A stretch of 64,000 bases of DNA, taken from Tetradesmus obliquus. Taxonomy: Eukaryota; Chlorophyta; Chlorophyceae; Sphaeropleales; Scenedesmaceae. The stretch spans positions 1,736,001 to 1,800,000 of the forward strand of contig CP126206.1 in the NCBI GenBank assembly GCA_030272155.1, written 5' to 3'. The position numbers were made by a program, and so were the translations under genes. Position 1 is the first letter of the stretch. Each line of letters starts with the position of its first letter. Under the pieces are notes generated by a model, which was not told the origin of the DNA, ran no database searches, and worked only from the letters and a program-made list of their open reading frames with translations. Of the stretch, positions 1-64,000 are shown one piece after another.

Positions 1-1447
1 AGCGGCCTCACCTGCGTTGACCTGCAGGTAGAAGGGGTGGGAGCTGTACAGGTTCTGATCGGGGTCGGCAGCCGGCTTGTCCCTGCGGCACAAAATTAAC
101 GTGACACGACAAGTCAGCCAAAGGGGTGAGAGCTGTGCAGACTTTAATCAGGATGGGCAGCTGGCTTGTCCCTATGGCACAGATGAATAGCAGAAAACGA
201 CAAATTTGCCAGAGGGGTGAGGGCTGTGCAGGTTCGGTCGGGGTCTGCAGCTGGCTTGTCCCTGCGGCATGCAAAACATTACACAGAAATGACATGTTGA
301 TCATTCGTATGTAGCCCATACAGGTTGTTTCTGTTGTTTTCGTGCTCTCAAAGCGACATGTGGTGCTGTCTTTATGGCTTCCCGCCGCAACACACACCTG
401 GTCCAGAGTGTCAGCTTGCGCCCGTCACGTGGCAGCAGCGCCCACTGGCCAACACTGCAACACGCTGAAAAGCAACCATGCAATGATCTGTCTGCTGCAC
501 TCTGCTGCGTACCTGTTCCAGAGTGTCAGCTTGCGCCCGTCGCGTGGCAGCAGTAGTCCAGTAGATAGGGTAGTCTCTCCCAGGCCATACAAGCTGGCAC
601 TTTTGGGGATGGCTGTGGTCAGCTCAATGTACTGGTCCTTGAACACAAACCTGCGGCGCACCAGTAAGAATGACAAATAACAGTGTCACAGCATGACAAA
701 GTGACAAGGTGACATCTGTTTGGTGCGGTCTCACCGAGCCCATACAGGCTGGAGCATCTGGGGATGGCTATGGTCAACACAATCTACTGGTCCTTGAATA
801 CAGACATGTGGCACGTTTGTGACAAAACAACATAATAACACGGTTTAAAATGACAAAATGACAACTTGACAGCTGTTTTGTTTGTCCTCACCCAGCTGCT
901 ACAGGCTAGCGCATCGAGGATGGCTGTGGTCAACAAACGTTGCTGCGCACAAACCTGCCGCCAGGGTCCAAGAGACGTAAGCGGTTGTGGAGGTGTTATA
1001 GTATTAAGCGAAACCTCAACCATATAACACCGAACCCTGCTGCAATCCGCTGCCCCACTTGTATGCAGTGCATGGTTTGCTGCGAAGTCAACCACTTACA
1101 TGAGGCTGTCAAGCATCTGCTGTCTCAATTACTATTATCAAAACTATTGCGACATGGTATGCAACTCACGTGTGTCTCCTGGTATCAAAAATGGGCTGCA
1201 AATTTGCCAGCCGTGTCACCGTAAGTGCAAAAGGCCGCGGCTGCTTTGCGCCCACCATTGGCTGCGCTACACGGTACATCAGCCGGGAGTGATCCAGATC
1301 ACCAGCAGCACCAGGCCTGGCAGCAGCAGCAAGTGTAGCGGCAGCAGTAGCAGCGGATGATTAAAGCAACTCTAGCGCCAGCCATCGGTTGCGCCACGCG
1401 ATACATTAGCCGGGAGTGGTCCAGATCAGCAGCGGCACCAGGCCTGG

Positions 1448-1486
<39 letters not shown>

Positions 1487-2368
1487 GTGCTGTGAGCCAA
1501 ATGCACGACCAGTCACTAGCTGGGTCACACAGAAAACAGCCGGAGCCACAGCAGCAGCAGCAGCAGCGAATGCTAGTGCCGGCTTCCATGCTCGGCTGTG
1601 ACATGTGGCAGGCATCCACATGGAAGTGACAGCTGTGGTGTTGTAGTCGCTAATGACGTGGATGTTGCTTCCGTGCTGCACTTGCGCTGCTGCTGCTGTG
1701 CTGCTGCTGCTGCGGTGTGACAACATGTTTGTAGGTTGGTCCCTATGGTGCTGCGGCTGCTGTCAGTACGGGACAGCAGATTGCCATCCTTGGCAAGTGG
1801 CCCAGCCCACCACCGCCCTAACAAGCTGACGCGCGTGTGCCGTTGCCGCTGCTGCTGCCCCTCCTGCTGCTGTTCCTGCCGCTGCTGCTGCTGCCGCCTT
1901 GTACATAAACTGCAGGAACTTGTCTCATCAACTCACTCACTGCACTTGCATGCTCTTTTCATGTCAGCCGCAGCTGCAAGCTACGGTGGTCTGCTGCTGC
2001 TGCTGCTGCAACCTGCAGCCCTACTGTTGCTTGGCCTGACATTGCAGCAGCACTACTGTTGCTTGGCCTGACCCAGCACTGAATTACATGCACCTAGAAA
2101 GCTGCGGTAGCTACCAGGGTCACTGCCAGCCTGCTGCTGCTAGTTTTGATGTCGCTACTGTCGAGTACGTTGGAAATGAGCTAAGCTGTCACCTACCTAG
2201 GAACCAGGCTATCAGGCACCTCCCATCGCTTTTTCCCGCTTGGCCTGATCTTGACATGCAACCGCGACTCAGTCTCTGGCGTGATGTCTACTGTCAGATT
2301 TGTGAAGCTGGCTCCATACTGAGTGAGCTTGTCACCTGCCAGTGACAGCTGCAGATGCTGTGGGTGCT

Positions 2369-2403
<35 letters not shown>

Positions 2404-3430
2404 TGCTTGGCTGCAGGACAGAGCAGGGGAAGAACAAGGGTGCGGGCAGATGCATTTTGTGTCAGTGAGGGCGCCCCGTGCTTAGGGTGCCGGGCCGGTG
2501 CGAGTGAGTGTGCTGTGATGGATGCTCGGTGAGTGATGGGCATGTGCCATGTGGGCAGGAGGCGTGCAGCAGGTGCAGTATGTGCCACAAGATACCCGAT
2601 GTGTGCGCTGCGGCTGTTATGCTTTCTGCTGATGTGGTTGCTATTGTGTGATGACTGTACTATAAGCCCCATGGAAGCAAGATGTGCAATGGGCTGGCAG
2701 CCAGTGATGTGCACGACGGCTTGCTGCTGCCCTGCTCTGCCCAGTTCTGTTGTTTCCCTCAGGTGCTGCGCGTTGCTGCTAACCTCGCAGTGCCTTGGTA
2801 CCCTTGGGTTGAGTTGAGTTGCGTTTGCTGGGCGCTGCAACCACTGTGTATGCACTCCAGCCGCTTGCTGTAGGTGCTGCTGCTGCGGCAGGAGCTGCTG
2901 CTGCTGCTGCTGCTGCTGGTGCCGCTGCTGCTGCGGCTATTGCTGCGGTTGCAGTGGGTGCTGCTGCTGTTCCCGCTGTGATTGGTTGGGTTGAGACTAT
3001 AGGTACAGTAGATGCAGCTGCTGTAGATGCAGCAGCAGCTGCAGCTGGCTTGTTGTCTGGAGTTTCTGCTGCTGCTGCTGCTTCTGCTGTTGCTGGCACT
3101 GCTGCTGCTGGCACTGCTGGTGCTGCTGTTATAATTTCATCAGCAACAGCTGCTGCTGCTGCCACTGCTGCTGCTGCTGGAGCACCTGCAAGATCAGTCA
3201 AGTCAGGTGATGGGTGCTACCAGCACCTTGCCACAGTATCATTGGAATCAAAGCAGCGCAACTGGCCAACCTGCATGCCCCTTTCTCTACTAGGTAAGCT
3301 ACACCTGGTGGTTGTCTCTGGTCACTGTAGGAGCGAAACAGTTGCAACACGCCAGCAACCAACAAAGTGCAGTGCTTTAGGCTTCAGAAGTCTCAAGAAC
3401 TTCACATGCAGGGACTCTATTCAAAGGTGT

Positions 3431-3482
<52 letters not shown>

Positions 3483-3582
3483 CTCGCACCAAGCTGCATG
3501 TCACTGCCGACTCACCAGCCTGCTGCTGAGCTGATGCAAACACAGCCAATAACGACACCAGCAATAGTAGAAGTGAACTCAT
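1..3582 (-). CDS. GH31 alpha-glucosidase/alpha-xylosidase, secreted (5' part, cut by left edge)
   Basis: GH31 enzymes hydrolyse alpha-glucosidic bonds at non-reducing ends. Supported exons in sense order are 3582-3490 (start, hydrophobic signal peptide ending near ASAQQQ), 2348-2197, 650-513 and 82-12. The 2348-2197 exon has the GH31 N-terminal pattern (YGASFTNLTVDI, then KRWEVPDSLVPR). The 650-513 exon has FVFKDQYIEL, LYGLGE and KLTLWNR, the hallmark LYGLGE...LWN region. The 82-12 exon has NLYSSHPFYLQVNA. Phases agree across the last three exons: leftover 2, then 2, then 2. The catalytic Asp region lies beyond the left edge. I could not place the exon or exons between the signal peptide and 2348, or between 2197 and 650; the Ala-rich frame at 2779-3201 may be intronic. 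A good alternative donor (GTGAGT) occurs inside the first exon. The family call is strong, the substrate is not. Confidence 0.85.
120..935 (-). repeat. Exon-edge copies inside the GH31 gene
   Basis: Two decayed copies of the 5' edge of exon 82-12, each with its CAG/TAG acceptor, lie upstream of it at about 130-182 and 215-272 (GGACAAGCCAGCTGC shared). A copy of the 3' edge of exon 650-513 with its own GT donor lies at 395-443 (CGGGCGCAAGCTGACACTCT shared). Two copies of the FKDQ...YGLG part lie at about 720-795 and 870-935. All are broken relative to the real exons and look non-coding. Confidence 0.75.
3432..3481. repeat. CTG/CAG microsatellite in GH31 intron 1
   Basis: About 17 uninterrupted CTG units on the + strand. 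In the sense of the GH31 gene this is a CAG run starting a few bases after the first 5' splice site. Confidence 0.95.
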
Positions 3583-4734
3583 GATCTTGGCTTGACCGAT
3601 GTGCTCCTGTAACTTGAAACCGACGAAGCCCTCAGACCTTGCTACGTCACCCACACTGCAACCCGCGGTGCCTTGTAACGATTGAACAAATTTTACTTAA
3701 GGTTTCAAAAAGTTGCTTCGCATCTGCAGATGATGTGTGTGTGGGAAACTGAGCAGCAGGGTGGTGTGGGCTTGCGGATGCAGCCGGTATGATCGGCAAC
3801 AAACTTATCGAAGCAACATATCTTGAAGAATAACATCACAAGGCACAGCAATGGAGCAGCTAGTTGCAGTCAAACTATCTGACGGTTGATGTTGCTTTTG
3901 ACCAGCAGTACACCGTCAATGTGAACAGTAGAGAATGCCAAAATCTTTGTTTGTTATACATTCGACCATGTATTTGAGTTAAAGTAATAAGATTGGTCAA
4001 TAACTGCTGGACACTATACGCGTCTATGCACACGGCCGTGGCCGCGGCCGGCAGGCTGCGTGGACATGCGCCTGATAGTTGTTGCGGGTCGGTGAACCTG
4101 GCGAAATTTGTCTGGGAACTCACTGCTTCAGCAGCGTGACGGCTGCAGCAGTAGTGGCAGCTCCTCTGCCCCTGCTGCTAGCAGTGCTGCTGCTGATCAT
4201 CAGCAGCGCCCACAGGCGTGCTGCTGTCCTTAGCCAAGCCCGACTGCTGGCGTCTGATAGGCAAACTGGCGTTGCACGAAACCATTACTAAATTAACTGC
4301 CGTGTCACCAGCCACGGCTCGCTGCCCTGACCCCAGCCAGGCCGCAGTGCCTGGCAGCAGCAGCGGCTGCGACAGCGAAGTCTCATGAGCACAAACACGC
4401 TGTTACTAACTAGCGCCGAGCGCTGCCAAGGCCACCTGAGAAAAACACAAGGCCACACCGAAAGCCAACTGCTGCTGCTTCTGCTGCTGCTGCTGCTGTT
4501 ACTGATGTCCGTTCTTCGTCAGCCAGGGCTCACTGCCCGGCAGCAGCGGCAGCAGCCCGGCCGTTGCATCAGCCAGCTCAGCGTACCCCCAAGCCAGGAA
4601 TCTGCTGCTGCTGCTGCTACCGTCCAGCCAGCCAGGGTTCAGCACCGGGAAGCAACGGCAGCATGCTGTTCCTCGTGTCAGCCAGTTGATGGTACCCCTC
4701 AGCCAGCTGCTACTGCTGCTGCTCAAGAACCTAC
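3583..4734. other. Region between GH31 and the transporter: no confident gene
   Basis: About 3583-4300 shows no convincing coding exon. 4330-4700 holds two or three decayed copies, in minus sense, of the 3' part of exon 4848-4735 (LLPLLPG followed by an aromatic/Leu ending), plus CTG runs near 4470-4500. A further 3' exon of the transporter could hide here; I cannot identify one. Confidence 0.5.
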
Positions 4735-4865
4735 CAGCCAGTGCTCAGCACCAGGCAGCAGCGGCAGCATGCGGGCCATGACCTCAGCCAGGTCTTGGTA
4801 CCCCTCAGCCAGCTGCTCCAGCAGGAACTGGAAGCTGTACCAGCGCAGCTGCACAGCAACAGCGG

Positions 4866-4913
<48 letters not shown>

Positions 4914-5019
4914 TGAAAGCAGTGGCAGCAGCAGCTGCTGTGGTGTCAGAGATGCTTGCCAACAAGCTGCTCCAGCAGGAACTGGAAGCTGTACCAGCGC
5001 AGCTGCACAGCAACAGCGG

Positions 5020-5052
<33 letters not shown>

Positions 5053-5158
5053 TGAAAGCAGTGGCAGCAGCAGCAGCAGTCGTGTCAGAGATGCTTGCCA
5101 ACAAGCTGCTCCAGCAGGAACTGGAAGCTGTACCAGCGCAGCTGCACAGCAACAGCGG

Positions 5159-5206
<48 letters not shown>

Positions 5207-5818
5207 TGAAAGCAGTGGCAGCAGCAGCAGCTGTGGTGTCAGAGATGCTTGCCAACAAGCTGCTCCAGCAGGAACTGGAAGCTGTACCAGCGCAGCTGCA
5301 CAGCAACAGCGGTGGCAGCAGCAGCAGCAGCAGCAGCAGCAATGAAAGCAGTGGCAGCAGCAGCAGCAGTCGTGTCAGAGATGCTTGCCAACAAGCTGCT
5401 CCAGCAGGAACTGGAAGCTGTACCCACGCAGCTGCACAGCAGCAGCAGCAGCAGCAGCAGCAATCACAGCAGCAGCTGCATCCAGGTGGTTCAAGGGTAG
5501 CTGGTTGGTCGCACCCGCTAGGTTTGGCTTCGATGTCAAGCATGATGTGTCTCTTGAAAGACCAACACCACACTCCACCACGACTCCAACACCCTCACCT
5601 TGGCTACATAACCGTCTGAAGTGTCAGCAAAAAACAGCCGTGGAGTGTCAACATGTGGCTGCCCTGCTGCTGCTGCTGCTGCTGCTGCACGCGGCACCTT
5701 CAGGCAAGGCAGGTGTGCGGACATGTCATTGGCAAGAAAGCAGCTTTCTTGCTTTGTGCGTCCTGGCCTCTCATCAGCAGAAGCAGCGGCACTTGCTGCT
5801 GTCTGTGTCGTCATACTG

Positions 5819-5857
<39 letters not shown>

Positions 5858-5920
5858 GCTGCTGCAGCTGCTGCAGCTGCTTCATCCACAGCAGGTTCTG
5901 CAAAACAGAACCGTGCTGAT

Positions 5921-5952
<32 letters not shown>

Positions 5953-6076
5953 ACCACCGTGGCTGCTGGAAGCTGAGTGCATGTTGAGGTGTGAGGGTGG
6001 CGGCGGCTGGTTGTAGCGCCGGATGTGGTCGATCAGCTGCATGCGCTGCAGCTCAGAGATCTGCAGCAGCAGCAGC

Positions 6077-6128
<52 letters not shown>

Positions 6129-7138
6129 GCAGCAGGTCCATTATGTATGAGTGTGTGGTTTGCTGCATGCAACGTGCTACTATCTTTTGTGCAGCTCAGG
6201 CAAGTAGATGTACGGCAGTGCTGCTGACACTGCCCAAGCGCATATTCTGCAAGTGCGGAGGTCAAAGTTGCGCGTGCCAAATACCCTAAGCACAAACACT
6301 CAAACGGCTGGCCAGCCGTAGGCCAACCTTTCAAGGCATCCCACAAGTAAGACCTTACCTCTTGCAGTGTGTGCAGGGCCTGCTGAAACCTCAGCAGGTT
6401 GTGCTGCGGCACCTTGAAATCCCTGGCAGCAGCAGCAGCAGCAGGAGCTAGCCTGCTGCTGCCAGGCGGCAGTGCTGCCAGCACATCCCCGACAAAGGCG
6501 GCTGAGGAGTCCTGCAGCTGCTGCAGCAGGCCCGGCGGGTACCTGCGGGTGCAGGCAGGTTTGTAACATCACCTTCTGCTGTATCAGGTTAACCTGCAAC
6601 GTTGCTACAGCAGCCATGTGGCAGATGATATGCTGATCAGCCACATACATCATGTAGTGCACAGCGCGCAAAACAGTGCAGCTATGACGAGCATCCACCC
6701 ACCGCTGCACCAACATCATGTGAGCGGCATAACCTCCCAGCGCGCAGTGTGTCAAACTCCACACAGGGTTCGCCAACCATAAAGCACACCCACCGCTGCG
6801 CCACCACCGCCATCATTTGAGCATCAAAACCTTCCTGAATGATAGTGTGCAGGCTCCACGTGATGCGCGCCAGCCGCCGCATGTTTTGTATCTGGTATGG
6901 AACCAACGTTTCAACACACCGTTGAACCACCAACGCTATCAAGAGGGCGTCAAAGCCCTCCTGCAGAGTGCTGTGTGCATTCGGTGAAGGAAGTGGTGAT
7001 GGTGTTGATGCCTCCTCAACACGCACCGTTGCGCGACCACCTGCATCATGTTGCTGTCGAAGCCCTCCTGGATGATAGTGTGCAGGCTCCACGTGATGCG
7101 TGCCAGCCGCCGCACACACAACCGCAGCTGGGCCACCT

Positions 7139-7169
<31 letters not shown>

Positions 7170-8107
7170 CAGCAGGAATAGAGACAGGATTGCTTGAGAG
7201 TCAGCCTCAGCAGCAGCAGCAGCAGTAGCATCAACCTTTGAATATCAATCCCAACCTCCACAATCAACCTGGAGCAGTTCATGCATAGGCCGCTGTCCTG
7301 AGTATTGCATCTTGCAGATCAAAACTCTGCACTCACCAGGTCTCTGGGCAGGTGGAAGCGCCGCCGGCTGCGCTTGCCAAGCAGCAGCAGCGGCAGGTAC
7401 AGCCTGCACGCAAACATTTGGCGAGTCAGCAGCAGCAGCAGCATCAGCAACAACAACTTGTCGCCAGCATGCCCCTGGAAAAGCCATGCATAGCCGCCAA
7501 TGTGCTGGGTTTCTGGGACGTGCATTCGGCCATCAGCAATGTTGACAGCATTCGCCCTTTTGGAGCAGCCACTGACTCCAGCACGCGCCAGCAATGCCAG
7601 GGGAACTGCATTGTGAGGAAGCAACATATCAACATAGCACGTGTTGCCCTATGATGTGCCTGCATACAGCTCGCCCTGTGCCTGCACTCACAAGCACCAG
7701 CCACACCAGTGGTGCAATGTGATATTATGTGCTAAGTAACACACCTGAAGCCCCAAGCTGTGCATGTATACAGCTCGCTCTCCGCCATTTTCAGTGCATC
7801 TTGATGCTGTGCCCTGCCAGACTTGGTATGGCGTTCAGCACGGCACACGCAACATGTCATATAACACACCTGTGCCCCCAGTCTGTGCCTGCATGCAGCG
7901 CGCTCTCTCAAGCGCGTCTCCTGCTGCACGCTGCTGCTCATGATGGCTCTTAGCATGACACACGAGCCATGTTATATAACACACCTGTACCCCCAGGCTG
8001 TGCCTGCATACAGCTCGCTCTCTGCGGTCTTTAGGGCGTCGCCTGCTGCAAGGGCCTGCTGCGTGCAGCGGAACAGCGCATCTTCACACTGATCGTCGAT
8101 GCGCCTG

Positions 8108-8139
<32 letters not shown>

Positions 8140-8911
8140 ACCAGCACACCAATCGATTCGCTCCGCAGCATTGCGAAATATGTTGTGTGATCCTGGCGAG
8201 CAGCATCCTCTCACAAACAGCCAGCAATACGCTTGAAACAGCAACATGCACTGTGCCAACACTGGCAGAATGTTTCAGAACGCTCTGAACTTCAACTGTC
8301 ACGTCTGATCCATAATCTGTTTCATTCCTGTTACAGGGGTCATAATGTGGTATGACACACCTCCTGAGCTCCAGGCGCTGCTCCTTACCAAGTCCCGCAG
8401 CAGCCGTGGCAGCAGCAGACAGCGGCAGGACAGCAGCAGCAGCGCCTGACAGAACCGTGCCCAGCATGCTCAGCACGTCATCAGGGGTGACACTGGGCTG
8501 CTGCTGCTGCTGCTGCTGCTGCACGGTGTGAGCGACGCTGGGCTGCTGCTGCTGCTGCTGCTGCTGCAAGATCGATGAGGTGCTAGGTTGTTGCAGCAAT
8601 GGCTGCTGCTGCTGGCCCTGCTGCTGCTGCTGCTGTTCAGCAGCAGTGCCCTGTTGCAGCCAGTCAATCACACCACCTGCACGCTGAGTCCTTGCTGCTG
8701 CTGGTGCTGCAACTCTTACATCTTCCGCTGCTGCCAGAACACGCTCCGGTGTTGTGCCCAGGTGCCGAAGGTCAGTAAGGCTCACAAACTTGCGCACCGT
8801 GTCTGTATCTTTGCCCTCGCTTGCTGCTGCTGCTGCTTCTGCATGTGGCTGAGCTTCGGGATCCTTACTGTCAAGTATTTCACTGGACAGGGAGAATGCT
8901 TCTGCTGCTGC

Positions 8912-8943
<32 letters not shown>

Positions 8944-9140
8944 GCAGTTGCAATGCTGCCACATCCACCACGCAAGAGTAACTGTGAGGGTGCTCAGGGG
9001 CGCCTGCAGCTGCTGCCGCCTCTGTCCGACCGACTTGCTGCTGCTCCTGCTGCTGCTGAGCAGTAGGTTGCTTGGCAGACTCAGCATGCAGCGCGTGCAT
9101 CATCCCTGTTGCCAACCCTGGCACTGCTGTTGATCTATCA

Positions 9141-9181
<41 letters not shown>

Positions 9182-9288
9182 ATCTTCACTGTCTTCTTGT
9201 GTGGTAGTGTCATGTGGGATCAGGCCGCTCCAGGTGAGGACGGTCAACTGGTGCAGCGCCTCTAAGGAGTTGTGCAGATGGTTGAACA

Positions 9289-9326
<38 letters not shown>

Positions 9327-9954
9327 GCATGGCGGTAGCGTATGCGGCGGCAAGAAGCTCGACTAGAAGCAGCCAGCAAACATTGGGCAGTGTGCATGTG
9401 TGCTGCAGCAGCGGCAGCGCGCGACACGATGGGTGGCTCAACTGCAAGAAACATGGCTGCACAAGTTTAGACGCTGTTATTCACCTGGCCACTTGCGCTG
9501 CGAGGGAACCAGCTGCATGACAGCAGAAATGTCAGCAGGATGCCGACAATGATGCCCCATGCCCTGCTCAGCGCCACATGCAGCCCGATGCCCACCTAAC
9601 AACTGCTATTCTGCTATGGCTCAGAGTCCCAACAAAATTTGCAGTCATGAGGACCTGCAAGCTCGAACGCATCCATCAATACCCAACGCTCTGCTGCAGC
9701 AGGCACTTGAAATAGGCCTCACCTGGCCACTCGCACTGCGAGGGAACCAGCTGCAGGACAGCAAAAAGGTGAGCAAGATGCCCAAGATGATGCCGCCCGC
9801 CCTGCTTATAGCAACGTGCATCCCGCTGCCTTCTTTGAGTCCAGCAGGTGCCACAATGAGGAAGGTGATGGAGAGCAACTTGCCACTGTATTCATAGCCA
9901 AGGTGAGCGCCTGCAGCAGCAGCAGCAGCAGCAGCAGCAGCGGCAGCAGCAACA

Positions 9955-9993
<39 letters not shown>

Positions 9994-10612
9994 GCAGCAG
10001 CCAGTTGTTTGACCAAGCAACCACTGTCTGTTGACAGTTCACACAACTCTGCACAATCTGCGCTGAGGCAGTCACATCTGCAGCGGCAGTGGATGCTCGT
10101 AACGAACTTGGAAGTCAAGGGCACACGCTATATGCATGCATGCAGCAGCAGCAGCAGCAGCAGCAGTGCTGCGCTCACCCCATGCCAGCCCTACGAGCGC
10201 CATCAGCGCAGCCATCACAGCCAGCAGTGCAGGTGCAGCAGCCAGGCAGGCCAGGTAGGCAACAACAGCCCCTGCATCAAGCAGCAGCAGTGCGGGAGAG
10301 ACAAGCCAGCACTTCAAACAACGCCACAACGCTTTACACAGCGCGTGCCGGCTTGTGTTGGTGCTCAAGCGGCAGCTGTATGTTGGCAGCAGTGGCATGC
10401 TCAGCAGCAACCCCCCTTTGTCTAGCCCAACAACGAAGCACATTATTACGTGCCGTGTACTGATGGTCAAACAAACACGTTATTTGACGTGTAACATAAC
10501 AAAGTAACAGGCTCACCCAGGATGGTGCCCAGTATCCGCTCCAGGCCTGTGCGTGCCACCCTTCCCACCACAGGGGCACTCACAATCACCACAGTGATGG
10601 CAGACCACTGCG

Positions 10613-10644
<32 letters not shown>

Positions 10645-11075
10645 TGGCGGTACATGAGCACTGGCTCAATGCAAGTGCTGCTACTGCCAGCGTCGTGTCA
10701 GTTTTGGTCGGCCTTTGCTAGTAGAGTCACTGCAGCAGCAAGCAGGCGCTGCCTCCAGCTGGAACGCATCAAAACATATGGGACGCGTGGGGAATGCAAA
10801 TGAGAATCCAGTGTGCAGTATGTTGCTGTGCTTGACAACAGTTGCTGCATGCAGTCCCAGCACAGGTCACACCTGCAAGGCCTCTGCAAAGTGTGACTCC
10901 ACCACTGCAGAGCTCCAGTGCATCCTGTACACATGGAAGCTCAAGCTGACGCAGCAGCAGCAGCAGAATGGTGCAGGAGTGATGGTGCAGCGCTGCTGCT
11001 GTCACAGCAGCGGTGGTTTTTCAGCCAGTTGAAGGCCTTGGGGGGCACCTTCTTCAAGAACCTATCCAGTCACCA
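4735..11075 (-). CDS. FUSC/ALMT-family membrane transporter
   Basis: The FUSC superfamily includes plant aluminium-activated malate transporters (anion channels). Exons in sense order are 10607-10517, 10271-10179, 9910-9723, 9289-8361, 8104-7985, 7403-7337, 7136-7027, 6542-6359 and 6060-5698, then probably 4848-4735. All phases match. The early exons read WSAITVVIV, then GRVARTGLERILGTILG, then an Ala/Leu-rich membrane stretch (AYLACLAAAPALLAVMAAL), then GYEYSGKLLSITFLIV and GIILGILLTFLLS. This matches the FUSC/ALMT order of an xWAxxTVVVV segment, a GxLxRxLGTxxG motif and further helices. The 929-nt exon is a cytosolic Ala/Gln-rich domain. The 4848-4735 exon (WYSFQFLLEQLAEGYQDLAE) resembles the ALMT C-terminal SLATFxSLLIEFVARL region. 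Alternatively exon 6060 may run on to a stop at 5536. The N-terminus upstream of 10607 is unresolved: candidate pieces lie at 10870-10940 and 10990-11075. The transported substrate is unknown. Confidence 0.72.
4946..5440 (-). repeat. Four tandem acceptor-edge copies of transporter exon 4848-4735
   Basis: Units of about 137-155 bp each repeat a CTG run, the acceptor TGCAG and the first ~40 bases of the exon (LRWYSFQFLLEQL). Copies sit near 4967-5008, 5105-5147, 5257-5301 and 5396-5438, upstream in gene sense of the full exon. After the exon edge each copy continues into a stop (VGKHL then stop), so the copies do not extend the exon. Confidence 0.85.
6062..6133. repeat. CAG microsatellite before a transporter 3' splice site
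   Basis: Nearly pure CAG run on the + strand, read as CTG in gene sense. It leads straight into the acceptor of exon 6060-5698. Confidence 0.9.
6725..6985 (-). repeat. Donor-edge copies of transporter exon 7136-7027
   Basis: Three copies of the end of the exon (RRLARITWSLHTIIQEGF and VVAQR) lie downstream in gene sense. Each ends in CGGTG(T/G)GT-type donors like the authentic CG/GTGCGT. The copy near 6785-6880 is the best preserved. Confidence 0.8.
7655..7915 (-). repeat. Donor-edge copies of transporter exon 8104-7985
   Basis: Decayed copies of the exon end (AESELYAGTAWGYR) with an AG/GTGTGT donor at about 7748-7785 and 7875-7915, and a fainter one at 7655-7700. Confidence 0.75.
9488..9590 (-). 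repeat. Donor-edge copy of transporter exon 9910-9723
   Basis: The copy encodes GILLTFLLSCSWFPRSASGQ followed by a GTGAAT donor. It is very close to the authentic exon end and still open in frame, so it could act as an alternative exon; a TTAG/GTGGGC acceptor-like site precedes it. Confidence 0.75.
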
Positions 11076-11723
11076 GGCTGCAAATGGCTTCCATACAGCG
11101 CTGTATCTCTCACATCTATCTCTCACCTGGACAACAGAAGCACACCAAGGGCTGTGCGGGATGCATCTTTCACTTGAGTTGATGACGGCAGGGAGCAGTG
11201 CAGTGCTGCACTGCCAGGCTGGCAGCACAGCCAGCTCGCCATTGCTGCTGCTGCTGCTGCTGCTGCTGCACTGGACGATCATCAAACGCTTTGAAGCTTC
11301 TTCACGCTGATCAGTGTCATTGCGTGAATCTAGAGGCATTCACAGCAGCATGCTGAGCATGCAAGAAGAGGTTATTGCTGCCCTGCTGCTGCAGTTCGAT
11401 CGGCAGGATACGTCAGGTATGCAATGCTACGGGACGCAACATGCACCAGTGTCGTCTCTCATCCCATTTTGGGCCAGAAAGCAACCAAAACGGAAGTGTG
11501 ACAGGCGTACCAAACCCTAGACATACAATCGCACAACAGCCGGCATAGCAAGGCAATACTCGGCATTGCATTGTTGCTGAACGTGAATTTGGTTGTATGA
11601 TTCGTCTTGCATTACTGCAAACATCGGTCCTTAACCTGCTGGACAGCCGTGCGTTTCGTAGAGGGACGTGCACACAGTCTGTGGCATACGATTCAAACTT
11701 GAAATAAGTTGCGGGTGATTGTT

Positions 11724-13770
11724 ATGTCGAGCTCCGCGATGGAGGGTGGCTGTAAAAGACGAGTGCCGGAAGTGCCAGGAGCAGCAGGAGGGGTGAGCAC
11801 CAGCAACAATGCCTCTCGTGTCCAGCAGGCAGCCGCACGTGTGTTGACCATTCTAAGTTCGCCTGCAATGCTGATGATAGAGCTAGTGTTCACATGTGCA
11901 TGAGGGCAGCAATGTACGCTCGCTCCTTGATGCTGCTGCTGCTGCTGCTGCTGCTGGTGTGGATGATGTCTCATGAAGTCTCCTGCTTCCTGTCTATCTG
12001 CACCATGCTTCCTTACTCCACAGGCGGCCGCCAGTAAGATCCTGTTGGTCCTCCCTATCATCTTGCAGCATCCAGCACTCAGCAGCAGCCCTCAGCTGCT
12101 GTGTGCAGCAGCACGTGCGAGCAAGGCCTGGAGGCAAGCCTTGCAGCAGCACGGCGTGTGCAATGCAGCCGTCATCCTCAAACCCAGCAAGCCACTGAAG
12201 CACCTGCACAGCTTCTGCCAGTGGCTGCCCAAGCATGCAGCACTTGTCAAGAGCATCATAGCTTTAGGGCCGCATTGGCGCTTTGGGATACCAGAGGAAT
12301 CATGGCAGCCTCACCTCAATGCAGCACAGCAGCTACTGCAGCAAGCCCTGAAGGCCGCAGCAGATCAGGCGCATGCAAGTGCAGCAGGGACAGATGTGAC
12401 AACATCAGCTTTGCCAGCAAGCAGTGGCGCAGGCGTACAGCACAGCACACAGCAGCAGCAGCAGCAGCAGCAGCAGGGCTGTGCTTGGCGTCTCGTCAGC
12501 TTCCACAGTGACCTGCCCGGCGCGCCGGCGCTGCTGCCGCTGCTGCCGGGTCACAGCCTCACACACCTGCGACTGCAGCTTCAGGTGTGCTCAGAAGCTG
12601 CAGAGGCTGCAGCACAGCTCAGCAGTCTTGCTCGCCTGAGCAGCCTGCAGCAGCTGCGGCTGGAGCTTACCGGCAACTGTGTCTATCACATGCCAGACGG
12701 CTGCCTAGCTGGCCTTGTACAGCTGAGGCAGCTCACATCCCTTGCGATGTCTGGCTACCTGAAACACACAAGTCGGCAGCTGCGGCAGCTGCTAGCGCAG
12801 CCGCTGCAGCTGCGCCAGCTCATGCTGCGCTTCGTAGATATGGCTGGCTTCCGTGTTTTCTTGCCTAGCTTGGCACACCTCACGCAGCTTACTGCGCTAA
12901 CTGCAACATTTGGCATCCTCGGAGATGCCGCACTGCCAGCGCAGCTGCGGAGCTTTGCACCTGAGCCCCTGCAGAGACCTGAAGCCTGTGCTGGCGCTGA
13001 AGCAGCTGCAGCACCTGACGATATGGCCAACCTTTGCAGAGCAGCGTCAGTTGCTGCAGCTGCCGCAGCTGCCAGATCTGAGGGTGCTGCATCTCCGCTT
13101 CACAGAAGTGGGTGCTGCAGCAGCTGCCGCTCCTACTTGGGTGCTGCTGCCGCAGCTGCGGGGGCTGCAGCTTCATCTGTGGTGCAAGGCTGCAGCCGAC
13201 AGGCAGCACGTGCCAGCCATCCTGGCAGCCGCAGCAGCTGCCAGCCAGCTGACCAGCCTGCAGCTGTCGCTTGCAGGAGAGCTAGTGCAGATGCAGCAGA
13301 TGGACCCCATGCCGCTCTGTGGCAGTTTGGTGGGGCTCAGGGGCCTTAGAGATTTTTCTCTAGCCAGCGCATCTTCACTGCAAGCAGTGTGCCTGGTGCC
13401 TGGGGAATTGGTGGATCTTACAGCCTTCACGCATCTTACACGGCTAGTGCTGAGCCATGTGCGAGATGGGGCGGGCGAGTTGCAAGCCACAGCACTTCTA
13501 CGCAGCCTGAAGCAGCTGCAGCACCTTGACCTGCAGAGGTGCAGCATTGACTTGGGCAGTGCAGCGTTCCTGTCTGCGGTTGGGCAGCTGCAGCAGCTGA
13601 CGTATTTGTGCTTGGCGGGTAATAGGGGGCTGACAGCGCAGGGGCTGATGCAGCTGACGGGGCTGTCACGCCTGCAGCAGCTGCCTGTGGATGAGAACCA
13701 GGACGTGACTGGCATGGAGTTGCATAGCTTCTGGTTAGGCATACATCGGCATAGGAGTCTGTATCCGTAG
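11724..13770 (+). CDS. Leucine-rich-repeat protein with F-box-like N-terminus (apparent frameshift)
   Basis: Proposed exon 1 is 11724-11792 (ATG, then GTGAGC donor). Exon 2 starts at 12024 after CCACAG; phase 0 is kept. The N-terminal segment ILQHPALSSSPQLLCAAARA, followed by SKAWRQALQ, has the look of an algal F-box-like region. From about 12510 onward irregular Leu-rich repeats follow (LRQLTSLAMSG, LQHLTIW, LRVLHLRF, LQHLDLQRCSIDLGS, LTYLCLAGNRGLTAQGLMQL). The repeats switch to another frame near 12950-12990, between a QLRSFAPEPL segment and RDLKPVLALKQLQHLTIW. This implies a one-base indel, an unusual splice or a sequence error. A decayed copy of the 3' end lies at 13930-14030. It may be a substrate-binding subunit of an SCF ubiquitin ligase, but the F-box match is weak. 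Confidence 0.65.
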
Positions 13771-13929
13771 GCAGCTGTTCATCCCTGCATGGGTCATCAG
13801 GGGACTCCCCACTTCGGAAGTGCAATCTGGTAGCCCATGAACACTACGGTATGATGGCTGCAGTTGCCTAGTTGCAGCAGCTGACGTCATCATGCGTAAA
13901 GACAGCAATGTGTTTGAGCTTTGGGCTGA

Positions 13930-14030
13930 TGCAGCTGCCGCGGCTATCCTGCCTGCAGCAGCTGCGTGTGGATGAGGACCAGGACGTTACTGGTATGGAG
14001 TTGCACAGTTCTGGGCACGCGTACGGCGAC
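13930..14030 (+). repeat. Copy of the 3' end of the LRR gene
   Basis: Repeats about 85 bases of 13643-13730, including the segments GGGCTGATGCAGCTG, CTGCAGCAGCTGC and GGTATGGAGTTGCA. It is diverged and not attached to an open LRR frame. Confidence 0.8.
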
Positions 14031-14099
14031 AGCAGCAGCTGCAAGTGTAGCCTACACTTGTGGCAAGTTGTGAGCGTGTGAGTAGCTGTTCATGTTATT

Positions 14100-15750
14100 C
14101 ATTCTTTAGCGCATATTGACAGAACAGCGAGGTGACGCGCTACTTCCAGGGCGGTTGCATGAATGGCTGAAATAGTCTGCTGACTGAGCATTGGTCTGGC
14201 TGCAGAACTTCTGCATTCAATGCAAGCCTTGCACCTGAGGTGACTGTAACAGGGAAGTTTAATGGGCGTTGAGCTGCTGCCACGTGCACGTTAGACACGT
14301 GTCTCACCACGGTAGGGGCCGCTCCTTATGTCTCATAATATCAACATGTTACCTCTTCACACTGTGCCCTTGGCAAGGGCAGCCGTGACAATATATCTTT
14401 TGTAGCATTATTAATATTGCTTAACGTTCTGACGCTTGCCCACAAACAATACCACCAGGCAGCGCTGCCCAGCTGTTGCGCTGCCAACTGCAAAAGCAAG
14501 GTTACTGACATCACGCGGTGCTGGTAACGGGCATGGCAACAGCAGCACCCGAAGCACGCTGTGGACTACCGGATTGGTGTGTTGCCTGACAGTGCCGAGT
14601 CAGCTGCGGGGCATGCCTCTTTCAGCAGGCCCTCACGTAAAGTCAAAGTCCTCAGAAGTCAAAGTCAGAGTCCGTCAAAGTGAAGCCAGGCAGCTGCAGA
14701 TGATCAGCATGCACATGCGCTGCATCCTTGCATGCCAAGCATGCGCAAGCTTGCTTGGGGCCAACAGCCAGAGCAGCCAGAAAGCTGATAAGCAGGCAGA
14801 TAAGCAGACAACAGTCTGCCGCCGCTGCAGCCTCAGATGACATAAGCCAGGCAGTGCGCCGCAGGCAGCAGTGCACGCCACGCTCTGTCGTGTGCCACCT
14901 GCTGCAGACAGCCTCAAGACCAGGCCCGAGCAGCTGCACACCAGATCACATGAAAAGCGATGCACAGCTGCTGCTGCCAGCACAGTCAATGAGTGATGCG
15001 GCTGAGCACACCACTGCTGGCAGTCTCACACATGATACAGCACACAGGGATGTATCACTGATGATGCACGGCTGCTGCTGCTGCTGCTGCTGCCGTGCAC
15101 GCGGAGGCGCTGCAGGTGAGCACCCCACAGCTGATGGCAGCCTCGAATTTACCATATCTGGAACTCACGCACCCCCTTGTGTTGTGTGCAATCGCAGCCG
15201 TGCTTAGCATGGCGCAGGGGGCGCTGCATCAGCCATGCAGTGCGGCCAGACTACATGCAAGCCCGCATCTGCTGGCCGCAGGCAGACGTAGCATGCACAG
15301 CTACTTGGCACAGTGTACAGCTGCGTCACACCAGTTCTGCCAAAGTACAATGGTGACACTACTGCCCACACACCAGGCAGAAGAAGGGGCAGTAAGAAAA
15401 GTGTGCCAAAGCACGGGGCATTGGTAACATAGTGGCTGAGCTACTACATTCACAGCAGCGGAAGCACCACTATCGCAGTAGCTGCTGCACGTGGCCGTAT
15501 GCCAGAAACTGCCTAGATTTGCTGACATCTGATACAATCAGGCCTTCTACTCCCCTTCCTACTCTTCTCTATGGCTGTGTCTGCCTACAGCAGACCTGGG
15601 CATCAGCAGCTGCTGCTATACCAGGCCGTGGCATGCCCCTGCTGGTCCCCCTTGGGGCACGCTGCTGCTGCTGCTGCTGCAGGGGCAGCCATGTCATTGC
15701 AGATGCTCTTTGCCGCCTGCCGCCGCAGCTCCTGCTGCTGCTGCAGGTCA
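14100..15750. other. No gene confidently identified
   Basis: Mostly non-coding in appearance. A short LRR-like stretch (VSTPQLMAASNLPYLEL) is readable on + at about 15095-15180 and may be a relic of the LRR family. CTG runs occur at about 15073-15093 and 15660-15680. Confidence 0.4.
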
Positions 15751-15753
15751 CTG

Positions 15754-18445
15754 TCATACCAAGTTCTCCTTATCGCCTGCTGCTTCTGTGGTGGTTCGTC
15801 GCCGCTTGACGCCGCACACGCCTGCCTTGTTTGCTGCGTTGCTGTTCAGCAGCAGCGCCGTGTGGCCGCCTGCCGCCCACCATTGCTCCTGCGCTGCTGC
15901 TCCCTGCCTGCCTGCCTCATACACTGCAGGCACAGCAGCAACACACAGCAGAGACGTAGCAAAGCAGGTCAGGGACGATGCCGTGCTCTCATGCTAGGTA
16001 CAGGAACACAGCCCCCGGTTCGCGCAGTCCCCACTGCCGCCTGCCCCCCCTCGCTCAGCTTGCTTTCAACAACCGCGACGGCCCCGAGCAGAAACCCTGA
16101 CAACCACCCAGTAACAGCACTGACTTGCATGTGTTACCTTTTGGTTGAGCTTGCTTGCGGCAGCCGTCAGAGCTTCCCCATCTGGCAACTTACAGTTGTG
16201 TGTGAGCAGCTGTGGCCCTTGACAGCAACAAAACAACCAGGACAGGAAACAACGCCAAACAACTGGCACTTCACATGCTTGCTCCTGCTTGACCTGAGTA
16301 CCACAACACGAGCTGCCAGCTGCAGCCACACAACCTGAGTAACACCACAAACTCATGTGTTTTCTCTTCTTCATTCAGCTTGCTTGTCGCAGCCGCCAGC
16401 GCTGCTCCACAAAGGGCCTTGGGGCTGCCGTGAGCAGCTTGGCAATGACACAGATACCAAAAACAGAATCACCAGAAACCGCTGCTTGACCTGCTGTTCC
16501 TTCTCCCTTTTGCTTGCCCAGCATTTCCCCATCCTGTTGCCCATCACCCCAAACACAATCTAAACAGAGAAAAGTCACGGCTCTCATGTTTTCTCCTCTT
16601 CATTGAGTTTGCTTGTGAGAGCCGCCAGCGCTGCCCCATCTGGGGCCTTTCAGCTGCCGGTGAGCAGCTTGACCCCCGTCCCAAGACTCCGACGCAACCG
16701 TCAAAAACAACTGAGAACTGCCAGAACACCGCTGCAACATGCGTTTGCTTCTTTTCCGCGCACAAAGCAGACCTCTATACGCCAAAAAAACCACAACAAA
16801 TCAACCCAGACTCACATGTTTTCTCCTCCTCATTCAGCTTGCTTGTCACGGCTGCCAGTGCTGCGCCATCTGGCGCCTTGAGGCTGCCAGTGAGCAGCTT
16901 TGCACTGCGTTCGGCAAAGGCCTTGCGCAGGAAGCCTGCTACGCTGCTGTCTCCCATGCTGCAAACAACAGAGTGGCACAGCGAGAGCACTTGCTTGAGT
17001 ATTTGCATAAAAGACCGAAGGGATGCAGCACGCTCCGCAATCGCCTTGCGCAGGCAACTCACTATACTGCTGTCACCCATGCTGCAGCAACAACACACGG
17101 CAGGAAACTGATACACGCGACTTAAGGATTATGCACAGGCATGCAGGCAGGTCTGCTTGCAGCGTGCTCCGCAGACGCCAATGCATGGCTTCTACTGCTG
17201 GCCAGTCACTCACGTGGCCGCGCACTGCATGCCCACGGTGTAGAAGTAGGGTGTCTGCTTGAGGCTGACCGTGTTGGCGCCCGCGTCAACCTGCCGCTGC
17301 ATCCTGCAAGTGGCAGCAGCAGCAGCAAGGTGAGTCAGCAAACACACTGAACCAAGCTGCAACAGATGCCGTGAACCCAGAGATCGGGAACCGAGGTAGG
17401 GTGTTATATATTACTCAAAACTCTGCCGTGACGCGCGGTCAAACCACATGGGAGGAGGCAGCAGTACTGTTTGCTGGCCTGCTGCTGGCTGCTGCTTGGC
17501 TGCTGTCCTGCTGTGCACTCACCATTCGCCATACACTGCTGGCGCGTCCATGCGTGTGATGCCTCGCTCTGTTAGGGATTTGGCTAGCCACAGCGGCAGC
17601 TCTGCCCGCGTGTCTTTCCGCAGCTGCACAGCACGCAGCAGCAGGGAATAGCATCGTGTCGTTGAGCGGCCCGGGCATGCATGTCGCCCCTCAAAAACAG
17701 CAGTTGCAGCAGCTGCTACTCTGCACATGTGCTGGTTCTGATGAGTCAGCCGCAAAGTTGGGTTTGCAGCAAAGACGAGTCCACTGCTGTGGGTATACTG
17801 CCAAGCATGCATCGCGCTGGCAGCTGGCAGTCGCTGCTGCTGCCATTGCACACCACACCGGCTGCGGTTTCAGTGGTTTGCATGCATGCAGCTGGAGGGC
17901 TGCAATTGCAGAGAGGTTTTATAACCTCCGGATACTGGCTTGCATCCGGTTCGTGCACACACACATTGCTGCTGCCACTGATGCTGATGTTCGCTGGCTT
18001 TGCAGGAAGATGTCGTGGTGAGGTGTCGCTGCTGCTGCTGCAGCAGCTGCCGTTTGAATACGAACCAAAGGATATTGCAATATTATGTCTGAAGTTCCTA
18101 AGCTGCTGATGCCTCTGCTTCTGGAACTGCTGCAACTGCCCACAAGAAGCTGCTGCAGCAATAGAACTCACATCCTCTGATGTGCTTGTTGGCTCCAGTA
18201 CGCGCCCTAGATGCCTGACAGCGTGCTGAAACTCGCAGGGCACCATCTGCGAAAGAAATAGCTGCTTAGATGTGTAGATTGGTAGATGAGGAGCTGCAAC
18301 TTGAGTGTGAGCTCCGAATGGCCTGCAGCTGCAGTACTGCAGCAGCTGCAACCATTACTGCTTCACAACACAGTGCCACGGCGCTCACCGCGTCTTCAGA
18401 CAGCAGCGATATAGGATCAAAGTATCTTTCGTGCAGTTCTGCCAT
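15754..18445 (-). CDS. PSF3: GINS complex subunit PSF3 (GINS3)
   Basis: PSF3 is one of the four GINS subunits that bind MCM2-7 and CDC45 to form the replicative CMG helicase in the nucleus. Exons are 18445-18389, 18246-18172, 17623-17523, 17303-17214, 16958-16816 and 15923-15754. They total 636 nt, frame kept, 211 residues, close to human PSF3 (216). The start reads MAELHERYFDPISLLSEDA. Family marks in order are VPCEF near residue 21, the central ELPLWLAKSL followed by a YGE element, SLKQTPYFYTVG (human HKMGPHFYGFG), FLRKAFAERSAKLL, and LYEAGRQGAAAQ near the end (human LFQTGQKG). It ends with a basic tail KRRR...DKENLV. Exon-edge copies of the fifth exon surround it. The call rests on motif order and length, and is firm. 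Confidence 0.9.
16140..16660 (-). repeat. Three donor-edge copies of PSF3 exon 5
   Basis: Copies at about 16140-16210, 16367-16430 and 16597-16660 repeat the exon end (APDGAALAAVTSKLNEEEK), spaced about 230 bp. The authentic donor AT/GTGAGT is altered in each copy, which suggests they are not used. Confidence 0.8.
17020..17085 (-). repeat. Acceptor-edge copy of PSF3 exon 5
   Basis: Repeats CTGCAG/CATGGGTGACAGCAG and LRKAIAERAASL, upstream in gene sense of the authentic acceptor at 16958. It reads open for over 30 codons, so a competing use of this acceptor cannot be excluded. Confidence 0.75.
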
Positions 18446-18741
18446 GTTTCACCCGCGCAGGGCAGCACTGTAATAGCAAGGCAACAACGAATGCACCAGC
18501 ACGATGCTGAAAGCCAGCCAACGATGTATTAATACAGTATAACGATATCTAAAAGGTGATGTGAGTATCGTATCAGGCGTGAGAGACGCTGGCAGCAAAC
18601 AGGCTTCAGTTCGAGCACAGAGCTGGAAGAACCACGGCAACGACTGCTACTATCTTTAGCTCATGAATTGGGGCTGCGGATGCTTTAGTTCAAATGTGCC
18701 CTCTGCCCATTTCAGACCACTTTGAATTGTAACATGACAGT

Positions 18742-18766
18742 TTGAAGTTCAACGGTTGAACTTCAA
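18742..18766. repeat. 12-bp perfect inverted repeat
   Basis: TTGAAGTTCAAC, one spacer base, then GTTGAACTTCAA. It lies about 300 bp upstream of the PSF3 start. It could be a protein-binding palindrome or a chance hairpin. Confidence 0.8.
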
Positions 18767-19929
18767 CCCACGGCCTGAAGCCTGAACGGCGGACGCGCTT
18801 CAGAACCAGGGTAAAATCTTCAGGTTTGACATGATTATGACTCACTTAAGTCGCCTGGCATGGTTGAATCAGTCTGACACCTCGTTGCCTGCTACAGTTC
18901 CAGCATGATGATCAACCCGCACTGCATGATTGAATGCAAGCATGGCGCTTTTGAAGGTACCAGGGTTTCGACGAAGCAGATTACAAATTACAGATGTCGG
19001 TTTCTGCTCTGCACCGCATGTTTTGCACTGTCTCTCTGCTCAGTGGCTGAGACACCAGCAGCAGCACTGCGCTATCAATGAAAGCCTTGCGTTGGCAGCC
19101 TGGGCTCAACTGGACGACGCTTCTCGAGAGTTAGGACTTGGGGACGTTGAATATCAGCTGTCAACAGATTCCAAACTTCCAAAAGTGTAGCAGTGGCCAC
19201 TGCAACAACAGCACCAGCAAGTACCATTCCTGCTTGAGGCAGGCCTTCAGCGACTGCGCACGCATAGCATAGCATCTGCAGCAGCGTGAGATCCCCTGAA
19301 ATTTTCTGCAGATTCAGCATCACATCGCACCAACAGCAGCAGCAGTTCTGCACCATTCTCAAGCGTGCAGCAAGTACGAGTTCTGTGAGCAAGCAGCAGC
19401 TGCAGATGCTCCAGCAAGCAGGTGTTCCAGAGCAGTTGACAAGCCCTGCGCACACAGTAGCAGCTAGCAAGGCCTTGTGTCACTACAATCCTAGGGTCAA
19501 ATCATGCCACCAGAATCATCATGTGTTATAACATCTTAAGATGGCTCTCACTCGAATCGACAGCAGTCTGCGCATTGCCAGCCGCTGCGGATGCTGCTGC
19601 AGCATAACTATTCGCAACTGCAGCGGCAGCCGTGCTTGAGACAGCACACTTGCCAGCAAAGGTCATCACTGCATTTGGTGTCTTTCCTTGTCACAAGAGG
19701 TTGCCAGATCTGGAACATGTTCAGCCAAGGCACGCAATGTGGCAGTCCCAAAAAGTGAATCTATAGTTGGCGTTATGTGGGGTGCTGTACCCAACACCAC
19801 GGCCAGTGCTTGTCACGGCAGCTGAAACTTCAGCTGGCTGCAGCCTGTGATTCATATCGGTTGCTTTCAACAGCATGTGCCTCATGTGCTGCATTTGGGC
19901 GTTAAAACAGTTGCTTCCCTGCATGGTTG

Positions 19930-20120
19930 CTGGCAGCAGCAGGTGCCGCACTGCGTGGTTTGCTGGTAATGGCGTGTGCTGCAATGCATGGGTGCCAGCA
20001 GCAATGCATAAGTGTGATGCATGGGATGCTGGCAGCAGCAAGTGCCGCATGGGGTGCCGGCAGCACTGCCTAAGTGTGATGCATGGGGTGCTGGCAGCAG
20101 CAAGTGTTGATATGGCATGG
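19930..20120. repeat. Short degenerate tandem repeat
   Basis: About four units built on GTGTGATGCATGGGRTGCTGG followed by CAGCAGCAAGTG, period roughly 60 bp. Confidence 0.7.
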
Positions 20121-21016
20121 GTGTTGGCAATGAGGTTACTGTCAGAGTGATGAAAGCTGCAACATGAATTACTGAGCTTCATTAAGACTTGTGCCATGTA
20201 AGTGTTGCTATCCTGTCACAGTGTGTGAGTTCTGCAGCAGTGCTGCAACTGGCAGATGACTGGTGATGCTGATGCAGATGCATGCCTGCGACATGCAGCC
20301 AACGCTTCATACAGGACAGATGCTGGTTCGTGGCTCAAACTCAGGCACTTGACGCCTGCCTGCAGTTTCTGGTGTCGATGCTCCCTGCTTGCTCTGCAGA
20401 CACAACTTTGCAGACACATGTCAACTGGCTGTGCACTGTGTTATACAGCACACACACCGAATCAACCCCTTGCCTTCAACGTGTTAGTGATAAGCAAAAG
20501 ATCATTTTGCTGAATTGATCGGCGATTCCGGCAGTCCTGGGACTGGTCTCGCTTCAACATGGGACCGGTCCCACCGACTGGCGCGAAGGTTGTCCACATG
20601 TAGTAGACAAAGAAGGTGCGGAGCCACCAACAGTGTGTGACTTTTATTTTCCTCTATTTATTGCGGGCCCTTGTAGTCTCCTTTACAACACCGGCTTCCG
20701 AGCCTTGCCCTTTTCGGTTCAGTCACACCTCTTGCAGCCACCCGGGATAACACGCACCTGCAGCAGCGCCTGTTTACTGGTTGGCATCGCCCTTAACTAT
20801 CAAGGTATTACTTAAGCGCTCTCTTTCCATCAGCGGTTGCCTTCTACTGTACTTTATTTGGCGTGCTGACGGCTTGCGTCATGCACCCTTGCACTTCTGA
20901 GGCGCTTGCAGTGCAGCAACTCCCCGACGTATGAGTACAAGGTTTTTCAAACGGTCTTGACTGCTGCAACGCAGGCCCACGGTACCCGTCGAGCCCTAGT
21001 CCGCCCTCCCGCCATT

Positions 21017-21255
21017 ATGGCTCGACCCAACCCAGTCCCAGCGCCTGCCCGTGGCCGTCTGCAGCTGCTGATGGTTGTTGCCGCACTGCTTGCGCTGCTG
21101 GCACCTGCTTCTGTCAAAGCTCACGGCTCCCTGACGAGCCCCCGCTCCAGGAACGTGATCAGTCCCATCCAGGGCCAGACCTGGTGGAAAGACCATGGCA
21201 ACGGCTTCGGCGCTGCAATCGTCAAGCCCGTCAATGGACCTGGTGAGTGCGGAGG

Positions 21256-21299
<44 letters not shown>

Positions 21300-21683
21300 C
21301 ACCTTGATGTGCTGCAATCTTGGCACAGAGCATGCTGCACGCCGCATGCCGCATGCCGCTGCCCTGCGCGCAATGGGAGCGTAGCTTCCGAGGCACTGCT
21401 TGCAGCATGTGAATGCACATGGAAGTATTGTTTCTTTGCGCCACCCTTACGCAAAGACTGGTGGCGGGGTGATGTCGGGCAGGTCATACACTGCCAGAAA
21501 CATGCACTTGAACCCGTTGTTGCTGCTGCTGCTGCTGCCGCCGCCGCCTGGGTGCAGGCGTGTGTGGTGCTCCCTACCAGCACGATGGTGATTGGAACCG
21601 CTACGTTGGGGCTGGCCCCAACCAGGCCACCTACACTGCTGGAGGTGTCATCAACGTGGGCTGGTGGATCCAGGTGAGCCCCT

Positions 21684-21773
<90 letters not shown>

Positions 21774-22749
21774 TAGCCTGCTGGCAGCTTTCAACTGTCA
21801 CAGCCAGGCCACTTGCTTATCTGACTGTGTCCGAAACGTGCAGTGGTGGATCCATGTGTGTTCCCGCAGCAATTGTGAAGTTGCACGTCCTTGATCACAT
21901 TCAATGCGTGTGCATGCTTGCACCAGTGAGCAGTTCCTGGTAGCAGTGAGGCTGCGGCAATTTTAGGACGCCCAGCTGCAGCCGCAACATGCTGCCAGGT
22001 GGTAGCGCGACTGCTGCCTGGTGATGCCATTTCTGTGCCATCACCCTGCTGCCGCTGCTGCTGCCGCTGCTGCTGCTGCTGCAGGTCAACCACGGCGGCC
22101 GCATTGGCGTGAAGCTGTGCAACAGGCGCGACAACATCGACCAGGGCTGCTTCAACCAGTTCCAGCTGCAGCGGTGAGAAGCAGCTTTGAATGCACTCAG
22201 CACTTCGTGATGTTTAACCAACATCGTAATGCGTCATAGCTGCAGTGCTGACATCAGCGTCACATGCTCCCGCAATCAGGTCTGAGGCTTTGCCACTGTC
22301 TGCATGTGCGGGACTCACATGAACATATCATGATGATGGTTACCTGCACATTCATCCCGCATAGACATGCCTGCCACACTGCCAGCATTGGCTTGCCGCC
22401 AGCAGCAGCACCACACCAGCTGGTTGCCACGGTCATGAGCTGATCTGCTGCTGCTGCTGCTGCTGCTGATCTGCTGCTGCTGCTGCTGCTGCAGGGCGGA
22501 CGGTCTGGGTCCCTTTGTGTACCTCCTGAGCGGCGCCTCTCAGGGACAGCTGAGCGGCTCAGCGGAATTCAGGCTGCCAGCTGGCGTGAGCTGCTCCGGC
22601 GGCTGCGTGCTGCAGTGGGGTGAGTTTGTGGCTGCTATGCCTTGGTGCAGTATCAGCGCTGCTGCACTCTGTGCATGCCAATTTTCAACCAACTACAGGC
22701 TGCCGGCTGGCGTGAGCTGCTCCGGCGGCTGCGTGCTGCAGTGGGGTCA

Positions 22750-22781
<32 letters not shown>

Positions 22782-22999
22782 ATGTTGTGTGCTGCTTGCT
22801 GTTGCTCTGTTCTGTGGCCTAGAACATGTGCTGCATGCCGGGCAACAACTGTGCTGTCCTGATGTGTGATGAACTTCAGCTGACAGACTACACGTGAATA
22901 TCATCAGCAAGCCAATCTGCCTGGCTTGATCCATTCAATCATAGCAGGGCCTGTCAGCTGGCACTGCAACCTACCGTCAGCTGTGGCCAGCGCTGACAC

Positions 23000-23032
<33 letters not shown>

Positions 23033-24254
23033 GGTGCTGCTGCTGTGCAGAGTACCTGACCATGAACAGCTGCTTTGAGGCCTGCCCCAACAGGGCAGCC
23101 TGCGGCCCCTACGCTGACCGCAGGAACCCAATCACTGGCGCGTCCAACATGGCCACATGCTGCTTCGGCAGCGGCTGCAGTTCAGCCAACATTCCTGAAG
23201 TCTTCCGCAACTGGTGAGCACATTTAATGTGCGCAGCACATCAGGCATTTGCGAAGCATTTTGGTGCATTGTATGTGTTGCTTGTAGCTTGCTGGATTGA
23301 CGGCTTCCGCAACTGGTGAGCAGCTGCAGCAGCTGGTAGCTATACAGCAATGCGCTACCCTGGTCCTTGATGCTTGTGCTCGGCCAGCCCACGTTGACTC
23401 TAAGTCAACTCTCAACTGTCAGCGGGGCAGCCTGTGCACTGTAGGGTCAGGCAAGGAGGCTGCTGAGTGCATCACCTGTTGTTATTGTAAGCATTCAACA
23501 GCGTCTGCCCCACCCCTCCCCTCCCTCCTTCCATGCTGCTCCACAGTGCCTCTTACTGACATGCTGTGCTGCGCTGCTGCAGTCCTGACATCACCAGCAC
23601 CAGTGGAAACGTCCTTACCCCGTCCCTCCCTTTTTTGCTGATCCACCGTGCCTGTGACTGGTATGCTGTTGCCCATTGTGCTGCTGCAGTGCTGACATCA
23701 CCATCACTGGCGGCGGCACCCCTCCTGGCCCCACCCCCCCTGAGCCCACCCCTCCCCTGCCCTCCTCCCTTCCTTCCTGCATCAAAATTCTTCTCACTCA
23801 TCATCAACACATGCCGTGCTGTGCGCCTCTGCTGCAGTGCTGACATCACCATCACTGGCAGCAGTGGCGGCACCCCTCCTGGCGGCACCCCTCCTCCCAC
23901 CGGCTGCCAGCGCACCGCTCCTGGTGGCGGCACCTGCGGCGGCGGCACCTGCTGCCCCTCCGGCCAGTGCTGCAGGTGAGACTGTGGCAGGCTGTTTTGT
24001 TGCCCTATGAAACACTGGTGCTGTTATTTTCGTGTGCAGTTGTGGCTGCAGCAGAGGCCGACTCGTCAGCGGGATTTATGCAAAATTCATCACTGCTGGC
24101 AATGCTTCTGCCACGTTGTGGCTTTGGCAATCACACCTCTCATTTTGGTTCGTGTGGGTTCGGTCCTGATCAGCCACATTTGGGCGGGCTACGGTTAACA
24201 CTGCACATCACTCACAGCACTAACTGCAATCCACACCGCTGCTGCTGCTGCTTC

Positions 24255-24290
<36 letters not shown>

Positions 24291-24825
24291 TGCTGCTGTG
24301 CACCACAGCCAATGGGGCTACTGTGGCACTACCAGCGGTCACTGCGGCAGCGGCTGCCAGCGCTCCTGGGGATCCTGCTGGGGTGCTGCCAGGGTTGCTG
24401 CAATCGCTGCTAGGGAGGCCAGGCTGGCAGCAGCAGCAGCAGCAAACGCCACCGCTCCCGCTGGTGTTGCTGCTGCTGCTGCTGCAGCTGTGGATTCGGC
24501 GGTTGTGGCTCGTACTATTGCACCAGAGGCTACTGCTGCTGCTGCTGCTGCTGAGCCCATTACAACCACTGTCTCACCTGTTGTTGAGGAGCCAATGCCT
24601 AGCCCTGAGGCGTCGCCGGCTCCAACAGAAGTGACCACCCTTGAGCCGGCGGCTGCAGCAGCAGCAGCAGTTGCAACCTCTGTGCCCACTGATACACCTA
24701 TTGTCGAGGCACCTGCTGCTGAGTCACCTGCTGATGCTGCTGGCGAGGCAGCAGCAGCAGCAACGCCTGCTGGGGCTTCACCCGACCCAACAGAGGGCGC
24801 TGCTGCTGCTGCTGGCAGCCCCTAG
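21017..24825 (+). CDS. Secreted LPMO-like protein with C-terminal CBM18 (LPMO1)
   Basis: Lytic polysaccharide monooxygenases cleave crystalline chitin or cellulose oxidatively with one copper. Exons are 21017-21242, 21558-21673, 22085-22173, 22495-22619, 23051-23213, 23838-23975 and 24309-24825. They total 1374 nt, frame kept, 457 residues. The signal peptide ends PASVKA/H36, exposing the N-terminal His needed for the copper brace. H117 in VNHGG is the likely second ligand. GVCGAPY, SCSGGCVLQW and FRNCADITI are typical of AA10/AA15-like folds. After a Pro/Gly linker, residues 273-302 form a hevein-type CBM18 (CGGGTCCPSGQCC, then QWGYCGTTSGHCGSGC), split by an intron. A long Ala/Pro/Thr/Glu tail follows. 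Chitin is the likely target because of CBM18. Catalytic activity and AA family are inferred. Confidence 0.88.
21258..21297. repeat. CAG run near the LPMO1 intron 1 donor
   Basis: About 13 CAG units starting 16 bases after the 5' splice site. A CTG run follows later in the same intron at 21520-21540. Confidence 0.95.
21684..21771. repeat. Long CAG microsatellite near the LPMO1 intron 2 donor
   Basis: About 29 uninterrupted CAG units starting 11 bases after the 5' splice site. CTG units lie at the other end of the intron (22050-22084). Confidence 0.97.
22697..23740 (+). repeat. Exon-edge copies in LPMO1 introns 4 and 5
   Basis: A donor-edge copy of exon 22495-22619 lies at 22697-22745 (CTGCCGGCTGGCGTGAGCTG... 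ending TGGG/GTCAGC). A short donor-edge copy of exon 23051-23213 lies at 23298-23313 (CGGCTTCCGCAACTG/GTGAGC). Two acceptor-edge copies of exon 23838-23975 lie at about 23580-23630 and 23687-23740 (TGCAG then TGACATCACC). The second still reads ADITITGGGTPPG, so it could be a competing acceptor. Confidence 0.8.
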
Positions 24826-26820
24826 ACCAACACATTCATCATCACGACAGTCGCAGACAGTGGCAGGTTAAACACCATCCGGATTCTGAGCAAGAGCTGC
24901 TGGCAGCCCTTGAGCCAAGGTGTGTGCGCACAACACAAGGCTTGATCACCATGGAGGCATCACCAGTAGCGCTGAGTGCCACGATAAACTGTGCAAGCAG
25001 GATCAACCCGCACGTTCTGAGGTGTGTGTGCAGGCAGGAGGCATACGGGTCAGTAACTCAACATTTAAGATGCGCTGATGGTGCAAATGGTGCAGATCTG
25101 TGGGTTGTGATTGTGAAAGAGGAATTCGGTTGTACTTAGTACTTGTTAGGAGGCAAGCAGTGCTGTGTGATGGCACCTTGCATGCTTGCGCATATCATCG
25201 TGACGTTTGAGCAGTACAAACATCATCATGACGATTGGGGCAGTATGTCAAGTACAAACATCATCAAGGACTTAACATTGCACACGTCATCATGGATGCA
25301 GTCTTTGCGTGCTTTGTTCAGTCTGGGCGTCAGCTTTTGTTGGTGGGCTTACAGCACAGCCGGCTGTTTCCATATTACTTGTTGACATCCAACCAAGTTG
25401 GAGGCAGAGCATTGCAGCGCATGTTGTTTTGCGCTGAAGCTCACTCAGCTGCAAGATGTATGCAGCATCCCACAGAGGTGCCCCAAGACCTCTTAGGAGG
25501 CAGTAAAAAGGGGCTCCAACACACTTGCACCTGTTTGCAAACCGTGTGGTTGTGTAACAGATGCAATTCAACGGCTGTTGCCCGGCCGGCAGCTGGCTGT
25601 GAGTGCCTATTGCCAGCAAGCCGAAGTTCTGCTGCTCGCATGTGCTACATATATGTAGGGCTGACGGTGTGAGTGGTAACATGTATATTCACAGCAACAC
25701 GCCCAAACCCTGCCGCCCAACTTGGACGTTCAACTTGATCAACTCGATCTCATGGGGGTCTGCAATGTCTTTCCTGCAACTCATAACAGGGTTCGAAAGC
25801 CTCATGCATGATGACAATGCAGCAGCAACAAGCCCCAACCCTGCAATTGCTGCTCTTGATGGTGCAGCAGGACAGTTGGGGTGCACTGCTTTTAGGTAGC
25901 TCAAATCTGAGATCTGATGATGCAGAAGGGTTCAAACCTTGCTGAACTTTTGCTCTTGCTGAAGCAGCAGATGCAATTGTAGCAGTTGTCACCTGCTGGC
26001 ACCCACCTGACAAAGCTGCAAGGTTTTGGGCTGTTATGCTCGCAAATGTTACATCCCTACATTCTGTTGACAGGATAGTTACATGTGGGTCCTGGCACCA
26101 TCTTAAGTTAGCTGACCCTCCACTGGTTACGTGTATGTAAACTACTTGTAAACATGCTGCAGCTGCACAGCCGTGCAAAGCCTGCCGCTTCATGCAGCAG
26201 CATCGCATCTACAGGCGGCGCTTGATCCGGCTCTGCAAGCCTTGTGGCCCGACCATTTTCCGGCCAGGCCCTGGCGGCCAGAGTATCTGTTTTTTTGTGT
26301 TTTTTTTGTTACCAGGGGGGACGGAATCCTACTGGCTCGCTACCACAGCACAATTGGGCAAGCCCAACTGCCGGGAGCGGGAGGCAATGCCTCACAAGCA
26401 GAACACGTCACAACACCCTATACCGGAGGTGCCCAGCGCCCGGACCAAAAAATAAGCGGGGGAGTTGAACCCCCACACCCCCTTGGTGTGCTACAGCTCA
26501 ATTGCATGCCGCACACACCCGACCAACACTCAGTGTTAGCCGCCCCAATAAAGGAGTCTATAAGTGCAAGCTTGTGAAAAAATGGACAGAGAGATCTGCG
26601 CAAACTCTGACGCATCTCACTAGCGCCAAACCTGCACTGCAGCTCCATGCACAGCGCCAACAACGGCTTCCACAATTGCGCCAACAACCCAACCAATAAC
26701 CGACTCATGCAGCTGCACAACCATATGAGTGCATGCATTGATTGTGGCGCGCAGTACCGTGCAAAACACCAGCTGCAGGGGCCCACATCCTGTAATTTCA
26801 ATAACCGTCATCATCGCAAG
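24826..26820. other. Intergenic region, no confident gene
   Basis: No recognisable exon. A minus frame over 25750-26208 is open (150 codons) but resembles nothing known. A T-rich, CAG-poor block sits at 26280-26480. Confidence 0.45.
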
Positions 26821-27470
26821 TCACGTCACCTCAACAAGCTCTTCATACTCACTGTCACTGTCAGGAATGACATCTATGTCATCTGAGCTGACCAGCACAC
26901 CCTCATCCTCTAGCCAGGCAGCTGCACTCTCGTACTTCGCTGCCATCTTATAGATGTCATACTCGGCATCACTTGTAGAAGGTGTGTCGTCATCTGATTG
27001 CACCGCCGTGTTCTCCAGCTCGGCTATTAACTGCGCTTGCTGCCGTGCTAGCAGTCGCTGCCAGGCATCTTCCTCGCGCTCGAAGCTGACTGGGAAAGGC
27101 TGAGCCTGTGCTGGTGGGTCCAGCACGCTGAGCCCAATGCGTTCAGGCCCGCACGACGGCCGTGAGAAGGACCGCTGCTGCTGCTGTTGCTGTGGCATCT
27201 GCTGTTGCTGTTGTTGCTGTTGCTGTTGCTGTTCCTGCTGCTGCTGCTGCCGCTGCTATTGCTGCTGCTGCTGCTGCAGTATCTGCTGCTCCACAGCCGC
27301 TGCTGCTTTACGCCTGTGCGCTCGCCGACGCTGTGACTTGGACATGACAGGCACCATCTCAACTTCCTCACTGCTGTCATCTGCCACGGCTGCGCCAATG
27401 GCAGCCTGGTCGTCAGCCGCTCTGAGCTGGCCCAGTTGCTCCCGCAGCACTGAAATTCTGTCATCCAGAG
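26821..27470 (-). CDS. Unrecognised Gln-rich acidic protein, interrupted by one TAG
   Basis: One frame runs from about 27460 to a TGA at 26821 and is broken only by a TAG at 27256-27258 inside a CAG/CAA (poly-Gln) tract. The upstream part has LREQLGQLRA, an acidic patch DDSSEEVEM and a basic nuclear-localisation-like SKSQRRRAHRRK. The downstream part has FEREEDAWQRLLARQQAQLI (probable helix) and a strongly acidic C-terminus (SSDDIDVIPDSDSEYEEL). The layout suggests a nuclear protein, but no family is recognised. Any 5' exons lie above 27470 and are not identified. Alternatives: a recent pseudogene, a removed intron in the Gln tract, or a sequence error of CAG to TAG. Confidence 0.5.
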
Positions 27471-29069
27471 TATCTGTTTACCAGGACTTGCAGGCTGACG
27501 CCAGTCGATGTGGTACTAGGCGGTGAAAGTTACACAGGTGACCTCACCCATTTGCGGAGCCAACCACAGGCTCATTGGGCAGACAAGAACAAGCGGGGTG
27601 CCACAAACTGCAGCACATGGCACCAGCACAGGCTGACACCTTAGCATCAACAACAATCAGCAGCAGCAGAAGCAGCAGCAGACGCTGGCGCAGCAGCAGG
27701 CAGGGACCCGGTACACAGGAAATACCTGTAGCATATGCAGCACTTGAGCTGTCAGGTGACCGCTGTTTAGTCAGCCAGTCAGTTCCTTCACTCAACCATG
27801 CAGGGGCCTTGTTTACCATGCAAACCAAGTAGCGTGCAGTATTACATCACTGCTGTATGCTGCGGTGCAATGCTAAACAAGACCAATGTGCAGTGCTGAG
27901 CCAGCTAGCTTGAGAAGCAGAATGCTGCGGCACGGTACGGAGCACAGTCACTCAGCATGTATTCTGCTGACAGTGCTGCACACTGCTGGTCAACAAGTAA
28001 GCTGCAAAACAATGCTGAACACCCGCAGCATAATTGCTGTGGTGCAGTGGTAGACCCTCTCCACACATGTGTGAGATAGTGCGAAACACCCTGCACATGC
28101 AAGCTGCGGTGCAATGATGAGCCCTCGTCATGTACAATGTGCGTCGTAGTCTGGCGATGAGCACTGCAGCTCACTCCTCAAGAGCCGTATGCTGTGATGC
28201 AGTGCTCAACACTCCACTCATACGTGCTGCGGTGCAGTGCCGTGAAGACGCTTCACAAGCATGCTGCGGTGCAGTGCTGGATCCTGGAGTGCTACACTCT
28301 CAACAACCTTGTGCAGCACAGTGCTTAACACTGGTTCTGCGATGCAGTGCTGAGCACTCCACAAATGTTTGCTTAGGTGCAATGCTTGACCCTAGCGCTA
28401 CACTCTCGACATATGTAAGCGCTGAGGCTCTGTATGGTCAACTGTGTCTGTAGACGCAGTTACTGCTGGATGGTCGCATGCAAGCTGCATCAGGAAGCTT
28501 GCATAGCTTCAACAAACACCGTGTTTGTCACACGATGTGGCAATGACTAAACTACACTCAGATATACCGCCGTGCAGGCTATGCAGGTGGCAGACTTGCA
28601 AAGCGACGGCTTTGCATGTTGTGCAGGTGGCCGCAGGCGAAATTTTTTAACGCTGTCATTCTTCATGTCAGTGCGCTCTCTGAAGTCTTCTTTGCACATA
28701 CCAGCGCATGTGATGGAGCGACTCTTCCGTATGCATGTATGTATGTGTGCACGTATGCAACCCAGTTGCCGCTGAGATGTTATATGTTGGATTGCAGCCA
28801 ATGCAGTGCTTGCAGGGCTCAGCTAGCATGCAGCTCTGATAACAAGCAGCAACAGCTGCAATATCTCAGCGGCAACTGGTTGGTAAAGCCATGCGATTCA
28901 CTATACAGTCATGCGTACGTAACATGCATTGCTAGCTGCATGCATGAAAAGGCGGCGGGTGTGGACTCACAAGCTGATGCAGACAATCTGATTTGAATTG
29001 CTGCAGCCGCTCGGCAGCAGTGTCACAGGACTCTGATGCTGCGCCAGCAGACCAATATGCAGCTACTGT

Positions 29070-29107
<38 letters not shown>

Positions 29108-29174
29108 AGTGTCGCTGCGTGGGCAAAAACCCGTAGCGTGAAGCTCAGCAGGATGCAGCTGGTCGGCTGCTTCA
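27471..29174. other. Intergenic region with degenerate tandem repeats
   Basis: No gene recognised. 27840-28420 is built from degenerate units around GCTGCGGTGCAGTGCTGARCAC, roughly 50-65 bp apart. CTG runs lie at 29075-29105. Confidence 0.55.
27840..28420. repeat. Degenerate minisatellite (TGCGGTGCAGTGCTGARCAC-like)
   Basis: At least eight diverged units share TGCRGTGCARTGCT followed by GARC/TAAC and CACTC. Examples begin near 27861, 28011, 28202, 28229, 28266 and 28333. Confidence 0.7.
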
Positions 29175-30295
29175 TCAGGCCTTGACACGGATGTCACTGC
29201 ACAGCAGGACACCAGCAGCAGCAGCAGCAGCAGCAGGCAACAACAGCAGCATGTAAAAGTCAGTACACTTGCACTGTAAAAGCAGCATTGTCAGCGCTCA
29301 CCAGGCAAGCAACTATGAGGCTGCTTTTGACATAGTGCATGTTGCAACATCAAGAACCAGCAGCACAACATCAAAGATTTTGCTGCTTACCTAAGTAACG
29401 TGCTTACTTAGGTAAGCAGAACGTAATGAATTTCAGAAGAGCATGGACAGGCACTCACGCGCAGTTCCAGAACTCCTCGTGGTATGCCGCCCCTGGACTG
29501 CCGCGTTATGGTGTAGTTTGGTTGAAACAGACAGGTCAAGTATATTTGAGTGCCACCCTCAAGGATTTGAAATAGATAAAGCAGCACTCACGCGCAGTTC
29601 CAGAACTCCTCGGGATACGCTGCCCCTGGTGTGCCGCAGTACGGGATCTGGTAGGTGGGCGGCCGGCAGTTGGGGAAGGTGGGGTCTTCCTTGCTGCATG
29701 GCGGCCTGCAGAGCACAACGGCAACAGCAGCGCCTCGTGTTGAATTTATGGCTTTGATTGCTGGCAAACATTGGGGGCCGGCAACTGGGGAAGGTGGGGT
29801 CCTCCTTGCTGCATGGCGGCCTGCAGAAAAAAACGGCAGCAGCAGCACCTCGTGTTGAAATCGTGGCTTTGACTGCTGGCAAAGGTTGGGGGCCAGCAGT
29901 TGGGGAAGGTGGGGTCCTCCTTGCTGCATGGCGGCCTGCAGGAAGCAGCAGACATACCAGCGCCACAGTGTCAGTAACAAAAACATGCCTACTGCAAAGC
30001 TGGGGGACGGCAGCTGGGGAGGTGGGGTCCTCTCCTTGCTGCATGGTGGCCTGCCAAATCATTGGCAACAGCAGCACCACAGTATAAGTGACGGCTTTGT
30101 CAGCTAACACGGCGGCAAACAGCTACTAAACATGCATTGCATTGTCACATGGGCCATTGAGAACGCATAACAACACAACAAAGCAAAAACATAAGACTCA
30201 CCAGCAGCTGTTGCCGGTGAGGTAGTGCCACTGCAGGATGCAGCGCTCGCAGCTGAAGTCCTTGGGCAGCCGGTAGCGCACCTCGTACACCGTCT

Positions 30296-30327
<32 letters not shown>

Positions 30328-31335
30328 GGTCAGATCATCTGCTTATACTTTTGCATCTGCTGCAACTCATGCTGGCCATCAACCGATAAGCGTATGTATG
30401 TTATCACAGTACGTGCCGCCCCGCTGCTGCTGCACGCCACCTGCTTGCTAGTGCACTAGGTGAGCTGACTTGCTGCATTTCACTACAGTCTTTTGCTGCA
30501 TTTTAACACACTGAACTACTGCCACTCACGTTGCCCATGAACTGGTCGCAGTACTTGCCCGCCCCGCAGTTGGTGTGTGGCATGTTGAACCAGCTCCAAC
30601 TGCTGATGGGGCCGCGCTCAGTCGGCACAGCCGATTCACCTGCAGGTGCAGGCCATTTGAAACAGGTTTCAGAAACGTGCAGGAGAACAGCTGATACTGC
30701 GGCTGCCATCAGTGTTTCACACGACACCGCCTGTGTTTGCAGGCCAGCATGGTATAGCAGCAGCAGCAGATCTTGTAGCATGGTGTGAGTGTGATTGTTA
30801 TTGCGGCATGTTGAACCAGCTTCAGCTGCTGATGGGGCCGCGCTCAGTGGGTACAGCTGATTCACCTACAGCGGCAGCAATCAATCACACGGGTATATCA
30901 GCAAGAGGTGAATTCCAGAAAGGGAGCCGCCAAGCCACTTTTGGTTGACTGTTGAGTGCAGACTTGCAAGACATGCATGTTCAACCAGCTCCAGCTGCTG
31001 ATGGGGCCACGCTCAGTGGGGGTGGAGGCCTCGCCTACACATCAACTTTTCAGCAGCAGAGACTGAGAACACTAACACAGCGTGAGATACAGCTGCTGGT
31101 GAACCAAATGCTACAGAACATTGTGAAGTTAATAGCGCTGCCTGCAAAGCCGCCGCAGCTGTGGCTCCGCTGTTTTATGCCCCCACCACAAATGCCTGAT
31201 TTGCAATTATGTTCACATCCATCATGATTCAGCTTAAGGTTTTGATATTTTCTGCACTCTCTGCCCACCTGTTGCTCCGCCGTTGTAAGACCTGATACGC
31301 GGCAGGTAGAAGAACTGACCCCTGCCATCAGCCCT

Positions 31336-31366
<31 letters not shown>

Positions 31367-31528
31367 AGCGTCAGCCCCTGCTGAATGTTGCGTGTGGCAG
31401 TAGCAGCATCAGCACATGCATGCGCTTGCTTGTGCATGAGTTTGACAACAGGTCGACAGCTGGCCGAGACATTGCTATGCCATGCTGCTCTGAACCATGT
31501 GTGTACTTGAATCACTGCTGGGAACGTG

Positions 31529-31562
<34 letters not shown>

Positions 31563-31646
31563 GCATCCCCTGCGCACCTGTCCAGCTTGAAGCACTTGCT
31601 GCTGTCCTTGGCATCAGCGGGGCAGATGCTGAACGCAAAGCGACCT

Positions 31647-31685
<39 letters not shown>

Positions 31686-32589
31686 CCAGCAGCAGCACCG
31701 ACATTAGCAGCTGCTCATCCAGCACCTGCAGCGGGTGTTCTGCTCCCAATAGTTTTTTGCTGTTGCTCCTGCAGCTGATCAATGATGATCTGTTGACAGG
31801 AATGCCACCTGCAGCTGTCGCAGCAGACACTCACCGCCGTGATTGGTGCTGACGACGACCCGCAGCTTCAAAGTCTGCCCTCATCACACTTGCTGTTGCT
31901 GCTGCTGCTGTTGATGCCACTTCAATACAGAAAAACATCATCGACATATATCACACGCTCGCCGCGGTGGTTGGTGCTGACCATGACCTGCAACTCTACA
32001 GTCTGCCACAAACACACGTTGCTGTTGCTGCTACTGCTGTTGATGCCATTGTTTCTTACAGCAAAACATCATTGTTTTATACAGCACACCCTCACCTCCG
32101 TGGTTGGTGCTGACGATGACCTGCAGCTTCACTGTCTGGCCAGCCTTGTAGGTCTTGGGCGCAGTGGGGTTCATCCAGCGGCTCTGACCTGCACAGCATG
32201 TTATGTAACACACAGTTTGGCACGGTATATCATTGCGAGCTCCAAGTCAGCGTGGCATGCATGCATGCACCGTTATCTCCAGCCCCGCCTTCGACCGCTG
32301 CAGAACCCGAGCCGGCCCTTCTCTACACGATGCACAGCTGTTTGCTGTGAGAGCTCCCTGCCTGCCGCTGTTGCCGCACTGCTCTGTGCACTGCAGGTGC
32401 CGCCTGCCTCCATCCAGGTCATCAGTAACAGTTGCAGAAGGTAGCCATGCTACTGCTGTTGTTCCAGCTGCTGCTTCTGCAGCAGCAGTCAACAGGTGGC
32501 TATGTGCGGCCGCACCCAGCCGCACAGCCCCGCCAGGCCGCTGGGCCAGGTGTGCTTGCAATTCACAATACTGTACTGTTTCTACTGCT

Positions 32590-32624
<35 letters not shown>

Positions 32625-33510
32625 GCTTTTGCTGCTGTTTAATTCACAGGTGCCTATAATTATACAAGTGTATGTCAAGGGTTCTTTACATAAGTTTGCC
32701 CGCACCTGGCTCATCGCCGCAGAGCCCTGCCAGGCCGCTGGGCCAGGTGTGCTTGCAGTTGTCGCTGACCTTGTACTTGCCTGGCGGCAGCAGCAGCAGC
32801 AGCAGCAGGTTGTTGAGCAGGCACTGTTTGCTGCCGCAGGAGCTGCTGGCAACATTGGTATCAGTTGCTAGCCTGTGGACGGCTGTTGCTGCTGCGGTCG
32901 GCTGTTTGTTTCAGCGCCCGCAGGCCAAGAGTGCCATCATCTTATAACACTACAAGGCCGGCAGTAGTTTCACAGCATAATTAATACTACGTTCTTTCCA
33001 CCCACCTCCGCCGTTGAGCTGGTGTGCCCAGTCTGTCTGCCTGTTCATGTACGCCTTCCAGTTCCTGCCTGGCGGGTCATACAGCAGACCTGTGTGGAGG
33101 CAGTAGATGACACATACGAGTGAATCAACATGCAGAACAGTACAAATCATCTGCAGCCAGCTGCAGCAAAGCTCCCACAAAACCAGCTGCGACACACCCA
33201 GCGGCGATACAGTATCATGACAAGAAACTGCCACATGCATACGTGCTTGCAAGCATCAGCAGACATGCGGGATGGCAAAAAATGCAACACCAGCAAGTAG
33301 CAGAAGCTCCATGAATTACAGCAGATCAATATTCCTGAGTCTGGGGTGCAGCGCAAGGCAGCAGTAGCATGTGTGGCTGATCTGGGCAGGGCACACAGGC
33401 AGTAGCAGGCATCAGCGTAACCCACCATGCCCATCTGCTAGCAGGGGAGCCACCAGCAGCACGCCAAGAAGCAGCAATGTGCTTCCGCTCTGTAGTTGGT
33501 GTTGCTGCAT
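29175..33510 (-). CDS. Secreted LPMO-like protein, single domain (LPMO2)
   Basis: Exons in sense order: 33510-33426, 33089-33006, 32780-32706, 32188-32096, 31644-31578, 31321-31269, 30639-30530, 30293-30202, 29705-29592 and 29196-29175. They total 795 nt, frame kept, 264 residues. The signal peptide ends LLADG/H28, so the mature protein would begin with His, as a copper-brace enzyme must. H111 in STNHGG is the likely second ligand. Other marks are WAHQLNGGG, GLAGLCGDEPG, RFAFSICP, CERCILQWHYLTGNSC and YPEEFWNCADIRV. There is no carbohydrate-binding module; the protein stops seven residues into the last exon. It shares the fold and CILQW/NCAD signatures with the + strand LPMO1 but is clearly diverged. 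Oxidative polysaccharide cleavage is inferred from the family. Confidence 0.86.
29383..29419. repeat. 16-bp perfect hairpin in the last LPMO2 intron
   Basis: CTGCTTACCTAAGTAA, a 5-base spacer, then TTACTTAGGTAAGCAG. Confidence 0.9.
29448..30054 (-). repeat. Copies of both edges of LPMO2 exon 29705-29592
   Basis: Three acceptor-edge copies (GCCGCCATGCAGCAAGGA and CCCCACCTTCCCCAACTG) lie at about 29753-29826, 29871-29942 and 29990-30054, period about 118 bp, each beginning at a CAG or equivalent. One donor-edge copy (EEFWNCA then GTGAGTG) lies at 29448-29505. The authentic exon sits between the two sets. Confidence 0.88.
30800..31022 (-). repeat. Acceptor-edge copies of LPMO2 exon 30639-30530
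   Basis: Two copies (GAGCGYGGCCCCATCAGCAG and GGTTSAACATG) at about 30803-30870 and 30972-31022. They are diverged; the CAG acceptor is lost or altered. Confidence 0.8.
31830..32003 (-). repeat. Donor-edge copies of LPMO2 exon 32188-32096
   Basis: Copies at about 31833-31870 and 31960-32003 repeat GTCAGCACCAAYCACGGCGG with a following GTGAGTG or GCGAGCG. They end in the same STNHGG codons that supply the second copper ligand. Confidence 0.82.
32507..32560 (-). repeat. Donor-edge copy of LPMO2 exon 32780-32706
   Basis: About 50 bases match the exon end (GGCCCAGCGGCCTGGC), with a GTGCGG donor kept. Confidence 0.75.
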
Positions 33511-34132
33511 CGTGGCTGCGATTGTCAAACTGCTGTACGCCTCTGTCTGCTGCGTGGGCAGCTACTGTTGCTAGCGCCCAAGTTGACCGCTCGAACACTG
33601 CTGCAGCTGCAAAACGTCGATGTTTGACGTATGATGCAGCTATTTATCGGCGTGCGGGCGTTGCTGGGCACGTGGTTGCAGAGATACAGTTCAAAGACGT
33701 GCAAATAGACACTGCCAAACAGCCGGCTCAAACTCCGCTTCTGCAGGCACGTTCAACTTCAAGCTGTATAGCGAACGATTCTTTGAAGTTGCAGCGGCAG
33801 AAATGGATGCAAGGCAAGTTTTGTCGGGCGGGCTGACTTTGTGAGGGCTTCACCGTTCTGCAATGGATAAATCACGTAACATCAGAGGGTCGACGTTGTT
33901 CAAGTGACGTGCTGGTAGTATAGCTGCACGTATCACCGTCGGTGCATCCTTGACTTTCGGTCACCTGACTGACTGCGGTTTTCCACGCAACGCCCAAATG
34001 ATCCCTGCCTCCAGCTTCTCAACAAACATTCAAACGGTAACTCTACGTTGATTTCATGGATCAAAGCACCCAGTAACTCCGACCCGAGTCACTGGCCGGC
34101 AGTGCTGGAGTGACACAAAGCTCACGTAGCTG
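33511..34132. other. Intergenic region between MUTYH 3' end and LPMO2 start
   Basis: Both genes are on the minus strand, so this holds the LPMO2 promoter and the MUTYH terminator. No clear TATA-like box or other core element is visible. Confidence 0.4.
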
Positions 34133-35475
34133 CTACTTCACGCTCAAATTGAACACCTTTCGCACGCCGGATGTCAGACCCGCCTGCACCATGTCTGCTG
34201 CGGCCACCCATCGAAGGGCCGGCCTTGCACCCGCTGCTGCTGCTGCTGCTGCCTGCTTCCTCGGTCGCTTCTTGCTTGCTCCCTTCTTAGATGCCTTAGG
34301 TCCACCTTCATCTTCATCCTCTTCAGAATTGGACGCCGCCGCCGCAGCAGCATCGTCCTGATCTCCCTCTTCTTGCCCAGCAGCAGCAGCAGCAGAGGTG
34401 TCACCAGCACCAGCACCAGCTGCTGCTGCTGCTGCTGCTGCCACGCTGCATACAGCCTCAAGTGAGGGAGCCAGCAGCACCAGCTCCTCTGCATGAAGGC
34501 TCTGCCTGATGTGTGAAAAGATGTGCACCAGGGACCCCAGCTGCCGCCGCTGCACCACATGCACACCTGCCTCAGCAGCAGCAGCAGCAGCAGTAGTGCT
34601 GCTGCCGTTGCTTTTTACGCGCTTGCTGCTGCTGGCACTGCTGCTGCTGCTGTTGGGAAGCAGCACCGCAAGGGGTCCTGCAAGGTGGCCGTCTACTGCT
34701 GCCCTGCGAGCAGTCGGGGTGGGCTCGCAGTCGATGACGACACCTGCACAGGCAGCAGCAGCAGCAGCAGCAGTAGCCAAAGCAGGAAGTGAGCACGCGC
34801 AGCAGGAAGTCGAGCAGTGGGCGTGGGATTGCAGTTGATGGTGACACCTGCACAGGCAGCAGCGGCAGTGGCAACAGCAGCAGCAGCAGCGTCAGCGGCA
34901 TATTGCATGTCGAGTATGTGAAGCATCAGTACGCTCTGTCAACAGCCTCGCCAAACATGGGCAACACCAACATACGCATTGTGTTACTGTTCACCATGAA
35001 GTTTACTGCGGTTACCGCACTGCTCACCCAAAACAACCTTACAACCCTGCCAGCACACTTACATCACATGAACGCTCTTGACAGCAAATGAACCTGCATG
35101 CTTATTCAACCAGCGCACCTGGGAACTCCCAAAGCCCAGCCAGCACACCCGTCTCCGGGCGCTGCACCAGCAGGTAGTGCGCAGCAGCACCAGCAGCCAG
35201 CAGATCAGCCTCACATGCCACACACTGCTGCTGCTGCTGCTGCTTGCCGCCGTCCTGCTGCTGCTGCTGCTGCTTGGGCGCTGGCTTGAAGAAGCTCCTG
35301 ATGCTACCCTTGCCGGCGGAAGCAGCAGCAGCAGCAGGCTGCGCCGAGCCCGCTGCTGCTGCTGCTGTTGCTTCCACTGCTGCTGGTGTGTCAGCGCCTG
35401 GGAGCAGCAGCACCTTGAGCACGCAGACAGCCACCTGCTGCTCTGCCTTGGCTGCCTTGGCCACCTGCAGGCAGT

Positions 35476-35516
<41 letters not shown>

Positions 35517-38156
35517 TCTGAGAGCACGCAGGCAGCCAACTGCAGCTCTTTCTGCGCTGCCTGATTTACTGCTGGTTGGCTGCGACGTTGCAGCAGTTCA
35601 TGGCGTTTCAGGACACAAACACAAAAAGCCACCCTGTGCACTGCACAATGCGTTGGAGGCATTTCTCAACTGCATCAAGTAACCTGCAGCCCTGGCCACG
35701 AGCCGTAGAAAACAAACCTTTTCTGGGAAGTCTGTCACCCGCGGCGCATCTTCCATGTCGCCGCTGGCAGCAGCAGCAGCAGCAGCGTGATCGGCGACCA
35801 GCTTGTAGGCCGCACAGCAACTGCTGACGGGGCACATGCCGCAGGAGGGGTTGACCGGCTTGCAGACAGTGGCCCCCAGTTCCATCATCGCCTGAAGCAA
35901 GGACACATGACAACACACTTTCAAGGTTCAGCTTTACAACATGAGGTGATTGCCATGGGATGCAGGGATAGATAGCAAGGAAGGGCAGCAGCAACATGCG
36001 AGGGTTTTGCAGTACCAACGCGATGGTCTTTTAGCAGGGATTGTTAGCAGGGACATGGCTGCACCTGCCGCAGGAGGGGTTGACTGGCTTGCAGACAGTT
36101 GCCCCCAGCTCAGGGCCCGCATCCTGGCCAGCACTCGAATCACGTTGACGTCTAAATCCCACACCCAACGCAGACCATCAACAGATCACCAGCGCAACTA
36201 CATGTGCTGCCCCTGAAAAAGAGTACAGCCCACAATCAGGCCAGCATTCAACAGCAGCACACCTGGTTGTGGCAGCCGGGGCGCTCCGGGTGCAGCAGCT
36301 GCGCTGCTAGCTTGTCCCAGGCCTTTGTCATCTTTGCAGGGTTGCCCTTCAGGGCCCGCATCCTGGCCAGCACTCGGATCACGTTGCCGTCCACAACCCA
36401 CGCCCTGTGTTGGGGCCCAACGCGGACTAACAACAGATCACCAGCGCAGCTGGATATGCTGCCCCTAAAAAAGAGTACAGCACACAAGAAGGCCAGCATT
36501 CAACAGCAGCACACCTGGTTGTGGCAGCCGGGGCGCTCCGGGTGCAGCAGCTGCGCTGCTAGCTTGTCCCAGGTCTTTGTCATCTTTGCAGGATTGCCGC
36601 GAAGGGCCCGCATCCTGGCCAGCGCTCGGATCATGTTGCCGTCCACAACCCACACCCAACGCAGACCATCAACAGGTCACTAACACAGCTGGGTGTGCTG
36701 CCCCTGAAACAGAGTACAGCACACAAACAGGAAAGCATGCATCAGCCTCCCACCTGGTTGTGGCAGCCGGGGCGCTCCGGGTGCAGCAGCTGCGCTGCTA
36801 GCTTGTCCCACGTCTTCGTCATTTTCACCGGGTTGCCCTTCAGAGCCCGCATCCTCGCCAGCACTCGGATCACATTGCCGTCCACAACCCACACCCAACG
36901 CAGACCATCAACAGAACATCAACACAGCCAGATGTGCTGCCCTTGAAACGGAACACAGCACACAAACAGGAAAGCATGCATCAGCCTCCCACCTGGTTGT
37001 GGCAGCCGGGGCGCTCCGGGTGCAGCAGCTGCGCTGCTAGCTTGTCCCACGTCTTTGTCATTTTCACCGGGTTGCCCTTCAGAGCCCGCATCCTCGCCAG
37101 CACTCGGATCACGTTGCCGTCCACAATCCACACCATACGGAGACTACCAACAGAACATCAACACAGCCAGATGTGCTGCCCTTGAAATCGATTTCAGCAC
37201 ACAAAAAGGACAGCATTCATCAGCAGCACACCTGGTTGTGGCAGCCGGGCCGTTCCGGGTGCAGCAGCTGTGCAGCTAGCTTGTCCCACGTCTTCGTCAT
37301 CTTTGCAGAACTGCCGCGCAGCGCGCACAGCACTCGGACCACCCATCCTGTCCAAATCCCACACCCAACGGAGACCACCATCGCAGCTAGATGTGCTGCC
37401 CCTGAAACTAAGTACAGCACACAAAGAGAAGAGCATGCATCATCAGCACACCTGGTTGTGGCAGCCGGGGCGCTCCGGGTGCAGCAGCTGCGCGGCTAGC
37501 TTGTCCCAGGTCTTTATCATTGTTGCAGGGTTGCCCTGCAGGGCCCGCATCCTGGCCAGCACTCTGATCACGTTGCCGTCCACAACCCGCACCCAACGCA
37601 GACCATCAACAGATCACTAACACAGCTGGGTGTGCTGCACCTGAAACAGAGTACAGCACACAACCAAGACGGCATTCATCAGCAGCACACCTGGTTGTGG
37701 CAGCCGGGGCGCTCCGGGTGCAGCAGCTGCGCTGCTAGCTTGTCCCACGTCTTTGTCATCTTTGCAGGGTTGCCGCGCAGGGCCCGCATCCTGGCCAGCA
37801 CTCTGATCACGTTGCCGTCCACTGCTGCTGCTGCGTCGTTGAACGCGATGCTGGCGACTGCTGCTGCAGTGTAGGGGCCAACCCCGGGGATCTGGCGGAG
37901 CTGCAGCAGCACGCACGCAACAGCAGACAAATGTGCACACATGTGATAAAGCAAGCCAGTTGAAGGGGGCGAGGATCCAGGTGCAATGATGTGTAGGGAC
38001 CCACACCGGAGATCTGGCGCAGCTGCAGCAGCAGGCACGCAGCAGCACAGATATCTACGATGAGTGTGGAAACACAAGCATGTGGGGGTGTCAGGTGCCG
38101 TGCGCCAGGGTACGGACGCACACATGGGATCTGGCGCAGCTGAGAGGGCAGCAGCA

Positions 38157-38189
<33 letters not shown>

Positions 38190-41100
38190 GCAGCAGCAGG
38201 CGCGTCAAGCACAGATGGATGTGGGCTGTGTGGTGCGACATGTGGTGCCAAGCAAACTCGCAAGCAGCTGCAACCCCCAGCTGTGCTGCTGATGAGACCA
38301 GCGCAAACCTGCTTCAGCTAAACAAAAAAAGAAACCAGCTGCGTCAGATGCTCAAGCTGCTGAGTTAGACACAGTGTTTGCTGAGTATGGCGCTGCTGCT
38401 CTTACCTCTGCAGCTGTCTCCGGGAATTTCCCGCCCAGCTTGTTCACGATGTGTTGCGCGCCCTCCAGCAGGTACCGCGCGCGCCTGCACCACAAAGTTC
38501 ACATTGAACAAGCAGTCTTCACGGTGTGAACTTCACAGCAATGTGCACTTCGAATCCGATAGTGGCATGCATGCGGTGCTGTGCTGCCCTCCTTCAATAC
38601 CACACATGCACTTGCTAGCATCGTTCAATGATGCGGAGGAGTTCTCACTGTGAAGTTTGCCAGTGTGTCAAAATTCTCGGTGTGAACTTCTCACCTGTAG
38701 TAGCCTAGGCCTGCCCAGACCTCATTGACCTGCTCCTGGCTGGCAGCAGCCAGCGCAGTGACGGTGGGCCAGGACGCGATCCACCTACAGGCACGCCAAA
38801 TGCAAGCAGCGATATGCAACAAGTTGACAGGCATGCATGTGATACAGTGCACGCAGTGGCTTGACAGCAGTGGCCAAGCTGCAATTTACCTGCAGGCACA
38901 ACAGGTTGATGCAAGATGGCTAAGCAGCTGCAGGCCTTGCTGTTCCTGCAAATGATCACTATACATACATTAAAAAAACGACACACAGACCGGCCATGCA
39001 GCAGCGGCCAAGTGCTCATCCACCTGCAGGCACCTATGCACACAACACCATAACCCATGCGCACTTGTTCTAGTTTGTCACCACACAGACTTCCAACCCC
39101 GCTCATGCGCACTCACTTGTTGAAATAGGTCACAAGCGAGGCCTGAGTGTCTGCTGCAGCATGTTTTCTCTGGCCTGTACAGCCCCACACCTCTCCATCA
39201 CAATAACATAACCCAAGCTCACTTGTTGAAGTATGTCACCACGCGTGAGACCTGCGTCTGCTGCAGCATGATCTCACTGACCCACACATAACACTCGCAA
39301 TGACACATAACAATCCATGCTATCATGTACTCACTTGTTGAAGTATGTCACCACGCGTGAGACCTGCGTCTGCTGCAGCATGATCTCACTGACCCACACA
39401 TAACACTCGCGATGACACATAACAATCCATGCTATCATGTACTCACTTGTTGAAGTATGTCACCACCCGTGACACCTGCGTCTGCTGCAGCATGATCTCA
39501 CTGACCCACACATAACACTCGCAATGACACATAACAATCCATGCTATCATGTACTCACTTGTTGAAGTATGTCACCACCCGTGACACCTGCGTCTGCTGC
39601 AGCATGATCTCACTGACCCACACATAACACTCGCAATGACACATAACAATCCATGCTATCATGTACTCACTTGTTGAAGTATGTCACCACCCGTGACACC
39701 TGCGTCTGCTGCAGCATGATCTCACTGACCCACACATAACACTCGCAATGACACATAACAATCCATGCTATCATGTACTCACTTGTTGAAGTATGTCACC
39801 ACCCGTGACACCTGCGTCTGCTGCAGCATGATCTCACTGACCCACACATAACACTCGCAATGACACATAACAATCCATGCTATCATGTACTCACTTGTTG
39901 AAGTATGTCACCACCCGTGACACCTGCGTCTGCTGCAGCATGATCTCACTGACCCACACATAACACTCGCAATGACACATAACAATCCATGCTATCATGT
40001 ACTCACTTGTTGAAGTATGTCACCACCCGACACCTGCGTCTGCTGCAGCATGATCTCACTGACCCACACATAACACTCGCAATGACACATAACAATCCAT
40101 GCTATCATGTACTCACTTGTTGAAGTATGTCACCACCCGTGACACCTGCGTCTGCTGCAGCATGATCTCACTGACCCACACATTGCAATTCATAACGACC
40201 ATAACAACATACTATTTCCCAGGCTTACTTGTTGAAGTATGTCACCACCCGCGACACCTGCGTCTGCTGCAGCATGATCTCGCTGACCCACACATAATAC
40301 GCAAACTCCTGAGGCGGCAGCTCAGCAGGAGCCGGCTTGGCAGCTGCCAGCGCTGCCTCTGCTTCTGCTGCTGCTGCCAGCTGCTTCTTGCTGGGCTTCT
40401 TCTGCTTGCCGCCGCCGCTGCTGCCGCCGTCTTCTGCTGCTGCTGCTGCTACTGCTGCTGCTGCTGCTGCTGCCAGCTGCTTCTTGCTCGGCTTCTTCTG
40501 CTTGCCGCCGCTGCTGCTGCCGCCGCTGTCCTCTGCTGCTGCTGCGGCGGCGGCGGCGGCTGGTGGGGGTTGTGTGGAGGGGTTTTGCTGCTGCTGGGGT
40601 TTGTGGTGCGGGTTGCGGCGCCAGGGCAGCACGCGCTGCACTCTGTCATACCATGCCAACAGCAACTGCTGCACCTGCAAAGCGCAACAGAACATATGTG
40701 GGTGACAGCTGAAATATATCGTGCAGTTTGCGGCGCCAGGGCAGCACGCGCTGCACGCGGTCATACCATGCCAACAGCGACGGCTGCACCTGCAAAGCGC
40801 AACAGAACATATGTGGGTGACAGCTGAAATATATCGTGCAGTTTGCGGCGCCAGGGCAGCACGCGCTGCACGCGGTCATACCATGCCAACAGCGACGGCT
40901 GCACCTGCAAAGCGCAACAGAACAGGATGCGGCTGAGTTGTCGGGATGAAACACATTGTGGGGGTTGCGCCGCCAGGGCAGCACGCGCTGCACACGGCCA
41001 TGCCAACAGGCTCTGCTGCACCTGCGCACCGCAACAAAACAGCTTGGCAGTAGCAACATGCTGTACACAGGTGTGGTTGCAGTGTGGCATGTACGGTGGG

Positions 41101-41549
41101 TGTTTTGCATGGTCAAACTGTTTCAAGCGTTCTTCTTGCGTTGACTATCAGAGATGGCTCAATCACACTTTTCAGCTGGCTTGCCAGCTTGCGCTGCTGC
41201 TGACAAGGGAACAAGCCAACATGCCAGTAAGCTGTCACACAAGCACTGCGACGATTATATTACACAGGCGCTGGTTGGTGACAGTGATGCTGCTGCAGCT
41301 ATAAAGCATGGACCAAAGGTTGTCCTGCTGCTCGCGCACCTGTGCAATCTCGTCTGCATCAAAGCTAGCTGACTCTGCTGCTGCTGCCCCTGCTGGACCT
41401 GCAGCTGCAGCTTCGCCAGCCTCATCATCATCGGCAGATGCCTCCTCCTCTGACTCAGCAGCACCAGCATCAGCATCTGCTTTAGCATCTGCTGCTGCAG
41501 CTGCTGCCTTTGCTGCTGTCACAGCCTTGGTGGCTGCAGCACGTGGTTT

Positions 41550-41582
<33 letters not shown>

Positions 41583-42050
41583 GGCTGCTGCTGCAGCGGG
41601 TGATTTCTCTTTCTTTGCTGCAGCTTTGCCTCGCTGCTGCTGCTTGGCTGCTGGCAGCTGCTTCTCCTGATGTGCATCTTCTACAGCTCGACATGGGTCT
41701 GCTTCCTGCTGCTGCTGCTTGGTGTCTGCGCTGCTGCCTTCAGTAGGAGCCGCTGTCACTTGGAGCAGGGGGTCGCCATTGGGCCCAGAACCTGCTGCAG
41801 CAGCTGCTGCTGGCTCTGCTGCAGCTACATCCTGACCATCTGCCTTTTCATCCTGATCCGAGCCTAGCTGTGTGGTGTCTGGTGCCACCGGGCCGGTGCT
41901 GTTTGATTTTCCCGCCCTGTTTGTGTGGTGTGGGCGCTTTGCTGCCTGGAAAGCGGCTGCAATGGACCGCTGCCCTGACTCATTGGTGCTGCGCTTCCTG
42001 TTCGCAGCGCCCGATGTTGCAGCAGCAGCTCCTGCTGGCTGTTTGCCCAT
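34133..42050 (-). CDS. MUTYH: Adenine DNA glycosylase MutY homologue (MUTYH)
   Basis: Removes adenine mispaired with 8-oxoguanine in base-excision repair. Exons in sense order: 42050-41340, 40674-40229, 38784-38695, 38484-38406, 37900-37691, 35891-35718, 35464-35119 and 34743-34133. They total 2667 nt, frame kept, 888 residues, far longer than human MUTYH. Key parts: [19 protein letters not shown] with catalytic Glu369; helix-hairpin-helix [27 protein letters not shown] with Asp470; the iron-sulfur loop C522-X6-C529-X2-C532-X5-C538; and a C-terminal Nudix-like domain ([43 protein letters not shown]). Extra length comes from a ~240-residue low-complexity N-terminus, an Ala/Lys/Gln insert of about 95 residues between LPWRR and the catalytic helix, and inserts in the Nudix domain. 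The start MGKQPAG was chosen; an in-frame ATG at 42128 is the alternative. Nuclear and/or organellar location cannot be told. Confidence 0.93.
34800..34855 (-). repeat. Acceptor-edge copy of the MUTYH last exon
   Basis: CTGTGCAG/GTGTCACCATCAAC and CCCACTGCTCG repeat the start of exon 34743-34133, about 112 bp upstream in gene sense. Confidence 0.85.
36060..36175 (-). repeat. Chimeric copy: MUTYH exon 5 fused to exon 6 sequence
   Basis: Reads, in gene sense, an exon-5 piece (AACGTGATTCGAGTGCTGGC then CAGGATGCGGGCCCT) joined directly to an exon-6 piece (GAGCTGGGGGCAACTGTCTG then CAAGCCAGTCAACCCC). The junction is out of frame and has no intron between the two parts. Confidence 0.85.
36270..37600 (-). 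repeat. Six tandem donor-edge copies of MUTYH exon 5
   Basis: The end of the exon ([12 protein letters not shown], then [20 protein letters not shown]) plus its GTGTGCTG donor and about 100 bp of intron recurs six times downstream of the authentic exon. Donor positions are near 37451, 37230, 36991, 36752, 36514 and 36271. Spacing is 221-243 bp. Several copies are near-identical and still open over the exon part. Confidence 0.95.
37980..38150 (-). repeat. Two acceptor-edge copies of MUTYH exon 5
   Basis: CAGCTGCGCCAGATCYC and GTGTGSGTCC-TACAC match the start of exon 37900-37691. Copies at about 37988-38030 and 38103-38145, each with a CTGCAG-type or equivalent acceptor context. Confidence 0.85.
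39113..40224 (-). repeat. Ten tandem donor-edge copies of MUTYH exon 2
   Basis: Copies begin at 39113, 39219, 39331, 39443, 39555, 39667, 39779, 39891, 40003 and 40113, period 106-112 bp, and lead to the authentic exon end at 40229. Each contains the last ~69 nt of the exon ([20 protein letters not shown]), its donor in the form AA/GTGAGTA, and ~40 bp of intron. The seven copies from 39443 on are nearly identical; one has a 2-bp deletion near 40029. Copy 1 is the most diverged. Confidence 0.97.
40735..41035 (-). repeat. Three acceptor-edge copies of MUTYH exon 2
   Basis: TTTGCAG/GTGCAGC plus the codons for [16 protein letters not shown] recur at about 40735-40795, 40855-40915 and 40965-41030, period about 120 bp. 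Two are almost perfect; the outermost has a small deletion. Confidence 0.92.
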
Positions 42051-42476
42051 GGTGCGAACACAGCAGCGGGTGTTGGTGCCAAGCAGATGCCAGGCAAGTC
42101 CAGATGGCGCGAGGTGACTTTTAAGCACGAAACATATCGCTTCCCACGTGTCAAAGACCAGGATCAGGCGTACAGGTGCAAGTCACTGTTGAACTAAACA
42201 AAATCAAACAGGGTAGATACGTATGTTCGACGTAATAAGTTTTCAAAACACAAAGAACGGTGATTCGATGGCAAGAACAGCCTGGTGCATGATTACTGCA
42301 AATTTCATGTAACACTGACTGCTCAACTTTCGCCAGGTGATTTCACAGCGAAAACAGCTTGCAAAGCTTACAGCAGTGCACTCAGCTGTGTTTGTAGCTT
42401 GCAGCTGTGCTGTTCCGCGAGAGGGTATCCCGGCGTCCCCTGCAGTTGGCTGTGCCTCCAGGGTTGTTTCTGCGCC
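42051..42476. promoter_or_regulatory. Short divergent promoter region MUTYH/DLST
   Basis: Only about 425 bp separate the MUTYH ATG (minus) from the DLST ATG (plus), so it must carry both 5' leaders. No specific element is identified. Confidence 0.5.
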
Positions 42477-45400
42477 ATGGCGCTGCGTAATGCTCGAATA
42501 CTGCTTCAGAAGGGCGGCCGAGCCCTGCAGCAGCTGCAGGTGAAGCCCATAGTTCAAGCTGATATGCGTTTATGCTAGGGCTGGACCTAAACGTGATCTG
42601 TGCGTGCAGGCTGCCAGCGCAAGCGAAGCAGCTTCTCAGCAACTGATCCGCCCGTTAGGTAAGTGTCGGGAGGGCGAAGCAGCTTGTAGGGCCCATGACT
42701 CGTGCTGACCGGATGCTTTCGCAGGTCAAGCGGTGGCCAGGCAGTCTCTGTGGACCGGGTAAGCTCTCGCTATCGCTGATCAGTATATATAATTACTACC
42801 GAAGCTGTTGGCGCTCACGTGCGTTGGACTGTGCTGCTATTCGCAGGCTGTCACAGCATGGGCAGAATGCAGGAGCAGCAGCAGCGCAGGCAGCTCTGCC
42901 CCGCCTGCGTAGCAGCAGTCAACGCAGCATCGTCCGCAGCCTGCAGACGAGTGCACCTGCAGCAGCCGAGGTGGTGGTGCCGGCTATGGGAGACAGCATC
43001 ACAGAAGGCAGCATCGCAGCAGTGCTCAAGCAGCCAGGTGGGTTTAGTTGTGCCTGTTTCGGTCAACTAGGCATCTTGAGGTTGCAGTCGCCTGCTTTGG
43101 AATCTGTAGCTATTCTTGTGACCGGGCTGACTGAGAGGTGCAGGAACTAGTTTCATGGCAATGCGCAAGTTCCTGCAGACTGCAGCTGTACATCAGTGCA
43201 GTGCAGGGAACACATCATCGCCTGCCCAGCGTGGTGCATTGCCTTGCGCGTATCGTGTAGTGCTGCTTCTTAGCATGCAGCCTGTTTGTTTTGAAAGAGC
43301 AGGAGAACTGGTAGGCAGTCACATGGCTGCATCTTACATGCATGTCTGCAGCCGTGCACGGCAGGGGTCTTGTGACATGAGTGTCGATTACTTTGTGCAT
43401 CTGCTCGTGTGACCAGACCCCTTTCGTGCACCATGCAAGTATTGACAGTGATGCCTATATCAACACTGTGTTGCTCAGCTGCTGGCCCGCATTGCATCGC
43501 AAGTTTACTGCATGTTCATCACGTGCCGCCTTTCCCGACTGCATGAGACCAGGTCACCATAACATTTTTGTGATCACTATGCAGGTGACACCGTGCAGGA
43601 GGATGATGTCATCGTACAGACGAGACAGACAAGGTTACCGTCACCTGCCTGTCTTACTGTTGTTGTGGAGACCGTCGAGCTCAATAATACACACGCGTGT
43701 CATACTTCTTATCTGAAACTGTGCAGGTGACACCGTGCAGGAGGATGATGTCATCGCGCAGATCGAGACAGGCAAGGTTACCATCGACGTGACGTTCACA
43801 GGATGTGTTCGTCAACTGCCACGCAGGTGACACCGTGCAGGAGGACGACGTCATCGCGCAGATTGAGACAGACAAAGTTACTATTGATGTGAAGTTCACT
43901 GGCAAGAGCGGCAGAATCAGCACGCTGCTTGTGGCAGAGGGTGACACTGTGGTCGTGGGGCAGGCAGTGGCAAGCGTAGAAGAGGGAGACTTTGGCAGCA
44001 GCAGCAGCAGCGCGCCGGCAGCAGCAGCAGAGGAGGAGGCTCCTGCAGCAGCAGCAGCGCCGCCTAAGCCAGCAGCAGCAGCAGCACCCAAGCCGGCGGC
44101 AGCAGCGCCGCCGCCGCCCCCCAAGCCAGCAGTACAGCAGCAGGTGAGGCATGTTGCGAGCACATTGCGCTTCGCAGTTCCGTTGTTGTATGCCACATGT
44201 CAGCTGCAGGATGCCTGTCACATGCATGTGGTCCTTGTGGCGCCCTGCATTATTGAAGCTACTCTGTACGCGCGTTTGTTGGCTGTCTGTGCACGCGCGC
44301 ATGCATAACCCCTGGGTGCATTGCACAGCAGCGTGCCGGCCGTGTCACAGCTGCTTGTGTTGCACATGTTACAACGGGTCACAGCTTCCGCTCGCAGCAG
44401 CAGCAGGTGGGGGCAGCCAGCATCATACATGTGCTGCTTACCATGTGCTGTGGGTCCGGGTGTTTACCAAAGCTGCTCCTGCAACAGCTTGTGCAGCACC
44501 AGCTTCACTTGCCCCTGCTGTGACTGACAATGTGCTGTACACTGTGCACTGCTGCTGCGGCCGCTGTTGTGATCAGGCGCCTGCTGGTGCAGCTGGCGGC
44601 GGCGAGGCAGCTCCACCTCCAAGCAGGGGAGACAGGCCAGAGAGGTGCGCCCTGATCTGCTGCAGCTGCCGCAGCTAAAAAATTTGCAGAGCCACAAAAT
44701 ATTGCATTTCTAGCCCAGCAGCAGAAGCAGTAGCGGGCTGTGAGCAGCAGGAGATGCACCTGAAGCATTCGGTTTTCAAGCGACATATCGAGGCCAGCAC
44801 GCGTGGCAGTTCAGCATGTCTCTCAGGCGTCATGTGCCAGCTGCCAGCACAGCTGCGGCAGTGGCAGCAGAGGGTGTGACGAGGAGGGCCTGATGCCAGC
44901 ACAGCAGTGTCGGTGTGCGGCACCACAGCATGCTTGGCTGTAGCTACATGCTGGCAGTGTAGCAGTGGCAGCGGCAGTTGAAGCGGCTCCTTGTGCCAGA
45001 GCGGCTGAAGGGTTGCTGACATTGGCGTCCTGCTGTTGACTCCTGGAACTGTGCTCGCGTACACCCCGTGGGACGCAGGCGCATGAAGATGGCGCGGCTG
45101 CACGTGGTGGTGCGGTTCCCCACGTCCCTGCAAACCGTTGAGTGTTGTTGTTCTCAGCCTCAAAGCCTGCTTGTTTGCGCATTTTTGTGGCCTGCAGGCG
45201 CGTGAAGATGACGCGGCTGCGGCTGCGCGTGGCGGAGCGGCTGAAGGGCGCGCAGAACACGTACGCGATGCTGACCACCTTCAACGAGGTGGACATGACC
45301 GGGCTGATGGAGATGCGCAACGCGTACAAGGTGAGAAGCAAAACCCTAATATCTTGAACCGCAGGTTCTTCCTTTCAAGTTGCTATGCTGCAATCATGGC

Positions 45401-47863
45401 TGCTGACCACCTTCAACGAGGTGGATATGACCGGGCTCATGGATACGCGCAACGCGTACAAGGTGAGGGTTTTGCTGCTACCTTGAAACCCTAGGGTTCG
45501 AGCCTCTAAACCTACACCCCAAAGACGTACGCAATGCTGACCACCTTCAACGAGGTGGACATGACCGGGCTCATGGAGATGCGCAACGCATACAAGGTGA
45601 GGCGTAAAAATTTTGACCAGCAGAGTCACGTTGTTGAGCGCTGTTTTGGTTATCATCCTTGCAATATGCCGTGTGAAGCGGTTGGGTGTTTGCACATGTG
45701 TGAATGCCATCAAAAGTGGGCATGTTCCTAATTGGGCAGCTGCGCGCCTGGTGTCATGCTGACCACCTTCAACGAGGTTGACATGAGCGGGCTCATGGAG
45801 ATGCGCAACACGTACAAGGTGAGAACGTGCTCTGCGACTGCTACCTATTTTTGCCAATGGCTACTGCCCTGATCATATGTGGGGCATGCACGAAGCGCCT
45901 GTCTCCCACGTGTGTTTCCACGTTGTTTCCACACCCCTACGGTTCCATCAGCTTGTGTTGCGCCGCACGGTGCATGCCCCTGTGCACAGCTGTGTGAACC
46001 CCTTGCTGCTTTTGGTGCTGCCAGCAGCAGCTTGCTGAGCATGGTGCGGTTGCATTGCGTCGAGGCGCGCCTGAGGGGTGCTGCCTGGCTGGAGTCGCCA
46101 CAAGGCGACGTAAAACAAGCAGCGCCCGCTCGGCGCGCCTTTCTGACTGCAGCGAGTTTGTGCATGTTTACCTTTTTTTAGCAGTCAGTAGTGTGCATTG
46201 GAGCAGCACTCAGGGAGCAGGGGGCTGCTAATGCTACTGGAACTGCTGTTTCTGAGCAGCTGCTTGTGTGGCAGAAGGCCTCGGGCTTACAGCAAGCTGT
46301 GTGGATGCACTGTATCGAGGCATCGAGGCATGCATGGGGGCCGCTCCTTGTTGGCGTTCGCCCACAAGCAACACCAACAAAGGAGCGGCCCCTGGGTGTG
46401 CCTCATCCCCACAGCTGTTAGAAAACAGAGGTGGTAAATAGCTTGATCCGTGCTTCATCTTTCACATGCCTGCCGACTGATTCCGTGGCCAGTTACTTGA
46501 TACATGTCATTTGCAACTGACGACGTGTTGTGCGAAAAGCATGGTGTGAAGCAGGTTTCAGGCCGCACGCGCTCTTGTACTGCTCTTGCTTCTCATATGT
46601 TAGTTACTCACGACAACGTGTAACGTGTATTTCTGCAGGACGTATCTCTTGAGTAATATGGTGTGCAGCTGGGCTTCATGCCGGCCTTTGTCAAGGCCGT
46701 TCCTGTAATGCTCATGTTGGTTACTTACTGAAAATGTAACATGTTATCCTCCTGCAGGATATGTTCCTCGAGAAGCACGGTGTCAAGCAGGGCTCTATGT
46801 CGGCATACGGCATAACACGTGTTGCTTCCCTCCTGTATGTTGCTCAGGAAAACTTCAACATGAAAATTTCCTGCAGGACGTGTTCCTTGAGAAGCATTGT
46901 GTCAACTTGACAGCGGCTGGGCTTCATGTCGGTCTTTGTAAAGGCGGCGGTTGCATCTCATATGTTTGTTACACACCTCGATTGTAACGTGTTCTTTCCT
47001 GCAGGACGTGTTCCTTGAGAAGCATGGCGTCAAGCTGGGCTTCATTTCGGCCTTTGTCAAGGCCATTCCTGCAACTCATATGTTTGTTACACACGTTGAT
47101 TGTAACATGTCATTTCCTGCAGGACGTGTTCCTTGAGAAGCATGGCGTCAAGCTGGGCTTCATGTTGGCGTTTGTCAAGGCGGCACTTCTGTTACTTCTG
47201 AAGTTACTCATGATATTTATAACATGTTATTTTCCTGCAGGATGTATTCCTTGATAAGCATGGCGTCAAGCTGGGTTTCATGTCGGCCTTTGTTAAGGCG
47301 GCGGCTGCAGCGCTGCAGGAGGTGCCTGCAGTCAATGCGGTCATCGATGGCAGCGACATCATCTACAGGTGAAAGAAGGAGGGATAATGGCTATGTGTTT
47401 GTATTGGTTTCAATGTGGCAGCAGCGCTGCAGGAGGTCAATGCTGTCATCGACGGCTCTGACATGATCTACAGGTGAAAGACTGAAGGAGGATTCATTCA
47501 CAGCACAGATGCCTCCTCGCCCATCACCATTCTGCTGGTTGACAAGCAGCAACCTTGTATGCTGTGTTTGGTGCTGGCTGCGTTCAAACACAAAACCCCT
47601 GCTATGTAATATTGGCACAATGCTGCTGCTGCTGCTGCCCTGCAGGGACTATACCGACATCTCCATTGCCGTAGCCACGCCCAAGGGCCCGGTGGTGCTA
47701 GAGGCATGAAGATAGCCTTGAAGCAATCATGTTGTCAACCAGCTTGCTGCTGTTTGTCATAATGATGGCTTCAAGGCTATCTTGATTTCTTTCTGTGTCT
47801 CGGCTGTCGCTGTGCAGGGACTACATGGACATCTCCATCGCTGTGGGCATGCCCAAGATCTAA

Positions 47864-47902
<39 letters not shown>

Positions 47903-50315
47903 GCCCCCACAGGGACTACACCGACATTTCCATTGCTGTGGCCACCCCCAAGGGCCTGGTGGTGCCTGTGCTGCGCAGCGTGGACAAGCTGAGCTTTGCA
48001 GAGGTGGAGAAGGTGAGGGGTGTTACATCTGCGTTGTGAGTATGTTACTTTTGTGTCATTTGCTGTGTGAACAATGCACTGTGTGGCATCTGGTGGTGGC
48101 GCCGGTGCTGTGCAGCGTGGACAAGCTGAGCTTCGCAGAGGTGGAGAAGGTGCGGCAGTTGTCACTTTGATTGTTACATGTTGGTTTATTTTGGTTTCTG
48201 TGGCGGCGTGCACCGTGTGTTGTGTAGTGCCCGTGCTGCGCAGCGTGGACAAGCTGAGCTTCGCAGAGGTGGAGAAGGTGCGGTCATGTTACAGTTGTTG
48301 TTATCTTCTGTCATAAATGTGTTAGATGTGCATTGTGCTCTGCTTCACTGGTTCATGTTTGTGGTGGTGCCGTGCTGCGCAGCATGGACAAGCTGAGCTT
48401 TGCAGAAGTGGAGAAGGTGAGGGGATGTTACATTTGTGTCATTGTGTATGTTATGGTTGTGTTATTCGCTGTGTGGACACTGCACTGTGAGGAAGCATTT
48501 GGTGGTGGCTCCGGTGCTGTGCAGCGTGGACAAGCTGAGCATCGCAGAGGTGGAGAAGGTGCGGCAGTTGTCACTTTGATTGTTACATGTTGGTTTATTT
48601 TGGTTTCTGTGGCGGCGTGCACTGCACCGTGTGTTGTGTAGTGCGTGTGCTGCGCAGCGTGCACCAGCTGAGCTTCGCAGAGGTGGAGAAGCTGCAAGGG
48701 TTGTTACGTCCAAGTTGTTGGGGTTGTTACAAATGTGTTATTTGCTGCGCGGACACTGCACTGTGTGGATGCATTGGTGGTGGCTGCAGTGCTGCGCAGT
48801 CTGGACAAGCACAGCTTCGCAGAGGTGGAGAAGGTGAGGGGCTGTTACGCTGGTGTTATGAGTTTGTTGCTTTTGTTTCCTTTGCTGTGCGGAACATCAC
48901 CATGTACCATACAAGCGGGTATGCCCGTGCTACGCAGAGTGGACAAGCTGAACTCCCTGATGTGGCCCACCTCATCCCAAAGATGGCCGGAGTCCAACTC
49001 TGACCCTTGAACCCCCCAAGCCTGAAGCTCCTCTAAATGCTGACGCTTGCTGCTTCGTGCAGGCCAGATAGCGCTGGGTGGAACACCTCCAAACATATGC
49101 ACCTCTAAACCGAACACTGTGTGCTGCGCTGCCACTGCCTCAACAGAACATCAACGCGCTGGGGCGCAAGGCGCGTGACGGCTCCATTTCTATTGATGAC
49201 ATGGCAGGAGGCACATTCACAATCTCCAACGGCGGCGTATACGGCAGCATGCTGAGTACGCCTATCATCAACCCGCCCCAGAGTGCCATCTTGGGCATGC
49301 ACAACATCACCCCGCGGGCCATGGTGGTCGGGAAGAACATTGAGGCGCGCCCGATGATGTACATCGCGCTGACATACGACCACAGGCTCATCGACGGCAG
49401 AGAGGTGGGCTTTTGTTACATTTGTTTTCACTGCCTTCTCGTTATTCGTTCTTGTCTTGGTTCTTCTGCAATCCGTTTGAAATGTGGAGTTGCTGTTTTT
49501 GTTTTGGGTGGTGGTGTGGTTTGTGCCATTCTGGGCATGCACAACATCAGGCCGCGGGCCATGGTGATGGGCAAAAATCATGGAAGCAAGGCCGATGATG
49601 TACATCGTGCTGACATATGACCACAGGCTCATCGACGGCAGAGAGGTGCGCGTCTGTTGTGTATCTTACTCTGATACACAGTTTCATTGTGTCCCATGTT
49701 CTGCTCTGTAGCTGTTGGCATGCCTCCTTGCTGAAGATTTGTCTACTGGGTGCTGTTGTGGATTGTTATGTTTTGTGATGTTTTTTTTAAGCAAGAACGT
49801 TACAAGGGCTGACCTAAATACCTGTGCACTTGCTCCATAAAACGATCCATTGAAAGAGTGAGGCAACCTGTTCCGCACTCACCCCACATGTTTTGTGATG
49901 TTGCGCACCAGATGCCCAGGTGGCTGCACAGCCATGTCCTGGTTTGGCAGCAGATGTGTGCACACTGCCAGCATGTTGGCTAGATCGTGCCGTCGCGCTG
50001 GTCATATGGTTGCTGGCATGGGCTTCGCAACATCCACACGGCCGCAGGCTGGCAGCCGCGTACACACTACTGTTGTGTTCACGGCCTGCTGCCTGCAGCT
50101 GCGTGTTGCGCATGTGTCACATGCCACGCCGCCGCTGCGCATTGCTGGCAATCAACATCAGATGAGGCACAGGAGGCTGCTGGCACACTCACCTGTCCTT
50201 GCTGCTGCTGCTGCTGCTGCTGCTGCAACCCTCACATGTTACACAGGCCGTCACTTTCCTGAAGCGCGTCAAGGAGGTGGTGGAGGACCCCAGGCGCCTG
50301 CTGCTGTCAGTGTAG
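42477..50315 (+). CDS. DLST: Dihydrolipoamide succinyltransferase, E2 of 2-oxoglutarate dehydrogenase
   Basis: E2 transfers succinyl groups to CoA in the mitochondrial TCA cycle. Exons: 42477-42539, 42610-42658, 42725-42758, 42847-43037, 43827-44143, 44577-44644, 45198-45330, 47241-47368, 47913-48012, 49147-49404 and 50247-50315. They total 1410 nt, frame kept, 469 residues, close to known DLST lengths. The N-terminus ([14 protein letters not shown]) is Arg/Ser/Ala-rich, as expected of a mitochondrial targeting peptide. The lipoyl domain starts at [13 protein letters not shown] and carries lipoyl Lys129 in [10 protein letters not shown]. An Ala/Pro linker follows with no clear subunit-binding domain, as in eukaryotic DLST. 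The catalytic domain shows [62 protein letters not shown] and the active-site H440-x3-D444-G. Many introns hold exon-edge copies. Confidence 0.95.
43582..43800 (+). repeat. Two acceptor-edge copies of DLST exon 5
   Basis: TGCAG/GTGACACCGTGCAGG and GATGATGTCATC recur at about 43584-43640 and 43727-43800, before the authentic exon at 43827. The second continues through the lipoyl-lysine motif but reads [13 protein letters not shown]. Confidence 0.92.
45075..45118 (+). repeat. Acceptor-edge copy of DLST exon 7
   Basis: CAG/GCGCATGAAGATGGCGCGGC repeats the start of exon 45198-45330. Confidence 0.8.
45400..45825 (+). repeat. Three donor-edge copies of DLST exon 7
   Basis: GCTGACCACCTTCAACGAGG through AACGCGTACAAG plus a GTGAGR donor recurs at about 45402-45462, 45535-45597 and 45756-45819. 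Copies read [20 protein letters not shown] with one to three changes. Confidence 0.93.
46337..46392. repeat. Inverted repeat in DLST intron 7
   Basis: GGGGCCGCTCCTTGTTGG at 46337-46354 pairs with CCAACAAAGGAGCGGCCCC at 46374-46392, with one bulged base. Confidence 0.85.
46630..47180 (+). repeat. Five acceptor-edge copies of DLST exon 8
   Basis: CTGCAG/GAYGTRTTCCT plus GAGAAGCATGGCGTCAAGCT and GGGCTTCAT recur at about 46640, 46759, 46877, 47006 and 47122, before the authentic exon at 47241. Spacing is 116-130 bp. The copies nearest the real exon are the best preserved. Confidence 0.92.
47420..47475 (+). repeat. Donor-edge copy of DLST exon 8
   Basis: GCAGCGCTGCAGGAGGT through ACATGATCTACAG plus GTGAAAG, about 104 bp after the authentic donor. 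Confidence 0.88.
47640..47862 (+). repeat. Two acceptor-edge copies of DLST exon 9
   Basis: TGCAG/GGACTAYAYSGACATCTCC recurs at 47646-47705 and 47818-47860, before the authentic exon at 47913. The first copy stays open through [11 protein letters not shown] then a stop. Confidence 0.9.
48095..48965 (+). repeat. Seven donor-edge copies of DLST exon 9
   Basis: GTGGACAAGCTGAGCTTYGC and AGAGGTGGAGAAGGTGMGG recur near 48100-48150, 48226-48280, 48370-48420, 48513-48562, 48643-48692 and 48788-48838, with a degraded copy at 48919-48960. Units of about 120-150 bp also carry intron sequence (TGTTACATTTGTG-like). Confidence 0.94.
49518..49650 (+). repeat. Donor-edge copy of DLST exon 10
   Basis: Repeats GCCATTCTGGGCATGCACAA through CTCATCGACGGCAGAGAG and a GTGCGC donor, including the HRLIDGRE active-site codons. 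A one-base insertion near 49577 shifts the frame relative to the authentic exon, so it cannot replace it directly. Confidence 0.92.
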
Positions 50316-51626
50316 GCGGCAGCTGGCGCAGGACAAATGTTGTGCTGCTATCGCTGTGAGGGGCGAGTTCAATCAACCAAGGCTGCACTGCTACCGGTGC
50401 CAGCGGCACCTTGACACACAATCAGGAGCTGCGCTGCTGTCATTGTCAGCCGCAGCTGGAGGTACTGATGGCGCTGAGCTGCTGCCAGTGATAGCTGCAG
50501 CCGCACAGCAACCAATCAGTTTGCTGCCCTGCTGGCGTTATGGTCACTGCCGAGCTTGGAATGGCAGCTGCACTTCGTGCTGCAAATTGGCACGGCACAG
50601 TTGGATCGTTTTCTTTGTTGTGGTGTTCGTTGGGGTTTGGCTTTACACGGTTTGAATTGAGTCAATCGCGCCGCGTCTGGCCCTGCTGCTTGTAGTCAAA
50701 GCTGTAGCAGCAGGAGTCACAGGGCAGCAGCAGCAGCAGCAGCAGCACTGCAGGAGGAGGGACAAGCAAGGCATTGTGCTGTCTGCAGCATCTTGCTGCA
50801 CATGCCTGCGGCTTGCGATGAAATTGTACTTGTTGGCAAGGATTTCTTTCGACTCTTTGCAGCATTGCAGAGCGTCCATGGCTTGTCTTTAGCTTATTTG
50901 GCTTGTGGTGGGCTCGGTTGCTTTTGCTGTCAGCGCAACTGCACGTGACGTTCCAACGCTGTCAATGTTGAACATGTGGCGACTTTTCAACCTGGGAGTC
51001 AGCTGCGGTGTGGATTTCTTTTGCTGAGGGTGCCTGCGTGCTTTGCTGAGCTGACACTATCGATGTGTAGCAAGCACCATGTCAAGCAGAGCAGCAAGCA
51101 CCACTGATGCAGCACTCTGCAGTCACATCAGCATGTCCTTTGTGCAGCACCCTAGTGTGGAACACCTTGATGTAGCAGTGGCGCACCTTGTTGCGTCACG
51201 CAACAAGCCGCGCTCTTGCAGCATCCCGCTTTCCACACTAGAGCGTTGCGCAATGGTGGCTTGCTGGTTGTGCTGGCTGTGCGGGCAGTGTTGTGCAGGC
51301 AAGTTGAGCTGGGTGCTGCAGCATACACGGCACCTGTCTGGGTTGTAACTTGCTTGCGTTTGTGCAGTCGTCCTGCTTGTGTTGGACGCACCAAGTAAAG
51401 CAGAAGCAATCAGCAGAATGAAGTAGCAGCAGCAGCAAGCAGCTGACCCTATGTCACCAACACCACTGGTTATGACATAACGCCAAGCCGCGCTGTTGGT
51501 TCTGCTGCTCAGCAGCGGCTGCTGCACAGGTTGCAACTGCACATGGCGCATGTAAGAAGGCGTACTGCCACTCCTGCTTCTTGCGAGGAAAACTTCAACT
51601 TCAATCTGAGCTACGGTGTCAACCAA
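50316..51626. other. Intergenic, no gene recognised
   Basis: Contains a short CAG run at about 50728-50745. No supported exon. Confidence 0.45.
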
Positions 51627-51636
51627 GTGGAGTCAC

Positions 51637-51818
51637 TAATAATAATAATAATAGCCTTCTTGTAAGCCATACCTTGTCATCGGCATCGGCAACCGCGCCC
51701 CGTACGGAGCGGAAACTACGACTATTATTGCCTCTCTATTGGTGAGGGGTAGACCACCCAGACCCCCTCACCGCCTTCACCAGGCAGCAGGTGGGGGTTA
51801 CCCATACGGTTGGCTGCG
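51637..51818 (-). mobile_element. SINE/LINE-3'-end-like element, copy A (shorter)
   Basis: About 180 bp, nearly identical (about two mismatches in 175) to the reverse complement of copy B. It carries a TAA/TTA triplet tail at its left end (51637-51655 as seen on +). It is flanked by an 11-bp direct repeat GTGGAGTCACT (about 51628 and 51826), read as its own target-site duplication. The non-tail end is shorter than copy B, as 5' truncation of a retroposon would produce. Confidence 0.65.
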
Positions 51819-51993
51819 TGGAGTGGAGTCACTGACAAGGTGTCACTACCCAGGCTACCAAGGACTACAAGAGGATCGAAGACTGTCAGTGCCGTTGCCC
51901 CCGAAGGGCATCGTGGCTCTTCGGGACGGCGCTGACCAGGTGTTGTTATGGTTGCAGGTAATACTATACGACATAGGAGCAGAAGCAGAATTC

Positions 51994-52213
51994 CGTCGAT
52001 TGCTGGCTACATACATACCAGCCCTGCCAGGCACGCAGCCAACCGTATGGGTAACCCCCACCTGCTGCCTGGTGAAGGCGGTGAGGGGGTCTGGGTGGTC
52101 TACCCCTCACCAATAGAGAGGCAATGATAGTCGTAGTTTCCGCTCCGTACGGGGCGCGGTTGCCGATGCCGATGACAAGGTATGGCTTACAAGAAGACTA
52201 TTATTATAGGTAC
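51994..52213 (+). mobile_element. SINE/LINE-3'-end-like element, copy B (longer)
   Basis: About 220 bp ending in a TAT/ATT triplet tail near 52200. It is flanked by a different direct repeat, ATAGGAGCAGAAGCAG (about 51978 and 52214), a 16-bp target-site duplication. No protein is encoded. Opposite orientation to copy A, with about 175 bp between them. Variable-length duplications, a simple-repeat tail and one-sided truncation favour a non-LTR retroposon over a DNA transposon with terminal inverted repeats. Confidence 0.65.
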
Positions 52214-53279
52214 CTATAGGAGCAGAAGCAGGAGCTGCACATGCTAATCTGAGGTTCAGCAGCCATGGTAGCCTTTCGGGGGACCACTTCTTGCCATGTG
52301 AGTGCGCATTATGTTGCATGATGCTTATGCTTGTAATGAATGCAATTCGGCAACTTTCTTTATAAGGCCCTGTCTGATGCTAGTGACTTGGGATGCCGTA
52401 ATTGGTGCACATCATGTGTTATTGTTCGTCTCCTGGGCCCGACTGTAACGCTCAGCTCAGCTGGCTTCCAGTCACTGACAGCTGTGGAGACAGTACAACT
52501 TGTACGGGGGCCCAGTGCTGCTCATACTGTAAGCGGCAGCACGCAAGACAAGTACGAAAACAACTGAGAGTCTCCTGTCAAGTTCATATGCTTTACAGTT
52601 GTAAGGACGTCGGCATGGCCCTGACTGTACAGGTCCTTGCATAAGTCGTGAAAGCAGTAACTGTGCTGCGCCGCAAGAGAGAGAGAGGGGTTACACTGGT
52701 GTACTCACGCGGCATACGCCACCACTAACACCTGAAAGGATTTGAAGCTGCAATCAGCTCACACTATGATCACCAGACAATCAAGATGCAAGTCAAGGCA
52801 CGTCCAATTGCACATCATGCAACTGGACGTGACATGTGGCTCGTCAAGTTGGGACTGGACGTGAGCACGTCCAGTTGTGCACTGGACGTCGAGGAGGCAG
52901 ACTGGACGTCAAACTGGACGAGCACTGGACGTGCAACTGGACACGTGTTACAGCACCAGAAAAGCTGTAACAAAAGCACTACATGCGTATCTCGACGCCA
53001 CAGTAAAGCTGCAGTCAAGAACACCTCGATGGTGGTCGCCCTCGGCACTGGTGACTGGCCACTGCCTGCTGTCACTGCACAATGTGCATGCATGTGAAGG
53101 CTTGCAGGACACGACTGTAAACACCAAACAGCAAACGCATCATGCACAAAGACAAATGCTGATGCAGTGCTTTGATGCTCAGCAGCAGCTTCTGTGCAGA
53201 ATACGCATGCGTAGAAGCAGTGGCCACTCCCCATGGGGACAAAACACAGATAAGTTGACAAGAACACATTGACAACATT
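52214..53279. other. Intergenic with a TGGACGT-type repeat cluster
   Basis: No gene recognised. Contains a GAGAGAGAGAG tract at about 52678 and the repeat cluster at 52820-52945. Confidence 0.45.
52820..52945. repeat. ACTGGACGT short-motif array
   Basis: About seven occurrences of ACTGGACGT/ACTGGACG in ~125 bp, some in inverted orientation (ACGTCCAGT). A related cluster sits at 55313-55412. Confidence 0.85.
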
Positions 53280-56200
53280 GCAGTCCTACCACTGGTACCG
53301 GGCATGCCTATGTCAGTAGCACACGCAATTGCGATATCTGTGCATCCTGCTGCAAGCAGTGCCAGCAAAGCAATGCAGCAGTGGGCTGCCATTACAGCTG
53401 CGTTCAACCATCTGCCGAAGACACCATGCCTATTTCAACAGCTGTTGATCGCACACTGTTTCCTGCCCATCATGCAGCAACAGCGAGTTGGCACGCCGCC
53501 ACCGCCCGCATTGATCACAAGTTTAGCAGTTGTCTTCACCCCTGCAGCAGTGCAGCAGAAACAGAGCAGTTGCACTTGATACGTGCAGGCTGCAGCGTAG
53601 GACGTGGCACTTGCTGAGGTTGGCCCTATGCCAAACAGGGTTTGGGCCAGCAGGTGCGTGCGTGCCGATTGGCGCCCGCCACCTACTTGCCACGCTCAAG
53701 AGCAAGAGCCTGCGTCCTGGGCGCCAACCCAATCGCTGCCGCTGCACTACACATACGAGGCAGACTGCTTGCACTGGCATTTACCGTCTTGAAGCTCACC
53801 AGAAAGTGCACCAGCCATGCCAAGCTGCCAGCTGGTTGCTTGCTGTGTCCCCTGCTGCCTGCCCGTGCAAGCTTCCTGCCAATTCATCACAAACGCAATC
53901 TCTCAGCAGCAGGTTTGCCGCTGCACCAAATCCAGCGGCCCCACGCTTACTGCAATCAAGTGTGAGAGAAGCAGACAGCAGCAGCTGGATGGGTGGTGCG
54001 CACTCCACACTGCGGGCATGGCAAGGCGTGAAGTCACAGGCATGTTCTACATCATGCACCTGCTGGCCTGCTGGGCATGTTGTCTGCTGCCTGCGTTGTG
54101 GTTAATGTACGCATTGCAAAAAATGCCAAGTGTGCGGCAGCAGCATGCTCCAAGTAGGAAGAGCTGTCACTTTATGACAGCAGCAGCAGCAGCAGTAACG
54201 TGTTATGTTTTACGAGCATAACTCCGACCCACCTGTGATGCTGGGAATCAAACAGCTGGTAGGAGCCTGCAAACAGCAACATCAGCACATGTGATGCACA
54301 ACTGCACCTGTGGACAACCTGCACGCACACAGCCCTGCGAAGCTAGCATAGCATGGCTAATATAGCTGTACATGGAACTGATCCTGATCTGGTGAATGTT
54401 TGTTCTTTTCTGCAACGGTACTGCTGCAATGCTGCGACTGTTGCTGCTGCTGCTGCTATGCCACAGTGAGCTGGGCGCCGGCTGTCGTTCCAACCGCTGC
54501 TGATCTGCCTGTAAGTGGCTTACCATGGCTGTGATGTAGAACGATGATCACCTTGCCGCGCCAGGCGCTTCAAACAGTGTATGATGTCCTGCAGGATATC
54601 TGCAAAGCTGCCTACTGCTGCACAGACTGCTGCAGCTCAATGAGCAGGCATCCGTAGCCACCTAAATACTCAATGCTCGCATTGATATGTTGTGATTCAT
54701 GTTCACTGTTCGCGAAGGGCTCTGCCAGCGGACACAAGCTCGTAGCCTGTTTCAGGCCTACGCACTACCTGCACAGCAGCTGCGGTGCGCGACAGGGGTG
54801 CGATCACTCGTTTGCTTCTGTAGTAATCAATGCAACTGTTGTCTGCAGCTGTTTACTTGCCAGTCGACGATCACTCCACGGGCGTTTGCCACCTGCCGTT
54901 TTGTATTGTAACACATGACATGCCTGGCAGCACCGCACAATGGGACTATCTCGACAAGTGAACGAAAAAGTTGTGGATTGAAACGATCTAGTGGTGAGGC
55001 TGGTGTTTCAGCAGTGCGGGGAAACTGTGCAACACTGTGGCGACATGCTGATCTTCGCTGTGAGGCACTATCGTGCCCATTATACACATTTACCAAGTAA
55101 TCTAGTGTATGTTTCATTTGTTTGCAGTCTTTTATTGCTGTGCATTGTCGAGGTGGTGCTGACCTGACCACGGCAAACCCTACAGCAAGTTCAGCTGCCG
55201 TGCTGGCTGCCAAATCCCACAATATGTGCGGCATACATGCATGACCATCTACTTGGGGCATCTCATGCTGGTAGCGTGTCATATATGAGCATGTATCGTC
55301 TCAGCAGCAGCAGATGTCCAGTTGCTGTCAGGCTGGACATGCGACTGGACGTGCACACACACCACCTGGACACGATTTGGTGCAACTGGACATGCCTGGA
55401 CATGCAACTGGGCATCTCGGTGACCATAGTGTCAGCTCGGGCTGTCACTCAAATGCCGTTCAAAAAATAGCACAAGCACAGTGTTAGGCAAAGGATACCA
55501 GTTGGTTCAGGATAGCAGCAGCAAGCTGAACCTGTCCGTCCAGTTGCCAACTGCTAGATGCAACACATTTGTAGCTGGTGTAGCCGCAGTTGGCCGATAC
55601 AAACAACAGTCAAACTGGTTGAAGAGTTTCCAGGTCTACACAAACAAAGGTGTCAGTTCTGTGTCAGTTCTGCCTACACTGTCCAACAACATATGGCCAC
55701 GCACCTTGGCCATGGCTGCAAGCACCAGCACCAAGATCACGTTGGTGACTGTGAAGCTGAGTGTGATTCTGCGCTGCCCAACAGCCTGCAGCATCACCAT
55801 GGGGCCCTTCAGCATGTCCTGCAAGCAGCAAAGTTGCACCAGGTCACCAGCAGGGCATGGAAATGTGCTGTATATGTACATGCAGGTAGAAATAACATGT
55901 TGTTTGGTCTAAAGTTTACTTTGCAGGCTGAACACAAGTGTGAGTCAGCCTGCTGCCTGTCTGTCCTACTGCTGCCGAGGCTTGACGGGGCTGCATAGTC
56001 TGCACGCATGGCTGCACGGATCGCATTGAAGCCTTCATCAGAGATACTTGAAAGGGTTGCTTTCCAGCTGTCCATGTCGACACGCAGCACCGCAACGGAG
56101 TTTGCCGCGAAAAGCTGTAGTATGCCTGCAGGAACCATTCTTTTTCCACACAACGCACCATGATCAGCAAGAGATGAAAGGCCAGATTTCACGAAGGGTG

Positions 56201-57030
56201 TGGACGCCTAGCCGCTGTCCGGAAGCTGGCTGCAGAACATACGCACGAACATGCTGAGTGTACTTCAAGGTGGAGAGACGTATGCTTGCAGCACATTTCA
56301 CAGAGACGTAATTGGTAGGCAGTATGCTGTAATAGAAGCGTGTTACAACAACTACTTGCCAGATTTAAATTCAAAAGTGACAAGCAGTGCCCTGTCCCCT
56401 GCCCTTGTCAGCATGCCCAAACTTTGCGAGCAGCTAGCTAGCGCTATAGCGACCAGGATCTTCATGTCTAATGATCACTTTGGGCGCAGTTAAACCGAAG
56501 TTAAGCTGGCAGTGATCATCCCGCAGGGTGCCCCGGCCTGGGTCATACTGCAGAGCCTGCCAGGTCACTGCTGCAGCTGGACAAAGGTTAGCAGAAGGCA
56601 GCGCTGCCAGCGGTAGCGGCACCTATGATGGTGTGGCAGTCTGTGGACAGGTTGAGCACCAACAATGGTGTCCCAGCACGCTCACAGCGCAACGTGCCAG
56701 ATCCTTCCCTTTAAGCTCACTCTGGCAAGGCCACACGCTCAAAGTTACATGTTCAAGAGTTCTGTGCGCTGGACAGCCAGCCGTAATGTGTGCCTCTGGC
56801 TGCCAGTCGCACCTGGCACGCACTCAGGCACAGTACCGGCTCGCAGTGGAGCACACTCTGCTGGACAGGAGCAGCCCACCTGCCTAAGGGCATAGGCGGT
56901 GGCCACATGGTGCTGTGCTGCCTGCTGGCCGGTGCAACACAGGCTGCTGCAGCCGCAGCGCAGTAGATCACCACTATGAAGCACAGCAGCCAGCAGCAAA
57001 GAGTCAATGCATCAGCTAGTTGAGTCAGTG
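53280..57030 (-). CDS. Possible multi-exon membrane-protein gene, unrecognised
   Basis: Several minus-strand segments look like exons with splice-like edges and hydrophobic stretches. They are 57020-56885 (CCWLLCFIVVIYCAAAAAAC), about 56580-56445 (VTWQALQYDPGRGTLRDDHC), about 56120-55950 (VLRVDMDSWKATLSSISDEG), 55820-55710 (DMLKGPMVMLQAVGQ then TNVILVLVLAAMAK, before GTGCGT) and about 53410-53290 (AAHCCIALLALLAAG). I could not join them in one frame, and they may belong to more than one gene. The pattern suggests an integral membrane protein; no family is recognised. Confidence 0.25.
55313..55412. repeat. CTGGACATG short-motif cluster
   Basis: Six or so CTGGACRYG motifs, related to the array at 52820-52945 about 2.4 kb away. 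Confidence 0.8.
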
Positions 57031-57348
57031 GCACTTATTGACAACTGCTGCTCTTCTCAGAGTCACTGGGACACAATTGTGCACGTCCGCAGCTTGCTGC
57101 TGCTGCCACTGCTGCAACCTATTTCTCACTCATTTCACCTTGCAACAGCGCCGGCAGGACAGCAATCGTGGCACCACCCAAAAATTGCAGCAAATGTGCC
57201 CACAAACCACAGCCCTACCCCCTGCCAACCAGTTTCATCACTCATGCTGAGCAGCACCATTCTAGGATGAATCTGCACTCAAAGACTTTGGCTGGAAAGT
57301 CAGGACACCACCCACATTTAACTGCCTGTACAGCCCTGTGGGCATTTG

Positions 57349-59188
57349 CTAGTCCTTCAATGGCACCAAATCGGCACCCAGCTGAACCTCAGGCAGGCTT
57401 TTCAAAAGAGCTGCCCAGTCTGGGATCTGTTTCCCAGGATGATCCTCAAGCCCCCACAGGTCGAGGAATATGAGCTGTGTTGCGGCTTGCAGGCGCATGA
57501 TGGGGTGCGGCCCATCCCCCTCTGCATACCCACTTCCAAACCAGACAGCATTTGCCCTCAAGATGCGCAGCCGCTGCAGCCCAGCAATAGCGTCCACAAA
57601 GCTGTCGCAATCTGGAACATCACCAATCATCCCGGATGCGGGGTCTGCCATATACTTCTCACATTCAGCACCAAACAAAGCTAGATGCCGCAGGCCTGTC
57701 AGGCGCTCCAGGCTGCCCGCAAGATCAGCCCATGCAAGACCCCCGGCATACATCATTAAAGTGGTGAGGTTGGTCAGCCGCCCCAGCAGCACACCAATAG
57801 CAGCAGGTACAAAGACATCGGCTGCTGCTCCTTCCTGTGGTGGCCGGTACAACACCCCCACCTCCAGTTTCTTCAAAGGCATCGCAGCCAGAGCTGACAT
57901 GATCACATGTGCATTTTCCTCTGCGATAGGTAGCGCGGCTATTTCCAGGTGTGTCAGCTGCTTGAGACAGCGTGCAAGGCGCGCGAAGCCGTCTGGTTGC
58001 TCCCCTGACAGCAACTTGATGTTTGCGAAGTCCAGGTGCTGCAGGTGGGTGAGCTGCAGGAGGGGCTTGTCGTGCAGCACCACAGGCAGGGTCATGCTGA
58101 TGACATTGGGTGGCAGTGTTGAGTCCTGCCCCACCACAAAGCTCCCGCTGCCAGTGACATGCAGCGTTTTGAGTGCTGTCAAGTGGGCCAGCTGCAGGCT
58201 GCGCTGCTGCTGCATCATCCGGTATACGCTCTCGGCGTAGCGTTGGTCTGCAACCCGGTCATGATCAGGCGTGTCCACATCCAGGCGCAGCTCCAGCAGG
58301 CTTGCAGGAAGTCCTGCAAGCCAGCTGTACTACTCCTGCATGACTCCTGATGGTGCCCAAGCGCAGGCAAGTCAGCTGGCTGAAGGTGGATGCCAGGTTG
58401 GGGGTGCGTGGAAGGCATGCTGCTGCGCCTGGTCCTGCAATGCTGATGTTGTGCAGGTTGGGGAGTGCTGCTAGCTCCGCGCAGATCATGGCGCAGTCGC
58501 TTTCACACAGGGGCGTTGCTGTGACATCTACATCACCTTGAAGCTGCAGTATAACCTTGGAGAGGGCTCTGGGCATGCTTCTGAGGATGGCTGCTGCTGC
58601 TGTTGTGGTGATTGTGCTGCGGTCAAAGATGCCTGCAAACCAGCTGGTGAGCTGGCCCCACATGCTCAAACCTGATGTCATGCTGACACTGTCAATGGCG
58701 CTCCGGTCTAGCTGCAGCTGCAGCATGCGCACGGCCTGCAGTAGGTCGGTGTGTCTGGGAAACCAGGCTGCCGCATCTTGGGCCATGCTGCTGTCTGTTA
58801 CTGTCATGTGCAGCTCCTGTAGCTGGCTGCTGCGGGCAGCTGTTGCTGCAGCTGCTACTGCTTGGCTGGTAGCCAGAAGCTTGGCTGTCACATTCAAAGA
58901 TTCTGGAAGGGCGGGGTGACAAAGGACGCACGGCAGCTCCAAGATGCTGTTAGGGAGGTGGCTGCACTGTATCACACCATCGCTGCAGTTGCTGTTGTCT
59001 TCTTCATTGCTGCTGGGCGTCATCAGGTGGGACAGTGGCATTCCAGAGGACTCAGGTGTCATAAAATCCTGTAGCTTGACAACTGCACAGCGAGCAGAAG
59101 GTGCCGACAGTAGCGGTTGGTTGGGGCGTGATTGCTGACTTCGGTCAACTGCAGGCAAGAGTCGAGTGAGACGCGGTAACACACGCAA
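57349..59188 (-). CDS. Leucine-rich-repeat protein (apparent frameshift)
   Basis: Two long overlapping frames together encode about 600 residues of irregular LRRs: LQELHMTVTDSS, LPNLHNISIAGPG, FSQLTCLRLGTI, then LPASLLELRLDV, LTHLQHLDFANIKLLSG, LKQLTHLEIAALPI, LTNLTTLMMYAGGL, LTGLRHLALFG, LRILRANAVWFGS and LIFLDLWGLEDH. The frame changes near 58320, where one base too many separates VVQLA from GLPASLLELRLDV. That is best explained by a one-base indel (real or sequence error). The start is taken as the ATG at 59188; no signal peptide is evident. Low-complexity runs are few compared with the neighbours. Function unknown; resembles algal cytosolic LRR proteins. Confidence 0.7.
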
Positions 59189-62100
59189 CTTTTCAGCAGT
59201 ACCTGAAGAAAGTAGATTACACGCATTTATCGTCGTTGATTGCTGTTAACGTACCGTGTGAATCAACGTAACAGGGTTTGTGTTTGACGGTTCGCTTGTT
59301 GATCGTATGTGTTCCCTTGAGCGATATCACCTATAGCAGTAAAAGAAAGGTGCTCTGAAAATATGTTATTTGTGTTTTGCTGATAAACAGACAACTCCAT
59401 GTGTAAGCAGTGTAGGCTGGCATCTTTCTAGTGGTTGCTTCTACTCCTGACATCCGTTTGCAGCAGCCTATAATCGAAGCGATAGATGTGTACTGGATGT
59501 TTGGCAAGTTTTCAACGTTCTATGCTGCTCAGTGCCGCACAGTCTGCCACAGCCGCAGTGCTGCAGCCCACAACTTTGAGGCACAGCTGCAGCATCCAGC
59601 AGCAAACTTTGCTGCGGCATCTAGCCATCAGTTGGTTGTATCAACGGCATGAATAGTTGCAGCGTTTATGCAGGCAAACAATGCCAGCACAGTGCAGCAT
59701 AATGCGTGCGGCACATGAAAAACACGTTGCAACCCCCAAGATATTAAGTGCCCGAGCTGCTGCCAGAACTGAGCAACAGCAGGGCTTACCACAGCACACT
59801 GAAGTAGGCCATGGTCAAACAACGCGGCAACAGCATGAGAATGCACACACAGATGTAGCTGCCGCTGCTGCTGAACGTCCATACAGACAGCACCTCGCTT
59901 CGTGCTGACCGCAGCCTGCGGCGATGGCACTGCTGTTGACTCTGTTGACCGGGCTCATGCTCTGCAGCTTGCACGTGATGTGGTACCTGCAGATCCTGCT
60001 GCAGCAGCACCTAGGGCACTTCTGCAATTCAATATGCCACACCTCAACATTGCCCAATGATGCAGGCCAACGGCTCTGCTGTGACGATATACCCTGCTGC
60101 TTGAAGATGTGGAAGGGAATGCTTGTCCGGATAGAGCACATCCAAGCACTCATATCATGTGAGACATATGCCTGTCATGCTGTGACACCAGCCCTACCCC
60201 CTGCCCACGCACACAACACACAGCAGATGTGTTGTGCAGAAATCAATACAAGTGCTTCCAACTATGCAAAGGCATGTATGCACTGCAGAACCCTGGACAA
60301 GCCTATTCAACTGGTCAAAATCGTCAACACCATGTACGCTACCAACCTAACACTGTATAACAACAACAAAAAACACTGGGACCACCGGTGATCAAGTCTA
60401 CTCCCGCTCTGAAAAAGCAGCAGCCGTCCCGCAATGTTGCAGCGGGCAAACAGCCTACGCTGCGTTACAGCCACACTCCGCTAGCAAGCTCTGGTGCATG
60501 CATTTCAATGACAAAGCAATCATTTGGTCAAGCCGCGCAAGCCACTCACAAGAAGTAGCTTGGACTGACGCTGGTGTACAAGCAGACTTCAATTCTAAGG
60601 GCCGCAGCGCAACATTGGCTGGGCAACAACAGCAGGGGTGCGGGCCAGCTGCCAATCAGCTCACGACCCAGGTAAACCTATGTATGCATGTTTTGGAGTG
60701 TGGCATGGATCTTATGGCAAAACTGTGCTGCTGTGAGTATGCTGGTGTCAGCATGACAGATCAGGACAATCATGATCAGAGGACCTTCACAAATGGCAGG
60801 TGACCACCAGCCACGCTGTCAACTGTCACTCTCAGAAGTCCTACGCTGTGGACCCACATGATGCCGCACCCAGTTACTAACATCATGCTTAAAATGATGC
60901 TCCTTGGATGTGAGCGACACAGCTCATGCACGCAGACACTGTGGTGACAGTCGATGGAAGCATGTCAATGGTGGAGGCAGCTGCTGGGCCAGCATGAAGC
61001 AGCGACAGCAAGCGTGCATACGGACATGCACCTTCCAAGCAGCCACAGCAGCAGCGCACACACATTTGCCTGGGACTGCAAGCGTGCAGAGTCAAGCCAT
61101 CAGGCTTAGCATGGTTGCTTGAGTTTGCACAGCTGCAACCAGGTGTACACACACATGCATGTCTCCCAGCAGGTGGCTGGCAGCAGATAGCAGCCATTGT
61201 GCAGGTGAGCATGGACCCAGGTGCCTTGAGGCACCTCAAGACAGCGCTCTCGCTTGCTTCAACAAATGCAGCATGGTATACCCAAGTTGGGTGTGACAAC
61301 CAACTGCATTGTGCACTGCCTAGGCTTCTAGCAGCGCCACACTGCCCACCAGTGAGCATGCCCTGCAGAGCATGCACCCTAAATCATGCATGCTTGATGC
61401 GGCTGCCAATTTGGCTGCAACAAGCAGGATATGCTCGAGCGACAATGCAATCCCGATGGGGGTCTACTGTTGGTACAAAAGCTCGAGCAGAAAATCAAAC
61501 ACGTCACACACTACTCGGGTGTTTAACCCACAGGGTTCTGCTGAGATGCCATAAGCACGTCAGCAGCAGCTGGGCGGGTGTGAGACCAAGCCTCTGACTC
61601 GCAATGACCAGAAGCCTGGGACAACACCTGCTGCTGCTGCTGCTGCTGCGGATTGCACACCAAGGGCAAATGGCTCCTGCATGCAAGCTGTGGTATGTGC
61701 TGAGATGCATGCAAAAGCAGTACCCTGCGCAACCCGCACAGCCCTCGGGATGCATGCAGAAGTACTGCACATGCATTGGCTTGCACGGCTTCTGCCACGG
61801 GCAGCATTGAACGCTTGCTGCCCGTGCAATACCTCCACACCGAAACATCCAAAATATGCGTCATAATCCTGCAAAACAGGTGCTCGGCAGTGGCCAGCAG
61901 CCCCGTTCAGTTAAGCCTTTGTGCGACAACTATTCAAACCTGTTCAAGATCTGGTCAACCACTGGTTAATTCAACTGGTCAAAGCTAGTCAAAGATGAGC
62001 GCTGGCGCCAGCTGGGCACACAGCAGCCTGCTATAGCAACACAAACAATTGCAGTATAAGGCACGCGCTGGCAGTGCTCACCAAGAGAGACTCGTGTTCA

Positions 62101-62619
62101 ATTAACAACAATTGGGCCTACATGTCCTAACAAATGTGGCAAATGGGCTGCTACTGCTGCTGCGGCAAGCCGCAGCAGCACCAAGGTAGCTACAAAGAAT
62201 GGGTGAGTTTCAACTGCACTGCCAGATTGACAAAGCGCCGTAATCAATTGCACGCTGCTGCTCCACGACAGGCAAGCGGCACAACAGCACAGCTGCTGTG
62301 ACGCGGCCAACTCTTTGAAGCAGCGCAGCATGCCTGCAATTTGCAGGCCTTGCCAGGGTGGTCTGTATACTGAGACCCATCAAACTTGGCAAGGCCTTGC
62401 AAGAGACTATTCTTGGCTGGATGCAGACCTATGTGCTGCACCAGGCCTGGCAATACCACTGCCCCACACAGTAGCCATGCAAGTACAGCAGCAGCGCAAC
62501 ACATATGTGTGGTGCTAGATCCGCTTGCCCACCACCACCACTTCTGTGCCGCACAAAGCTGCACGCATGTCAAGCCGCACCTTGTCACAAACATGTTACT
62601 AACGCATAAATTTGACATG
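59189..62619. other. Intergenic region, nothing confidently recognised
   Basis: No supported gene. Minus-strand fragments at 61874-61760 (YDAYFGCFGVEVLHGQQAFN) and 62215-62100 (FVATLVLLRLAAAAVAAHLP, membrane-like) are exon-like, but I could not link them to splice partners or to a family. Confidence 0.35.
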
Positions 62620-64000
62620 TTATGTGACAATGCGCATGGACATGGCGCTCAGCCGCTTCATCCAGCCCACGATTTCATTGTCTGCGTAGCTGCCCTGCGA
62701 GGAGGTGCTGATGGGGTGCACCCCTGCCACATCAAAGCTGCCCACACTCCACACAAAGGCCGCATTGATTTTGACATTTGGCGAGCCGCCGTAGCGCAGG
62801 AACCCTAGCAGGTTGTAGAACCACTTCTTGCGGTAGTCGCGGAAGTCCTGCAAAGGGTTGGTGTCAGCAGGGTTGCAATGATGAGGGTCAGATAACAGAG
62901 TGGGCCGGCGGAAAAAAGGGTCGAAACGAGGGCGCAGCCTGGCTGCCTGCATGCTGTGTTGTGCGACAGCTGCTATGGCATGAAGTTTTGACGAGGATCC
63001 TGCAACTATACTGTTTGGTAAGTACAGCAAGCAACAAGTCTGCCGCCTCACCTGTCGCTGCCAGGGGTCCTGGGCAGTGTTGTACACAGCCCAGATTCCG
63101 TTCTCCACATTCTCTGCCAGGGACTGCAGGTCAGCAGCAGTGGAGCGGCCATCAGGCTGGGCCCCTCCCAGGCCCACCTCGCTGAACAGGAAGTCCTTGG
63201 AGGACTGCGGCGGAGGCAGCAGCAGGGGCAGAAGCAGCAGCAGCAGTGGCAGCAGCAGCAGCAGTGGGTCAGTAAGAGCCAGAAGCAGTGAGGCTGACTG
63301 TTGAGCTGCACTGCATTTATGTTGCTGCTGCTGCTGATGATACACAGCAGCTAAGCAAAAGGATTGCCTGTCGCCGCAAGGCTGGCACAGCGCAGGTCGG
63401 CTGCACCACCAAATAACCGTGGCACAACTGCCGTGCCAGGCCCTTGAGGTTGAATGTATATGGCAGCAGGACCAAGCAGCAGGTTGGTCTATCTGTATGT
63501 TCACAGCTGAGCAGTGCACACCACCCACCTGTTGCACCAGGCCCTTCAGGTTGACGCCCCAGAACTTGAGCTCATACGCAGTCGTCATAAATGGCAGCTG
63601 CAGGCAGCAGCAGCAGCAGCAGCAGCAGCAGGAAGCGATGTTAAGATATCAAGCACAATGGCAATGCAATTCTTTGGGAACGTGTCCTGTGGCCAGGACC
63701 TGTTGCTGCCTCGCTGCCTCAGCTGATGGCATCTCTGCTTTCCTTGGGTGTCCTTGCCAAAACACATTGCACGCTGCCAATCAAGAGCAAGCGCTCCAGT
63801 GACAAAAGAGTGCAGCACTCCTCACAGTGTGAAGTTCTCACCTCAAAGCTCGCAAAGTTCAGCTCGTCAGTCGGCATGGGCGCGTAGTGGCTGATGCCCA
63901 GCACATCAGCGATCTCAAACACGCGCTTCAGCGTGCCTAGGTCATAGTTGCCCTTGATGTAGTCGCGCTGGTCAGCAAAGGCCTTGGAATAGGTTGCGTT
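62620..64000 (-). CDS. Possible glycoside-hydrolase-like protein (3' part, cut by right edge)
   Basis: Exons in sense order: beyond 64000 to 63842, 63597-63529, 63204-63052 and 62847-62620 (TAA). The three internal-to-last exons are all phase 0. The protein reads DQRDYIKGNYDLGTLKRVFE, ISHYAPMPTDELNFASFE, LPFMTTAYELKFWGVNLKGL, then KDFLFSEVGLGG, ENVENGIWAVYNTAQDPWQR, and a C-terminal part DYRKKWFYNLLGFLRYGG and FVWSVGSFDVAGVHP. The FSEVGLGG strand followed by a WAVYN...W element resembles the strand-end acidic residue of a TIM-barrel glycoside hydrolase, but this is weak. It may be an algal-specific family. The start and any signal peptide lie outside the window. Confidence 0.6.

What the first reader, a model, noticed from the sequence alone, without database searches (positions are those of the whole stretch)
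1..50315. Tandem duplication of exon edges together with their splice sites, in nearly every multi-exon gene
In GH31, the FUSC transporter, PSF3, both LPMO-like genes, MUTYH and DLST, introns hold tandem copies of the adjacent exon's edge, the splice site itself and some flanking intron. Donor-edge copies lie downstream of the authentic exon; acceptor-edge copies lie upstream. Units are about 105-240 bp and copies nearer the exon tend to be better preserved. The same rule at more than 20 exon edges in seven unrelated genes points to a lineage-wide mutational process. Candidates are replication slippage or break repair at exon-intron borders, or selection for reserve or decoy splice sites. Intron gain by tandem duplication of AGGT-containing exon pieces is known, but arrays built on existing borders are a different pattern. 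The system could generate alternative splice isoforms or buffer splicing.
Basis: partly seen in the sequence, partly recalled or inferred. Interest (0 to 1): 0.9.

Follow-up and report, generated by a model that had tools for sequence, protein, structure and literature searches.

The report
Exon-end copies crowding algal introns
In this nuclear genome, probably a green alga's, many introns carry repeated copies of the neighbouring exon's end with its splice site; the copies look like non-coding leftovers of tandem duplication and recombination rather than a splicing device, and they may keep a record of older versions of the exon.

Summary
At MUTYH, DLST, a GINS/PSF3 gene and an LPMO-like gene, introns hold direct copies of the adjacent exon end with its splice site: donor-end copies downstream, acceptor-end copies upstream. 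The rule recurs on other contigs, including CCT chaperonin, E2 and GH31 genes found by homology. 'Nearly every multi-exon gene' is too strong: in five 50-kb samples 12 of 46 multi-intron genes and 36 of about 600 borders have curated copies. Yet 38 of 54 local duplication families there sit on borders and 1 is intron-only, where uniform duplication predicts slightly more intron-only than border cases.

The new fact: in many copies the exon part matches at about 90-97% while the intron part of the same unit is unalignable. Exon and nearest copy differ mostly at third codon positions (66-75%), but changes private to one copy are nearer neutral (44%) and most indels break the frame. So much of the divergence probably predates duplication. 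Best reading: roughly 120-bp tandem duplication plus recombination between diverged functional haplotypes; borders stand out because introns do not align between haplotypes. A splicing function is not supported by these tests but not excluded. Haplotype and RNA data are needed.

The parts
40229..40674 (-). MUTYH authentic exon (..[18 protein letters not shown])
   Evidence: HhH-GPD E 1e-22
39117..40228 (-). Array of 10 curated donor-edge copies downstream of that exon, period 106-112 bp
   Evidence: TRF 112 bp x 9.7, 96% matches
40675..41042 (-). Acceptor-edge copies upstream of the MUTYH exon 40229-40674, period about 115 bp
38695..38784 (-). MUTYH authentic exon ([14 protein letters not shown])
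38785..39040 (-). Two degenerate acceptor-edge copies upstream (seen by eye only)
38406..38484 (-). MUTYH authentic exon
37691..37900 (-). MUTYH authentic exon ([15 protein letters not shown])
36111..37690 (-). Six donor-edge copies of that exon, period about 239 bp
   Evidence: TRF 239 bp x 7.2 over 36111-37822 incl. the exon end
37991..38142 (-). Acceptor-edge copy of the same exon, upstream (a second one seen by eye)
35718..35891 (-). MUTYH authentic exon; acceptor-side copy at about 36061-36111
35119..35464 (-). MUTYH authentic exon
45198..45330 (+). DLST authentic exon (..[16 protein letters not shown])
   Evidence: 2-oxoacid_dh E 6e-81
45331..45825 (+). Three donor-edge copies (borders 45462, 45596, 45818): exon part about 94%, intron part at random level
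46586..47240 (+). Five curated acceptor-edge copies (borders 47122, 47004, 46876, 46757, 46638) upstream of exon 47241-47368
   Evidence: TRF 118 bp
47241..47368 (+). DLST authentic exon; donor-edge copy downstream with border at 47473
47642..47912 (+). Two acceptor-edge copies upstream of exon 47913-48012
47913..48012 (+). DLST authentic exon (RDYTDIS..SFAEVEK)
48013..48951 (+). Six curated donor-edge copies, spacing 128-142 bp
   Evidence: TRF
49147..49404 (+). DLST authentic exon; donor-edge copy at 49523-49658
50247..50315 (+). DLST last exon
15603..17525 (-). GINS/PSF3-like gene model with border copies (16815/16356; 16958/17081)
   Evidence: Pfam Sld5 E 1.6e-6
29063..30583 (-). LPMO_10-like gene model with border copies (29705/29820, 29935, 30050; 29591/29458)
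   Evidence: Pfam LPMO_10 E 6.8e-5

Best explanation
Short tandem duplications (mostly 95-155 bp, also about 240 bp) arise in this genome. One that runs from an exon across its splice site into the intron does no harm, because the outer splice site is still used and the copy becomes intron. In many cases the two units then lie on, or come from, different diverged functional haplotypes, either because the unequal exchange itself was between homologues or because later allelic recombination swapped one side. The exon parts therefore differ like two working alleles: third positions differ, splice sites are intact, introns do not align. The copy then decays neutrally. Arrays of identical units are later expansions of one unit. 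Duplications wholly inside introns become invisible once the units carry different haplotypes, so the visible ones sit on borders. Shown here: copies, side rule, spacing, border excess, exon/intron asymmetry, strong third-position bias of old differences and much weaker bias of private ones. Inferred: the role of diverged haplotypes, and lack of function.
For: Five independent 50-kb regions: 54 families = 38 border, 1 intron-only, 9 intergenic, 4 exonic, 2 other; the uniform null gives border:intron:intergenic .278.347.375, p 2e-13. Exon-side 40 bp identity .86 against intron-side .71 (random .49) over 300 border-crossing pairs, not independent of each other. Of 113 adjacent pairs, 60 have exon tract at least 30 bp and at least .85 identity; 25 of these 60 have an intron part at or below .62 (null mean .515, sd .051). 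Pfam-anchored set of 11 borders: nearest-copy mismatches 12/8/61 by codon position, intron part .52-.67; over all 23 copies GT 16 of 16, AG 7 of 7. Third-biased: authentic against all copies 3/1/32; shared by several copies but not all 7/7/48. Private to one copy: 62/63/100. Families whose intron part is still above .80 identical (8 of 50) already differ .014/.007/.120 by codon position. A neutral-decay simulation gives intron about .77 when exon is at least .85, and third fraction about .43 (parameters my own).
Against: No second haplotype or strain was available, so haplotype divergence is inferred only. The required third-site divergence (about .1-.2) would make this a hyperdiverse or hybrid lineage. 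Some pairs with exon 97-100% have a fully random intron part (C3 33814; E2 on C9), which asks for very fast intron turnover even between alleles. The Pfam-anchored copies were found partly because they still match the protein, which favours third-position differences. Private changes still lean to third positions: 75 observed against 53 expected in the curated set, and 6/14/25 (56% third) in the Pfam-anchored set alone. The third fraction varies somewhat between families (p .04). The border excess among recent families alone is weak (5 border, 0 intron-only, 2 intergenic; p .017 for border against intron-only).
Confidence: 0.42

Rival explanations
1. Concerted evolution: ordinary tandem duplications whose exon part keeps exchanging sequence with the authentic exon by gene conversion or unequal crossing-over, while the intron part drifts out of homology.
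For: The conserved block is the exon end plus roughly 3-10 intron bases, the part that is constrained in the authentic copy. Arrays with identical units show that local expansion occurs. In simulation, conversion leaves exon at least .85 with intron .42-.62 in part of the runs at some settings (6 to 28 of 60).
Against: In those simulated survivors the third-position fraction is .27-.42, against .66-.75 observed; the simulation has no codon-composition bias. A test for mosaic mismatches was not decisive (21 of 84 pairs p<.05, but tract ends confound it).
Confidence: 0.22
2. The copies are functional: spare or alternative exon ends, or decoy splice units, kept by selection.
For: Splice dinucleotides are intact in 105 of 113 curated copies and 23 of 23 Pfam-anchored ones. 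Third-position bias between exon and copy. Exon part far better kept than intron part. Residual third-position lean of private changes.
Against: Copies are partial: 0 of 48 reach the opposite exon end. Frame-breaking indels predominate (19 of 25; 3 of 3), and stops occur at about the chance rate (4 of 174 private changes, expected fraction .031). Private changes are much less third-biased than old ones. Splice dinucleotides are about as well kept as first and second codon positions.
Confidence: 0.13
3. Plain neutral tandem duplication with survivorship: copies on borders look better kept only because the authentic exon is constrained.
For: Explains the side rule by necessity. In 23 of 50 curated families the nearest copy's intron part is at .65 or more, broadly compatible with a common age.
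Against: Cannot give exon .93-1.0 with a random intron part, nor 38 border against 1 intron-only family, nor third-position fractions of .66-.75.
Confidence: 0.1
4. Exon-end-limited copying: a template-switching or RNA-guided process inserts exon ends with their splice site into introns.
For: Recent-looking copies end about 3-10 bp past the splice site (C3 33814, C1 44273; E2 on C9).
Against: Intron-part identity is a continuum from random to 1.0 rather than two classes. Does not explain third-position bias.
Confidence: 0.08
5. Assembly artefact.
For: The near-identical 112-bp MUTYH array could be miscounted.
Against: Most curated copies differ from each other, and the pattern recurs on C1, C3, C4, C8, C9, C12, C14, C16 and C17 of a 17-contig assembly. 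No raw reads were available.
Confidence: 0.03

Closest known systems
Intron gain by tandem duplication of exonic AGGT segments (Rogers model; PMC4974935, passages read)
   Same: Short direct duplication involving splice signals; the potato RdRp case also crosses an intron-exon boundary.
   Different: There a new intron is made; here existing introns are filled with copies of their own borders, at many genes, often in arrays.
Small tandem duplications from DNA break repair (CST-Pol alpha fill-in, PMC8355091, passages read; patch-mediated break repair in rice, recalled)
   Same: Head-to-tail short duplications in the genome; a likely birth mechanism.
   Different: Here spacing is mostly 95-155 bp (that paper speaks of insertions under 100 bp), and the intron part is often unalignable. 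Junction microhomology was not tested systematically.
Introners / invasive intronic elements (search listing only, e.g. PMC7789003; definition recalled)
   Same: Lineage-wide growth of intron sequence.
   Different: Introners are dispersed near-identical introns; here copies are local and gene-specific.
Tandem exon duplication / mutually exclusive exons (recalled)
   Same: Repeated exon sequence with splice sites inside a gene.
   Different: Only one exon end is copied in the cases examined (0 of 48 reach the other end).

Membership tests
Intron gain by tandem duplication | Duplication creates a new intron | tested here: not met
   In MUTYH, DLST, E2 and CCT genes copies lie between the exons of conserved proteins, inside introns; orthologous intron positions in relatives were not available
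Small tandem duplications by break repair | Direct, adjacent, short units | tested here: met
   231 direct against 4 inverted local pairs in 314 kb; spacing
Small tandem duplications by break repair | Whole unit identical at birth | tested here: inconclusive
   True for recent arrays (C1 19381, 41180, 44835); many others have an unalignable intron part
Small tandem duplications by break repair | Junction microhomology or staggered-break signature | not tested
   Only glanced at by eye
Introners | Dispersed near-identical introns | tested here: not met
   A piece of the MUTYH array matches only its own locus in the whole genome; few matches further than 3 kb apart in about 332 kb, 0.3% of the genome
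Mutually exclusive exons | Complete exon copied with both splice sites | tested here: not met
   0 of 48 matches reach the opposite exon end, exons of at least 80 bp
Regulatory decoy or alternative splice sites | Copies used or bound in RNA | not testable with these tools

The most novel reading that the evidence does not exclude
The copies are a working stock of spare exon ends: they keep the amino-acid sequence and splice site and are spliced in under some conditions, so that this lineage buffers or diversifies splicing with arrays of exon-end duplicates.
Probability: 0.1. Interest if true: 0.9.

Novelty: new variant of a known kind. Interest (0 to 1): 0.6.

Why it matters
If the best reading holds, introns of this genome store fragments of other alleles of the same gene, so one assembly reports on deep haplotype divergence, unequal exchange and intron turnover. 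It also warns that gene finders in such genomes can call copies as exons (my own did). If a function were shown, it would be a new kind of splicing redundancy. The pattern gives a direct test of how tandem duplications feed intron growth in this lineage.

Tried and rejected
Gene conversion as the leading cause: simulated, gives the wrong codon pattern (simple model). A test of mismatch clustering was confounded by tract ends, so I draw nothing from it. Paper searches aimed at this pattern: one search found no paper; searches listed none whose title or abstract start describes it. Paralogues as a calibration of intron turnover: the two GH31 genes on C11 share BLAST matches of 70-88% and their introns do not align by BLAST, too diverged to calibrate. 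A first anchored alignment script placed gaps at the border and gave false zero tracts; replaced. In one search one of 23 intron alignments failed (0.0) and is not used. Mini-exon idea (an acceptor at the start of each copy): fits C3 33814 by eye but not the other five donor families printed.
Full report
What the sequence is. The window is G000:C16:1736001-1800000 of a 104.66-Mb, 17-contig genome, GC about .55, rich in (GCA)n. I take it for a green alga close to Scenedesmaceae.

Check of the observation. TRF and self-BLAST show many local direct repeats. The MUTYH and DLST catalytic exons, joined, read as proteins without internal stops (HhH-GPD 1e-22, 2-oxoacid_dh 6e-81). Copies of their exon ends plus splice sites lie in the introns, donor ends downstream and acceptor ends upstream.

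Independent sample. I trained a small HMM gene finder on the window and five 50-kb regions (C1, C2, C3, C4, C9): 454 exons, 385 introns, median intron 242 bp. Local direct pairs number 231 in 90 families, local inverted pairs 4. In the five regions outside the window, 54 families are 38 border, 1 intron-only, 9 intergenic, 4 exonic, 2 other. A uniform-duplication null gives .278/.347/.375 for the first three classes (p 2e-13; border against intron-only p 9e-13; recent families only 5, 0 and 2, p .017 for border against intron-only). The gene models are mine and call some copies exons, so 'border' includes cases where the authentic copy is uncertain, and my curated borders were used in the classing. 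Of 54 exon sides with a non-coding local copy (exons of at least 80 bp), 48 face an intron; of these 41 copies reach within 3 bp of the border, 2 are 4-15 bp away, 5 more than 40 bp, and none spans the exon.

How common. Of 105 automatically linked border components I curated 50 by hand, leaving out or merging the rest, mostly alternative HMM borders of the same array or very short exons. In the five regions, 12 of 46 genes with at least 2 introns, and 36 borders among 300 introns, have copies; clustering in genes is modest (p .028). C2 is poor: 1 of 134 borders against 35 of 466 elsewhere (p .0016); its E2 gene shows none and its CCT gene none by Pfam matches.

Homology-based check free of my gene models. 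Searching the own genome with PF00118 lists 96 matches, which fall in 11 contig/strand groups. Of 27 redundant overlapping matches, 14 are classed donor-edge with the copy downstream, 10 acceptor-edge with the copy upstream, 3 other, none in the reverse order (tolerance 3 positions, pairs not independent, and copy-copy pairs can get either label). E2 (C9) and GH31 (C8) show the same. Of eight proteins from genes with copies, seven have Pfam matches: ClpP, COX15, AP2, ANAPC2, alpha/beta hydrolase, AAA helicase, RabGAP.

The central anomaly. In 300 border-crossing pairs the 40 bp on the exon side average .86 identity and the 40 bp on the intron side .71, random .49; exon is higher in 235 and lower in 56. 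With anchored alignments, 25 of 60 well-kept exon tracts have an intron part near random. The conserved block ends about 3-10 bp past the splice site. Whole-unit identity is seen in recent arrays (C1 19381, 41180, 44835; the inner copies of the MUTYH array). Duplication followed by neutral decay does not give this: in simulation exon at least .85 goes with intron about .77 (parameters are mine).

Codon evidence. Nearest copies differ from the authentic exon at 42/37/156 first/second/third positions in 50 curated families and 12/8/61 at 11 Pfam-anchored borders (these were partly ascertained by protein similarity). Changes private to one copy are 62/63/100 (56/49/75 curated, 6/14/25 Pfam-anchored), authentic-against-all-copies 3/1/32 (Fisher p 4e-7 against private), shared by several but not all copies 7/7/48. 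In the curated set private third-position changes are 75 against 53 expected from base-specific rates, so a residual bias remains, and families vary somewhat in third fraction (p .04). Indels: 19 of 25 (copies of one family counted separately) and 3 of 3 break the frame; 4 of 174 private changes make stops, expected fraction .031. Families with intron part above .80 already differ .014/.007/.120. Thus old differences look like those between working alleles, recent ones much more like those of a pseudosequence; change at positions 1-2 (about .03-.06 per site) is far smaller than third-site divergence (about .12-.22).

Interpretation. I favour tandem duplication combined with exchange between diverged functional haplotypes. 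It explains the exon/intron asymmetry, intact splice sites, third-position bias and why mainly borders are visible. It is not proven: no second haplotype was available. Gene conversion within one haplotype gives the wrong codon pattern in my simulation. A functional role would need copies to be spliced although they lack the other exon end; frame-breaking indels and the weak bias of private changes speak against it, but no RNA data were available.

Known work. Nine searches listed no paper that, by title or abstract start, describes this pattern; the library lacks most subscription journals. Closest are tandem-duplication intron gain (PMC4974935, passages) and small tandem duplications from break repair (PMC8355091, passages).

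Noticed in passing
window 51645-51820 and 52032-52207: Inverted repeat of 176 bp, 98.9% identical, arms 211 bp apart.
   Followed up: no
window 52746-55431: About 2.7 kb related in three pieces at 70-73% to C3:5004278-5007038 (L015); probably a dispersed element.
   Followed up: no
window 26310-26560: 251 bp, 93.6% identical to C4:2041798-2042048; a dispersed repeat.
   Followed up: no
G000:C2:3007041-3015839 (L010, L011): 4,400-bp exact tandem duplication at 100% identity; very recent or an assembly overlap.
   Followed up: no
G000:C7:4971941-5042980: Eleven LPMO_10 matches, mostly spaced about 5.54 kb: a tandem gene array.
   Followed up: no
contig C2 (three loci): Border copies look depleted on C2: 1 of 134 borders against 35 of 466 elsewhere (p .0016), none in its E2 gene or, by Pfam matches, its CCT gene.
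   Followed up: partly
gene models of the window and of C1, C3, C4, C9: My ab initio HMM calls border copies as exons, giving proteins with repeated segments (e.g. ClpP, COX15); other gene finders may do the same.
   Followed up: partly
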